A stretch of DNA of 64,000 nucleotides, from the NCBI GenBank assembly GCA_963920705.1, contig OY987236.1:6062190-6126189 (forward strand), given 5' to 3'. The stretch comes from Odiellus spinosus. Lineage: Eukaryota > Arthropoda > Arachnida > Opiliones > Phalangiidae. The position numbers and the translations under genes are program-made. A model generated the notes under the pieces. That model was not told the DNA's origin and made no database searches. It worked only from the letters and a program-made list of their open reading frames with translations. Below are positions 1 to 64,000 of this stretch, piece by piece; position 1 is the first letter of the stretch; each line of letters begins with the position of its first letter.

Positions 1-2268
1 AACCCTAGTCGAGTCCAAAAATTAACCCTATCTTAAAAATTCTGTAACTTTACTCTACAAACTCTTGGACAAAAACCAATTGCGCTGTTTGAAAGTAAAC
101 ATTCCGTAGATTAATTTAAAATAACAAATTGGGACAAGCCCCTAAAAAGGAAATCTAGCATTTTGCCTCTGCATTTGGGAGATGAATCCACTGAAGCTTG
201 TTTATTTTATCCACTTTTTCAACAAAGTCTATTGACTCTGAATTTTAAGGTATAATTTTAAAGTTAAAAATGCTCTGCTTCTTTACAATTTGAAAACAAA
301 TAAAAAATAAATAAATAAATCCCCAATTCTTCTTTAGTCTTTCCATACCTTTGGTCAAAAATTGGGTTACAATTTTTAATTTTTCTTGGGCCTAGTCTCA
401 ACTGAGCTGCAATATTGCGTGTTTTTTTGAAGGTTTAACGCAATGTTGTAGCTCTAGCGATCGGAATTCGATCGTAACTTCGTAAGAATATCATTGAATA
501 ATGTTTCTTTCCAGCTTAATCAATATTCTTTCAGTGGCTAATTAATATTTCAGGCTTTTAAAGGTTAACAAGGTTTTATTTTCATATGATTTTTTTGGTA
601 CATGTAATTACTGTTAATAGTTAATTATGAGTAAGCCTATTTATAAGTGCCAACAATCACTGAAGGCAGATAAGTGTCTTCTAGTAGTATAGTGAATTCA
701 AATCACCAGCCCGATTCATTTATGTATAGATAGAGCAGGGGCAAGTTTTTTAGGTGGTTTAAGACCTTTTCGTGGCGCCCTCCCCCCTTTCTAGCGGTGA
801 ATTTTCAGTCTTTCCTACCCCTATGACAGTGCCTAGTGCGGTGGCACCACCCAAGGATCGCCCCTGAGAGAGAGTTCCCCAAGGGATCAGACACAATGAC
901 AAATCCTGCATACTCTTAATATTTCAAATTTTAATATCCTGAACCAATCTTTCAAACCCCTAAAAGTTATAAAACCAGTCTTACAAATCGCTGAAACCAA
1001 TCTTTCATGTCTTTTAAACCAGTCTTACAAATCCCTAAAAGTAATAATTCAAATCCCTTAAACCAAACTTTCAAATCTCTTAAACCAATCTTTCTAATTC
1101 CTAAAACCAATCTTTCAAATCCCTTATATCAGGCTTTCAAATCCTTTATATCTATTTTATTATAGTAATAAAAATAATTATTTTAAAAATATATTAGAAT
1201 ATTTCATTATTAGCAATTTCCTGTTAATAGTTTTCCTCATTAGCTTTTAATCAAAGTTCCATTGTAATATAATGAATTGTGTATCTCAAAGTCTCAAATA
1301 ACACTCGAAGTGTACGAAAATGGTGATTGGAATTCGCTTATATATTTGCTTCAACTTGCAAAGTTATCTGCCTTGAATGAAATTAATAGAAAATAAAGGA
1401 GTCAAATTAACTTTTAATTGTAATTAAGAGATTAATTGTTAATTGGATTTGACGACGATTATTGTTGGCTGATTTCTTTTTGGGCTCCTACCTTTAGCGG
1501 TGGTTCTCACAGTCCTCCATTGAGCTATTTGAGCAATCACACGAGCGGCTAAAGCGAATTGCGGCTCAAAGAAAAAGACCTCCCCGATACACGTTGTCCA
1601 TTATAGAAAGCGCATTCGGTTCAATTTGTCTGATGCGGATTTTAAAGTTGAGTAAGTTAAAACGATGATGGGTTTGTTGAAACAAAAATTTACACGAAAA
1701 AAAAAAAAAAAAATAATAATAATAAAACACTATCACGAAAATTAGTAAATTACAAACCAAAATACTAATTAGTTAATAACGATAATACATTAAAATTTTC
1801 GAAGCTAATTTAAATGTTGTGGAAACAAAATTGTATTTTAAATTCATCATTGAAGGATTTTAGATTTTTTTTTTGATGGTATATTTTTAAAACCCCAAAT
1901 TCAGCCAAGATAGCAGCGCAGAAGATTACGCTTCGTATTATTTGTTACGGGTGACATAATGTAATGATTTCTTTAAAATTTCAGCCCAACTTTCCTTAAA
2001 ACTTCTAATTGAAATTTTCAGCTCTTTCGGACCCATAATTTTAATCCTAATTATTTATTTTAGGTAAATATAGGTTGAAAGTCTCACCGCGGCGTTTTAA
2101 TTTTGATTTCAAATAATCTTTTTTCATTCTAAACTAATCTTATTTTCAGCCGTTAAATATTCTAAAATTATTTCAGAGGTTAATTAAACTTTAATATTGT
2201 TTTAATTTATGTTAATATAGTCATTTTTAGCGTTTGCTGATCGTACTGTTATTTCCCCCTCTTCTTAG
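1..2268. other. Upstream intron and flank of TCERG1, no exon seen
   Basis: No coding exon of the downstream gene is recognisable here, so most of this stretch is probably TCERG1 intron sequence. It holds a degenerate minisatellite (about 933-1150) and an A-tract followed by AAT repeats (about 1696-1726). The short open frame at 1566-1760 on - overlaps that A-rich tract and has low-complexity translation; I do not regard it as a gene. Confidence 0.5.
933..1150. repeat. Degenerate ~23-bp minisatellite
   Basis: Phrases like aaaccaatctttcaaatcc recur about nine times with substitutions and small length changes. The repeat is old or fast-diverging and lies in the presumed TCERG1 intron. Confidence 0.7.
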
Positions 2269-3521
2269 GTGAAAAAGGATTTTATGGAACTTCTTTCGGA
2301 GCAAAAAGGATTAGACAAACATTCGCGTTGGAGCGAATTGAAGAAACTTATCTCCGATGATCCCAGATACAAATCTATTGATAGCAGTTCTCAACGGGAA
2401 GATTGGTTCAAAGATTACATTAACAAGCTTGATGTGAGTTTAATCTTCAAGTTTAAAAAAGAGTAAAATTTGCTTTTGAGTTTTTATATCAGTCTTGAAA
2501 AATAAGTTAAAATTCGTTTTATATTGTTTTACTAGGATGCGAATGACGAAGCTACGAAAGAACGCGAAAAACAGGAACGAATTGAAGCTAGTATTCGAGA
2601 AAGAGAGAAGGAAGTTCAAAGAACCTTATCGACTCATCTTCGCGAAAGAGATAAGGAACGCGAACAGCATAAGCATGATGAGGCGGTACAACATTTCACT
2701 GCTTTGTTGGCAGATTTAGTTCGTAATGCTGATGTCTCTTGGAAAGATGCCAAGAGAACTTTACGCAAAGATCATCGATGGGAGCTGGTTTCTCCTTTAG
2801 AACGAGATGAACGCGAAAAATACTTCATGGAACACATTGAGAATTTGATTAAGAAGAAAAAGGAGAAATTCAGGGAACTTCTCAACGAGACATCTATTAC
2901 TTTGACATCATCTTGGAAAGAGGTAATATTATTATAATTTTTTTAAAGGGATACTAGAATAAGTTACTTTTAATTGATTTTAGATTTAATATATGCATTA
3001 GAACTTAAATTTTGGATTTTTTTTGTAAAATTAGGTAAGACGTCTCATTCGAGACGATCCTAGGTATGAAAAATTTTCTTCAAGTGATCGTAAATGCGAA
3101 AAGGAGTTTAAGGAATATATCAAAGACAAAATGGTGGCAGCTAAAGCCGATTTTAGGGAACTTTTGAAAGAAACTAAACTTATTACCTACAAGTAAGGAA
3201 CTGAAACAACTTTTATACATTATTTAAGTTAATTTTTTTAACTTTTAAAGGTCAAAAAAGATGATTGAGGAATCGGGACAGCATCTTGAAGATATTGAAA
3301 AGATTCTCGAAGTACGTTTTTCTCATTCCTTTCCCCTGATAAAGGTTTTCTAATCTTAATTATTATATCTTTGTTAACAGAATGACAAACGATACTTGAT
3401 ACTGGAAAGTATTGAGGATGAGCGAAAGAAACTACTGATGTCATACATTGAGGATTTGGATAGACGCGGCCCTCCACCCCCTCCAACAGCATCGGAGCCT
3501 AGTCGTCGATCGACCAAGTAA
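2269..3521 (+). CDS. TCERG1: TCERG1 (CA150) transcription elongation regulator, 3' exons
   Basis: The C-terminal 303 residues of TCERG1, a nuclear FF/WW-domain protein that couples RNA polymerase II elongation to splicing. Exons: 2269-2433, 2536-2922, 3035-3192, 3251-3311, 3381-3521, all with GT-AG borders and compatible phases. The frame encodes the third FF domain (residues 1-55 of this part), a charged Arg/Glu-rich helix, then FF4, FF5 and FF6. It ends with the characteristic tail DLDRRGPPPPPTASEPSRRS plus TK. The motif LRKDHRWE and the tail are near-identical to the vertebrate protein as I know it. The WW domains and FF1-2 lie outside the window to the left. An AATAAA at 3761 is a plausible polyadenylation signal. 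Intron 2 (2923-3034) holds a short piece of a TTAA transposon end. I am very sure of the family. Confidence 0.96.
2943..2990. mobile_element. Solo end of TTAA-type MITE in TCERG1 intron
   Basis: TTAA followed by AGGGATACTAGAATAAGTTA matches the terminal sequence of the 4905-5566 element. Only one end is visible inside the 112-bp intron. Confidence 0.55.
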
Positions 3522-3760
3522 ACTTTAGCCGGTAGATTTTTGCGCTTTTTAATTTGTTTAACGAAAAAGAGCAAAGGTAAACCTAGACGTTTATTTTTTT
3601 TTAATTTAACGAAAAAAAAGGCAAATTTAATTTTTTCACCCAGTCATAATCAACTTTTTATTTTAAACCAAATTTTTTTTTCTTGTCAACGAGTAGGCAT
3701 TCCATTTTTTACTTAAATGGAAAACAAACTTATAAAACAAAATAATCAACGGATAAACAC

Positions 3761-3766
3761 AATAAA
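3761..3766 (+). promoter_or_regulatory. Probable TCERG1 polyadenylation signal
   Basis: AATAAA 240 bp past the TCERG1 stop codon, after an A/T-rich 3' UTR-like stretch. Confidence 0.4.
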
Positions 3767-3769
3767 ACA

Positions 3770-4900
3770 TTTTAAACGTTAAAATACATCAAATATCATT
3801 TATTATACGTACAGAGAAGCCTAATATGTTAATATTAACTACTTGAGTGTTGTAGAGGGTAGATGTCAGTAGTGGTAGGGTATAATTGTTGAACCTGATA
3901 CTATAAGAGAGGAATCTTATGTTCCTCGATAATGTTCAGTGCTTTTATGTCGTGTCCCTAGAGTTCCCTTTAGTTCCAATTTTTTTTCCTAGGTCCCAAA
4001 ACCACCCTAAAATAATCGGTATTTGATCCTTAAATCACCCTAGAAGCGATTGCAAGCGTGCTAGACTTTATACACGAGGAAATCAGAATCTCCATGAATC
4101 CCTATTTTCCAGGTAAGTTTTAAATTTATTTCTAGTTTAATATTTGTTCGTTAATTTTTTTCACTAGTGGATTAGGCCTATTTAAACAATAATCTATAAA
4201 ATATCACTTGTTAGGTTGAATTCTTCCTTTAAGTAGAGTCAGATTTAAACTTCGAAGTTAATATTAACTTAAAATAAGACAAAAAAATTTTAAAACATTA
4301 TTCATTTTTCCAAAAAATTTATTAGGTCTATTAAACATCTTTTGAATAACGTTTCTTATTATATATTTACATAATTATAATATATTGTACGGCGCGTAGG
4401 AAACTTAAATTTGCAGGATTAGTTTAGGGGGTGCTATGCAAAATGTAAAAATTATTTTTCTTAGGGTTACATATACAATTTTATTTAGAAGCACCATTTT
4501 TTTAGCAACTTAATTTCAATAATTGCAACGCATTCGAACATAATGCGGGTTTTCAAAATTTGTATCGGCTATCTTTGAACTAAGCAAATGACAACCATTT
4601 TAAGTTTAAATGTTTAATTGAAACTAAGTAGATGAAGATAAATTCGTTTTTATCAATTATACTGTTATATTTTTTAATATATTTAGTTTTAATTATGTTA
4701 GTTAAATGGGCTTTATCTGGAACATTAACAAGATATTAATCAATATATTTGATATCAATTAATATATAATAATAAGGCCATTTAAATACTGTTTTTTGTA
4801 TTTAAATTTAATATATAATTTAAAAAGAATGAGGGATAATTTATATCATAGTTTTTTTTTTTTTGATAAAATATAAGGTGATGCTTTCTGCCACTATTAT
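3770..4900. other. Intergenic region with TTAA-MITE fragment
   Basis: No gene seen. About 4090-4245 resembles one half of the 35656-36017 element family: it shares the TCCATGAATCC phrase, a tttaaatttatttctagtttaatat stretch and a rearranged CTTCCTTTAA end. The rest is plain AT-rich sequence. Confidence 0.4.
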
Positions 4901-4904
4901 TTAA

Positions 4905-5566
4905 AAGGGATACAAGAGTCCTATAACAAGTTATTTTTAATCATTTTGGACGTAAAATACCAGTAAAAATGGTATTAAAACTCGCAAGAAAGGTGTTATT
5001 CAGTAATTTACAGTTATCAAAGTCGCAAATTACAATCGCTAAGCCTAGGTCCATTGAGAAATTTTAGACGAAACATTCTCGAGAAATCTGAGTTGCTATT
5101 AACCAATATATTGTTTTAAAAATGGGATGTGAACCAATTTAACCAGGGTGACCAGGAAAATGCCTAAACAATTTATAATAAATATGTAATCAATTATTCA
5201 TCTTGTTTCAGAAAAATGTTATTTTATATGGCAAATTAACATGAAAATCTCAATTCTACAAAAGGCCATATTTTGTACTGCACCCCTTCGATTATTTCTT
5301 AGATTTGGATGTAAATTTGTAAAGAGTCTAACTACAGTGGAGACTATAGAGCAGGCTATTTCTAACAAACGTCTCTTACGGTTCATGCGCCATTTCAAAG
5401 ATGAACTATCATTGGCATTTGGGCAATTGAGTCTTTTTTAAATTATTTGATATTTCTTAGAGACTAATTTTGGTACTTTGACAATTAATCACGAATTACT
5501 GCGATACCTTTGATTTTAGAGTACAAATCAATTAAAAATAACGTGTTTTTGGAGTCTAGTATCCTT
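4905..5566. mobile_element. TTAA-flanked MITE, 662 bp
   Basis: TTAA at 4901-4904 and 5567-5570 flank inverted ends AAGGGATACAAGAGTCC and GGAGTCTAGTATCCTT; the similarity continues inward (gttatttttaat). The layout fits a piggyBac- or Kolobok-like non-autonomous element. A 66-codon open frame at 5241-5441 lies inside; I do not recognise it and cannot link it to a transposase. Confidence 0.75.
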
Positions 5567-5691
5567 TTAATAGAGTATTGGCTGATTTTTTTTTAAATAA
5601 TATTAATATCTTTTTAATCAGGGGTTTTCTCAATTATTTCCCTCCCTGATTTTATTTCATGTCTTTATTTTAGTTATACTCGGCATATTTT

Positions 5692-7797
<2,106 letters not shown>

Positions 7798-8316
7798 TTA
7801 CGTACACTTTAAGACTGGCGATCTTTAAAGAAAAATTATTACGAAATATTGGTTGATTGGGTAACTAATTAAATTTTTAGCTTGAGGGCTGATAGCAGGA
7901 GACAAGTACATGTAAACCGAGAGACTTAGGCCTAACGTTTCGGTATAAAATGATATTAATAGTTGATTACAAGGATTTAAGGTGAAAAAAAAACAGAGAA
8001 TTACTAAATATATTCTTACCCTTAGTTTTTTGTTCAATTTTATCTTTCTCATGATTGATTAGCGTATGTTATCGCTAATTTAATCATCGTCAATGTCAAC
8101 GCGTATTCACGTAATAAATTCGCGCCCTATGAGTTATGAGTACATCTACATTAATGACGTCAAATTCATATGACTTCCGCTCAAAAAAAAAAGGTTAAAA
8201 GTCATCGATCAAAGGGGTTACCGCTTTTGATCTTTCAAGCAGACGAATTTAACACTTTGGCGTGCTTCATTATGGCTTTGTATCATATTTAATATAAATT
8301 AATAATAATTAACAAA
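7798..8316. promoter_or_regulatory. Divergent promoter region of PI4K2 and Myb-like gene
   Basis: A 519-bp gap between two divergent start codons. It contains a palindromic CRE-type TGACGTCA at 8155-8162 and an ETS-like ACTTCCGCTC at about 8172. No TATA box at a sensible distance is evident. A possible 5' UTR intron of PI4K2 (donor-like GTAAGA near 8021, acceptor-like TTTAAAG near 7825, both on -) cannot be proven. Confidence 0.5.
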
Positions 8317-9518
8317 ATGAATAAACCAACTATTTGCTGGACTAAAGTAGCTCTTTGTGACGATGAAGATGATCCTTCAAATAAATTTTACGTCATGTTA
8401 ACGCAAAAAGATTACGAAAAATACTCCTCAGGTTAGACCTCTTTAAATGTTCATTTCTAAAATTTTAAATTATTAAAATTTTCTCAGAATATTAGGATGG
8501 TGTTCATCAAAATAGTCTATATAATTTTATATTTTAGATCCAGAGTATGCTAGAACGCTTTTAGATCGAGCAAAGAATCAAGCAATCGTAAATACAATAC
8601 CCCTAAAAGATGATTTTAACGAGAACTCTGACGTTCAAGTAAACTCAGAAGTTCAAGTCAACTCAGAAGAAGTTCTTCAAATCAACTCGGTTGTGGATCA
8701 AGTCAATTCTGAAAATGCCGAGAGTATTTTGGGTTTTCAGTTTGCAACTTCTAATTCGCCCGAAAAATTTGATGAAAACCAAACAAAGACCTTTCGAAGT
8801 AAGTATAGAAATTATATCTCTTTTTCCCTACAAGGTTCAATTAGTTTTGAGTTGCTATAATTAAAATATATTTTATTAAGCACGCTCGTTGGAAGGTAAA
8901 TGGTCCCTCAGAGCCACGAACCTTTTAGTGGAACTAGTAAAACAAAATAGTGTAGGTTTAAGGTCGCGGAATGTGAAAAAAATTGTCTTTTGGAAAAAGA
9001 TTTGTGAATTTTTGAAAAAAAGAAACTACAACTTTACATGGATGCAAGTTCAGAAAAAATGGTGTAATCTTTTCAAAACTTATAAGCACCTGAAAGGCAG
9101 ACAGTTACTACCGAATAAAAAGCGTGGGGGTAGTTCCAAAATTCCACTTTGGCCTTTTATGGATGTCTTTGATTTAATTTACGAAAATGATCCTAAAATC
9201 GCGCAAATTGTTAATATCAGCAAACAGTCAAAGAACAATAGTGATTATCAGGGCATGTTGCAATCCAATGAACCCGCATGTGTCTCATCCGATGAAGAAA
9301 TGAATGTGAAACGAGAGAAAAATTTTGCAAAAGAGCTGAATGAAATTCACAAGCTTTTAGCGGAGAAAAGTAAAAAGGAAGAAGAAGCGTTAATGATATT
9401 AAAGAACTTGGCGGAAAAAACTGCGGAGCAAGAGGATAGAAGAACGCAAGCTATAGAGACTTTGACAGCGTGCGTTACTCACTTAACAGACACTATTAAA
9501 TCTCTCATCAATAAATAA
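8317..9518 (+). CDS. Myb/SANT-like DNA-binding protein (Harbinger-type partner)
   Basis: Three exons, 8317-8431, 8538-8798 and 8881-9518, give 337 residues. The N-terminal part is acidic, with a run of repeats resembling QVNSE (about residues 108-140 nt-derived region of exon 2). Residues about 132-200 form a Myb/SANT-like trihelix domain with spaced tryptophans (KWSLRATNLL, VFWKKICEFL, KKWCNLFKTYKHL). The C-terminus (about 270-337) is a charged coiled coil rich in Lys/Glu/Ala. This architecture is that of the Myb-like protein encoded by PIF/Harbinger elements and of its domesticated relatives (NAIF1/MSANTD type), which bind DNA and bring the transposase-like partner to it. The gene is convergent with a Harbinger transposase-derived gene 91 bp away. 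An AATAAA lies at 9570. The frame and splice sites are intact, so it is probably expressed; the cellular role is unknown. Confidence 0.82.
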
Positions 9519-9609
9519 TGAAAGTTAAGACGTTTATTTCAAATTATTCAATGGATAGAGAAACTGTGGAATAAAATCCATTTAATTTGGGAATCTTGTT
9601 TAAAAATTT

Positions 9610-10931
9610 TCAATGAATTAAATTGGGTTCATCAACATCAAGATCATTTTCAACACTAAGTTCGTTCGAGTCTTTCATTAAGTTATGCAAACAACAAGCG
9701 CTAACAATTAGTTTAGCATTTTTATCACTACGGGTCATGTTCATACATTTTAACCTATGAAACTTAAACGTAAGTTCATTGAAGGTGGCTATGGCTTTTT
9801 TCATAATTTGAGAGTGAGATTGGTTATAAGTTAATTCGTCGTACATTAGTGTCCCATTATCTTGATAAGGAGTTAAGAGTTTAGTCTGAAAAGGATAATT
9901 TGAACTAGCTGCTAGGACAGAACCATCAGGAATTAAACTATTTAAGTTGATGCGCAATGGGCTTACGTCAAACATTTGAGCTTCATCTCCTTTAGTTGCT
10001 GGACAAGCTGTGAAAACGTCAAGAAATTTACCTTCGTGATTCACAACAGCTTGCAATAAAGCCAATATATTACTATTCTTTTGAGCAGCACATATGCCAA
10101 AGTAACAACTATCTAAAACTCCAATTATTCCCGGAATATTGTACTCTTTTTCATAGAAATCTCTAATCTCTTTCATATTGTCAGCATCAGGCCATTTTAC
10201 AATAGTAGGGGCTATTTTCATCATTCCATTACAAAATTCTTGGAAAACATAGTGAGCCATAGAGCGTGACATATCAAATTGAGCCCCTACTTCACGGAAA
10301 GAGAGTTCAGTCGCAATTGCTAGTAAGGATATTTTTAACTTTGTCACGTAACCAATTTTGACAGTATAGCTCCTATGGCTAATATCAGACGCTGACAGAT
10401 GTGGTCCTATTTTCTGTAAAAATACCTGTTTAAAAGAAAGTCAATAGATTAAACGTAATTCGTAAATAGCCAAGTAATTGAAGGCTTGAAGCTTACTTCA
10501 AACGTAGAAGGACTGATTCGCAAGTGTTCCCCAAAATTCATATCTGATGAAACATTGCAAATTAATCCTGCAAAATGTAAAGCGAGAAGGTCTTCATCAA
10601 TGGGAGTTTCTGATTCGGACAAGTTGATAATTTCCTGGGATCTGATGTCAGTTTTTTGTTTACTGCCCTTATTGTCAGAGTCATTTTCTAGTTTCTGGCG
10701 TTTAAACTTTCGCGAAGGTACATCAGGGACCTCTAATTCTGATAATAACAATCTGCATTCAATATTGGGTGATGTGATCCTTTTCATTAATTCATATTGT
10801 AATCTTTGTGATAAAGGTTTAGTCGAAATAGGTGCAGTGGAACTGGCAATAACTTCATTTACTGCAGCCAAAGTAGCTGACAAAGATCCTAATAAGACTT
10901 TAGTCACTTCTTGGTCTCGTTCGATATTCAT
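9610..10931 (-). CDS. Harbinger transposase-derived protein (DDE_Tnp_4 family), catalytic residues lost
   Basis: Two exons on -, 10931-10497 and 10425-9610, give 416 residues (an upstream in-frame ATG at 10979 would add 16). The first ~145 residues are a hydrophilic N-terminal region without a known domain. Next comes a helix-turn-helix-like part (ELSFREVGAQFDMSRSMAHY), then the DDE_Tnp_4 nuclease fold: GIIGVLDSCYFGI with the first Asp (about 250), SSNYPFQTKLLTPY, and a tail ending in ACCLHNLMKD. In active Harbinger transposases the second motif reads GDxxYP; here the Asp is Ser (about 319), and the glutamate expected before the AF-type motif is Ile (about 357). The loss of two of three catalytic residues in a long intact frame suggests a domesticated, non-cleaving protein such as HARBI1-like factors. 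It lies tail-to-tail with the Myb-like gene and parallel to a paralogue at 13052-14498. Confidence 0.85.
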
Positions 10932-10979
10932 TTTTAAATTTAGTGCACTCTTTTGACAGTAATAAAGTAGACTAATCAC

Positions 10980-11317
10980 GGCTCTATAAATTAATCACAT
11001 GATTTTTCTCGCGTAACTTCCGGTAGAGGGAGCTAAACCAAACTTTACTACTTCCGCTCACTCGGCTTCCGATTTCCGTCTTTTGTTCGTAAGATTTCGG
11101 GACATTCGGATTGCTTTGGGTAAAGTTACCTTAATGCTTAAATATTTTAATCTAGGTTGATCTCCTAAAAAATGCTAATTTTATAGAAAAATAAGTTGAA
11201 TTTCGAAATGAAATAGTCTCGTGATGTGTTAAATCTATATTATTTATTTAAAATAAGTACAAAATTCGTGAATCGTGATAATCTTATTTCAATGAGGTGA
11301 AGCCCCTAATATCAAAT
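10980..11317. promoter_or_regulatory. Promoter region of the 9610-10931 gene
   Basis: Contains an ETS-type ACTTCCGG (about 11016-11023) and a second ACTTCCGCTC (about 11051), similar to the site in the PI4K2/Myb-like intergenic region. No TATA box is recognised. Confidence 0.35.
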
Positions 11318-11633
11318 ATGGCGAAGGACAATGCGTTTCATAAAATTTTGTGGATCTATTACGTAAGCTTTAAAATTCAATTAAAGTTCAATTAAAATAT
11401 ATTGACCCAATCAAATAATTTCGAATTTGGAAAGATATTCAAAAATATTAATTTTAATTTAACAGGTACAGACAAGACAGTAAAGGAAAATCAAAATACA
11501 TCTTGCATAAATTTGGAATCTTGAGTTCAGGCGGGAAGAAGCGTCGAAACACAAAAGATGTTGAACTCCATTGTCAAAAGGATGAGAAACCGTTAGACAA
11601 AGGATTAGACAGTGATGATTGAATTTCTTCATC
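11318..11633 (+). other. Possible small two-exon gene or remnant
   Basis: ATG at 11318 opens 15 codons that end at a GTAAGC donor-like site (11363). A TTTAACAG acceptor-like site at 11465 precedes a 55-codon Lys-rich frame that starts at 11467 and stops with TGA near 11632. The two frames are not in phase across the simplest splice, so the model fails as it stands. It could be a broken gene copy, a wrong splice choice on my part, or chance. No family is recognised. Confidence 0.2.
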
Positions 11634-11639
11634 AAGGTA

Positions 11640-13040
11640 ATGGCACTTTTTTTTTTTCGCCAACCTTTGACAAAAAGTCAAACTTGGTATTGGGAAATAT
11701 AAAAGGGAAGCGGGAGCAATTGCTAACGGTTTGGGTTAAATCAGATTGGCTAAATCATTAACTAGCCTAGTCATTGGTAAAGAAGTACCAATTTTAATAA
11801 CAAAGTAAATCTTAAGTACATTTACATACATGCCCATCACCAACACGTACAAGAATTTGTAAATGGTGAAAACTGAATATATTAAATTTCATACTAATAT
11901 CGAATTTCACTGGGTGCATTAGAGCCCAAAAAATAACCGAGCAAATTTTATATTTTTTCACTCAGGGCTTTATTGAGCCACTTTTCTGCTCCGTCATTAT
12001 CGAGAGAGCACTTTTTATACTTATATAATTGGTTGAAACATTATTTTTAAAGTTTTATTATGTTCCACTACTTGATATCGAGCGAGAACATGATCTATTA
12101 AGTTCACTTTTCAGCGAGTGGCCCAGTGGAATTCGCAATAAGTGTTTGGAATCGAGAGTCCTTAATTCTTCGAAGCTGGGCTTAGAAATTGCAATGAACA
12201 CGCAATTTTAGTTTCAGTAATTTATTAATTTGAATATTAAGCAGTGTTGTAGGATTAGTCTATTAGGGTCAAGTAATCGTCTTGTTTCTATGGGGGAAAA
12301 AAAAAGACAACAGACGCATGTATTCATAAACAATGACCTTTAAAAGGGTCTTATCCCAAGCTTGGCCCTTGGGTATAAAAAGTGTCACCTATAGCTTTAA
12401 CTACGTTAAAAACGACTTTCCAAATACTCGATAAGACTAGAAACTTCATACTAAAATTGATAAGCCACTTTTAAAAATACTCAGTAAGACTCAAAACCAG
12501 TTTCTTCAAATTGGTACTAAGTTTAGAATCTTTAGTGTTCAGGAAATTAGACTTTTGTACACTTTAAAACAAAAATATTTTTTGGAAAGCCTGTTGAGCT
12601 TGAATGAAAGAGTATAATCATAGAAAATATATACTAGGAATAGAAACTGAATATGCTAGTGGTTACGGATGAAAGTCTACACGAGTTACGGTTATGATAT
12701 CTTCAAATACCTCTGCCACGGTTTTCTCACAACAGGTTTTGACTAAATAAATAGACTAAAATTTGTTATCGTGAATTAGGAAGCTACTAATAAGTAGTTT
12801 CAAAGCTCTAGAATATTTTTTCTTATACATCTTGCTATGTTTTCTGAATTAACTGACTTCCAACCAGGAAAAGTCACGCAAAGGCTAGCAAACAATATGA
12901 TGCTACAAAAATGAGGAATTTCGCGTCATATCAATGCAAAGGGCGAACAAAGGCACTTGTTTCTATTCATTGTATATATTTTCTATGGTATAATACTATT
13001 TAATTTCTGTAAATTAGCTTGGGCAGTGGGAAGTTTTAGA
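11640..13040. other. Intergenic stretch, nothing recognised
   Basis: AT-rich, single-copy by eye. A 60-codon frame at 12029-12211 on + has no recognisable content. No transposon ends were found. Confidence 0.4.
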
Positions 13041-13051
13041 AAAATTTAAAT

Positions 13052-14498
13052 TTATTCGTACCAAGATTCATTGTACAAAGATCTTTTGATTTGATTTCGT
13101 TTTTCAATACCTTCCTCGTTATTCAATTCGTTCCCGCTTATTTTATCAGAAACAATTTTTTTGCGGGGATTTGCGAGGGCGAGGGCATCAGTGTTAATTA
13201 GACTGGGATCTAAGGTATCACCGGCTTGAATGCACATATTATGTAAAACAACGCAAGCCACCGAAACATTCGGTACTAAATCGACTCTGCTCATAACCAA
13301 GTTGTTCAAACGACTAAATCTAGTTTTCAAATGAGCAAAAGCTAAAGTTATAGTTTCCAGAGCTAGATAGATAGCGTTATTGAACAGTTTTTCATCCGCA
13401 GGCTGCTCGTACGTTTGAGAATAAGGTGTTAGTAAATGCTGATCGATGAAATAACATTCGTCCCCGATCAAATGGGTATTGTCAGGAAAAATCTCTGAAG
13501 CGTTGTTTGAAGCCTTTTGATGCAAATCGCAAGCGTAGTAGACCTCAGATTTTGTGTAAGAGCCCAGAAGTCCGGCGTAACAGTCGATAAACATCAAGTT
13601 CTCATCACAAATTCCTTGAAGTATGATTGTGGGTAATCCTTCAGAGTTTCTATAAGCTTGGGGTAAAGCTTCCATAGCTCGCACTTTCACGTGAATAGCG
13701 TCCAAAGCTCCTACAATTCCTAAGGAAAAAATAAGATTTAAGCAAAGTTATTTTGGGTTTTATAGTATCTTACAAAACCAGTAATAATTGACTTTGAGTA
13801 CCTGGTATTCCGCATTTATTTTGAAAATGGGAGGCTATTTCTTGAGCACGTTCTGGGCTAGGCCAAATGATTACATCCCCCGCAACTTGAACTAGAGCGT
13901 TACAAACTCTACGTACAGTTACTAGAGCGCTTGATTTACTCGTATGGAATCTCTTCGCTATCAAACTAGATTTAAATAAAAATTAAATTATAGCCCATTA
14001 TATTTGAACATTGAATCTTTACCTGAATGATTCTTGGTTAACTAGTAACCAGACTGTAAGCAAAATCTGTTTAACCACGGACAAACTTGGCTTACCCCCG
14101 AAGGAAATAGAGTACTGACTCGTAACTGCGTCCCCAATTGATAGACACAAACTTTCCAATGTAGTTTTAGTCATTTTAAAATTATGCGCGAAGTCGCTAA
14201 TCAGTGTCATTTCCTTATTGATAGTGAGTACGGTATCTTGTAGTCTTTCAAAGGTGTTGTCCAAGTGTGTATTGTCTAATTTTATTTGTTTGTCAGGGAC
14301 AGTGGGGCTATGAGCTGATTCTATCTCTAGTTGTTTACGTTTCTTACTCGTACTTTCCTCAGTTTTAGACAGTAAGGCGACAGTCGAAGCTAACTCTTCC
14401 GCTTCGATATCTTCATTTTCTCCCGCTAATAATAAATCCACAATTTCAAATACAGCATCAGTAATTACTTTTAATCGAGCAGTTTTACTCGGACCCAT
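13052..14498 (-). CDS. Second Harbinger transposase-derived protein
   Basis: Three exons on -, 14498-14023, 13965-13802 and 13719-13052, give 435 residues. The N-terminal ~150 residues are hydrophilic with a KKRKQLE-type basic patch that could be a nuclear signal. Then follow a helix-turn-helix (AKRFHTSKSSALVTVRRVCN) and a DDE_Tnp_4 fold: GALDAIHVKV (first Asp, about 220), LIGDECYFIDQHLLTPY (second Asp, about 300), and ITLAFAHLKTRF. The catalytic Glu position before AF is Thr (about 338), though a Glu sits three residues earlier (about 335). The fold ends in CVVLHNMCI. It is clearly related to the 9610-10931 gene but diverged, with a different intron set. An AATAAA overlaps the stop codon. 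It may be a domesticated relative or an old element that lost activity recently; no flanking terminal inverted repeats were found. Confidence 0.85.
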
Positions 14499-14837
14499 TG
14501 CTAACCCTTAATCTATTTTGTTGATGAAATGCGTTAAATATTATTCAAATTAAAGCAGACGATCCTTTTTTATTGACCCCGTAGTTGCCTGACACCTGGA
14601 GGCACATTTGTTCTAAGCGCGAAATTTAAACTTCTTGAGTTACTCATCATTTTATAATATACACCTAGGTAACACAAGTATATAAGGCACTAGTAATAAG
14701 CGTGAAAAATAAAAATTAGCTTAATATCATTTTAATAGAATCTTTTTAAAATATTACAATGATGGAAAGAAACGTAATTAATTTCCTCGATGGTAAGAAA
14801 TTTTTCGAAGTCGTTTCTGTAGAGGATTCCTCGTAAC

Positions 14838-15563
14838 TTAACCGTAGACTTTTCCGAAGGCACCGTAGCCTCCATAAGCGGTGTAAGGGGCCCCATAACC
14901 GTAAGCTCCGTGTCCGATGGCGGTAGTGTAGGTGACAGCTCTGACTGGGGCGTACGCCCCGTAGGCTCCCCCATAGCCTCCGTAACCAAGGTATCCAGCG
15001 GTGGCGGAAGCCAACATAACGGCCAAAAGAACAAAAATGCACTGTTCGGAATAAATGATTGGTATTTATCTGTTGGGGAAATTTAGTTTATGAAAACTTT
15101 GATCATCAAATAAGAGCCCAACTATCGTAGTTCTTTTAAATTTGTTAAAATGATTGGATCCTTGTAGAGGTCCTTGAAGTATTTCTTCACTTTTACTTAT
15201 CCACTTTGACCCTCTGTCTCTTGGTGCTCCAAAGATTCATAAATGTACAAACAAGTCTTGTAATATCTGTTTGACACCAAGAAACCAATGGAAAGCTCGA
15301 AACCAAAGATCAGATAAGAGTACTTCGAGATGATCAGACTCAAACAGTTTAAGTCTCGCGTCTCTTTGGGATCAACAATCCAAAGAAAGGCGAGATCAAA
15401 TAAGCGAATGACATTGAGCAACCAACAGGGAAGAAACTTTCTGAGGGACAAAATGGGACGTTATGGTTTGGATATTTTCTAACTCTTGATGATATTCAAT
15501 TGTTGAACAGGTAGAGTTTAAAAATGATCAGAAACCTAAACGTATACTTACGAAAGATTTCAT
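14838..15563 (-). CDS. Small secreted Gly/Tyr-rich (cuticle-type) protein
   Basis: Two exons on -, 15563-15552 (only MKSF) and 15041-14838, give 71 residues. Residues 1-19 (MKSFCIFVLLAVMLASATA) are a classic signal peptide. The mature part is made of GYGGYGGAYGAY-like repeats plus a central VRAVTYTTAIGHG stretch and contains no Cys after the signal. The intron splitting the signal peptide after four codons is typical of arthropod cuticular and other secreted structural protein genes. The product is probably an extracellular matrix or cuticle component, but Gly/Tyr-rich proteins also occur in silk, shell and eggshell, so the exact role is open. A TATA box and initiator lie upstream. The 511-bp intron holds a chance frame (15197-15451, -) that I do not support. 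Confidence 0.8.
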
Positions 15564-15633
15564 GGTAGTGATGGTTTTTTGGCTTTAGAAGCTAACTCTT
15601 TTCCTAAACTTTGAAAGTTTAAAAAGTTTTGAT

Positions 15634-15664
15634 ACTGACTCTGCACTCTGGGTCCCTTTATATA
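15634..15664 (-). promoter_or_regulatory. TATA box and TCAGT initiator of the Gly/Tyr-rich gene
   Basis: On -, TATATAAAG (15664-15656) is followed by TCAGT (15638-15634), with the initiator A at 15636, 26-28 bp after the TATA start. This spacing and the TCAGT initiator are the standard arthropod core promoter. The predicted 5' UTR is about 73 nt. Confidence 0.7.
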
Positions 15665-15669
15665 CCAAT

Positions 15670-16750
15670 TTTTGGGCCGGCTTTTGGGACCGTTAGATCT
15701 ATTTTGTTCTAGCCCTCCTTTTTCGGACAATATAACGGGAAAACCAGTTTAATTTTTTCGTTCGTTTAACTTTTAAAGCGATTGTTTCACGTTATTCACT
15801 CGTGATTGGAGCGTGTAGCCAGTTAATTCGGGTGTGGTTCCTTTTAAAATCATTTTTATTGGATGGTTAAAGGGCGGGAAGTGGGAAGCACACCAACTTA
15901 ACTTTTATTTTGTTATATTTTAAAGAGTATATGACCATGTTTTCTCGCGTCAATTACAAATAATAGCAGTGCTGCGCAATCGGATGCTTAGTAGATTACT
16001 TTACAACCATAAAGGTAACCTAAATACATAATTTCAATCAGTTTTCTTTGGAGAGTTGAGTGCTTTAATTATTAGTTACGTTGGGAAACAAGTTGACGCG
16101 CGTGTTTTAGTTTATACTCCCTTTAATTTCACCTTAAATTAGCAGCTCGCACAGAGCTCCTTTATATCTACGATTTTTGTTTCCTTATACATAGAGGTGA
16201 AACAAACTCTTGTCACCCAGACTTGAAGAAATATAATACCAAATCATAATAATCTAATAATTCTGAAGGTGGTTTGTAAACATTTATCTTTATTTTTTTG
16301 TAGTCTTTATTTTACTTTAAAACAATTTTTTTTCACGTGTGAAATACGCGGCTTCGCAATTTTTCTTTACACAACTTGATTTGACAGCCCGTGAAATGGT
16401 ACCAAGGTCGAAATTAAATATTTAAGAGCATATTACACTTTTTTAAACGTGACATAATTGAATTTTAAAATTGATTTTGCTTGCTCATAAGACCATTATA
16501 ATAAGTATAGCGTGTTATATATTATGAATTGAATGAAATTAAAGCGTATTAATACACAATTTTAAACTCAGTAGAGTATAAAATAATTTGAAACATCTTA
16601 ACTGTCTTTTAACACGAGGATAAGTTCATCAGTTATTCGGCCCTTTTAAATCAGTGTTAACTCTGTGTCGAAGTTAGTTTGAACCTTAATTAGACGCTCC
16701 AATTTCTGTATTGGTCTGCCAGCACTAGTTTTAAATTGGTTATTATAGGT
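15670..16750. other. Intergenic stretch, nothing recognised
   Basis: AT-rich DNA upstream of the Gly/Tyr-rich gene. I see no gene and no element ends. Confidence 0.4.
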
Positions 16751-16755
16751 TATAT

Positions 16756-17170
16756 CAGAGGTATATAACCCCCTTCGGGGGGAAGTATGAAAGGTAGGCA
16801 AAATCGACGAACAACAAGTGCCCGGCGTAAATCGCGGCGGATCGACACACCGCTTTACTCCCAAAAAATAGTTACACCATTTTGAACCTCACTAAATTTT
16901 CCCTACGCGCACTTCCGGAACTCGCGAGCTGAAGTCAACCTTGGACTCCATTTTAACAGACAGCCTGACTCCCGAGACAGAAAGCTCTAAACACAAATCG
17001 AGCCGTCTTGTTTATACAAAGACCATTTACTAGAGTAGCGACATTGAGAAGTCCAGCGCGAGCTAGTGGCCTAGATAGTCAGCAGCGGGCTCTTGTTGTT
17101 CGTAATTTTTAGCATTGGTAGTATAGGGGCTTTCATACTTCCCCCTGAAGGGGGTTATTATATACCTCTG
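16756..17170. mobile_element. MITE family C, copy 1
   Basis: 415 bp with long inverted ends starting CAGAGGTATATAA, followed by a G/C hairpin-like cccccttcgggggg. The second copy (34202-34615) is in inverse orientation. The flanking heptamers (GTTATAT, CTAATAC) match only partly. The open frame 16646-16864 on - overlaps it and is not a gene. Confidence 0.85.
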
Positions 17171-17829
17171 CTAATACTTTACTTTTGGTTAACTTTTTGT
17201 ACGTTTTAACTCGTTTTAACGTCCATTGTGACGAGTAATTCAAACAAAAGGTTAAAATAATCTCACTTAATTTTATTACGAGTACTAAGCGCGTAAATTA
17301 GTTCATGGCTAAAACACTTGGGGTGGATTTCTAGTTAGATTTTTTTTTGTTTATGAAACATTGTCGCTTTGTAAGTTATAGTTCCCCGAAAAAAAAACGT
17401 ATTTTTATTTTCAGTTTTATGTTAGAAAGATAAAATAATTTTTTTTTTCTACACAGAAGATACTAACAGCCACGCTATATAAATTTGCATAAATTTCTTT
17501 GTTGAGGTATATTTTTTCCCCTTTTCTTTTGAAGGCAAAAACTTTTACGTGATAAAATCTTTTAACTCCTTCCATTGTATTTGGTAAGAATTGCTTTCCC
17601 AAGATTTGGTCCGCGAACCCTTCGTAGGTATAGTAATATTTCTGGTTATAGTGTATTGAAAGGATCTTTGGGAACTTTCTTCTAAATTCATATATAATTC
17701 ATTGAAAATTGACTAATTACTCCAATATGGTTGATTTATCAATAAGTTACTTATAATAGTTGACGGTTAAAGGTCAAGTCTCTTATAAATTTAAGTTTTA
17801 TATATTTTAAACCACGTAATATTAAAAAT
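17171..17829. other. AT-rich intergenic stretch
   Basis: Low-complexity T/A runs; nothing recognised apart from AT-rich filler. Confidence 0.4.
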
Positions 17830-18202
17830 TTAAAGGGAAAATGCAACCTGACGGGGTTGCCACAGGTCAGGGAAAAGTCAGAGAATTTGAAAATGAACCA
17901 GAATTTTAAGGTATTTTAAAAAGTCAGGATATTTTAAAAAGTCGGGGAATTTTAAGATATTTTAAAGAGTCTGAGAATTTAAAGATCTTTCAAGAAGCCA
18001 GGAAATTACAATCATTATCTGCTGAAAATATTTGAAGCTGACCGTGTCAGTTAGAACAAAGATATGCATGCAAAAGTTTGGCGAACGCAATTATAAAAAA
18101 AAATTAAAAGGTTAAAAATTGTGTAGTATTAGCTGAAATAGTCAGGGAAAATCGCTGGAAAAGGTCAGGGAATTTGAATCTGAAAAAATTGTGGCAACCC
18201 TG
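17830..18202. mobile_element. CAGGG-type MITE family A, copy 1, next to a TTAA-type end
   Basis: CGGGGTTGCCACAGGTCAGG at 17852 pairs with GTGGCAACCCTG ending at 18202 (351 bp). The body repeats phrases like gtcagggaatttga. Immediately left, TTAA plus AGGGAAAATGCAACCTGA (17830-17851) is the end of the TTAA family seen at 35656-36017, so one element seems to abut or interrupt the other. Confidence 0.75.
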
Positions 18203-18574
18203 ATTTCAATATAAAGTTTGTAAAAGTATTCCAAGTTCATAAATAACTGTAATTCAATTTACATATATATAATATTGGAATGTTTGAAACACACCCATAT
18301 TTATAATGTTAGTTTTAGGCGTATACATATCTACACGTAATTTGTTTATTGATACTCCTATCATTATAGCCTATGCGTTGTTCTTAATGAATTTGTATAA
18401 CCACGCGCGCCAAGTTTTTAGTTTTATATAGCCTTGAGAACTTGGCTTCGACTGTTACCATCAAAATTAAGTTTTTATGAATTCCCTCTGTTGATAACCC
18501 AACTACTGTCATTTCAATATCGAAATATTGCTCTAAGATCTTAAAATAAACACGCAACTTGACTCAAGTTAAAG

Positions 18575-18865
18575 CAAGAAGGATCAGATAAGGAGAGGAA
18601 AAGTGGGAACGGCGCGGCTCCTACTGCGTCGGCCTAAACTCCCACTCTGGGAGAACGGGGGACAGACGGGGGTAGAGATGCTTCGTGGTAAATTGTTGTC
18701 ACGTGGGTAAAAGAATCCTTTATGAGACGCGCTAGCTAGCGACCACGTGACAACAGTTTACCTCGAGAATTTCCTATCCCCCCTTTCCACCCGAGTGGGA
18801 GGTTGGCTCTTCTCTCTCTAACTCAACGCAGCCCCACTTTTCCTCTCCTTATCTAATCCTTCTTG
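18575..18865. mobile_element. MITE family D, copy 1
   Basis: Inverted ends CAAGAAGGATCAGATAAGGA and AGATAAGGAGAGG partner on the right side, with a GC-rich body and a central CTAGCTAG palindrome. GTTAAAG flanks both sides (18568-18574; 18865-18871, sharing one base with the element end). Confidence 0.85.
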
Positions 18866-18911
18866 TTAAAGCTAAAGCTAAGCACTTGAATTTCATTTTG
18901 AAAAAATTACC

Positions 18912-19294
18912 GAGGTTGTTTTTTACACGCGTGACGTCGGTTTTAGTTTTCATTTCAATTTGCTACCATAGAATAACGAAAGAAATCGGCTTACCCAATG
19001 AGTAAAAATCTAATTGGATCAAAAAGGATCCAACCGAATGCGATCAAATATACCAAATTAAGTAACATGAGTTCAATAAAAGTGGACCAAAGTCATTTAA
19101 ATTTGGTCCACTTTTGTGGAATTCGTTTTTTTTTCATTTGATAGAAGAATTGTGAAATAATTTTCCATTTAAAACCTTTTTTGACAAAATTAGAAGATAT
19201 TTCCTCATTGGGTTATCCGATTTCTTCCGCTATTCTATGGTAGAATATTGAAATTAAAAGTAAAATCGACGTCATACTAAGTAAAAACAACCTC
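18912..19294. mobile_element. MITE with ~90-bp inverted repeats
   Basis: GAGGTTGTTTTTTAC at the left pairs with GTAAAAACAACCTC at the right. The inverted similarity continues inward through gacgtcggtttta and taccatagaataacg to about 19000/19205. No clear target duplication is seen. Confidence 0.75.
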
Positions 19295-19299
19295 ACGAT

Positions 19300-20710
19300 T
19301 TTTAACAATTTTTAAAGAATATATTCGTGAGCTTTGGCGCGAGATCAATTTTACAAGTCAAGTTACCATGTCTATTCTTTAAATTTTTGTTGACCGGCAT
19401 GCATATGAAGTGGGGGCCCAGAGTTTTACGAATCTTAGCTGCTTCAAACAGTTCTTGGTTTTAACTTGAACCGAAGGTATTTTTATATAGGACCTAGTAT
19501 TGAATTCATGCAAATATACTTCTAAACAATGCTTTATATATGTACAAACCGAGTTTGCAACTTAGGTACGCAAGTGGGACACGCGATAGAACTTTTATCG
19601 TGTAGACACGCGTGTACTGAGCTAATTTATCACCGGGGTTAATTGTTTCTCGTAAAGAGAATGAGAGAAGGAGGTGGGGGGAGTGAAATTAATAGAATCT
19701 TATATAAGGGGGGACAAGGATCGAATTCCCCGGGGATTAGTCCTCCCCATTCGATATACCCCCGTATATCCTAAGCCAATCTAGTCGATGGGACCCTAAT
19801 TAGAAGTGACCCCGGACAATTCTAACCCACTTCCCCTTTTGGCTCTCGTTATACCCTAGCTTTGCCGCTTTACCCCATGGGTCACCGCTTAAAGGGAGGG
19901 TGAAATTACTTTATAATTAAAAAAAAACGTGTCTCATTAGTATTTAAACATTAGTTTAAGACTGAAAACCAATTTTAACAATTAGTCTTTACTATTTTTA
20001 TCGACTGCTAAATGTCTGTTTGGTCACTCGGCGCCAATAGGAGAGCTACCGGAAGTAAAGATACCAGAGAATGAACTCTATTAAACCCTACCCCATAACC
20101 ATAGAAAACTGCAGTTTTATATCGGGAACTTGGCTACCTTAAACGTATTTTTAATTAATATAATAAATATTTTCTCGCGGAATATAGGCCTAATAGGTCT
20201 TTGAGTAACCGCACGAGCTGGCTAATTGCCTAATTATAATAAAAATTATCTTTATTTTCGTTTTGACCTTCTCTTTAAATCGAATAGGTGTGGAGGGAGA
20301 TAAAATGACCTTTATAGGTCAAGGGGAAATTTCATTAGAGTTCGCTTCCGCCCCAATTGATGCTAAACAGCATTGACGGCTGTCTTTTAGCTTTGATTAA
20401 TGCGGCGAATCCCCCTTTTTTCCCCCTTTCGAGAACCTAAAAAAAATGCCGCATTTTTTTTTTATTGAACATCTATTGCGCTTTAGCAATCGGTTAAATA
20501 GCATTATAATGTTATATGCCTAACCCCCATAGTTCATTCGGTTAGAAACATTAGAGACAAAGGTATTTAGATTTCGGAGGCCAATATCTCTGTCTTCTAC
20601 TCTATTTGCTGTAATACTTTTTGGAATAGTTTCTATTGTTCTTTGTTGTGGAATTCCAAGTAATATGTTTGTTATTACATCAACAGTCCAATACAGTCCT
20701 CCTAAGGTTC
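19300..20710. other. Intergenic, partly GC-richer
   Basis: 19590-20060 is GC-richer with C-runs; no frame or RNA gene is recognised. It includes a gctaccggaagt ETS-like site near 20046. Confidence 0.3.
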
Positions 20711-20716
20711 AGATTG

Positions 20717-21131
20717 CAAGGTGACCACTTTTCCTATATTTCCCATTTTTTTCCTATATTTTCACCTCCTTCCTATATTTCTCCTATAATTTAATGGCAA
20801 TTCCTATAATCTCCTATATTTCTACTCAAAATCTCTAGTTAAGGGTAAAGTTATAAATTATACTGTCAGCTGTATAATATTATTTTAGCTTAACTGTACA
20901 TTTTCCAGTTAAAATAGTCTGTAAAATTCCATACTATTTAAGCAATTGCATCATATTAATACCACGTTTAAAGGGGTGTCGAGAGTTGTGATGCAATAAT
21001 AAACATGGTTCCTACTTTTAATTAATTATTTTCCTATTTTATCATATATTTTACACTTATTTCTTCCTATTTTATCCTATATTTTCCTATATTTCCTATA
21101 TAGGATTTTCAAATTTTCAGTGGTCACCCTG
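20717..21131. mobile_element. CAGGGTGACC-type MITE with 6-bp duplication
   Basis: CAAGGTGACCACT at the left pairs with AGTGGTCACCCTG at the right. AGATTG flanks both ends (20711-20716, 21132-21137). The body is made of tcctatatttt-like phrases and shares an internal ~280-bp core with 38285-38565. Confidence 0.8.
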
Positions 21132-21139
21132 AGATTGAT

Positions 21140-22914
21140 ACGGGACCTTGAATTAAAAGGGAAATTTAAAATACGTTTTAGAATTTATTACTGTAAAATG
21201 CTGCATAATATCGAACTCTCGTTAGATATTTGTTAAGCCTACTTTTCAAGATTTGATTTCGAGCTTAATATACAATACTTATAAAACTATCGCTAAATTA
21301 AATTTCAGTATTTCAGTCTCCCTTTATTTGAATAATTAAAGGAATAAGCCAAAATTGATCCTAAATTAATGTTATCCAGAACTCCGGTTGTTATATATTC
21401 AAAGTAAATAACTGTATGGGTTTGCATGTTAAATTCCAAATTTCTAATTCATATTTCAAACATACTATGAAGATGTCTGTATCAAAAATTCAAAATTTAT
21501 TTTTGCGGGAATAAATATTACAGGAAATGGTCTATACCTTGTTTCGCTAGTCTCCTCGACCCAGAAAATATGGGAGAACCTCATAGTGGTGCATAGGGGA
21601 TGCTCTTTCATAAACAAATCGATCTAAAGCCGAGTGAAACCAAATACTTGCCCCCAAAAATCAGACTCTGTTAGCGATTAAACCAGTCGGTAATGTCAAC
21701 ACGTAACTACCCTACAATTTTTAGGAATGCTCATAAAGGGGTAGCAACGCTACCTGATTAAAATTAAAATTAAATTATTAAATTTGAATGTATTCGGGAA
21801 AAAATTACCATTCTTGCGTGGCGCCTTCAACATAAACTTATTTTACATTTAGCTAGTAGACAACGAAAGAAAAAAAGCTACCTGTTTCAGACTTTTCGAA
21901 CGTAAATATTTAAGGAAATTCTCTGGGCTCCTGGAATTGCTAAGTAAATTTTTTACTTCGCCTTACCTTTCACTCTCGTAAACTAATATACTACCAAACT
22001 TTCAAGGTATTTTTTTGGTACCACATCTACTCTCTAACTAGTACACTTAAAAGTTTTAAGGTATACTTAGCCTATGAGAGTATTTTTACCACTTCCGTAA
22101 AATCTGTACACCAATTACTTGATTACGTAACTGATTACAGCCTTTGTTAATGCTAAAGTGGTTTGAATCATTAAAAGTGGGCTATGGATGGATATCTTTC
22201 CCTTAAAACTTGCACGCGATTAGCTAGTTTTAGCTTTCTTACGTCTGAATAGATGTTCACTTGCTGTCGGCCAGAAAAAGATGAAAACCAAATCTAGAAT
22301 TTTTTTTAACAAACTCAATGGTAATAACCATAAATTTTTGATCATATAGCAGAGTTCTCTATACAAGTTCAACCCTCAAAACCATGTGATAATAACCCTT
22401 TAACCTTTACTAGAGATTAAACTTAGTAAAGCGTATACTTTGGCAGCGTTGTATTCTGCCGTTTCTTCATTTGGAACATCTCTAGAGGCGGCGGAGAATT
22501 TTCTCTCCAAATTTATCATTAATAATTTGCGAGTTACCCCGGCAACACTCGAATCCTAAACGTTCATTTAGAGAGACACTGAAACTGAGAGATATAGTCA
22601 CCCGAAGAATTCGACACTCATTTCCCATATGTTTCGTTTTATCTAAGAAATTACCCAAAGTCATAACTCTAAATTCCGTAGTATCTCGAGTATTGAAAAC
22701 TACGAATGGTTTTATAAATAAGTAGTATAAAGATGAGGGAAAAGCTTTTGATACATAATTTGCGGCACGCGTTACGATTCCCCGTCAAAATCTCCTCCTT
22801 TACGCGCGTAAATGAGGCCAAAAGTTGGCCCCAATTCCTTCGCTCTGCATGCAAAAATTAACAGTTCATACTATATTCGAGCTATATTTTTCAAAGTGAT
22901 AATGTACTGTAATT
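21140..22914. other. Intergenic stretch, no gene supported
   Basis: Several 60-codon frames (22482-22664, 22669-22854 on -) show no family features. Sequence by eye is single-copy. Confidence 0.35.
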
Positions 22915-22918
22915 TTAA

Positions 22919-23326
22919 AGGGAAACTTGGAGCGAAAAACGAAACACCCTTTGAATTTATTTTCGGAATTACCGTGCTAAAAAACATGTATGAATTTTTA
23001 AATTTTGGTTAAATTTAAATAGAAGTAAATATACATTCGGACCAATCATATTATTTCAGCCTTCATTAGCCCTTGTAACGTCTTAACATTAAGAGAATAG
23101 GCCGGCGTGTGATAGCCAAGACCTTGAGAATCAAGTGCCCGCCTATTATTTTAATGTTAGAATATTATAAGCGGCCGAAATAATATGATTGGTCCGAATT
23201 ACTTTTAACAAACTTTAGAAATTAATTTAAATACCAAAAAAAGTGTCTAAAAATTGTGAAAAAATTCTCAAATACGGTTTTTTTTGGCATTGTGATTCCA
23301 AAAATAAATTCAAAAGCTGTTCCCCT
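22919..23326. mobile_element. TTAA-type MITE with internal palindrome
   Basis: TTAA at 22915 and 23327 flank AGGGAAACTTGGAGC and a right end reading TTCCCCT. Centre 23037-23200 is an imperfect palindrome with TCGGACCAATCATATTATTT arms. Related copies: 36773-37223 and a core at about 27985-28090. Confidence 0.75.
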
Positions 23327-23329
23327 TTA

Positions 23330-23601
23330 AGTAAACAGTATACTTTATTTTAAAGGCAAACAATGTAGGCTAAATTGTGTTATTAACTACCGTGTGTCTG
23401 AAAGCAGACAATAATCTGCTTAGTGATAGTTAAGAAATACCCAATGAGAGAAATTCTTTCAATTGTTTAGCCTTATACACTCTTTGTTCGACGTATTCTT
23501 GATTAATCTTCGAAATTGTTATCAGCGCTCGTTTTTCATCAAGAGCTAAGAGTAGTTATACCGCGCTTTTTAGCCCCCCATTTTTGAAATTAAATAGGGC
23601 A
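23330..23601. other. Short intergenic spacer
   Basis: Nothing recognised between the TTAA element and the next CAGGG-type fragment. Confidence 0.3.
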
Positions 23602-23905
23602 TGGTTGCCACAGGTCAGGGAAAGTCAGGGAATTTGAAAATGAACCAAAAAAGTCTGGGTATTTTAAAATATTTTAATAAAAGTCAGGGAATTTAAGGAT
23701 ATTTCAAGAAGCCAGGGAATTACAATCATTATCTGCAGAAAAGATTCGAAGCTGACCGTGTCAGTTGTATAGATTAGAACAAAGATATGCAATGCAAAAT
23801 GTCTGGCGAATGCAATTATATAAAAAATAAAAGGTTAAAAATTGGGTAGTATTAGCTGAAACGGTCAGAGAAAAACCTGGCCAGGGAATTTGAATCTGAA
23901 ACAAG
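23602..23905. mobile_element. CAGGG-type MITE family A, copy 2 (right end lost)
   Basis: ATGGTTGCCACAGGTCAGGG at the left and the internal gaagctgaccgtgtcagttg phrase identify it. The terminal GGCAACCCTG on the right is missing. Confidence 0.7.
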
Positions 23906-24059
23906 ATGGTCAAGCCCATAGGAATAGCTAGACCCATGACATTGTAAAAGAGGCTGAAAAGAATTATGCTATAGCAGGGGCTTGTTATGCATGCATAAAC
24001 GCTCTTTGAACAATTTGAATGGCGTTTCGAGATTCCTTTAAACACGAAGTTGCGTAAAG

Positions 24060-24556
24060 TTTTTCAAATCATGTTTTTCAAATCATGTTTTTCAAATCAT
24101 GTTTTTCAAATCATGTTTTTCAAATCATGTTTTTCAAATCATGTTTTTCAAATCATGTTTTTCAAATCATGTTTTTCAAATCATGTTTTTCAAATCATGT
24201 TTTTCAAATCATGTTTTTCAAATCATGTTTTTCAAATCATGTTTTTCAAATCATGTTTTTCAAATCATGTTTTTCAAATCATGTTTTTCAAATCATGTTT
24301 TTCAAATCATGTTTTTCAAATCATGTTTTTCAAATCATGTTTTTCAAATCATGTTTTTCAAATCATGTTTTTCAAATCATGTTTTTCAAATCATGTTTTT
24401 CAAATCATGTTTTTCAAATCATGTTTTTCAAATCATGTTTTTCAAATCATGTTTTTCAAATCATGTTTTTCAAATCATGTTTTTCAAATCATGTTTTTCA
24501 AATCATGTTTTTCAAATCATGTTTTTCAAATCATGTTTTTCAAATCATGTTTTTCA
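24060..24556. repeat. Perfect 14-bp tandem array, 35 copies
   Basis: TTTTTCAAATCATG repeated 35 times with no visible change, plus a partial unit. As 14 is not a multiple of three and the unit has no stop in the + frames, all three + frames stay open and give a 14-residue periodic peptide. The frames are a by-product of the repeat, not a gene. Confidence 0.97.
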
Positions 24557-25190
24557 GCTTGGCTACCTGTGAACGCGTCTTTGTATCTAATCTTTATTAA
24601 TTTATCTTGGATACCCGTGTGAAAGCGGCTTTATATCTAATCTTTATTAATATATCTTGGATACTCGTGTGAAAGCGGCTTTATATCTAATCGTTATGTA
24701 TTTATCTTGGATACCCGTGTGTACGGGGCTTTATATCTAATCTTATTTTTTCTTTGATACCAGTCTGAACGCGGATTTATGTCTAATCTTTATTAATTTA
24801 TCTTGGATACACGCGTGAACGTGGCTTCATATCGAATATTTATTAATTTTTAACTTAGATACCCGTGCGAACAGGCATTTATATATTATCTTTGTCATTT
24901 TATCTTGGGTACTCGTGCGAACGGGACTTAATATCTATTCTTTATTAAGTCATTTTTACCTTGGAAACGCGTCTTTATATCTATTCTTTATTAAGTCATT
25001 TTATCTTGGATACCCTGCGAACACGCCTTTATATCTAATCTTTATTAAATTTTACCTTACGAAGGCACCTTTACATCTAATCTTTATCGTCTTATCTTGG
25101 CTACCCGTGAAAACGCACCATAATATCTAAAATTTATTAATTCATTTTATCTTGAACACCCGTGAAAACACGCCTTTATCTAATCAACCT
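24557..25190. repeat. Degenerate ~50-bp tandem array, about 12 units
   Basis: Units start like ttggatacccgtgtgaaagc and continue tttatatctaatctttatta. They directly follow the 14-mer array and vary by substitutions and indels. The frame at 24915-25130 is a repeat artefact. Confidence 0.9.
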
Positions 25191-25500
25191 ATAAGAAAAT
25201 ATTGAATATCTTCGAAAATATCTTTTATATTAAATTTAAGTTTCAGCAACATTGGTTTTTAGATTAAGTTAAATCATTTAATCCGTTTTAATTTTAATTT
25301 AATGGAATATTACGCTTCAATTCAGTAAAAGCTATAATCTAAGAAGGCTAAAATAGACGCGAATCCAAAAGATACTATATAAGGCGTTCGTTTATCATTA
25401 TAAACTAACAAGCGAGCTGTGGTGGATATACGTTTACAGCATGGTAGAAGCTAATAACTGTACATGCGAATTCTTATGGAGGGTCAAGCTCCGTGGGTGA

Positions 25501-25575
25501 TGACGTCTTCTTCTGACGTCAGACATGACGTCTTCTTCTGACGTCAGACATGACGTCTTCTTCTGACGTCAGACA
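25501..25575. repeat. Three perfect 25-bp repeats with TGACGTCA sites
   Basis: The unit TGACGTCTTCTTCTGACGTC plus AGACA occurs three times without change. Each unit has a partial and a full CRE/ATF palindrome. Confidence 0.95.
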
Positions 25576-25721
25576 GATCCTCTCCGCGAACTAAAAGTTC
25601 ACTCGGAGAGGTAAGAAGACGAAAGTTTTTCCTATTCGATGACGTACAGACAGAACCTCTCCGTGAACTAAAAGTTCACTCGGAGAGGTAAGAAGACGAA
25701 AGTTTTTCAATTCGATGACGT
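25574..25721. repeat. Two 77-bp repeats, each with a long hairpin
   Basis: Each copy carries CCTCTCCG(C/T)GAACT, a 3-base loop, and AGTTCACTCGGAGAGG, then aagaagacgaaag. The second copy starts at 25651. Confidence 0.9.
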
Positions 25722-25737
25722 ATTTCGTCTTCTTGCA

Positions 25738-25819
25738 CGACGCCGACGCCGACGCCGACGCCTACGCCAACGCCGCAGTGAATATAGTAGCTAGACCCCA
25801 CTAGGGTTGGGTCTAGCTA
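25738..25819. repeat. GACGCC hexamer run and 11-bp-stem hairpin
   Basis: GACGCC-type hexamers (25738-25774) precede a perfect hairpin, TAGCTAGACCC (25788-25798) with GGGTCTAGCTA (25809-25819). With the 25-bp and 77-bp repeats it may form one non-autonomous element whose ends I could not define. Confidence 0.75.
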
Positions 25820-25820
25820 A

Positions 25821-26448
25821 AAACTGTGTCAACCCTGTAAGATCTCTTTTACCATTTGTGTTCTTCTTTGATACATGTAGTTTCTATTAAAGTTTGAACA
25901 CCCCATTATAAAAAATTACGTTTTAATATCCCTTTGAACTCGCTATGATAGTTACTCCGTAAGGTTGCTTTTCATTTTCAACGGGTTGAGACTGAGAGGC
26001 TGGGAGAAGTTGTTTGGGGGTATTGATCGTCTTATCTAAAGAACCGAGCGAGTGCGTGGCGAAATCGTTCACACACCCTCTATCTTTCTGTACACGGATG
26101 CAGTGTTTCAGGCAAAAATGGCTTTAACTTGAATTTGGTATACGATTTACTTATAAGCAATATTCTAATACGGGTTAGGAAGAGAAACTTCCAAGTTTTG
26201 AAGTTAGTTGCGAAAGAAAACACTCAGATAAAACTTTGTAGTTAAATATTCCCTGAATCAGAAATATTTACGCGTTAAACAGGCTTCCGTGAATCACGCG
26301 TGAAGGGCGAAGTTTATTTTTACAGTAAAGCGTTTCATATAACTAGGCTTAAGAGGCGTGCGCTTTTGCCCACTGTCCGGAGACTGTTTAACCTTAACGG
26401 GGATATAAAACGCAATAGATCCTTGTTAAGCTTACTTTCGGATTAAGT
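25821..26448. other. Intergenic stretch
   Basis: No gene or element ends recognised. Confidence 0.3.
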
Positions 26449-27070
26449 AGGGTTGCCACCGGTCAGGGAAAAGTCAGGAATTTTAAAATGAACCAAAAAA
26501 GGATCAATCATTATCTGCAGAAAATATTTGAAGCTGACCGTGTCAGTTGTATAGATTAGAACAAAGATACGCATGCAAAAAGTTTAGCGAACGCGATTAT
26601 ATAAAATATATAAAAGGTTACTAATTGGGTAGTATTAGCTGAAACCAGAAGCCGATGAAACCCTCCTTTGAAGTCTATTACTCCCGGGTCTTGTTTACCC
26701 CTCTCTGTATGGGTTAGTTTCAAGAAGCGCGATTCGTACGCTTCCTAACGGTATATTTTCGGAGCGGGAGTTCCTCGAGCGAATATCTCTTGCAGCCTTG
26801 GAGTTCGTCAAAAAAACGTCGTCGTTTGTGGAGAGAGAGAATTTCCAATTTTTCGTAGACAGGGGGGTATGAAGTATGACCCCTCCGATCTCGTAAAATT
26901 GGGAATTTTACCCATACAGAGAGGCGCGCTATATGGAACATTAGAGTAGTAGACTTCAAAGGAGGGTTTCATCGGCTTCTGCTGAAACGGTCAGGTAAAA
27001 TCGTTGGAAAAGGTCAGGGAAAAACCTGGAAAAGTTAGGGAATTTTAATCTGAAAAAACTGTAGCAACAG
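26449..27070. mobile_element. CAGGG-type MITE family A, copy 3, interrupted
   Basis: AGGGTTGCCACCGGTCAGGG at the left and TGTAGCAACAG at the right. The body is split by the family B element at 26646-26981, so family A was here first. Confidence 0.8.
26646..26981. mobile_element. MITE family B, copy 1, nested
   Basis: 336 bp with ends CAGAAGCCGATGAAACCCTC and its inverse. An exact 7-bp duplication, CTGAAAC, occurs at 26639-26645 and 26982-26988. The frame 26720-26959 on - lies inside it and recurs in shifted form in the other copies; it is not a gene. Confidence 0.95.
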
Positions 27071-28530
27071 TTTCATATTTGTAATTGACGAGGAATCGAT
27101 AAAAAAATCAAATCTTTAAACAGGATGCATTCACCCTTAATCTATTTTTATTTCCTCATTCTATGAAATTTAAAATTAAACTTTAAACATAGTAAAATAC
27201 TCTGAAAATTGTGAGAGTATCCCAATTATATATTTTTATTTGCCAGCCAACAATTATAAAGGCTCTTCTTTCAAGTTATTAATGGAATATTTTGTTGATA
27301 CAACCTTTTCCCATTAAAGAGAAGCTCCACCCATGGTTTGGCTAAATATCGAAGCTGATGGTAACCCCCTAGTTTAACCCCCGAACCGCCCCTCGATCTA
27401 TCCCAAACGGGGATTCATCCCCTTCTCATTTTCCATCTTTTGTGGCGCGCCTCTCTCCATCTCCACGCATCACATCCCCATCGCGTTCTCCTCCCGAGCT
27501 TCCCTGGCTGCACCATTCAGATTGTAATGAAGATATTGAGAGTGGCGTTTTATCCCGCGCGCTCGAAACATTTTACGCCACTTTGAATTCTTCGCTATTA
27601 AAGAGCCCGCTCGCGCGGGGTATAAATTAGCTGCTGAAAACTTACAATTAGTTGCGGGTTTGAAATGGGTTGGATATACTCGAATATCTTAGAGAAAGAG
27701 GAAGATTTTCCGGCGCAAATTGGAAGCATTATAAGACTGAAACTTTTGGAATCGAACTCTGGATCGAAAAGCGTATGGTTTAGCATCTTTTAGTTATCAA
27801 CGGTTCACTGTAACTTCTATATATTGAGTGATAATCTTAGAATGGTCGTTTCTCTCCAGTTTTAAGTGTTTTTTTCATTATTTTTCGAAAGGTTAGGGTG
27901 TGGATCATTTTTAATTTAATTATTAAACTATAAAAAAAACTTGTATTGAAAATTGTAAGCAGCAATTATAGAGATAATCCCGTTTAGCCAAGGTTTTGGG
28001 CATCAAACGCTGGCCTATTCTTTTAATGTTAGGACATTACAAGCGCTGTTGAAGGCTGAAATAATATGATTGGTCTTAATTTATATGTACTTCAAATTTT
28101 TCCACACTTCAGAAATTTATTTTATCTAATTTTAATATTTATACTTCAGGTTTAAAAACTGGGAAGTAATAGACTATAATTTATTATTTTCTATAGCCAT
28201 GAATTCTAAGATTTATAAGCTTTATAAAACTTTAAAAAATGTTTGGAATTTAACGTTTTAAAAAGATACACGATAAAGAAATTAATTTTGTATTAAACCT
28301 TGCCCTATACAAAAATATTTGGGTTATACATTCGTTCTGAATTTTATAAGGTATAGTTAGACTTGCCCCGGAGTATAAAATCAACTCTTTGAACTCATCC
28401 TGAAATTAATTAGTTTGGTAAACCGATATTTACTTTGTTGTTTTGTAACGAGGGCAGCTATAGCCTTGATATAAACTTTGGGACGAAATGGGTTTCTTTG
28501 ATATATTAAATAGACGGTTTTATATAGGCC
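27071..28530. other. Intergenic, with a GC-richer island and a TTAA-family fragment
   Basis: 27340-27640 is C-rich and holds a 62-codon Ser/Pro-rich frame (27442-27630, +) that I do not recognise. 27985-28090 matches the palindromic core of 22919-23326 and 36773-37223 (phrase ggcctattcttttaatgtta and aataatatgattgg). Confidence 0.4.
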
Positions 28531-28536
28531 TACATA

Positions 28537-29597
28537 CAGGGTGGTTCTGATCAAAAAAACTCGATAGGCTACTAGCTTCTACGTAAAAGGAAAATTAACA
28601 TTGAGCGCGTGCAATTCGAATTAATTTTTCAGAACTCTCGCGCTCGAGTTAGAATAATAAATTAGTTTAACACGCGCTCAATGTTAGTTCAAATAGCACG
28701 CACTCGATGTTAATTCGAATAGCGCGCTCTTAATGTTAATTCGAATAGCGCGCTCTTAATGTTAATTCGAATAGCGCGCGCTTAATGTTAATTCGAATAG
28801 CGCGCGCTTAATGTTAATTCGAATAGAGCGCGCTTAATGTTAATTCGAATAGAGCGCGCTTAATGTTAATTCGAATAGAGCGCGCTTAATGTTAATTCGA
28901 ATAGAGCGCGCTTAATGTTAATTCGAATAGAGCGCGCTTAATGTTAATTCGAATAGAGCGCGCTTAATGTTAATTCGAATAGAGCGCGCTTAATGTTAAT
29001 TCGAATAGAGCGCGCTTAATGTTAATTCGAATAGAGCGCGCTTAATGTTAATTCGAATTGCGCGCGCTCGGTGTAATTTCGAATAGCGCACACCTAATCT
29101 TAATTCGAATATAGCGCCCGCTCGATCTTGATTCGAATTGCGCGCCCTCAGTGTTAATTCGAATAGCGCGCGCTTAATGTTAATTCGAATAGCGCGCGCT
29201 TAATGTTAATTCGAATAGCGCGCGCTTAATGTTAATTCGAATAGCGCGCGCTTAATGTTAATTCGAATAGCGCGCGCTCAATGTTAATTCGAATAGCGCG
29301 CGCTCAATGTTAATTCGAATAGCGCGCGCTCAATGTTAATTCGAATAGCGCGCGCTCAATGTTAATTCGAATAGCGCGCGCTTAATGTTAATTCGAATAG
29401 CGCGCGCTTAATGTTAATTCGAATAGCGCGCCCTCGATGTTAATTCGAATAGCGCGCCCTCGATGTTATTTCGAATAGCGCCCGCTCGATCTTAATTGGA
29501 ATAACCCGCCCTCAATGTTAATTCGAATAGCACGCGCTCAATGTGAAATTTATCGTTCCATAGAAGCTATTGAGTTTTTTTGATCAGAACCACCCTG
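28537..29597. mobile_element. Tc1/mariner-like MITE carrying a minisatellite
   Basis: TA dinucleotides (28535-28536; 29598-29599) flank inverted ends CAGGGTGGTTCTGATCAAAA and TTTTGATCAGAACCACCCTG. Nearly all the interior is a 26-bp tandem array. TA duplication with CAGGG ends fits a Tc1/mariner non-autonomous element. Confidence 0.9.
28660..29545. repeat. 26-bp minisatellite, about 33 units
   Basis: The unit is AATGTTAATTCGAATAGCGC plus GCGCTT. It combines an ATTCGAAT palindrome with alternating GCGCGC. Variants cluster: an AGAGCGCGC block (about 28814-29040) sits between AGCGCGCGC blocks, and a more diverged patch lies at about 29050-29150. Confidence 0.95.
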
Positions 29598-29599
29598 TA

Positions 29600-30365
29600 T
29601 AAAGTCAATGCCGCACGAGCTAAATAGTTTCTACCCAATTATTTACTGCAGTCTTTCAGTGGCAGGCAATCTCATTGAATGTATATCGTTTGTATTTCAA
29701 CTTAATTTAACACTAAGCGCTAAGCTTGTAACTCCCTTTACGTATAAGCGAACTTATCTTATAGAGATAAGCAGTTATTCTATCTTTATACGGGGTGCCA
29801 ATTCAGCTTGAAATATAATACTTCATCCAAGTCAGCGTAACTTAAGGCCATTGATAAACTTTATATTCGACTATTTCGTCTCAATTTACTTAGTCTCGTG
29901 TTACTTTGGTATAGTATATTATAAATTGTGTTCGACTTTGAGCCAATGCTTGAGAAGTTTGTATTTATTTGTATAAGGGTAACAACCCTTTTTTTCCTGC
30001 TCCTCCATTATATCGTATTATTGCTTCAAATAGAACGAATGAAGTTTATTTTGTATAGAGTAACGTAGCACCATAAGTAGATAGTTTAAACTTAATACTT
30101 TAATTTTTTTCCGAGTTTAATTCAGTGGTTTTCTTTGGAGGTCACGATCAGACGAGTTGTGCCTCTTAGTTTTTGTTTTTATATTAATTATAATATTTAT
30201 CTTAAGCCTTTTTCTTATATTAAAAAACAAGTTGATGAAATAGGCCAATCAAAGATCACGAGTGTTTTAAGAATTAACTCAATCACCTCTTAAAGAGCGT
30301 AAGAAGTCTAAAAGTGATCTTAATTAATCTTTGAACTCAGGAAGAAGTGTTGAAGACCTCTTCTA
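29600..30365. other. Intergenic stretch
   Basis: A 67-codon frame at 29608-29811 (+) has no recognisable features. Nothing else is seen. Confidence 0.3.
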
Positions 30366-30372
30366 GTGCTAT

Positions 30373-30707
30373 CAGAAGCCGATGAAACCCTCCTTTGAAG
30401 TCTATTACTCCCGGGTCTTGTCTACCCCTCTCTGTATGGGTTAGTTTCAAAAATCGCGATTTGTACGCCTCCTAACGGTAGATATTTTCGGGGCGAGAGT
30501 TCGTCGAGCGAATATCTCTAGCAGCCTTGGAGTTCGTCAACCAAACGTCGTTTGTGGAGAGAGAGAATTTGTAATTTTGCGTAGACAGGGGGGTATGAAG
30601 TACGACCCCTCCGATCTCGTAAAATTGGGAATTTTACCCATACAGAGAGGAGCGCTATATGGAACATTAGAGTAGTAGACTTCAAAGGAGGGTTTCATCG
30701 GCTTCTG
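30373..30707. mobile_element. MITE family B, copy 2
   Basis: 335 bp, ends CAGAAGCCGATGAAACCCTC and its inverse. Exact 7-bp duplication GTGCTAT at 30366-30372 and 30708-30714. Confidence 0.95.
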
Positions 30708-30714
30708 GTGCTAT

Positions 30715-33210
30715 GTTTTTGGAAAGGGCTAGTTCTCAAAGGTTTCCTAATGACGCGAGTAGTTTCATTGCATAGTGCAGGTACATCAAGATGACAATTT
30801 TAATTTTCTGTTATAAATGTTGAATTTATTTGCCATCTTGTTGAATAGTGAATATTTTTTGAGTCGCTTTATTTGGAATGTATGATAGAAATTTAAAAAC
30901 TCGTATTAGACAATTTTCAAAAGTCTGTAGGGTACTTAAAACGTTTAGGGAGATAGTTATTAACTTGTGGTATCACACCGTGTTATCTTCTTTATAGACC
31001 CTAGTATAAACGCTAAGGCAGAGAGCTGATATTACTATATAGAATTTCCTCTTCAGCCTCTTCTCTCTTTACAACCGCTGAAATAGCTATTAGGAAATCC
31101 TCCAAAGTTTATCTAAAGAGCGGGCAGCGGAAAACCAAGATTCTATACCCAACCCAAACCCCCTTGCATCTCCCCCTTGTTCGAAGCTTTTCCTCTTCCA
31201 TTCCCCCTCCCGCTCCCCAATCAGTATCTTTTCCACAACCCAATTTTAAAGGGATTGTGAAAGGTTGAAAAATATCATTTTTACGAGATTATAACCTCTT
31301 ATAGTGTGTCTATAAGAACGTTGGCCTGATATTTCCATTTAATTCGTTACAAGCTAAGAAGGATCCCAAAATTCCGGTTTTTCAATGCAAATTTTGATCC
31401 ATTTCAAGCTTATAACAACAATTTTTTATATAAAAATGCGAGAGACTCTTCGTAAAACCTTTTTGTTTTAATTGATCGCTGTTGACATTTTAATAAATAC
31501 CATCGGGAACCAGTTTCATACCGATTCGCTTTAAACAACCGATAGATGAAGCTACAATAAATCGATTTATAAAGATAATGTGTCAACGCGTGACGCTTAA
31601 AAAGATTGCTGGCGATTTGAATATCGGTCTGAATTGACAGTTTCAAATCGATTAAGGCTAGTTTGACCATAGCTTTATTTTACACGAGCTGATTCATTCA
31701 ACTGTTCGACCACCTGTTTAATATCACCCCTTAACCCTTTGACTCGGTAATTTATTGTGGATAAATCTTTTAGATACTCGATATTTGTAGTGTCATTCGC
31801 ACTTTATTTTCGATATATTCTTAAAAGGGGAAAGTGTCTTGGATTGAGAATTGGGAGGGAGTAAAATCTTGGGGGTCTTGGTTGTCGTTTTGGGTGTCCG
31901 GTAGATGGCAGTAGCTGTTTCTCCCCCTCCCCCTTCCCATATTGACTTCTTGGAGAGCGGCGAAGCGTGTCTTTCCGCATGGCTACAATATCCTACGGCG
32001 GTGGCGTCGGCAGTGGCAGCGCGGCTGTGCCCAAATTCCCTTATCCCATCTTGCCCGAAGCGTTTCTCCTTCCACAGTCGGCACTCAAACCACTGACTAG
32101 CGAGAGCCAATAGCTAGCTTTGCTGTAAACAATTTTTCTCTCGCTCTCTCTCCTTCCATCCCATCTCCCATTCCTTTATTTTGCTATAGTCTGATTCGGT
32201 TTTAGATTTCAGCTTCGCTTCTCTAAAATCAGTATGGTTCCGCGTGCTTTTGTCACCTATATAGTCTTTAGAAGATTAGATTATAAACAGGGACTGGTAA
32301 CGAGGGAATTATCTGAAAATATAAATTCATATTTAATATTTTATCTACGAATGATAATTTATAACCCAGTTAAGAATTTTATTAATTTGAAATGTGGTCC
32401 CATGTAATGAAGCTTCGCCTTTAAGCAATCTTATGCGCAGTTTTGATTGGATGCTAGTATAAGTCTAGAGTTCTTAAAGTACCGTTATTATGGAAATAGA
32501 TCAATTACGTTATAATTTACATTCATAAAATGTGTATGAATTTGAATTTTTTTAATTTTTAAATTCGGGGCTCTTTCGGACTCAAGAAATGAAAAATTAC
32601 ATTAAGATGTCCATATCGATGTAAAACACGAAATATTATTGAAAAGTAGACTTGTAGACCTTCTAAAAACGTCAAACTTGACCTGTTTTAGCAATTTTTT
32701 ACTTTTAATCGAAAAAGTTTTAAATTATAAATTTATTCATGTTAGTAATTTTACCAGAGCAAACCGCACATTTCAATTACCTTGCTGATTTACCTATTAA
32801 GTACTTTATATAAGTCGTGAGCTACTAGTAAATCTGCGATATATTCATCTGAAACACTAATGGCAGATTTCTTTAAGTCTCTGCATCTCCCTATAAACAG
32901 TTATTCCTTGTTAAAATAGCATAACCTTACGGAGTAAAGCTGTCCCTTAGGGGGTAAATTTTCCAATGTATTTGCTACGAGCCCCTGTAGAAGTGTTCTA
33001 TCTGCCGCGCTTCGATGTTCAGAGTGAAGATAACATATAGAAAAATCAGTTTTAATTACTTGTTCCCTTGAAAATGTATTTCTAATTGTAATTTTAAAAC
33101 ACTAACTTGTCCCTCGTTAATATTCAGAAGAAACATCCATTAAAAGTGTAAAAAAAATAAGTAACCCACAGTAATCCGTCAAACCTTTATACAGATAATT
33201 ACAAGTAAGG
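30715..33210. other. Intergenic, with GC-richer islands
   Basis: 31120-31230 and 31900-32160 are C-rich. Frames of 105 codons (31793-32110, -) and 63 codons (31905-32096, +) overlap on opposite strands in the second island; neither has family features. 31499-31670 is a repeat shared with 46608-46780. Confidence 0.35.
31499..31670. repeat. Dispersed ~170-bp repeat, copy 1
   Basis: Shares gggaaccagtttcataccga and aatcgatttataaagataat with the 46608-46780 copy, with moderate divergence. No ends are defined. The frame 31410-31670 on - runs through it. Confidence 0.75.
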
Positions 33211-33214
33211 ATTA

Positions 33215-33354
33215 CAGGGGCATATGCACCCGGGTCCATAAATTTGGAAAACCTTTAAAACTAGAAAGTGACCCTTTTTCGAGGCTCGCGGGAAACTCAT
33301 TTTATAATTTTTAAAACCTCGATTTATTTTTCAGAAAATTAGCGCGGGCCCCTG
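33215..33354. mobile_element. 140-bp MITE flanked by TA
   Basis: Inverted ends CAGGGGC and GCCCCTG, flanked by ATTA on the left and TAAT on the right (TA duplication at the junctions). A Tc1/mariner-type ending is possible. Confidence 0.6.
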
Positions 33355-33359
33355 TAATT

Positions 33360-34190
33360 TTATTGAATAATATTTCTCTTAAATGTTGAGTTAATCTGAA
33401 GTCTCCTGATTGCCTAGTTTGTCGTCTAATTAAAATTAAAAAACTGCATCAGGTTGAAAAATAATTAATTTATATTCATCTTTTTGATTATGATAATAAA
33501 TTCTATCGCAGTTTTAATCTTCTAAGATCTCGGTTTGGGTATTAAATATTTGAACGAAACGGGCCGGCGTACTTGGTAAAATTATTAAAATTATATTAGA
33601 GATGATCTCTTTTATGCTAGCGAGACTCTTGTCTATAAAAACTCCTCGAGTAATAAACATGACCGGAGCAAATATATTCTAAACTCATCCTCGAATACTT
33701 GACACAGATATATTCAATCAAGAAATGTAAATTCCATAAATATTGGCGTGAAAATACTAGTAAATATTAGCCCTGGGAAGAAAAATAAAACGCTAGAGCT
33801 GTGAGAAAGTGATTAGCACACTGTTGTGGCGAGAATTTTTACCAGAAACTAATGCCGCTATTCCCAGATTCTCATTAACTTGAATGAGTTCTTGTTAATG
33901 ACCATTAAGTTGAAGAATATGAGTTTTTGCGAGCACTGAAACCTCGCGTCATATTTGAACAGACTATAGTTTCTCCTAGTATTGAAGTTCTTTCTCGTCT
34001 GTGAGATATAGCCATGTTATAGCGTTAACCAATTTGTGATTGCAACAGGAAAAAAAAAGCTTGGTAATACCTACTGTCTTTATGAGTAGTACAATGTATA
34101 AATATAACCAGAAGAAGATAATAGTAGAAGGGAGGCAAGTACTGCTTATCTATAGAGTGGTAAATTTCCCCAGGTTTGCTCTGGTAAAAT
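33360..34190. other. Intergenic stretch
   Basis: Nothing recognised. Confidence 0.3.
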
Positions 34191-34201
34191 TCACAAAATA
34201 G

Positions 34202-34615
34202 CAGAGGTATATAATAACTCCCTTCGGGGGAAGTATGAAAGCCCCTTTACTACCAATGCTAAAAATCACGAACAACTAGAGCCCGCTGCTGACTATCTAG
34301 GCCACTAGCTCGCGCTGGACTTCTCAGTGTCGCTACTCTAGTAAATGGTCTTTATATAAACAAGGCGGCTCGATTTGTGTTTAGAACTTCCTGTCTCAGG
34401 AGTCAGGCTCTGTTAAAATGGAGTCGAAGGTTGACTTCAGCTCGCAAGTTCCGGAAGTGCGCGTAGGGAAAATTTAGTGAGGTTCAAAATGGTGTAACTA
34501 TTTTTTGGGAGTAAAGCGGTGTGTCGATCCGCCGCGATTTACGCCGGGCACTTGTTGTTCGTCATTTTGCCTACCTTTCATACTTCCCCCTGAAGGGGGT
34601 TATTATATACCTCTG
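34202..34615. mobile_element. MITE family C, copy 2
   Basis: 414 bp, inverse orientation to 16756-17170 and highly similar. Exact 7-bp duplication AAAATAG at 34195-34201 and 34616-34622. Confidence 0.95.
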
Positions 34616-34624
34616 AAAATAGAA

Positions 34625-35166
34625 ATTAATAATTTAATTTTTCTATGGTTTACAAATTGCTAAAAGAGGTCAAAGTTTAAACGTTTAAATCCACTTTTCA
34701 GTAGTTATGTTTGACGTATTAATGTTTATGACGCATTCAGGGTATCGTACGCATTTCTTACGCCTATCCTCAAAAAACCATCTAATTGTATGAAGTGCAA
34801 GACCACGGTTTCTATTTTTTCGCGGGAAAAGATGGGATAAACTCCAATAAAGGAAATCTATTTTACATCTGGAATGGTCTATTGCCTAGATAAATGGTTA
34901 ATTTCTTATATTATTTCCTTTTGATATTAAGATGCATACCTTTAGACGTGGTAGTAGCTTGGTTTGATTTTAGTTCTAGTGTGAAATCGGTGGAAGGATA
35001 ATTCGAGACATTGATTTTTCGTCTCTTTTCCAGGCGTTCTTTCTTTACGTTATTTGAGTTTTCAATTCTTTTTATTAATACAATTTTTTTTCTTCCCCTC
35101 ACACCATTTTTTTAACCATTTTTTTATTTTTCGAAATGGAATTCGATATCTTTTCGAGAAAGTTGT

Positions 35167-35207
<41 letters not shown>

Positions 35208-35650
35208 CACGGGGTATAATTCTATGATCTAAGAACAAAAAAAGTTGTTTTTACAAAATTTTATTTCGAAAAGTGTAGCGCATAATTTGTTGGATTAATA
35301 TTTACAGCGTGAGTTTTATGGATTTTAGAAGAATTCAAGCTCTGCATAAATTATAAATAACGTTGGTGAACTTAGCGCGCGTATACAAGCGTGCCTTTTG
35401 GTTTTGAAACTTTAAATTCGCGGCTAGCTAGACCGAAATTTTAGAAACTAAACCAAGTGTATAAATATTTCAACTGTATATAATTTATGCTGTTTATTTT
35501 CTCGCTCTACAAACAATATTTCGGAGTTTTAAAGTGATCCTGTCACTATTTTTTCATGAAAAAGAAATATTTTATAATCTAGATATTCCAAATTTTTTAT
35601 AACTAAACCTTCACGCAATTAGTCGTCACCACACGCGATATGTCCCTATA
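34625..35650. other. AT-rich intergenic with a long T-tract
   Basis: A run of about 38 T lies at 35170-35207. A 63-codon Lys-rich frame on - (34911-35102) is not supported. Confidence 0.4.
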
Positions 35651-35655
35651 TTTAA

Positions 35656-36017
35656 AGGTATAATGCAACCTAACAAATTATTTTTTATTGATTCCTTATC
35701 GTTTAAATAGTCCTAATCCAACAATAAAAATTAATATTACAAATAAATATTAAACTAGAAATAAATTTAAAACTTACCATTAAAATAGACTTAGCTGGAT
35801 TCATGGAGATCACCTGAACTCTTCGTATAAGGACTATCGACCAATGACATTGATCGATATGGAGATCATGCATTCTCCATATCGATCAATGTCATTGGTC
35901 ACTGTCCTTAAGGTGATCTCCATGAATCCAGCTAAGCCTATTTTCAGGGAAAGTTTTAAATTTTTTACTGTTCGATTATTCCTCTCTAAACTATTGTTTT
36001 TAGGTTGCATTCTCCCT
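35656..36017. mobile_element. Palindromic TTAA-type MITE, 362 bp
   Basis: TTAA at 35652 and 36018 flank AGGTATAATGCAACCTAA and TTAGGTTGCATTCTCCCT. The two arms are near-perfect inverses over most of their length (tggattcatggagatcacct and its complement), so the single strand would fold into one long hairpin. The opposed frames 35834-36034 (-) and 35844-36029 (+) come from this symmetry. Confidence 0.92.
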
Positions 36018-36179
36018 TTAAGAAAATAGAGCATATTTAATGTTGAAATACTTTAGCTAACCACTTCGTAACGCGACGCAACCTAAAATTCATCCTTTTA
36101 GATATTGTCTAAAAAATGGAGGACCAAATCCGTGAAGATTAAAAAATAAGAAGGATGGGATCTGAATTCTATATAAAAA

Positions 36180-36620
36180 ACGTCATATTGACGTCAGAAC
36201 ACTTGTTTCCCCTTTGCCTGGAATGACGTCATATGTGTTCGTCGGCCTCGGCTATCGATTCCGATTCTCCGTGGCCGGGCTCTGAATCCTCCCCGGAGGG
36301 AAATCTCCAGCCTTTCGCGATCCCCCCTCTAGCATTCCCCATCACCAGTCTCGATAGATTGATCAATTTAACTCCGTACCGTATCTGAAAGGCGGGGATT
36401 ATTGGCGGTTTACGTTTATTAAAGGAACGCGTTAGAACCGAGATTTCGAAGCCTGAGCTTTGGTAATATCTTAGATTGAACTTGAAAAGAAAGAGGATGG
36501 TATAGGGGTCGGTATGATTTAGTTTCTCCGCGCTATTACATCTACAGTCAATACCAAGTTTAAATTTCAATACGTATAAAGCTATCTCCGCCTTCTCGAC
36601 GAACACTGATGTCCATGTAG
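36180..36620. other. GC-richer island with a 125-codon open frame on -
   Basis: The frame 36606-36229 (-) gives 125 residues ending in an acidic tail (EDSEPGHGESESIAEADEHI). No family is recognised, and no splice partners or homology are visible. Two TGACGTCA-like sites (about 36190 and 36224) flank its C-terminal end. It could be a short gene, an exon, or a chance frame in GC-richer DNA. Confidence 0.2.
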
Positions 36621-36772
36621 ATATTTAATAGATTTTTCCTTCGTACCCGTTGAATTTTTCATAATGATTGTGATTGCAGGCGGAAAATTGCCCGCGTAAG
36701 AGTGGTTGCAATTTAGTATATTTTCTCAAACTCGTAATTACCTATTGTAATGAGCTTACAACACCCTTACAA

Positions 36773-37223
36773 AGGGAAACTATTCTACAAGTTTGTTTTG
36801 GATTTTAAATTCAAATTTTTGTCGCCTAATTCTCAGAGAAATTGAAAACCAAAATTTGAATAACATTTTCGGAAAGATTAGCAAGAATCCCACCTTATAA
36901 AATATACTTTTCCTAGGTACCTAATCCCAGAAAATCGAAATTTGGTTCCTAAAGTACCCTATTTCTAATAATTCCAAGGAATATGGCAGCCCTTGTAATG
37001 TCCCTAAAATTAAGAGAATTGGCTGGCGTTCCTTGGGCATCAAACGCCGGCCTATTCTCTTAATGTTAGGACATTATAAGCGCTGTTATAAATAATATGA
37101 TTGGCCCGAATTTATATTTACTTTTATTCAAACTTTAACCCAACTTTAGAAATTAATTTAATTACCAATAACGTGTCTAAAAATAAATTCAAAAGATGTC
37201 CTTTTTTAGCTCCAAGTTTCCCT
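36773..37223. mobile_element. TTAA-type MITE, relative of 22919-23326
   Basis: AGGGAAAC at the left and AGCTCCAAGTTTCCCT at the right; TTAA survives only on the right (37224-37227). Contains the same palindromic core (36990-37115). Confidence 0.7.
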
Positions 37224-37228
37224 TTAAT

Positions 37229-37625
37229 CAGGGTGACTAGACTTCCTATATTTCCAATGTCTTCCTATAAATTCCTTTAATTGAAGGTTTTCTCCTATAT
37301 ATTCCTATTTTTTTCACTTTTTTCGGTTATTCATTTTCAAATAAGAGTATAATTTAAAATTTCTCAAAAATAATAAATTCCCACCAAAGGCATCGAGTCA
37401 AAAACAGAAGAGATTAAGATTTTAAAGAAAATCAAAAAGCAATAAATATGTGGTAAAAATGTTAAATCAACGGCATATTCAAAGATATCCTAATTCTCTG
37501 TTATCCTATATTTTCGTTATTATTCATCCTATATTTCCTATAATTTTAAATTTTCAATCCTATTTTCTCTTATAATTCGCCTTTAAATTTCCTATTTTTC
37601 CAACAAAATTTCCCTGGTCACCCTG
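37229..37625. mobile_element. CAGGGTGAC-type MITE
   Basis: CAGGGTGACTAGACTTCC at the left and CTGGTCACCCTG at the right, with a tcctatattt-rich body. It starts one base after the TTAA of the preceding element. No matching target duplication is seen. Confidence 0.7.
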
Positions 37626-37707
37626 GTTGTTTTTGAGGTTTCTTAAAAAACGCGTCAACCCAAAGGCATAAAATATGAATATATAATATACATTATATAA
37701 ATATAAT

Positions 37708-38023
37708 CAAGAATCCATTCAGGTTCCATAAGAATATGGGAGCATAGCTTTAGCCTCTGGTACCATCCTCCCAAACTTTGTAACAAAAGTTCGTCTGCAA
37801 TTTTCCCAACATTTGTACGCTTAGATCTTTTTTCGGTCGGCTCCATTTTTATTACCCAAAATATTATGTCAAGGTCGTTAGTGGCGCGGGTTAATAATAG
37901 ATGTCAGGAGCGATTTACTTGAAAAATCGATTCGAAGCAGACGAACTTTTGCTGCAAAGTTTTGGAGGATGGTTATTGAATCTCGGCCCTCCCATATTCT
38001 TATGGAACCTGAATGAATTCTTA
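37708..38023. mobile_element. MITE family E, copy 1
   Basis: 316 bp with ends CAAGAATCCATTCAGGTTCC and its inverse. A 7-bp duplication, ATATAAT, lies at 37701-37707 and 38024-38030, and the last base is A instead of G. The frame 37655-37846 (-) runs through it and is not a gene. Confidence 0.93.
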
Positions 38024-38284
38024 ATATAATCCATTAACCATCAGCTATAATATTGAATATTTCAATTAAATTGAAATCTTTTGGTTTATATTTATTGAGT
38101 TCTCTAGTAAATCATAATTAATAAATGTAGTTCATTGGAAAATGTTTGGGTATTTGTAATCTAAATTATTCATAAACTATAAGTCTTAAATATTGAATTT
38201 TCTATTTCTTAATTTTAATTTTGAAAGAGGCTTCTTGATATAACAATTTTCATATTTAAACATTACCATGGAGACGCTACTCAA

Positions 38285-38570
38285 CTCTTAATATTTAAAA
38301 TATATTCACTTTCCCTATATTTCCTATTTTTTCCTATATTTTCACCTCCTTCCTATTTTCTCCTATAATTTAATGGCAATTCGTATAATCTCCTATATTT
38401 CTACTCAAAATCTTTAGTTAAGGATAAAGTTCTAAATCATACTGTCAGCTGTGGCTGTATACGATTATTTTAGCTTAACTCTACATTTTCCAGTTAAAAT
38501 AGTCTGTAAAATTCCATACCATTTAAGCAATTGATCATATTAATACCATGTTTAAACCGGTGGCGAGAGA
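38285..38570. mobile_element. Truncated CAGGGTGACC-type element
   Basis: About 280 bp match the interior of 20717-21131 (phrases tttaatggcaattc, ctgtcagctgt, attttccagttaaaatagtc). Both terminal repeats are missing. Confidence 0.8.
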
Positions 38571-38925
38571 CGGAAAAAGAAAATTTGATTAGTAAACCAA
38601 GGTTGCTCTTGAACTTTACCCAATTTAGGGATTAAGGGGTGCGATTCACCTGTTAAATGATAACCAAAATTTAACGCGCGTGATAATTTGACCGTGATAC
38701 GATCATAACGCAAATTTTATAAACGCAACGAAAATGCGATTCAGCGACCCTGGCGCTATCTACCGAGAGAAAAAATTGCGTTAATAGAAAAAATGAACTT
38801 CCGGTTGTAAACTTATGAATGTTTCGTCTGCTTGTAATTGAATTTTCCAGAGTTTGATTCTTCAGTAGGGAATTTGACAGTTTTTTAAGTAGAACATCGG
38901 ATAATACTTGACTTACAGATCTTAA

Positions 38926-39187
38926 GCCCCGTTTTCAAAAGAGATTTTTTGCAATAAAAATCCACCTTTTTCTTTAAAAAAAGCTTAATAAATCTCGACT
39001 TAAACTTTTCGTTGTTTTCAAATAAGATTCGAATCTCGGCTTTCCTTTTCAACGAGCTTTTTTTTTACCCGGAGAAGCGGATATCTAAATGAGTTTGATA
39101 TTTAATTTTTTTTGCATTCGAAGCTCGGCAGCAATCGATAAAAAAAGCGAAAGCAAAAGCTTGAAAAATCTTATTTGAAAACGGGGC
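38926..39187. mobile_element. 262-bp TTAA-flanked MITE nested in the Harbinger gene
   Basis: TTAA at 38922-38925 and 39188-39191 flank GCCCCGTTTTCAAA and TTTGAAAACGGGGC. It interrupts the transposase helix-turn-helix exon just after SRCV. Confidence 0.9.
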
Positions 39188-39601
39188 TTAACACATCTCG
39201 AAACGGTAGACTGGCTCACTTGAAGCAATAATTCTTGGCCAACAGCCCGCTGGTAGGAGCCAACCCCAAAAAATGTTAATGCAATAAGCACCTATGTTTC
39301 GTATATTTTACATCATTTATTATCTCCATACTTATAAAAAAAAAATGAAACTAGACAAAGAAATCCTTACTTTACTGTCTATAGATATTTTGGTGGGCCT
39401 TGGTCCTGTCAAACGTTCTCTCAAAGATTCTATTAAATCAATTGCCAGTGGTTTGGTTAAGCGAAACAATATTCGAAATGACTTTTCTGGCAGTTCAAAT
39501 GCTTGAGTATCATCCCTAAAAACTCTCTCTCTGTTTAAACTCCGTCCTTCTTCAATTTCAGCTAATTTCAACAAGTGCACAAAAAGCACCGACGACGCCA
39601 T
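39188..39601 (-). pseudogene. Harbinger transposase, N-terminal fragment
   Basis: Exon 1 (39601-39371) starts with MASSVLFVHLLKLAEIEEG and contains FRDDTQAFELPEKSFRILF, the usual start of the family. A GTAAGG donor and CATAG acceptor remove 79 bp, and exon 2 (from 39291) continues VLIALTFFGVGSYQRAVGQE then VSQSTVSRCV, the conserved helix-turn-helix part. The frame is interrupted at 39187 by the nested MITE. The catalytic domain is absent, so the product cannot be active. Confidence 0.88.
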
Positions 39602-39824
39602 TTTCAGTTTTTAGCGGGAAAATATTTGATAACTTTGATGATAGGGACTTAACACCAGTCAAAAGATGGCGATACCATAGCCCCGATATTTGGTGATATG
39701 ATAACGCGCGATATCGTAACGCTGACAGGTGAATCGCATTTTTTCGATTTTAACGCAAAGCGATATCGTAACGCGTATTTTCTTGCGTTAAACTCTTAAC
39801 GCATGCCTCCTGAATCGCACCCAA

Positions 39825-41150
39825 GGTTTGACAAAACAACAACCTTTTTTCCTTTGAAGTAAATTCTTAATCCGCATTTAAATTTTAAAAGTACCTCTGT
39901 TTCATCACTTTGACGTTAAAGTGAGGGTGAAGTTTAAAATGTAAGATTTTTTATCGATTCTGCGTCGAAAATATATCCGTAGTAAAACATTATGAAAGTG
40001 TCTCTGATTTGATTGGTTTAGGTATTCAATCGAAAAGAGAACCTATGACCGTAGAAAATGTAGTAAAAAGAAATAGGAACTTCATCTTTGCCAGTACAAA
40101 CTTTAGGGTACAGGTTTAGTCGAGCTCATGCTGGGGTATCTCCACTTCCGGTATCTCTCCTACTGGAGTGGAGTGACAGGCATTGAGCAGCCGACAAAAA
40201 TAATGACTAAATAATAGACTTTTCTGAACGAAAAATATAACACACTGATCTCCAGAAAGTTGAATAGACGCAGTTTGAATTGGAACAGCAATTCGTTTTA
40301 CTATATGTTCTATATTTTCCGACTAATCAAAACACGCCCCATCTTTGTCTTAATAAAATCCCCGCGACACGTGCGTACAACTGCGCGTGTCGCGGCTATT
40401 TTATGAAGCCAAAGGCGTGGAGTCCTTTCATTAGTCGGAAGTACTCCTTTTAATTGAATGCCTAAACTGAATCTTCCCAAATATTTTAATAGTAGAATCG
40501 AAAGAAAAATCACTTTTCCTTTACACCCTTTCTTTAAAGATAATCGTGCTATAGTGTCCCTTCAAAACTATAGATTGGCATATTTTTTGGCTCGTTTTCA
40601 CCCTCTTTTAATTAGGCCCGCATCGGCAAAGTAATTTCGCAGAGCCGCTCGTACGTTGAAAGGAAGAATATCAAGAGGGCTTTAATCTCGATAGAGGATT
40701 ATAATTTGGCTCGAATTATAAGGCTCGATTCGAATGCCTGTCCAATTATAGAGATCGGATATTCTTGATTTTTTTTGTACCGGAAATTAAATTTTTTTTT
40801 TATGACATTGGGAGTTTTTCTTAAGAAAGATTTTGGGTTTTCAATTTTTAATACAAATGCGATTTTTATAATAATTATTATTATTCTAATATTATTATGC
40901 CACTTAAATATTTTTTATTAAAGTTCTTCATTTGTGACGAATAATAACCAGTAAATTTTATAGATCCACACTTGCTTAACGGTTTAAAATGGTTTTAAAT
41001 TGTGGTCGGGCCTTTAGTGAATTTACGCGATACACTTTGAGATCTCATTATTAATTTTTTTATGCGGATTAAGAATTTTCAAAGGTTTTAAGATTAAGAA
41101 GTATGTCTTTCAAGATTTCTTAGATACGATTAATTTTGGTAATTGCGCAG
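39825..41150. other. Intergenic, contains a small hairpin element
   Basis: Nothing recognised besides the element at 40319-40438. The 67-codon frame 40310-40513 (-) overlaps that element. Confidence 0.35.
40319..40438. mobile_element. 120-bp foldback MITE
   Basis: Inverted ends CCGACTAAT and ATTAGTCGG, then CACGCC and GGCGTG. A strong central stem is formed by CCGCGACACGTGCG and TGCGCGTGTCGCGG. No clear target duplication is seen. Confidence 0.7.
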
Positions 41151-41154
41151 CATT

Positions 41155-41966
41155 ATATTTTGAAATTTAAATTTGTTAATGGCTCATAATTATCTAGATA
41201 TTTTTAAATTTAAATTTGATAATAGCTCATAATTATCTAGATATTTTGAAATTTAAATTTGTTAGTGGATAATTATTATCTTGATATTTTGAAATTTAAA
41301 TTTGTTAATGACTCATGATTATCTAGATATTTTGAAATTTAAATTTGTTAGTGGATAGTTATTATCTTGATATTTTGAAATATAAATTTGTTAGTGGATA
41401 GTTATTATCTTGATATTTTGAAATTTAAATTTGTTAATGACTCATGATTATCTAGATATTTTGAAATTTAAATTTGATAATGACTCGTAATCTAGATATT
41501 TTGAAATTTAAATTTGTTAGTGGATAATTATTATCTTGATATTTTGAAATTTAAATTTGGTAATGACTCATGATTATCTAGATATTTTGAAATTTAAATT
41601 TGATAATGACTCGTAATTATCTAGATATTTTGAAATTTAAATTTGATAATGACTCGTAATTTTCTATATATTTTGAAATTTAAATTTGTTAATGACTCAT
41701 AATTATCTAGATAATTTGAAATTTAAATTTGATAATGGCTCATAATTATCTAGATATTTTGAAATTTAAATTTGTTAGTGGATAATTATTATCTTTATAT
41801 TTTGAAATTTAAATTTGTTAATGACTCGTAATTATCTAGATATTTTGAAATTTAAATTTGATAATGACTCGTAATTTTCTATATATTTTGAAATTTAAAT
41901 TTGTTAATGACTCATTATCTAGAATTTTGAAGTTTAAATTTGATAATGGCTCATAATTATCTAGAT
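41155..41966. repeat. 43-bp AT-rich tandem array, about 19 units
   Basis: The unit reads gatattttgaaatttaaatt, tgttaatgactcataattat, cta. Two main subtypes (gactcataattatcta and gtggataattattatctt) alternate irregularly. Confidence 0.95.
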
Positions 41967-41969
41967 GTT

Positions 41970-43455
41970 GGAGATTTAAAGATTTATAAAATTAAGTGTA
42001 CGGAATTTTGATTGGTATCCGACCCCTCGCGGCAGCTGTTCTAGTTCGACCAACCTGGAGTCTTCAGGAACAAATCTGTTTTATTCTTAGCCCGTACTTA
42101 CCTTCAGCTACATACATACCCAATGTGATTTAAATATTTTAAAGGATTTGTTTTTGGAGTATTTCTTTTAAAGTAGACGGGATGTCTTGAAGTACTTTTC
42201 CATCTTCTAATGGCTTCCATTTTTCTCAAGATGACTAGATATACTACTGTTCAAAAGGAGTTGGCAATATGGTCAAAGTTGAGGCGGATTGATACTCGAT
42301 ATTAATCTTCGAAGTAAAAACGATATCTTATAGCCAACTGATTTTGAACACTAGATATATAATATAATTTTTGTTTATGAAACGGAAGATATAAAGAAAA
42401 TTAAGTTTAATCTTTGGAAAGATCCTTTAAAAGGGTAAGCATGTAGCTAAACTAATGACGATTAATTTAAGGTTGTTACATAACCTAAATATCAAAGATA
42501 ACGTGGAGGAGTCGGGGGGTTTCCAAAATTTTTGGTAGAAAGTCAGGAATATGCCAGGGATTTAATTATTTGGATTAACCGAAACATATGCAAATGTCAA
42601 ATATTATCTAGGTTAACCAACGTATATTTAGTAAATATCCATATTTCTATTCAGTCCTTGAAAAATACACAAGAAATATACGTTTAAAATGTGTGAAATG
42701 AATCAAAACTCATTGCTTAGAGAAAGGGCGAACGCACACCACGGTTTTTTTTTGTTAGTTCCTTCTTTTGCTACTGTTTGCCGTTAGAGGACGCTTGTTA
42801 ATGCCAGTTCTAGGTGCCATTGATTTAAGATTAAAGTTTACTATCATATTTTACGCTTTTTAAGTGTAAAAACAATAAAAACTTGTATAATCAATACTCT
42901 AATCTCTATGATTTGGTTTCTTGGAGCTCTACACGCGTAGCCAACTCGGTAATTTTAATTTAAATTTGAAGCTCCGCGTATAAAATTTCAGTTTAACAAA
43001 CCGCTCTCGATTTTATATTGACTCTCTCGAATTTCCTCGCGGCGTCGAGAAAATGAGAAAGACGAAACCTTTTATTATTCTTATATAATATATAATATAG
43101 AGAAAAGCCGCAGGAACTTCTATAAAACGCGCCTTAACTGATCTCTAGTCAATGATTAAAATGGCTGCTTTATTTTAATATCCCCTTGTAAGCCGATGAC
43201 GCCGCGAGTCTAAAGAAATGTCGAAGAATAGGATGTTACGCCGAGAGAGTGTGTGAAGAGAGAAGAGAGATGGTATATAGAGGAAATTATAAACTCCCTC
43301 ATTTTTCCAAACTGCGTGCATCGAAAAGGATAGGAAATAAAGAGTGCTAGAAAAAGGAGAAGTGAGGTACTGCTTTATTTTAGTGTAATTTTCGTAGAGG
43401 ATACAAATAGCAGAATGACCACATTTTCATTGTTTTCCTATAAATTCCTATAATT
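41970..43455. other. Intergenic stretch
   Basis: Part of 42500-42560 resembles family A phrases (gtcaggaatatgccagggat). 43000-43380 is GC-richer and purine-rich with no frame of note. Confidence 0.3.
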
Positions 43456-43460
43456 TCTAC

Positions 43461-43776
43461 CAAGAATCCATTCAGGTTCCATAAGAATATGGGAGAATAG
43501 CTTTAGCCTCTGGTACCATCCTCCCAAACTTTGTAACAAAAGTTCGTCCGCAATTTTCGTAACATTTGTACGCTTAGATCTTTTTTCGGTCGGCTCCATT
43601 TTTATAACCCAAAATATTATGTCAAGGTCGTTAGTGGCGCGGGTTAATAATAGATGTCAGGAGCGATTTACTTGAAAAATCGATTCGAAGCGGACGAACT
43701 TTTGCTACAAAGTTTGGGAGGATGGTTATTGAATCGCGGCCCTCCCATATTCTTATGGAACCCGAATGAATTCTTG
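43461..43776. mobile_element. MITE family E, copy 2
   Basis: 316 bp, nearly identical to 37708-38023. Ends CAAGAATCC and its inverse, with an exact 7-bp duplication TTTCTAC (43454-43460; 43777-43783). The frame 43631-43864 on - runs across its end and is not a gene. Confidence 0.95.
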
Positions 43777-43784
43777 TTTCTACT

Positions 43785-46605
43785 ATTTTCCTATAATGGA
43801 ATATCGGGGCAATGTTAAAACCTCTTAGAGAAAAAAGTAGATTTGGCCAACTCTCTTTGCACACAAGTATATACTATAGTCAAAAGTCAATCACATCATT
43901 CCGTAAAAGTAAAAAAAAACGCCACGTAGCTTAATACTATCAGCAAAGGGCCAGGTAAAGGTACTAACCCATCACTTAAAAATAAACAAAAAAAAGTCAT
44001 AACCCCTGTCTAGCTCGAGTGATTTGGACTCTTCCTCGATATTTTGGGTCGGGAGAGAGGGATGGAATTTAGGCGGGCCGCGCTTATCTATATTGTCTTT
44101 CCCCTTTCAACTCCAGAATTTCTCAGAGTGGCGCTACATTTACCTGGACCTTTGCTGATAGTATTAAGCTACGCTGCGTTGTTTACTTTCATGGAATATT
44201 GTGATGTACTTTTGTTACAGTTTAAACATCTGGCTTAAACCATATTGCACTTTATTGCCGAGAGATATAGTCGCGATACTAAGCTCTTAAAAGCTGCTCT
44301 TGTACGTGTTGAAATCTCGGAACTGATATAGTGAGTGATCGTATATTGTTATCGATCAGCTGTCTCTTTTGTGTTGTAATAGTGCTTGGCGCCTAGTAAG
44401 CTCTATTAGTTCGTTCATCGCGTTAGAAGGAATAAGGTTTAAAGGTGTGTATTGAAGAGATACCCGTAATGACATTATTGTTCGTATTAATTTACCTCCC
44501 TGCCTTACGCCGTATTGTGCGTAATTCACTGGATAACTTATATTTATTCGCTAATTCGTTTGACGCGTTCAAATCGGGCGAGATGGCCGTGTCTTGGCTG
44601 CAAACAACGTAATGCGTAATAAAGGCTATAAATGTGTCGGCGCCTTCCGATTTAATAGTCTAGAAGGCGGAAGAAGACGGTTTTTAAAGGTTAAGTCTCG
44701 TCATAAATTCGCATTTAAAATTTTCTACCGAATCTCAATGAGATCTTTTAATCGAGATGAATTACGTCACATTCGGGCAATAAATAAACAAGTTATTAAT
44801 TTTTATAATTAATCAAATCGGAGTGTGGAATAATAATTTAATAAAGCTAGCCATTGCCCCTCAAAAATGAAGGACTTTAAACAATTATAATGTAATTGAA
44901 GTTAGGCTTAGTCGTAACTTCATTCTGTAAATTAACGAGAAATATTTAGTGAATATTAATTGTTACAAATATTTCAACACTTTTCCTGTCTCAACTGAAT
45001 CTTTACGCATATATTTATCAAATTCACTTTCCCCTATAAGACTTTCCCTTCATTAAGTTTATATCTCCGCTCGCTCTCTATCGCCTTTAGTTTGTCAGAA
45101 GTCTTAGAGAATATGAGACTGGGTATACTGCTATCTTGTCCGATCAGCGGAAAACAGTCTATCCTAAATATTGAAAAGCGAACGTCGTGTTTTCGGCTTT
45201 TAGCCATATAGTTTATGCCTTAAAAGCCAAGGATAAATTTAGATTTACGTCATAATGTCAAGAACGAATTAATGAGACCCGAGAATGTAGGAACGATCGG
45301 TATATTACAAAAATCGTACCCCTCCCATTCTAATCTCAGCTGAAGGAAGGGTCACGACCCGAAAGCTCCTGAATAAGGAATTTTATTTTTCATAAAACCC
45401 AAAATTTTAAAATATCCATGAAGTAGCGGTTCTTTTTCAAAAAAAAAAGTCTAGTATTATTCTTAACCATGGAACAAAATTTGAATATTTATAGTTTTGA
45501 CAATTATTTGGCACATACTTTTGGATTCCCAAAAATGCATTAAAAGTCTCTATTTTATTTCAAGATCCCTACCTTATATCAGTTAAATCAGAATTTGGTC
45601 CTTAAAATACCTTATGTTCAATAATTCCAGGGAATATCTAGAAGTTTGAATTTTTCCACTTTGACCCACATTGGGGTGGTTCAAAATAATAACAGTCCTT
45701 CAAGTACCCGTAGAAATTAGTCTTTTCACAAAAATAATTGTCTTTCTATTTGAAAATGTGACGCCACGAAGTTCACAAACTAAGATAAATGATTATCGCG
45801 TGCCATCCGAAGATAAATGGTAATTGCATGATGCTAATCATTTCATTTTGTTTTTCATCGGTTCTTGTATATCTTTAGGTCCATATTTTTACGTTAAAAA
45901 ATCCATTTTTACCCTATTTTCGAGTTTTTTTGGTGGGAGCCCAATATTTTGAATTTATTGGCACGATATATATTTTTAAATTAAAGTAACACTAACGACC
46001 GACTGTAGAAGAGCCTCGCGGTATATTTTTCAAATAGAAAAACTTATATTTTGATGCTGAATATGTATTCAAAAAAAGATTCTTACAAAACCGTCAGGTT
46101 TGGATAATATTTTAGCAGTAACTAGTTTTCAGAGTCTAGTATCCCTTTAAGGCAACCAGATTCTTCGGCTGCTTTATAATCAATCTTATAAGCTATACAC
46201 ATTTGGTCAATCTCTCCTCCTTCCGTAGACCCGGTTAAAAGAGTCGGAAGGAAAACTTGCCAAATCCCTTAGAGATGTGGTGGACGCCACAGGTTCATTT
46301 ATTACAACTGCCTGATGCCGTGCCCGAAACAACTAAATAGTTAAGAATCTGTTTAACCTTTCAGTACGTGCAAAACTAGATTTTGCTTAAATTTTCTCTA
46401 TACTTTAACTAGTTAAAGGGAGGATAAAGAGGAAAATCGAGTGATTTTTATCTCATCAACGTATTAAAACAATCTCTGAATTGTGCAAAAAAATTAACGC
46501 GATTTAGAAGATTTGCCGCAGCACGTGTCGTTTCAAAACGTTTCGCTAGAGTCGTGTGAACAGGAAACCGTCTTTTATCGAATCGATTTGATTCGATTTC
46601 TCGAA
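43785..46605. other. Long single-copy intergenic stretch
   Basis: Short frames at 44044-44238 and 44594-44812 (+) have no family features. The 44.0-45.1 kb part is GC-richer and contains several TAAT cores and a CAGCTG E-box. A TTAA-type right end (gtctagtatccct then TTAA, 46147-46150) marks an old element whose left end I could not place. 45580-45640 resembles 36940-36990. Confidence 0.3.
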
Positions 46606-46607
46606 AC

Positions 46608-46780
46608 TGCTTCGGGAACCAGTTTCATACCGATTCGCTTTCAGCAACTGAAATAGATCGATTTATAAAGATAATGCGTGCACACATGAGGCTTAAAAAG
46701 ATTCTTGGCGATTTGAATATCAATTTTGATTCTACCGTTTCAAATCGATTAAGAAAATGCTAGTGTGAACGTAGCTTTCG
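46608..46780. repeat. Dispersed ~170-bp repeat, copy 2
   Basis: Counterpart of 31499-31670, sharing ggcgatttgaatatc and tttcaaatcgattaag. Confidence 0.75.
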
Positions 46781-46784
46781 ACAA

Positions 46785-48130
46785 GGCCCGAATCGAATCC
46801 GGTTGCGTGTCTTCTTTAAAAGCTAAGGGGGATCGATATACAATGCCATTTGAACTTCAGTAAATAAAAATGGTTGTTTGCTATTGCTCTACTCTCCCTG
46901 GAACGATGTCCATAATGGAAACACACGATCAAACCCTATAATACTAAACAATAGATTCTATAATTGTTTTTTTTTTTTTTTAAACAACATTAGCCGCGTG
47001 ACAGACCTTTATTGTCATCGAATCAAAACTTGTAATTCACCCCATATCACTAGAGATAACCTAAAAGATAGGGATTTGTCATTGAGAAGAAAACTAGGAT
47101 AAAAGCTGATAAAATCTCGACCTCGAACAGATAAGCGCTGGAGAAATAGAGCTAGTCTTGTACCAGAAGGAGATTAGAGTAGAAGGGAGTCACTGTCATC
47201 TCTCTAATGCATTAGTTGCGTAACAGCTAGAGAGTACCAAAGAGTATTTAATTAATTGGCAAGCTTTATCAGCGATAATAAACCCTCCGACGCTCGTGAA
47301 ATGTCAGTTGAAATTAAAATGAGCGGTGGATTAGAGTATAAATGTGGTAAATGTTGAATTATGATAATATATAATATTAATCGCTGTAAATTATCTAAAG
47401 TACGTACATTATAGCCCTTATTGTAACTTTATAAAGGTAAATACATTGTCAACTTCAGCTCCTCCGTCGCCTACATACGAAAGGAACCACACGTGAATTC
47501 GGTTTATTGTTACCTTTTCTGAGATTGCATGTTCAGACATCTATTTCATTTGCCCAGATTAATGTCTTCCTTCTCCAATTATCTTCTTCTGGTAATAACG
47601 AGATGCCCCGAAGTCGCTGAGTAGTCACTCTGTACATGTACTCTCTTTGGCGAAAGAAAATGGTCCTCTTATACAAAGAGTTAGCTGCTATTTATATGAT
47701 TCTATATATATTTGGGGTCCAGAAGGCCAGCCACTCACTCGGCCTCCATTGTACTCGAAAAAGAAAGATATATACTACACATAGAAGGAAGGAATCGACT
47801 CTTTTTTTTTCTAATCCAAGATGGCTCTTAGATGCCTATCAAGACCCCGCCCCACCACCATCACCACCATGTACATCTCCGTTAACTCTAATAGAAACAA
47901 CGCCCGTAGAACTAGGAGGCATAACCATAATACTATCTTAAGATGAGGCCAAATTAGCCTGTTTAATTAGTTTTAACCGAGATTTACAAAGACTTGTGGT
48001 TAAATCTGATTAAACCGTCTAATTTCCCTTCATTTGAAGCGAAATATTGAGATGCAATTCTACTTTTTAAAAACAATTCAGCAGTTTTTCGAGTTGTTCA
48101 TTGAAGTACCACGCACTTACTGCCATTATT
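46785..48130. other. Intergenic stretch
   Basis: A 101-codon Pro-rich-ended frame (47636-47941, +) sits in a mildly GC-richer part; I see no family match. 47941-48036 is a copy of the short element at 51990-52110. Confidence 0.3.
47941..48036. mobile_element. Short foldback element, copy 1
   Basis: Similar to 51990-52110: agatgaggccaaattagcct at the left and gattaaaccgtctaattt at the right, somewhat decayed. Confidence 0.55.
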
Positions 48131-48131
48131 A

Positions 48132-48212
48132 CAGGGTTGCCACAGGTCAGGGAAAACAGGAAAAAGTCAGGGAATTTGAAAACGAACCAAAAAAGTCAGG
48201 GAATTTTTATAT
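48132..48212. mobile_element. CAGGG-type MITE family A, copy 4 (left end only)
   Basis: CAGGGTTGCCACAGGTCAGG and the following gtcagggaatttgaaaacga phrase are present; the remainder is absent. Confidence 0.75.
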
Positions 48213-48535
48213 ATTTTATTATCCCAACATATCTTGTAGTTGGCTGAATTGAGTTGAACATAGCGCATACCCCCACATATATAATTTCCACAATGAAAAC
48301 GGAAGAATACGGTCTCCCCTTGCACTATGGGCGCCAATAGATCCATACACTCTCTCAGCGGGAGAAGGCTATAGTATATTGGGTTAATGGTAGCTATATC
48401 GGACCCACAATACTCCTCCGCCAATGATTGCCAAGTACTGGTAAATTCTTACCAATTTTTTTTTCCATCACATTCAGCATAGCTGTAGTGGTGCCTTCAC
48501 ATAAGTTCTACATAGTTTTGCCAAATTGAAAAAAG

Positions 48536-48840
48536 ACTTACAATCAAAATAGGCTTAGCTGGATTCATGGAGATAGCCTGAACTCCCTGTATATAAGGAC
48601 TAGTGATCATTGCTCCAGCATTCTCCATATAAGATCCATCGATCAATGTCATTGGTCGCTAGTTCTTATATGGGGAGTTCTTGTGATCTCCATGAATCAA
48701 GCTAAGCCTATTTTTCTGGTAAGTTTTAAATTTAATTCTAGTTTAATATTTGTTTTTAAATTTTTTTACAGTTGGATTAGGGATATTTAAACGATAAGGA
48801 ATCCATAAAAAATAACTTATTTTTAGATTGCATTCTCCCT
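48536..48840. mobile_element. Palindromic TTAA-type MITE, left end decayed
   Basis: Same family as 35656-36017. Right end TTAGATTGCATTCTCCCT plus TTAA (48841-48844). The palindromic arms tggattcatggagat and atctccatgaatcaagct are visible; the left outer arm is missing. Confidence 0.8.
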
Positions 48841-48844
48841 TTAA

Positions 48845-51800
48845 ATATAATTTAGTTCACGAAAGAAATCTTAAACTATGTTAGTCATCGAAAAAAAAAC
48901 ATAAATAAATATTCAAACTCGAGATATACATAGCGCGCGAATTATCAAAACGAACTGATTGGAGTTTAATCGATAGGATTTTAATTGTAATCGTCATCTC
49001 AGGAGTTCTCTATCCATTCAGGAAATGATGTCTTATTTAATTCAAATCGTTTTAATATTTAGGCCGAAAAGCGCGCTTTATTATTATTTTTTTAATTCAC
49101 TCGAGGCGTGTTTGCCTTGTTAGGGCACCTGTAATTGGTACTATAGAATGCAGCCTAAGCTGGTATGGGTTCTAGGTGAACCTGTATTGGTTTTGCTTAT
49201 ATAAATTCACTCTTGGCTTGGAGTCTTCCATTCCATTCCAACTTCTTCCGTGGTCAGAGTTGTCTGAGGTTCTTTTCCATCTTCCCAAAAGAGAAGGTTG
49301 GATGAAAAGAATGTTTATTTTTTTTTTTTTTTTCCTTTTTCCGCTCTTCCATCAGCGTCCAGGATCCATCCACACTTCTACCACTCTCACTCTCTCCCTA
49401 TCCCACTCTTTCTCTCCTCAATATGGAATGTTCAGGTAAACCTGGCCTGATCGTTAACCACGCTCCCACACTCCTCCCCCTTTATCGCTTATTTATCGCC
49501 CATTCTTCTCTTAGAACCAACGCACGCAGTTGATCTCAACTCGAAACAACACTGATACATAACAATTTTTACCTTGTATTACGAATTTGATCCCTGGTCA
49601 TATGATAGGATGGTTAGATTCAACAACCATAAATATATTAATTAAACATTAGTTCTAGACTAGAACTGAATTTCATGTCGTCTGCTTAGCGCCGGGATTC
49701 CAAGCGACGTATTTATGTAAGGGAATCTTGAATCTGATGTAGCCGCCTTGGCCGATATGTGGTCGGTGACTGCACTTAGTATTTCATAATGATGAAAATG
49801 GGCTTAATAGCGTACTGACATTTAGTTATTTACCTTATTACGTCACTAATTGGTTAAAACTCGCCAACAACATCGGCCGTAGACTATCTAAATGGACTCT
49901 CTCTCTACACCAATAATTAGCTAGCTTATGTTAGAAAATTTCCGAATCGGATGTTTAAATCACTTGAGATGAGCTAAAAATTTTATTTTTGACCTGACTA
50001 AAAAAAATTAAAACCTTTTCGCAAGTCTTTAGTGTGAACACGATGAACTCCTGATAAACCAAATCTTCAAATAATTATTTTTCTGAACATACCTTCAAAC
50101 TGCTGGTATATATGCTTGTTTTGTATATATAGGCCTAGAGTTTTGAAGATTCCCCTATACAGTATAGAAACGAGCGTCAGAACGCGCGAAAATTTGGCGC
50201 CAAAGAAGCGAGCTATCCTCCCCGAGGGTGCTACAACGCCATTACTGAAATAATCCCACCGTATCCTGTATATAGTATATGTAGATGATGGGGCACTGCA
50301 TATAAAAACTATAACGCTCTAGTTTTCACTCTTTTTTCGTCATAAGTCGATCATGACTCTTTAAGTACCTATCCTTAACATTCCAAACGATTATGGAAAA
50401 TACATAAAATGGATTGTTCTCCATGGTGATGGACTTCATAGACTACGTCACCCACCTTGTACATAATTTTTACGTATCCAAATACGTCTTAGATTATAAA
50501 CTATAATTATTTTATGGATGACCTCTTCCTATAAGCGTTGACGTCACAATGAGTTTTTCTTTCCACCAGAAAGTAGATACTTATAGGGAGTCATTATAAG
50601 CTTGTTTATCTCATCCTTGCATATGGTCTTAATGATGTCTTAAAGGGATAAAGAAACGTGATTTTTCTTTCGTTTACTTATCGTTAAAATTAGGCCTTAT
50701 TCATTCAATAAAACAAATATTGACCTCAAAATTTAAAAAAATCCGAAATGGTTAAGAATGTTTTTAAAATCTTTTCCTGTCATTTTTAATTTTTACCAGC
50801 AATAAGTTTATAAATTAAAATTAATTTCTAGCTTGCAAGTAGAGAATAAAGCCCCGTTTTCAATCCTCTTATACAAGCTTTTATTTTCGTTTTTTCCTCC
50901 TTTATTTTATCAAAGCCAGTGCACGCTCGATAGGTGGCTGGATCAGTCAGCGATTTTTTGCAGACGCGTCTCTTCCGTTACCGTGGCAACTCGACGTAGA
51001 TGTTACTACGTCGGGTTAAACTTGACAAGGTAACTCTCGTCTGCAAAATATTTGGTTAATCGCGCTTCTAAAGTGCAAAATTGACGAACTAAATTTTCCC
51101 CTTTGTAATTTTGTTTTCCGCGTGCACTTATTTTGAAAAAAAATTTAGGATCAAATGCATTTAGATTAACGTGTGTTAAACGAAAAGCTTGCTTTAAACT
51201 CCACCTTTGTATTGTCTTAGCCAAAAAAGTTTTGATTGAAAATGCGCCACACTTCATTCTCCGTTTAAATTGTACTGGCCGTATATATATTCTTATATGC
51301 CTAAATCACATTACAGCGACAGTGTTCCTATACATATAATCGACTTTGATCAAGAATAGTTTTCCAATGTAGTACTTCACGTAAGATTTAACATTGTATC
51401 TCATCCGCCGTAGGTTCTCCCGTATTGCTAACTCCCTTTGAAGAAAAATAAACCGTCAGTAACGCGTTATACCCTTAAGTTCAATCGCTGATGTCAAACT
51501 AGTTAAAGCTTAGGGCGAATTAACACTTAATGATAAACTCGATTGGTTGCAAAAATAGTCTCGCAAACTGAACGGCCGACGAACAGTCACTTGAGTCGCG
51601 GCCGCGGGACTGCCATCAGTGTTATTTCTGGTCTCTAAGTGGATTTCGACGTAAATTAGATGAGACCAGTAAAAATAGACTCTTTCACTCTAGCCTTACT
51701 ACAAGCTGTTTTTTCCTTGGGTTTCTTACGTAACTAACGCCAGAAGTATATTTAAAACTCTCCGCTTCTCGGTGTAAGTTCCAAACTCATGAGTATCATT

Positions 51801-51985
51801 AGATAAAAACAGAAATGAATAGGAGAAAGCAAATATCATAAGCCTTTTTGGGTATTCCTCACTTTTCGGTATTTTTCCCAATCCAAACAAATTTTTCCAA
51901 TCTTGGCAGGAAACCGCGGATGAAAACACGAAATAGCGCGAGGTTTCGAAGGGAGATGTAAGAATAGGTGAGACCGCTTATATCC
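48845..51985. other. Long intergenic stretch
   Basis: Short frames (49176-49439, 50833-51033, 51133-51339 on +; 51006-51257 and 51726-51929 on -) are unsupported. 49200-49560 is pyrimidine-rich. No tRNA or rRNA is recognised. Confidence 0.3.
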
Positions 51986-51989
51986 ATTT

Positions 51990-52110
51990 CAGACGAGGCT
52001 TAACTAGCCGGTTTAATCCGATTCAATCGTAGTTTAATCACAATTAACTGAGAAGGTTATTTAAACCTCGGTTAAATCTGATTAAACCACGGCTAATTTT
52101 TCCTCGTCTG
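51990..52110. mobile_element. Short foldback element, copy 2
   Basis: Inverted ends CAGACGAGG and CCTCGTCTG, then TTAACTAGCC with GGCTAATTTT. No clear target duplication. Confidence 0.65.
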
Positions 52111-52114
52111 AAGA

Positions 52115-52695
52115 GCATATAACCGCGCGATTTCGTGTAGGTTTTCATACGCGGTTTCCCGCCAATTTTAGTTAAGTTCAAAATTATGAGATGCGAGCTT
52201 TGTTTTTCTAGATGCGCATTCTTGTTTTTAAGATTCAAGGGACATCATCCACTAAAATTTAGCTTAGCTACTTTCGCTTATTTACTTCTGGTACTAATGT
52301 CTATACTTGCCAAATATTTCTCCGTTGCGTGCAAGATGACGCGTTCTTCATTAATTTTAGCTCTCCTAATGAAAAACTCTCTACTTCTAATGTTTTTTGC
52401 CCCTTTTTAGCAAATACTACTAGTACTCTGTTAGTCCAGGATCTCATTAGTGAATTATTTTGTTAACGACGAGACTTTGATAACATTTCACGTTTTCATC
52501 ATTAACAAAATATGGAATTAGGAACATCCTTTCCAAAGCGTGGTTTTAATATACTTCTGCTATAAGGGGTATTCTTTTATGTAACAAATACCCAACCATT
52601 TGATTTTTTTATGCAAATTTCGGATATAACCCCTCTTTTCCAGTCCATTCTCGACTGTTTTTACATCCCAAAAACGGAACTATATTAACGTTTTA
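52115..52695. other. Intergenic stretch
   Basis: A 74-codon hydrophobic frame (52186-52410, +) has no recognised family. Nothing else is seen. Confidence 0.3.
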
Positions 52696-53317
52696 GTATC
52701 TTATATATAAAAACCACGACGTTCGTTCGTCGTTCGTTCGTTGGTTGGTTGGTTGGTTTTTTCGCGGGGGAATTTATTCCGAGCCGTTCCGGCCCCCCAC
52801 GAGTTCGCTAATTTTATTGCTCTTGAAGAAACACGCCGTCTACGGAACAAAATTTAATCTGGGTTCGTAGTTCGTTTTAAATTAAAATTAGAATTAATTG
52901 AAAAATTAAATCTTCGATTTGGTATCGTTACAAACGTTTCAGTGTTTCGTTAATTTTCTTCCTGTTAGGCCTCCGCTCAGTTTAAATTATAAAATTTAAT
53001 CGGGGTTCGTACCGCTTTTTACTCTTTTTAAATTAAAATTAAAGTTAAAAATTCCAGTTCGATAAAGGCTTCCGTTCGTTAACACGATAATCTGTCGTTT
53101 CAGGAGGATCCCGTTGCGGGATGCCTCGCCTTAACGCCGGCCTCCCATTGGTTGATAATGATTTGTATAGTGTAGGGTCTTTTTTTTTTTTTTTTTTTCC
53201 CACGGAGGATTGTTAGACGCGGAGTAGTAGTCTTATATATTAAAACCCGGCTTAGCATTACAGGGAGCATTTAAAAATGGAGTGGTAATAAATTTTAAAC
53301 GGAACCTTTTAAACTAA

Positions 53318-53935
53318 CGGAAAAAGATGAACATCAAGATGGCCGCCTGCAAAAAGATGAGAGTTAGATGGACGCCTGAAAAAAGATGAAAAGCAAGATG
53401 GCCGCCTGAAAAAAAAGATGAAAATTAGGTGTGTTCCCATTTCACCCAAATATTTCGCCCAAAATTATCTATTCCCATTTCGCCCAATTGTTAGGTTAGG
53501 TAGGGTTAGGTTAGATTATTTGAGATTGGGCGAAATGGGAATTGGGTCAAATGTTTTGGGCGAAATGGGGGTAAACCAAAAATTAAGATGGAAGCATGAA
53601 AAAAGATGAAAAGCAAGATGGCCGCCTTAAAAAAGATGAAAATTAAGATGGAAGCATGAAAAAAGATGAAAAGCAAGATGGCCGCCTTAAAAAAGATGAA
53701 AAGCAAGATGGCCGCCTTAAAAAAGATGAAAAGTAAGATGGCCGCATGAAAAAAGATGAAAAGTAAGATGGCCGCATGAAAAAAGATGAAAAGTAAGATG
53801 GCCGCATGAAAAAAGATGAAAAGTAAGATGGCCGCATGAAAAAAAAAGATGAAAAGTAAGATGGCCGCATGAAAAGCAAGATGGCCGCCGAAAAAAAGGT
53901 GGAAAGGAAGAGGACCGCCCTTAAAAAGATGAAAA
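53318..53935. repeat. ~30-bp minisatellite inside the Helitron
   Basis: Units of type aaaaagatgaaaagcaagatggccgcctg repeated with variation, interrupted by a palindromic insertion at about 53432-53572. Confidence 0.9.
53432..53572. mobile_element. Foldback insertion with TTAGG units in the minisatellite
   Basis: TTCCCATTTC and TTTCGCCCAAAA on the left pair with TTTTGGGCGAAATGGG on the right; the arms repeat inward. The centre (53491-53514) reads ttaggttaggtagggttagg then ttag. Confidence 0.7.
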
Positions 53936-54164
53936 TAAAAATTAGAATTAAGTGAAAAATTAAATCTTCTTAAAATTAGAATTAAGTGAAAAATTAAATC
54001 TTCGATTTGGTATCGTTACATGCTGTTACTAATTATAACACTGTTCAATCCTTTTCACCTCTTTTCATATGGCAGGCGCGTGGAAACTCAGATTTTAATA
54101 CAATTTCATTACGCCCGAAGCAACTGGATGAAACCCGCCCGTAGGGCGGGCTTTCAGCTAGTAA

Positions 54165-54520
54165 ACTATAAAGGAGCGGAGACATTCAAGTTGAATAGTC
54201 GATATTATTTTTACTAAAATGTGTTTCTAATTGATCTGGATTTTAAAAATATTCGTAGAAAAGATAAATATTCAAATTCACCAGTTTTAAAATTTGGATC
54301 GAAGATATTTCAGTGAGAATACATTATTAGCCAGCCTTTGAAACCAAAAGGAGTGATTTTAGAAATATAGCGGCGCTTTAGCTTGGTTCAAAGATCATTT
54401 CTAATAGTAAATTCCACTGGATCCGTCTTAAAGTGCTTCTGAATCTCTCTGAAAACCCAATTTCTCTTGCTCCCAGTCGCTAAAGAGCTTTAAGTAGTTG
54501 AACAAAGATATTTTAAGTTG
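54165..54520. other. Short intergenic spacer
   Basis: Nothing recognised between the Helitron and the next MITE. Confidence 0.35.
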
Positions 54521-54527
54521 ATAAAAT

Positions 54528-54864
54528 CAGAAGCCGATGAAACCCTCCTTTGAAGTCTATTACTCCCGGGTCTTGTCTACCCCTCTCTGTATGGGTTATT
54601 CTCAAAAGGCGCGATTCGTACGCCTCCTAACGGTAGATGTTTTCGGAGCGGAAGCTCGTCGAGCGAATATCTCTAGCAGCCTTGGAGTTCGTCCAAAAAA
54701 CGTCGTCGTTTGTGGAGAGAGAGAATTTCCAATTTTCCGTAGACAGGGGGGATGAAGTAGGACCCCTTCTAACTCGTAAAATTGGGAATTTTACCCATAC
54801 AGAGAGGAGCGCTATATCGAACATTAGAGTAGTAGACTTCAAAGGAGGGTTTCATCGGCTTCTG
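54528..54864. mobile_element. MITE family B, copy 3
   Basis: 337 bp, ends CAGAAGCCGATGAAACCCTC and its inverse. Exact 7-bp duplication ATAAAAT at 54521-54527 and 54865-54871. Three overlapping frames inside (54537-54906 region) are not genes. Confidence 0.95.
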
Positions 54865-54874
54865 ATAAAATGTA

Positions 54875-56027
54875 GAGAAAAAGGTTTTCTACTGGTACAT
54901 TCTTAAACCCTTATTTATTGGCCAAACATAAAAAGATTTCAATGCTGAACCTAATATATAATTTCGAATTGACATTGAACCAATAATCTGCTAAACCATT
55001 TTAATCTGTGGTGAAATTCATGAAAAACAAAAAAACCTCTTGCCCTTGGTACCTTTTATTACGAAAGCCCTGAAGCTGTAGAGCAGAAATTCTTCCATCA
55101 ACCTCTACAGGCTAGGAATGTTTTCGATTCTACCTCTCTCGATTGGGGGCATCCTCGATTCAATCCTGAACCCAAAATTCATATCCCTGGGTCCCCGGGA
55201 AACTAATTGTAATAAATACCGAGGTTTTATGTCACCCGGGGTATTCAATTCGTACAATACTATACGCATTGTAAAGTTAACTATTATAACTAAATTTAAA
55301 CTGTAGTTTACCTTTATTTTTACTGAAGACTGTTTTGGGATGAAGTTAGGTGTTTATTCACGGTTATTGTTCTAAACTAGCTAAACAACGGCGTATTTAT
55401 ACACAATGTTGAATATCATAGGAGTGAAAGTAGATAATACTCGCTTCTCTCGAACAACTAAGCCTCTCTTCAGTCTTTAGCTATAGTCGTTCGCTCTTAA
55501 GCCTATTTTTGTGGACGCTATTATAACACTAGTTGCTCGAGTACTAAATACCAGTATCACTTGTCAGTGATAAGGAAGGCGGTGAAATCTTTGCACTCTA
55601 CGTATTTCCCACTGCAAAATGACGTTGGGCTTTTTTATATAAGGTTTCCCATCGATCTTCAATATGGGGAGATATTTTTTTCTCTGGATTCTCTTTTAGC
55701 ATCGTTCTTTTCTTTTAGCGGTGCTCTTGAGCTTCTCTCTAGGGATCGAGATGAGAAGAGGTTGGAGAGGGTGAGAGAGTTAGGATGGAGAATGGGTGTA
55801 GGAGGGGCCCGTGCCCCCTTGAGGGCCCCAAGGAGGAAAAATGGTGGGGGGCAAATTGGGGCGTTCTAGGGATGTTCTACTCACCAAATTTTCTGGACAG
55901 TTATCTCCAATGGTCTTTTAACGACCTCCCGTAGTTTTAGGACTTTTTTTTCTTCACGAAAACTCCTTAATTACTGTATAGGGCAACTTTAATGGGGATT
56001 GTCTTCAAGAGATATGAATTTAGGCCC

Positions 56028-56061
<34 letters not shown>

Positions 56062-56385
56062 TTTTAGTTTTTTTCTTCTTGGATCTTGAAAGACCTAATA
56101 GTCTCGTTTTAAAGGGATTCTAAAGTGAAAAAAAATGTATTATTATATATCGCGTTAATTAATACCGAAATTTAATCAAATATTAACTTTTTTCTCGCCA
56201 ATTAAACTGAATTTAATGAGGGAGATATTCTGTTTGGTAACTTGTGTCTGGATAAGAACGTTTCGACACTCGGTGTGTAGTTTTTTAATTATAAAACAAA
56301 TCTAGTTTTCAGTCTATGCACCCATAATATAATATGTAGTAAAACGCTTGTATCCCTCCGGGCTTCTTTCTATAAGTTAAATACT
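54875..56385. other. Intergenic, GC-richer around 55.4-55.9 kb
   Basis: A 102-codon frame (55561-55869, +) is Arg/Gly-rich at its end and unrecognised. A T-tract of about 30 lies at 56031-56058. Confidence 0.3.
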
Positions 56386-56389
56386 TTAA

Positions 56390-57195
56390 ATAAATACCTT
56401 AAATTCCTAAATAAATGCATTAAAATACATTAAATGCATTAAAATACATTAAATGCATTAAAATACATTAAATGCATTAAAATACATTAAATTCCTTAAA
56501 ATACCTTTAATCCCTAAGTAAATTCCTTGAAATAGCTTTAATTCCTAAATAAATGCCTTAAAATACCTTAAATTCCTAAATAAATGCCTTAAAATACCTT
56601 AAATTCATAAATAAATGCCTTAAAATACATTAAATTCATAAATAAATGCCTTAAAATACCTTAAATTCATAAATAAATGCCTTACAATACCTTAAATTCA
56701 TAAATGCCTTAAAATACCTTAAATTCACAAATAAATGCCTTAAAATACCTTAAATTCACAAATAAATGCCTTAAAATACCATAAAATCCTAAATAAATGC
56801 CTTAAAATACCATAAAATCCTAAATAAATGCCTTAAAATACCTTAAATTATTAAATAAATGCCTTAAAATACCTTAAATTCATAAATGCCTTAAAATACC
56901 TTAAATTATTAAATAAATGCCTTAAAATACCTTAAATTATTAAATAAATGCCTTAAAAACCTTTAATGCCTAAATAAATGCCTTAAAAACCTTTAATGCC
57001 TAAATAAATGCCTTAAAAACCTTTAATGCCTAAATAAATGCCTTATAATACCTTTAATTCATAAATAAATACCTATAAATACAATCATTAAAACCAATAC
57101 CTATAAATCAAATAATTAAAACCAATAAATGCTTTAAAATCAAATCATTAAAACCAATAAATAAAATAAAACCAAAGACATCTGTAAATAAATAC
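56390..57195. repeat. ~31-bp AT-rich tandem array, about 25 units
   Basis: Units such as ccttaaattcctaaataaat plus gccttaaaata, with shorter variants (acattaaatgcattaaaat) at the left edge and diverged units at the right edge. Confidence 0.93.
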
Positions 57196-57199
57196 CTGT

Positions 57200-58015
57200 A
57201 ACTTAAATCCTAGGTTTGAAATAAGTTTTGATAGATTTAGTTCAGGTTTTTTTTTATGATTTTTCTTTAATTCATAACAATTTTCACATTTTTTTTATTA
57301 ATAAGGGTTTGATTTTAGTGAAAACAACTGGGTTTTTTGCGTCGGGGGAATTAAAATTTATTCCCCCTATTAAAAATTATTTCTCGTTTTTTTTTTTCAC
57401 ATTTAAATACGTTTGAATGTTTTGGAATAATTTAATTACATTTATCTTTAAGTACTTTTAACACGTCAATCGGCCCCCTCCGAGTTTAATATTAAATTCA
57501 AATTTAAGTAAATTTTAATGATTCGTGATGATAATATTTTTTCTCCCTGCATGCTTTTCTTTTTATAAAATATTTTGTACACTATTTTGCATATCGTGAA
57601 TTTCATTTCTTTGCCCTTTCGTGATTCGTGTGACGAATCACGTGACAGTAATTTTATCATTCTTTCGAAAGAAGCAAAAGTAAAAAGATTAAATTACTTA
57701 TTTTTGGCCTTTTTAGAAAACCCAATTTTTCTTTTATTGCTTAATTTATTTTTAAAGCGATTTATCCCGTTATATAATAGGCCCAAGTTTTAGGGTTCAT
57801 TTATTTTAAAGACACAGTGAAACTAAAAAAATTGTTCCATGGTTTCAGATTTCAATAAATTTATACTTCATTATAATCGTTAAGCCTAATATAATGGCTT
57901 AAAATTTAATATATTACTAAGCTTAACATTTATTATTGGCATTGTTAACCATAACCCTAACATAAAGGCTTATAATAATTCCAGTATTTAGTGACTTTAA
58001 AGCAATTTCAGATTC
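57200..58015. other. AT-rich intergenic stretch
   Basis: Frames at 57228-57416, 57466-57660 and 57575-57793 are low-complexity. A short palindrome, GTGATTCGTGTGACGAATCAC, is at about 57620. Confidence 0.35.
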
Positions 58016-58020
58016 TCAAA

Positions 58021-58353
58021 CAGGTCAGGGAAAACAGGGAAAAGTCGGGGAATTTGAAAATGAAACAATAAAGTCAGGAAAGTCAGGGAATTTAAAGATC
58101 TTTCAAGATGCCAGGAAATTACAATCATTATCTGCAGAAAAGATTTGAAGCTGACCGTGTCAGTTGTATAGATTAGAACAAAGATATGCGTGCAAAAGGT
58201 TTGGCAAACGCAATTGCAAAATAATATTAAAAAATAAAAGGTTAAAAATTGGGTAGTATTAGCTAAAACGGTCAGGGAAAATTGTTCGAAAAGGTCAGGG
58301 AAAAAGCTTGAAAAGTCAGGGAATTTGAATATGAAAAAATTGTGGCAACCCTG
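58021..58353. mobile_element. CAGGG-type MITE family A, copy 5
   Basis: Right end TGTGGCAACCCTG. The left end is shortened to CAGGTCAGGG. TCAAA flanks both sides (58016-58020; 58354-58358). Confidence 0.85.
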
Positions 58354-58359
58354 TCAAAG

Positions 58360-58664
58360 ATTAAAATAATTGCTAAGCCTAAATTTAAAGACCAAAAATA
58401 TTATTTTTAATTTCACTGCGTTTTGAACACGTAAGGTTTGGGTTAAATTTAGTATTCGAGTTCGTATGACCTGTACTAAAGCATCCAGATATATTTATTA
58501 TTCACTTATCAATATGAATTTTTGGAAAACTTGAGTGGCAATTTTTCACATCAAATATGGTATTTTCTTATCAAATATTTATGTCTGGGCTTTGAATTAT
58601 TAAACATTAAGATCATTTCAGTTTTTATTTTTTTATGTTCCGAAATATAAATATAGGATTTTGG

Positions 58665-58700
<36 letters not shown>

Positions 58701-59080
58701 CGTGGTGTTATTATTATACTTTTGTTATTCCATTTCGTGAGAATATTAGATTTTAGGTAATTTTACAATTAACATAAATTTAAGTCTATTTTTAAATATA
58801 GCGTTTATTATACTCAGTTATATCCTTTGAATGAATCTAAATTATGTTTTATAAATCAAATTTAGGTTTAAACGGGATAATGAATACGAGTAACGTCCTC
58901 TCCATTTTTATACTTATTAAAACCTGAATTTAATTAGAATAATCGCGTTTAGTCAAAGGGTGTGGGAAAAATTTAGTCAGTTTTAGTAACATTATATATT
59001 TTACGCATAATAAAAATAATATCTTACTCATTTAACGTTTTTTAACTATCCAATAAAAATATTTTTTATTTTATTAAATT
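58360..59080. other. AT-rich intergenic with a T-tract
   Basis: A run of about 32 T lies at 58669-58700. Nothing else is recognised. Confidence 0.4.
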
Positions 59081-59136
59081 ATAATTTTATTTTTTATTAT
59101 TACTATTAAAATAAATATAAATAATTTAATTTTTTT

Positions 59137-59211
59137 CCTGCACTTCAATGAGCTTTACAGAATCTTTTTGTACCTCTGTAAACAATTCTGTAAAGCTAGT
59201 TGAAGTGCAGG
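59137..59211. other. Long-stem hairpin, 75 nt
   Basis: CCTGCACTTCAATGAGCTTT plus ACAGAAT pairs with the inverse arm 59185-59211 with only a 2-base mismatch; the loop is about 21 nt. The AT-rich flanks (to about 59085 and 59275) are also loosely inverted. It may be a small foldback transposon or a microRNA-type precursor. Confidence 0.7.
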
Positions 59212-59308
59212 AAATAAAATTGAATTGAATTATTATTTATTATATTATTTTTATTATTACTAGTAATTAATAAGACTTATACTTTATGGTTTAACCCCAA
59301 AAATAATA

Positions 59309-59614
59309 CAGGGTTCATACAAACTTGGAAAAACCTGGAAATTTCAGGGAAATCAGGAAAATTTGGGGCTTGGGCATATTTGTTTTAAATGGGTTGTTTC
59401 GTCAAATATTCTAAAAACAACTCCATGGTGTTCCAATATTATTACTCCATTTTATTGACAGAAGTGGATAATAATTAAAAAAATATATTACGAAGAATGA
59501 ACCCGCGAGGCGAGAAGCAATAAAAATTAAAAGTTTGGTCTTGGACCTGGAAATTTCAGGGAAACATTTATGGAAAACCTGGAAATTTCAGGGAAATCGG
59601 TTTCGCAAACCCTG
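59309..59614. mobile_element. CAGGGTT-type MITE, 306 bp
   Basis: Ends CAGGGTTCATACAAACTTGG and GGTTTCGCAAACCCTG; body phrases aacctggaaatttcagggaa near both ends. TAATA flanks both sides (59304-59308; 59615-59619). Confidence 0.88.
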
Positions 59615-60005
59615 TAATAAAGTTTTGAGGTTAAACCATGAAGCATCATTCATTCTCATTAATTAATTTAAATATTTAAGTCAGCGTGGTTAATTAATTA
59701 AATATAAAAGAACATATTACTCGTCTTCATTATTCCTTCAACTGAAACTGTCGAGCTTTGATATTCTAATCTTTAATTTATTACAATTATTCCGATTTTG
59801 ATTTCAAATATTAAGAAAACTGTTATCCTTACATTAATCTCTGGTGTAACTTCCTCGCGTGTACTTTGAAGTTTAAATTTTATTTCATTTGATTCTCCCG
59901 AGACTAATTCTCTAATTATAAATTCACGCCGATAGTTTTAAGATTTCTCTCTTTGAAGTATATGCTAGAAGGGCTTTATAACGTATTTCTTCTCTATACT
60001 TCTAT

Positions 60006-60286
60006 CAAGGAGGATTAGACAAGGAGAGGAAATGTGGGGCTGCGTTGAGTTAGAGAGAGAAGAGCCAACCTCCCACTCGGGTGGAAAGGGGGGATAGGAA
60101 ATTCTCGAGGTAAACTGTTGTCACGTGGTCGCTAGCTAGCGCGTCTCATAAAGGATTCGTTTTACCCACGCGACAACATTTTACCACGAAACGTCTCTAC
60201 CCCCGTTCTCCCAGAGTGGGAGTTTAGGCCGACGCAGTAGGAACCGCGCCGTCCCCACATTTCTTCTCCTTGTCTAATCCTCCTTG
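60006..60286. mobile_element. MITE family D, copy 2
   Basis: 281 bp, inverse orientation to 18575-18865. Ends CAAGGAGGATTAGACAAGGA and its inverse. Exact 7-bp duplication CTTCTAT (59999-60005; 60287-60293). Confidence 0.95.
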
Positions 60287-60684
60287 CTTCTATTGGTCTA
60301 ATTTTGTAGCTTTATTTTGAGCATTTCACCATTATGTACCTACTTAAAATCGAGGTTTCCCCACAAGCCTTATAAATATACCAATAAGTTATATCAGATT
60401 CAAATCAAATACAATTATTTAGATTAATTAAAAAAAAAAAACTCAAAACTAAATTTAAACTTCTAAATTCAAGACTGATTACTTTACGGCATTGATTTCA
60501 AGTTTTAAAACACAATTTATACTACTTGGAAGATTTGTAGTTGTCCGGCACATCCTCCCAAAAGCTCTAACTACTAGTGTAATATTTAGTGAGGCTATCA
60601 TAATTTTTTCGAATTCCTATAGATTATATTTTTTTTGTTTTATCATGCTATTAAAACGCCATTTTCCAAATTTTATACCTCTGG

Positions 60685-60978
60685 CAGGGAGCCCGGTGGT
60701 CCTTTAATTCCTTTAAAATCCTATATTTTCAAACATGTCCTATATTATCCTGTATAACCTTGAAATTTCAACCTAGCCGCTTTTGTGAGCAAGTAGTTTC
60801 CTTATAACTGGAAAATATAATTTCATTTTTTAAAAGGCATTTTTGCTGAAATTTGCCTTGGAATATCCTTTATTTGAGATCATTTTAGTCCTATATTATC
60901 CTATAAAAACCTGATTTTTGTGGCCTGTATAATCCTATATTTCATATAAGGAATTGAAATTTATGGCTGGACTCCCTG
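60685..60978. mobile_element. CAGGGAGCC-type MITE with 6-bp duplication
   Basis: Ends CAGGGAGCCCGGTGGTCC and GGCTGGACTCCCTG, with a tcctatatt-rich body. CTCTGG flanks both sides (60679-60684; 60979-60984). The frame 60492-60707 reads into its end and is unsupported. Confidence 0.88.
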
Positions 60979-61000
60979 CTCTGGGTTGACGCGTTCTTAA

Positions 61001-61311
61001 AGGGAGAATGAAAGGCCGAAACAACTTATTTTGAATCGATTAAGAATGCTAAAATAATGAGAAAAACAATAATATAACTCACCAAAAATATTTCGTTATT
61101 TTATAATCAATTTTCAAAGTTCCGAAACTTGAAGATGCTAAGCCTTGGCTGCCTAGCTCGGTGAAATCAGCGAGGACGACATGTATTTTTTTTAAATTCG
61201 CATAATAACTAGTAGCCAATCACCAGCTAGTACGCGTATTTTAAAAATACGCGTACTCGCTCGTGATAACGAAATATTTTTGGTGAGTTGTTTCGGCCTT
61301 TCATTCTCCCT
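61001..61311. mobile_element. TTAA-type MITE, 311 bp
   Basis: TTAA at 60997 and 61312 flank AGGGAGAATGAAAGGCCGAA and its exact inverse; ataacgaaatatttttggtg is also shared by both arms. A 27-bp perfect palindrome around GTACGCGTATTTTAAAAATA lies inside. Confidence 0.93.
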
Positions 61312-61333
61312 TTAATAAACTTCAAAAACGAAA

Positions 61334-61555
61334 ATGTCAAAAATACGTAGGTTATTTATTTCGATATATGACGTAGTTTATTTCTGTAATGTAATTAAAG
61401 ATAAATTTGATACGAAAGAAAGATATATATATTTTGAATCGTTTTTTAACGAGCTTTTAGAAAAGGCTACTCAATTTCCATTTGGAGTTCATGAAAAATA
61501 TATGACAGCCTCTCATAAGTCAGTTTTCGTTGAAAGGTTTTTTCATATTCAATAG
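61334..61555 (+). other. Unrecognised 73-codon open frame
   Basis: Begins MSKIRRLFISIYDVVYFCNV and ends VERFFHIQ, with balanced composition unlike a repeat artefact. No family is recognised and no splice partner is seen. It could be an exon fragment of an unknown gene or chance. Confidence 0.2.
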
Positions 61556-61559
61556 CAAA

Positions 61560-64000
61560 GCAAATAATTTCCAATTTATTGAAATTTTCAAAGTGTAGGA
61601 GTCAAAGTTACACGAAAAACGGTCCTTTTTTTTTTTTTATTTTTATTCGTCGAAAATTTTATTTTTGTAATTATTGGCAGTTGCTACATTTTAACACGTA
61701 TTTCTAAAAATAGCCAGATTTCATCCTCATTGGCTTTGTATCTTTATACCCGACCCCTTTGTGCCCTTAAAATCAATAAGTTCGTGTACGTAACAGAGAA
61801 AGAGAGCGAGAGAGAGAGAAAAAAAAAAGATTTTTCCAAGTTTTTCTCCCCTTACTGTAAATTGAAGTTAGTAACGCTACATTAGGCTCGAGGCAAAGTT
61901 AGAATTTTTATTTTTCTTTTTCTTTTTTATTTAAATTTACGGATTATTCGGTCAAAAATCATTTTGGTTTAGTGGGTTTTACAAATCAGATTACCGTTAC
62001 CGTAAATTTTAATTTTTTTTAATACGGAAGAGATCAATTAACGGGCTTTCAAACTTCAAAATCATGACTATCACTAATTATCTTTAATTTGCGTATCATA
62101 ATTTTATTTTATCAGGATTTACTTTTGAACGGAGAATGAAGTATTTTTATCGATTCATCGTAAAAATATGACTGATAATTAAGTACTAACAAATATTTAA
62201 CCTCACTAATTAACATAAATCTTTAAATATACGTAACTTTCTATCAAAACTCGATGGAAATGTTAGTCCCAAGCTTCCAAGGATATAATTTCTAAATTTG
62301 AAAGTAGGCTTAGCTATAATTAGTTCTTAATTAATCGAATTTAAACAGTATTTAAATGGGAAATTATTTATATGAATCTCTATTTAAATACTAACCTGTA
62401 AATATATAAATACTTAGCTAGACGTCACAGTTCTCGTCACTCGCTAAATTTGGGGTACGTTCAAAAACTATTCAATTCTGATGGACCTATTGACGTCATA
62501 GTGACGTAGGAAGTTACTGTACGCCTTTCTTTAAAGTCCGGTTTCTTTTCTTATTGTAACATTCGTAATAATATATTTTATGGGCCCGAAAACCAAAAAA
62601 GATTTTTTCTCTCCTATGGCTAGTATATATATATAATTAAAATTAATTTAAATTAATAGTTTAATGAACTTGATATATTATATTCTTTGTAATCTATTAA
62701 TTCCACATCAACAAAATCCGTTGTAATTGTAAATTATATGAAATTGCAGCGTTGCAAGTTGCAAGACTGCACTCTAAAATGTAACAAAACGAGAGATTTT
62801 GCTTTTATAACAAAACTACTTTACAAATACGTCACTTAACTACGTCACTCAACGGAAGTTAAAAAAAAATCCGTACAGTAAGATTAGTTGATTAATTACT
62901 GAACGTACCCGTGGCTAAATTAACGAGTTGAACAAGCATAAAAGGGGTCGCTAATTTAAATTCACCCAAAAGACCTTAGCCCACTTTTTTTCGAAATTAA
63001 ATATGGTCTCAATCTGGCATTTTTGTCTAAATTTAAGCTGATATTAATTAAAAGGGAGCAAGTTAATTATATTCACCCAATTTTTATTTAAAATTTTCCA
63101 TTTATGATAATGATACGATCATAATAGCTGCCCAATTGGTTTTAATTTTCAAAATATTGTAATAATATAAAATATTTTGGTGATAATTTTAAATTAAAAA
63201 TGATTAATATTTTCCCGTTTTATATTAACATCAAAGTGGGAAGTTGTGGTTTTAATTAACACATCTTTTTGTTAATATTAATTATTAATAACACACTGTA
63301 TGTAATAGTGAGCGATTTATTCAATTATTTTAAATAGTTAACATCGGAAAATCTTTCAATTAGTTTCGGTTGTGTTCTTTTACATTCAAAGCACTCGGAG
63401 TCCGTTTTACGATAATATAATCTTAACCGTAGAATAGTTTTTAAAAATTTTCAAATTAGGCTTAACAATTATTTTTTATTAATACCGTTGTTTTATTTTT
63501 AAATTAAATTCAACCGAATTTGCATCGTGTAGTTTTGAGCTTTTCCATGAATTTATTTATTTATTAATAAATTCACGCTTTCACTGGAATGTTTTTACTT
63601 TAACAGGAATGTATATTGAGTTATGAATTAGGTTTAGGCATAGTTTAGTTTAGGCTTTACAACTTTTCTTCCCTTACCAATTAAAACACGATGAAAATTG
63701 TCGTTTTAAAAATTAACATTTTATTCTAAATATACATATAGAGAAATGGCGTATTGGCTGTAGGAACGTTAAGCCTTGGCTTTGAAAACCAAGGCTTAGC
63801 TTTGTCTGATCTAAATACTTGACTTCCGTAAGTATTTTGATTGCCCTATACCCAAAGTTAGCTAGTTTTTATGTTAAGCCTTGGTTAAACGTTTACCGGT
63901 TGAAACAAAGGCTTAACTCAGATCTAAATACGTTTCTTAAGTATATGTTTGATGACGTCATGTGCCAAGGATTAGCTTGTTTATAGTATTGCAACGTTAA
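61560..64000. other. AT-rich intergenic tail
   Basis: No gene seen. At the end, AAGCCTTGG and its inverse recur several times (63768-63970) and a TGACGTCA lies at about 63952; a foldback element running off the window is possible. Confidence 0.35.

Follow-up and report, generated by a model that had tools for sequence, protein, structure and literature searches.

Odiellus spinosus MITE families with 7-bp target duplications are very probably non-autonomous members of the P superfamily

Transposons of the P superfamily insert into palindromic GT...AC-like targets and duplicate a fixed 7 or 8 bp of target DNA. Galileo, from Drosophilidae, is described as making 7-bp duplications with the consensus GTANTAC (PMC4168063), occurring as GTAGTAC or GTATTAC within a palindrome, and as having many short copies that lack a transposase (PMC2775673, PMC4168063). 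For 1360/Hoppel of Drosophila, 7-bp duplications are reported in 274 of 279 insertions, at the palindromic target GTTNAAC (PMC3276498). The Drosophila P element and the zebrafish THAP9 transposon, both with an 8-bp stagger, are described as carrying terminal inverted repeats (TIRs) and subterminal inverted repeats, which in the P element measure 31 bp and 11 bp (PMC7776569). Several families of P-MITEs are reported to share the genome of Anopheles gambiae, where they are tied to P subfamilies through their ends and make 8-bp duplications (PMC1562414).

Here we describe four MITE families, B, C, D and E, with CA...TG ends, in a window of 64,000 nucleotides from contig OY987236.1 of Odiellus spinosus and in the 443-Mb genome of that species. 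They resemble Galileo in their 7-bp duplications, their GTANTAC-like target and their many short copies without a transposase, a likeness that rests on described features rather than on sequences; unlike them, Galileo has long, internally repetitive TIRs, and three of its copies are described with 8 bp. Compared by description only, 1360/Hoppel shares the stagger and the palindromic nature of the target, which differs at its third and fifth bases. The Anopheles P-MITEs are comparable in that several families occupy one genome, and they differ, as do the P element and the THAP9 transposon, in having 8 bp in place of 7 bp.

All nine elements that a sequence-only reading had assigned to these families were recovered, including the altered terminal base that it had noted in E1. 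Their bodies were as distinct as it had claimed, since B, C, D and E gave no mutual blastn match at E 0.01. Exact 7-bp repeats flanked seven of the nine elements (B1, B2, B3, C2, D2, E1 and E2), and the duplication of D1 would be 7 bp (GTTAAAG) if one of two neighbouring G's is assumed to have been lost. When the empty site of B1 was read in paralogous repeats, 7 bp was a better fit than 6 or 8. The TIRs of the four families span 33-91 bp and are accompanied by subterminal inverted repeats (B, a 38-bp TIR with a 15-bp subterminal repeat, as in the layout of the P element and THAP9; C, a 24-bp subterminal repeat at 88%), an arrangement that agrees with the P superfamily, yet is not P-specific. 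A scan of the window for TIRs demanded 8 exact terminal bases, and E1 and E2 were therefore missed by it. Element F was considered as a fifth family and rejected as nearly single-copy, because scoring of all nine genome candidates gave, besides the element, a single full-length copy at 67% along with seven partial matches.

Table 1. MITEs of families B to E, and element F, in the 64,000-nucleotide window (TSD, target-site duplication).
Element	Coordinates	Strand	Length (bp)	TSD	Remarks
B1	26646-26981	.	336	CTGAAAC	TSD at 26639-26645 and 26982-26988
B2	30373-30707	.	335	GTGCTAT	
B3	54528-54864	.	337	ATAAAAT	
C1	16756-17170	-	415	none (GTTATAT / CTAATAC)	Orientation opposite to C2
C2	34202-34615	+	414	AAAATAG	
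D1	18575-18865	-	291	TTAAAG (6 bp)	Orientation opposite to D2
D2	60006-60286	+	281	CTTCTAT	
E1	37708-38023	+	316	ATATAAT	Final base A, not G
E2	43461-43776	+	316	TTTCTAC	
F	12619-12987	.		GTATAAT	CATAG...CTATG ends; absent from the sequence-only reading

The length of the duplication was then evaluated across the genome, in the best-scoring copies of each family, so that the sample is biased toward well-kept elements. Exact 7-bp repeats flanked 23 of 28 such copies of B, 27 of 30 of C and 21 of 30 of E, or 71 of 88 in all, and all 10 copies of D that were taken from 40 scored. The longest exact repeat at the 88 B, C and E copies was never of any other length, and the remaining 17 had no exact repeat in the range of 3-12 bp. 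Among these, the 12 E and C copies mismatched at one of the seven bases (8 copies) or at two to four (4 copies), and the 5 B copies, compared by eye, at one base (2 copies), two (1 copy) or five (2 copies). The sequence-only reading had proposed a fixed 7-bp duplication, which would have had to be given up had 8-bp or variable lengths emerged genome-wide; they did not. Counts of exact ends suggest about 9,700 elements for B, 3,100 for D, 2,400 for E and 1,800 for C; the same end patterns read backwards gave no genome matches, compared with thousands for the real ends. When viral contigs were scanned for exact matches to a 21-base B end, there were none.

The target sites also showed a common preference. 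At the 71 B, C and E sites, position 2 of the duplication was T in 80% and position 6 was A in 86%, and this symmetry extended outside the duplication, with T three bases before it in 59% and A three bases after it in 76%. Matches to GTANTAC exceeded the local background for B (z 8.4, n=23), C (z 10.3, n=27) and E (z 7.6, n=21), and weakly for D (z 3.4, n=11). The palindromic GT...AC-like target of the P superfamily is thus seen in all four families, weakly in D. The proposal that B to E are non-autonomous DNA transposons, sharing a fixed 7-bp stagger and a target preference, is supported.

P-type transposases are abundant in the same genome. The P-type RNase H domain PF21787 gave 386 candidates, and all 150 that were scored lay above the cut-off, for a total of at least 150 matches. 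One locus, L090, holds a 3,768-bp element with identical 30-bp ends and an ORF of 798 amino acids containing a THAP domain, a TNP-like RNase H N domain and a GTP-binding insertion domain. This ORF matches the P transposase of Drosophila (6p5a) at E 3.8e-21, and in the alignment its D403, D493 and E734 face D230, D303 and E531, the residues named for the P transposase (PMC7776569). Judged from its sequence, L090 is an intact P-superfamily element with a predicted catalytic D-D-E triad. Its four copies all have exact 7-bp duplications (ATACAGA, GTATAAT, CTTCAAA and GTAAAAC), two of which match GTANTAC at four or more of the six fixed bases. L090, which has relatives on contigs C1, C2 and C8, begins with CGGTG, not CA. 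Three further P elements of this genome (L093, L095 and L096) carry CA...TG ends, as the MITEs do, and make 8-bp duplications. No coding element examined therefore unites CA...TG ends with 7 bp. In the best of four comparisons, made with no control, the C end and the ends of two CA...TG P elements shared 13 of 20 bases.

Because 7-bp duplications are those of Galileo and 1360, we consider it very probable that all four families belong to the P superfamily as non-autonomous members, passengers of P-type transposases that make a 7-bp stagger. Such a transposase would recognise the inverted ends with its THAP DNA-binding domain and excise the element, its RNase H (D-D-E) domain would join the two ends, staggered by 7 bp, to an AT-rich palindromic target resembling GTANTAC, and the exact heptamers would arise as the gaps are repaired. 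The sequence-only reading took the 7-bp length to indicate an undescribed transposase, a suggestion we do not uphold, since its list of known superfamilies omitted the P superfamily, in which 1360, Galileo and L090 all make 7 bp. The supposed oddity is in fact a signature of known P-superfamily members.

The same reading would have a single transposase drive all four families. The identical stagger and similar target motif across B, C, D and E are consistent with this, as is the agreement of B and C ends at 12 of 20 terminal bases. Against it, other pairs of families agree at just 4-8 of 20 bases, no common subterminal word exceeded what shuffles gave, and numerous distinct P-type transposases occur in the genome. 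The families also differ in age, since all 40 scored genome copies of D2 are identical to the one in the window, whereas the best copies of B, two excepted, are at 94-97%. A single P-type mobiliser is accordingly unlikely, and B to E were probably moved by several related P-type transposases.

A mover from an undescribed superfamily, one that pairs CA...TG ends with a 7-bp stagger, would agree with the failure of any coding element examined to combine the two, and with the outcome of a search for transposases between the ends of B, C, D or E, which found none in 10 fetched transposase loci or at the listed end positions of contig C1 (not to be confused with element C1). The closest MITE-like ends in the 10 loci had 4 mismatches in 20 (C in L096, inside the element), followed by 5 in 20 (C in L093, E in L090); none of the nearest matches lay at an element terminus, and B to E gave no blastn match to these loci. 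Among the matches listed for contig C1 (100 per end pattern, reaching 1.87 Mb for B, forward only, 3.9 Mb for D, 15.2 Mb for E, 17.7 Mb for C and 33.4 Mb for D2), no pair of ends was seen by eye to frame a transposase match, and inspection by eye of the ORFs of at least 130 amino acids in loci L001-L088 revealed no recognisable transposase. At C1:512561 a forward B end lies about 1.5 kb past a transposase match (C1:509363-511063) but does not frame it, as the 9 kb before the match contain no listed forward B end; neither does a whole D2 MITE (C1:8059673-8059953) located 2.7 kb before another. Since no transposase with B to E ends was present in this small part of the genome, we infer the link between MITEs and transposase from the length of the stagger, the target motif and the layout of the ends. 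All three match P-superfamily members that are already known, and the same genome contains a 7-bp P transposon, making an undescribed superfamily improbable.

Slightly less probable still is that the families are related to hAT and make a stagger of 7 bp that is unusual for that superfamily. The CA...TG ends invite this comparison, since hAT elements often have CAG-type ends. The hAT target likewise has T as the second base of the duplication and A as the second-last, as in the target described for hobo, GTNCGNAC, where 1,196 of 1,198 insertions are reported with 8 bp (PMC3276498). In contrast, 8 bp was the longest exact repeat at none of the 88 B, C and E copies, the 10 D copies all had 7 bp, and the empty site of B1 fitted 7 bp better than 8. 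PIF/Harbinger was rejected despite two DDE_Tnp_4 ORFs within the window, as its duplications are 3 bp, not 7. Dada, described as lacking TIRs and targeting small-RNA genes (PMC3706591), does not agree with the TIRs and varied target heptamers of B to E.

Since 7-bp (L090 type) and 8-bp (L093, L095, L096) P elements occur together in one genome, a search for the residues that determine the stagger could be made by comparing them with the solved P transposase structure. With somewhat less than even confidence, we also suggest that a 7-bp clade of the P superfamily, with a GTANTAC-like target and apart from the neighbouring 8-bp P elements, exists beyond Drosophilidae and was the source of about 17,000 MITEs in at least four families, of which the young D2 is probably still transposing. 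In a literature search that covered the openings of abstracts, no 7-bp P element outside Drosophilidae surfaced, which does not prove absence from print. The D2 MITEs look recently mobile, so a 7-bp transposase may remain active in the genome. One 1,878-bp element (C1:24459970-24461847), considered as a candidate coding relative, has both D2 ends and exact 7-bp flanks (GTTGAAG). The 90 bases inside its left end equal D2 minus one base and the 50 inside its right end equal D2, so that, from the ends and adjoining bases, it may be an insert in a D2 copy or a longer form of D2.

Families B to E are most probably MITEs belonging to those P-superfamily transposons that duplicate 7 bp; they are very numerous and in part very young. 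All nine elements described in the sequence-only reading were present in the window with the ends claimed for them, and the bodies of the four families are indeed different, with no match between any two. The 7-bp flanking repeat was exact in seven of the nine elements; D1 has a 6-bp repeat, which becomes 7 bp if one G was lost, and element C1 has none. The flanks of element C1 (GTTATAT and CTAATAC), though different, are each similar to the target motif GTANTAC, as if its two ends had come from separate insertions by recombination, an exchange between insertions that is on record for Galileo. A scan of the window looked for inverted ends that lie 80-3000 bp apart, agree at 16 of 20 bases and have 8 exact terminal bases. 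It gave 649 pairs, and those with exact flanking repeats of at least 5 bp were B1, B2, B3, C2, D1, D2 and an additional element, F, which has one other full-length genome match, at 67%. Elements E1 and E2 fail the 8-base terminal rule, and were checked directly instead.

Positions and properties of the elements and other features (window coordinates unless a contig is named)
Feature	Position	Properties
B1	26646-26981	
B2	30373-30707	
B3	54528-54864	
Element C1	16756-17170	
Element C2	34202-34615	
D1	18575-18865	
D2	60006-60286	
E1	37708-38023	
E2	43461-43776	
F	12619-12987	CATAG...CTATG ends; 7-bp duplication GTATAAT, from inverted-end scan
Longer element with both D2 ends	G000 C1:24459970-24461847	1,878 bp; 7-bp duplication GTTGAAG
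L090		3,768-bp element; identical 30-bp ends, start CGGTGCC; intact 798-aa ORF
L093, L095, L096		P elements, ~4.4 kb; CA...TG ends; 8-bp duplications
Myb/SANT-like ORF	8880-9518 (+)	
DDE_Tnp_4 ORF	9610-10440 (-)	
DDE_Tnp_4 ORF	13052-13747 (-)	
Tandem array	23933-24570	14-bp units
Tandem array	28538-29600	26-bp units
Tandem array	41026-42010	43-bp units
Tandem array	53519-53879	30-bp units
Tandem array	56392-57105	~31-bp units
Repeat, ~175 bp	20778-20948 and 38357-38533	95% identical

MITE copies were searched for in the genome containing the window (G000; 443 Mb, 286 contigs). Among the best-scoring copies, samples that favour well-kept ones, exact 7-bp repeats flanked 23 of 28 for B, 27 of 30 for C and 21 of 30 for E, as well as 10 of 10 D copies examined from 40 scored. 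The longest exact repeat was never of another length in the examined B, C and E copies, and the other 17 lacked an exact repeat at every length from 3 to 12 bp. B1 is nested in another repeat, with uninterrupted relatives near 18,070, 23,790 and 58,200. When its joined flanks were compared with these relatives, removal of 7 bases (151, 135 and 205 bits) fitted all three better than removal of 6 (145, 129 and 198 bits) or 8 (148, 127 and 196 bits).

The target preference around the heptamer is mirrored. At the 71 sites of B, C and E with exact repeats, position 2 was T in 80% and position 6 was A in 86%, the first base was G (39%) or A (28%), and the last was most often C (39%); outside the heptamer, T occupied the third base upstream in 59% and A the third base downstream in 76%. 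The GTANTAC score was strongly above local background for B, C and E (z 8.4, 10.3 and 7.6, respectively), and D sites showed a weak excess (z 3.4, n=11). Within the P superfamily, 7-bp duplications are reported for 1360 (274 of 279 insertions, motif GTTNAAC; PMC3276498) and for Galileo (GTAGTAC, GTATTAC or GTANTAC; PMC2775673, PMC4168063). The 7-bp observation, previously taken as the sign of one shared, possibly undescribed transposase, was correct, and its likely explanation is of a known type.

P-type transposases are plentiful in this genome: searched with the Pfam model TNP-like RNase H N, it yielded 386 candidates, and all 150 that were scored passed the curated cut-off. Ten transposase loci were retrieved, and both element ends were located in four (L090, L093, L095 and L096). 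The 8-bp duplications of the last three are GTTATAAC, GTTATACC and GTTCCATT. The L090 ORF contains THAP and RNase H N domains and the GTP-binding insertion, and its protein aligned with the PDB structure of the Drosophila P transposase (6p5a; E 3.8e-21), placing D403, D493 and E734 opposite the reported catalytic residues D230, D303 and E531 (PMC7776569). Four copies with an intact ORF and 100% protein identity lie on contigs C1, C2 and C8, all flanked by exact 7-bp repeats (ATACAGA, GTATAAT, CTTCAAA and GTAAAAC), two of which match a GTANTAC-like motif at at least 4 of 6 bases; these copies were probably active recently. Accordingly, 7-bp and 8-bp kinds of P transposon coexist in this genome.

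At the ten loci, and among the first 100 matches listed for each end pattern, all on contig C1, no gene for a transposase was seen to lie between ends of B, C, D or E. None of the ten loci carries these ends at its element termini, and the nearest single matches differ at 4 to 6 of 20 bases and lie elsewhere; among the matches listed on contig C1 no pair of MITE ends framing a transposase match was seen by eye. No coding element seen in the genome combines CA...TG ends with 7 bp, since the ends of L090 start with CG and those P elements that have CA...TG ends duplicate 8 bp. Placing B to E in the P superfamily rests on the stagger, target motif, end layout and a resident 7-bp P transposon, and not on shared ends. 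The L090 transposase has relatives in the genome that are 45-64% identical to it, and these are obvious candidate partners for the MITEs. B and C ends agree at 12 of 20 terminal bases and other MITE pairs at 4-8 of 20, and no subterminal words common to the families rose above shuffle level. The C end shares 13 of 20 bases with the ends of L093 and L096, the best of four comparisons made without a control. It seems likelier that the families are moved by several related transposases than by a single one.

Exact end patterns occurred genome-wide 9,730 times forward and 9,813 reverse for B, 3,093 and 3,098 for D (513 and 517 of these of D2 type), 2,410 and 2,377 for E, and 1,816 and 1,774 for C, and the patterns read backwards gave no genome match every time. 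Because an intact element has one end per strand, the single-strand count approximates element number, and the four families together comprise about 17,000 elements. D2 is young; all 40 scored copies (615 candidates in a first look) were identical over the full 281 bp. On contig C1, between ~3.3 and 10 Mb, E and C ends were sparse among those listed and P-type transposase matches were many, as if the regions that favour insertion or survival differed between MITEs and coding elements.

The Myb/SANT-like and DDE_Tnp_4 ORFs of the window form a set like that of PIF/Harbinger transposons. One window exon carries an FF domain, a eukaryotic feature.
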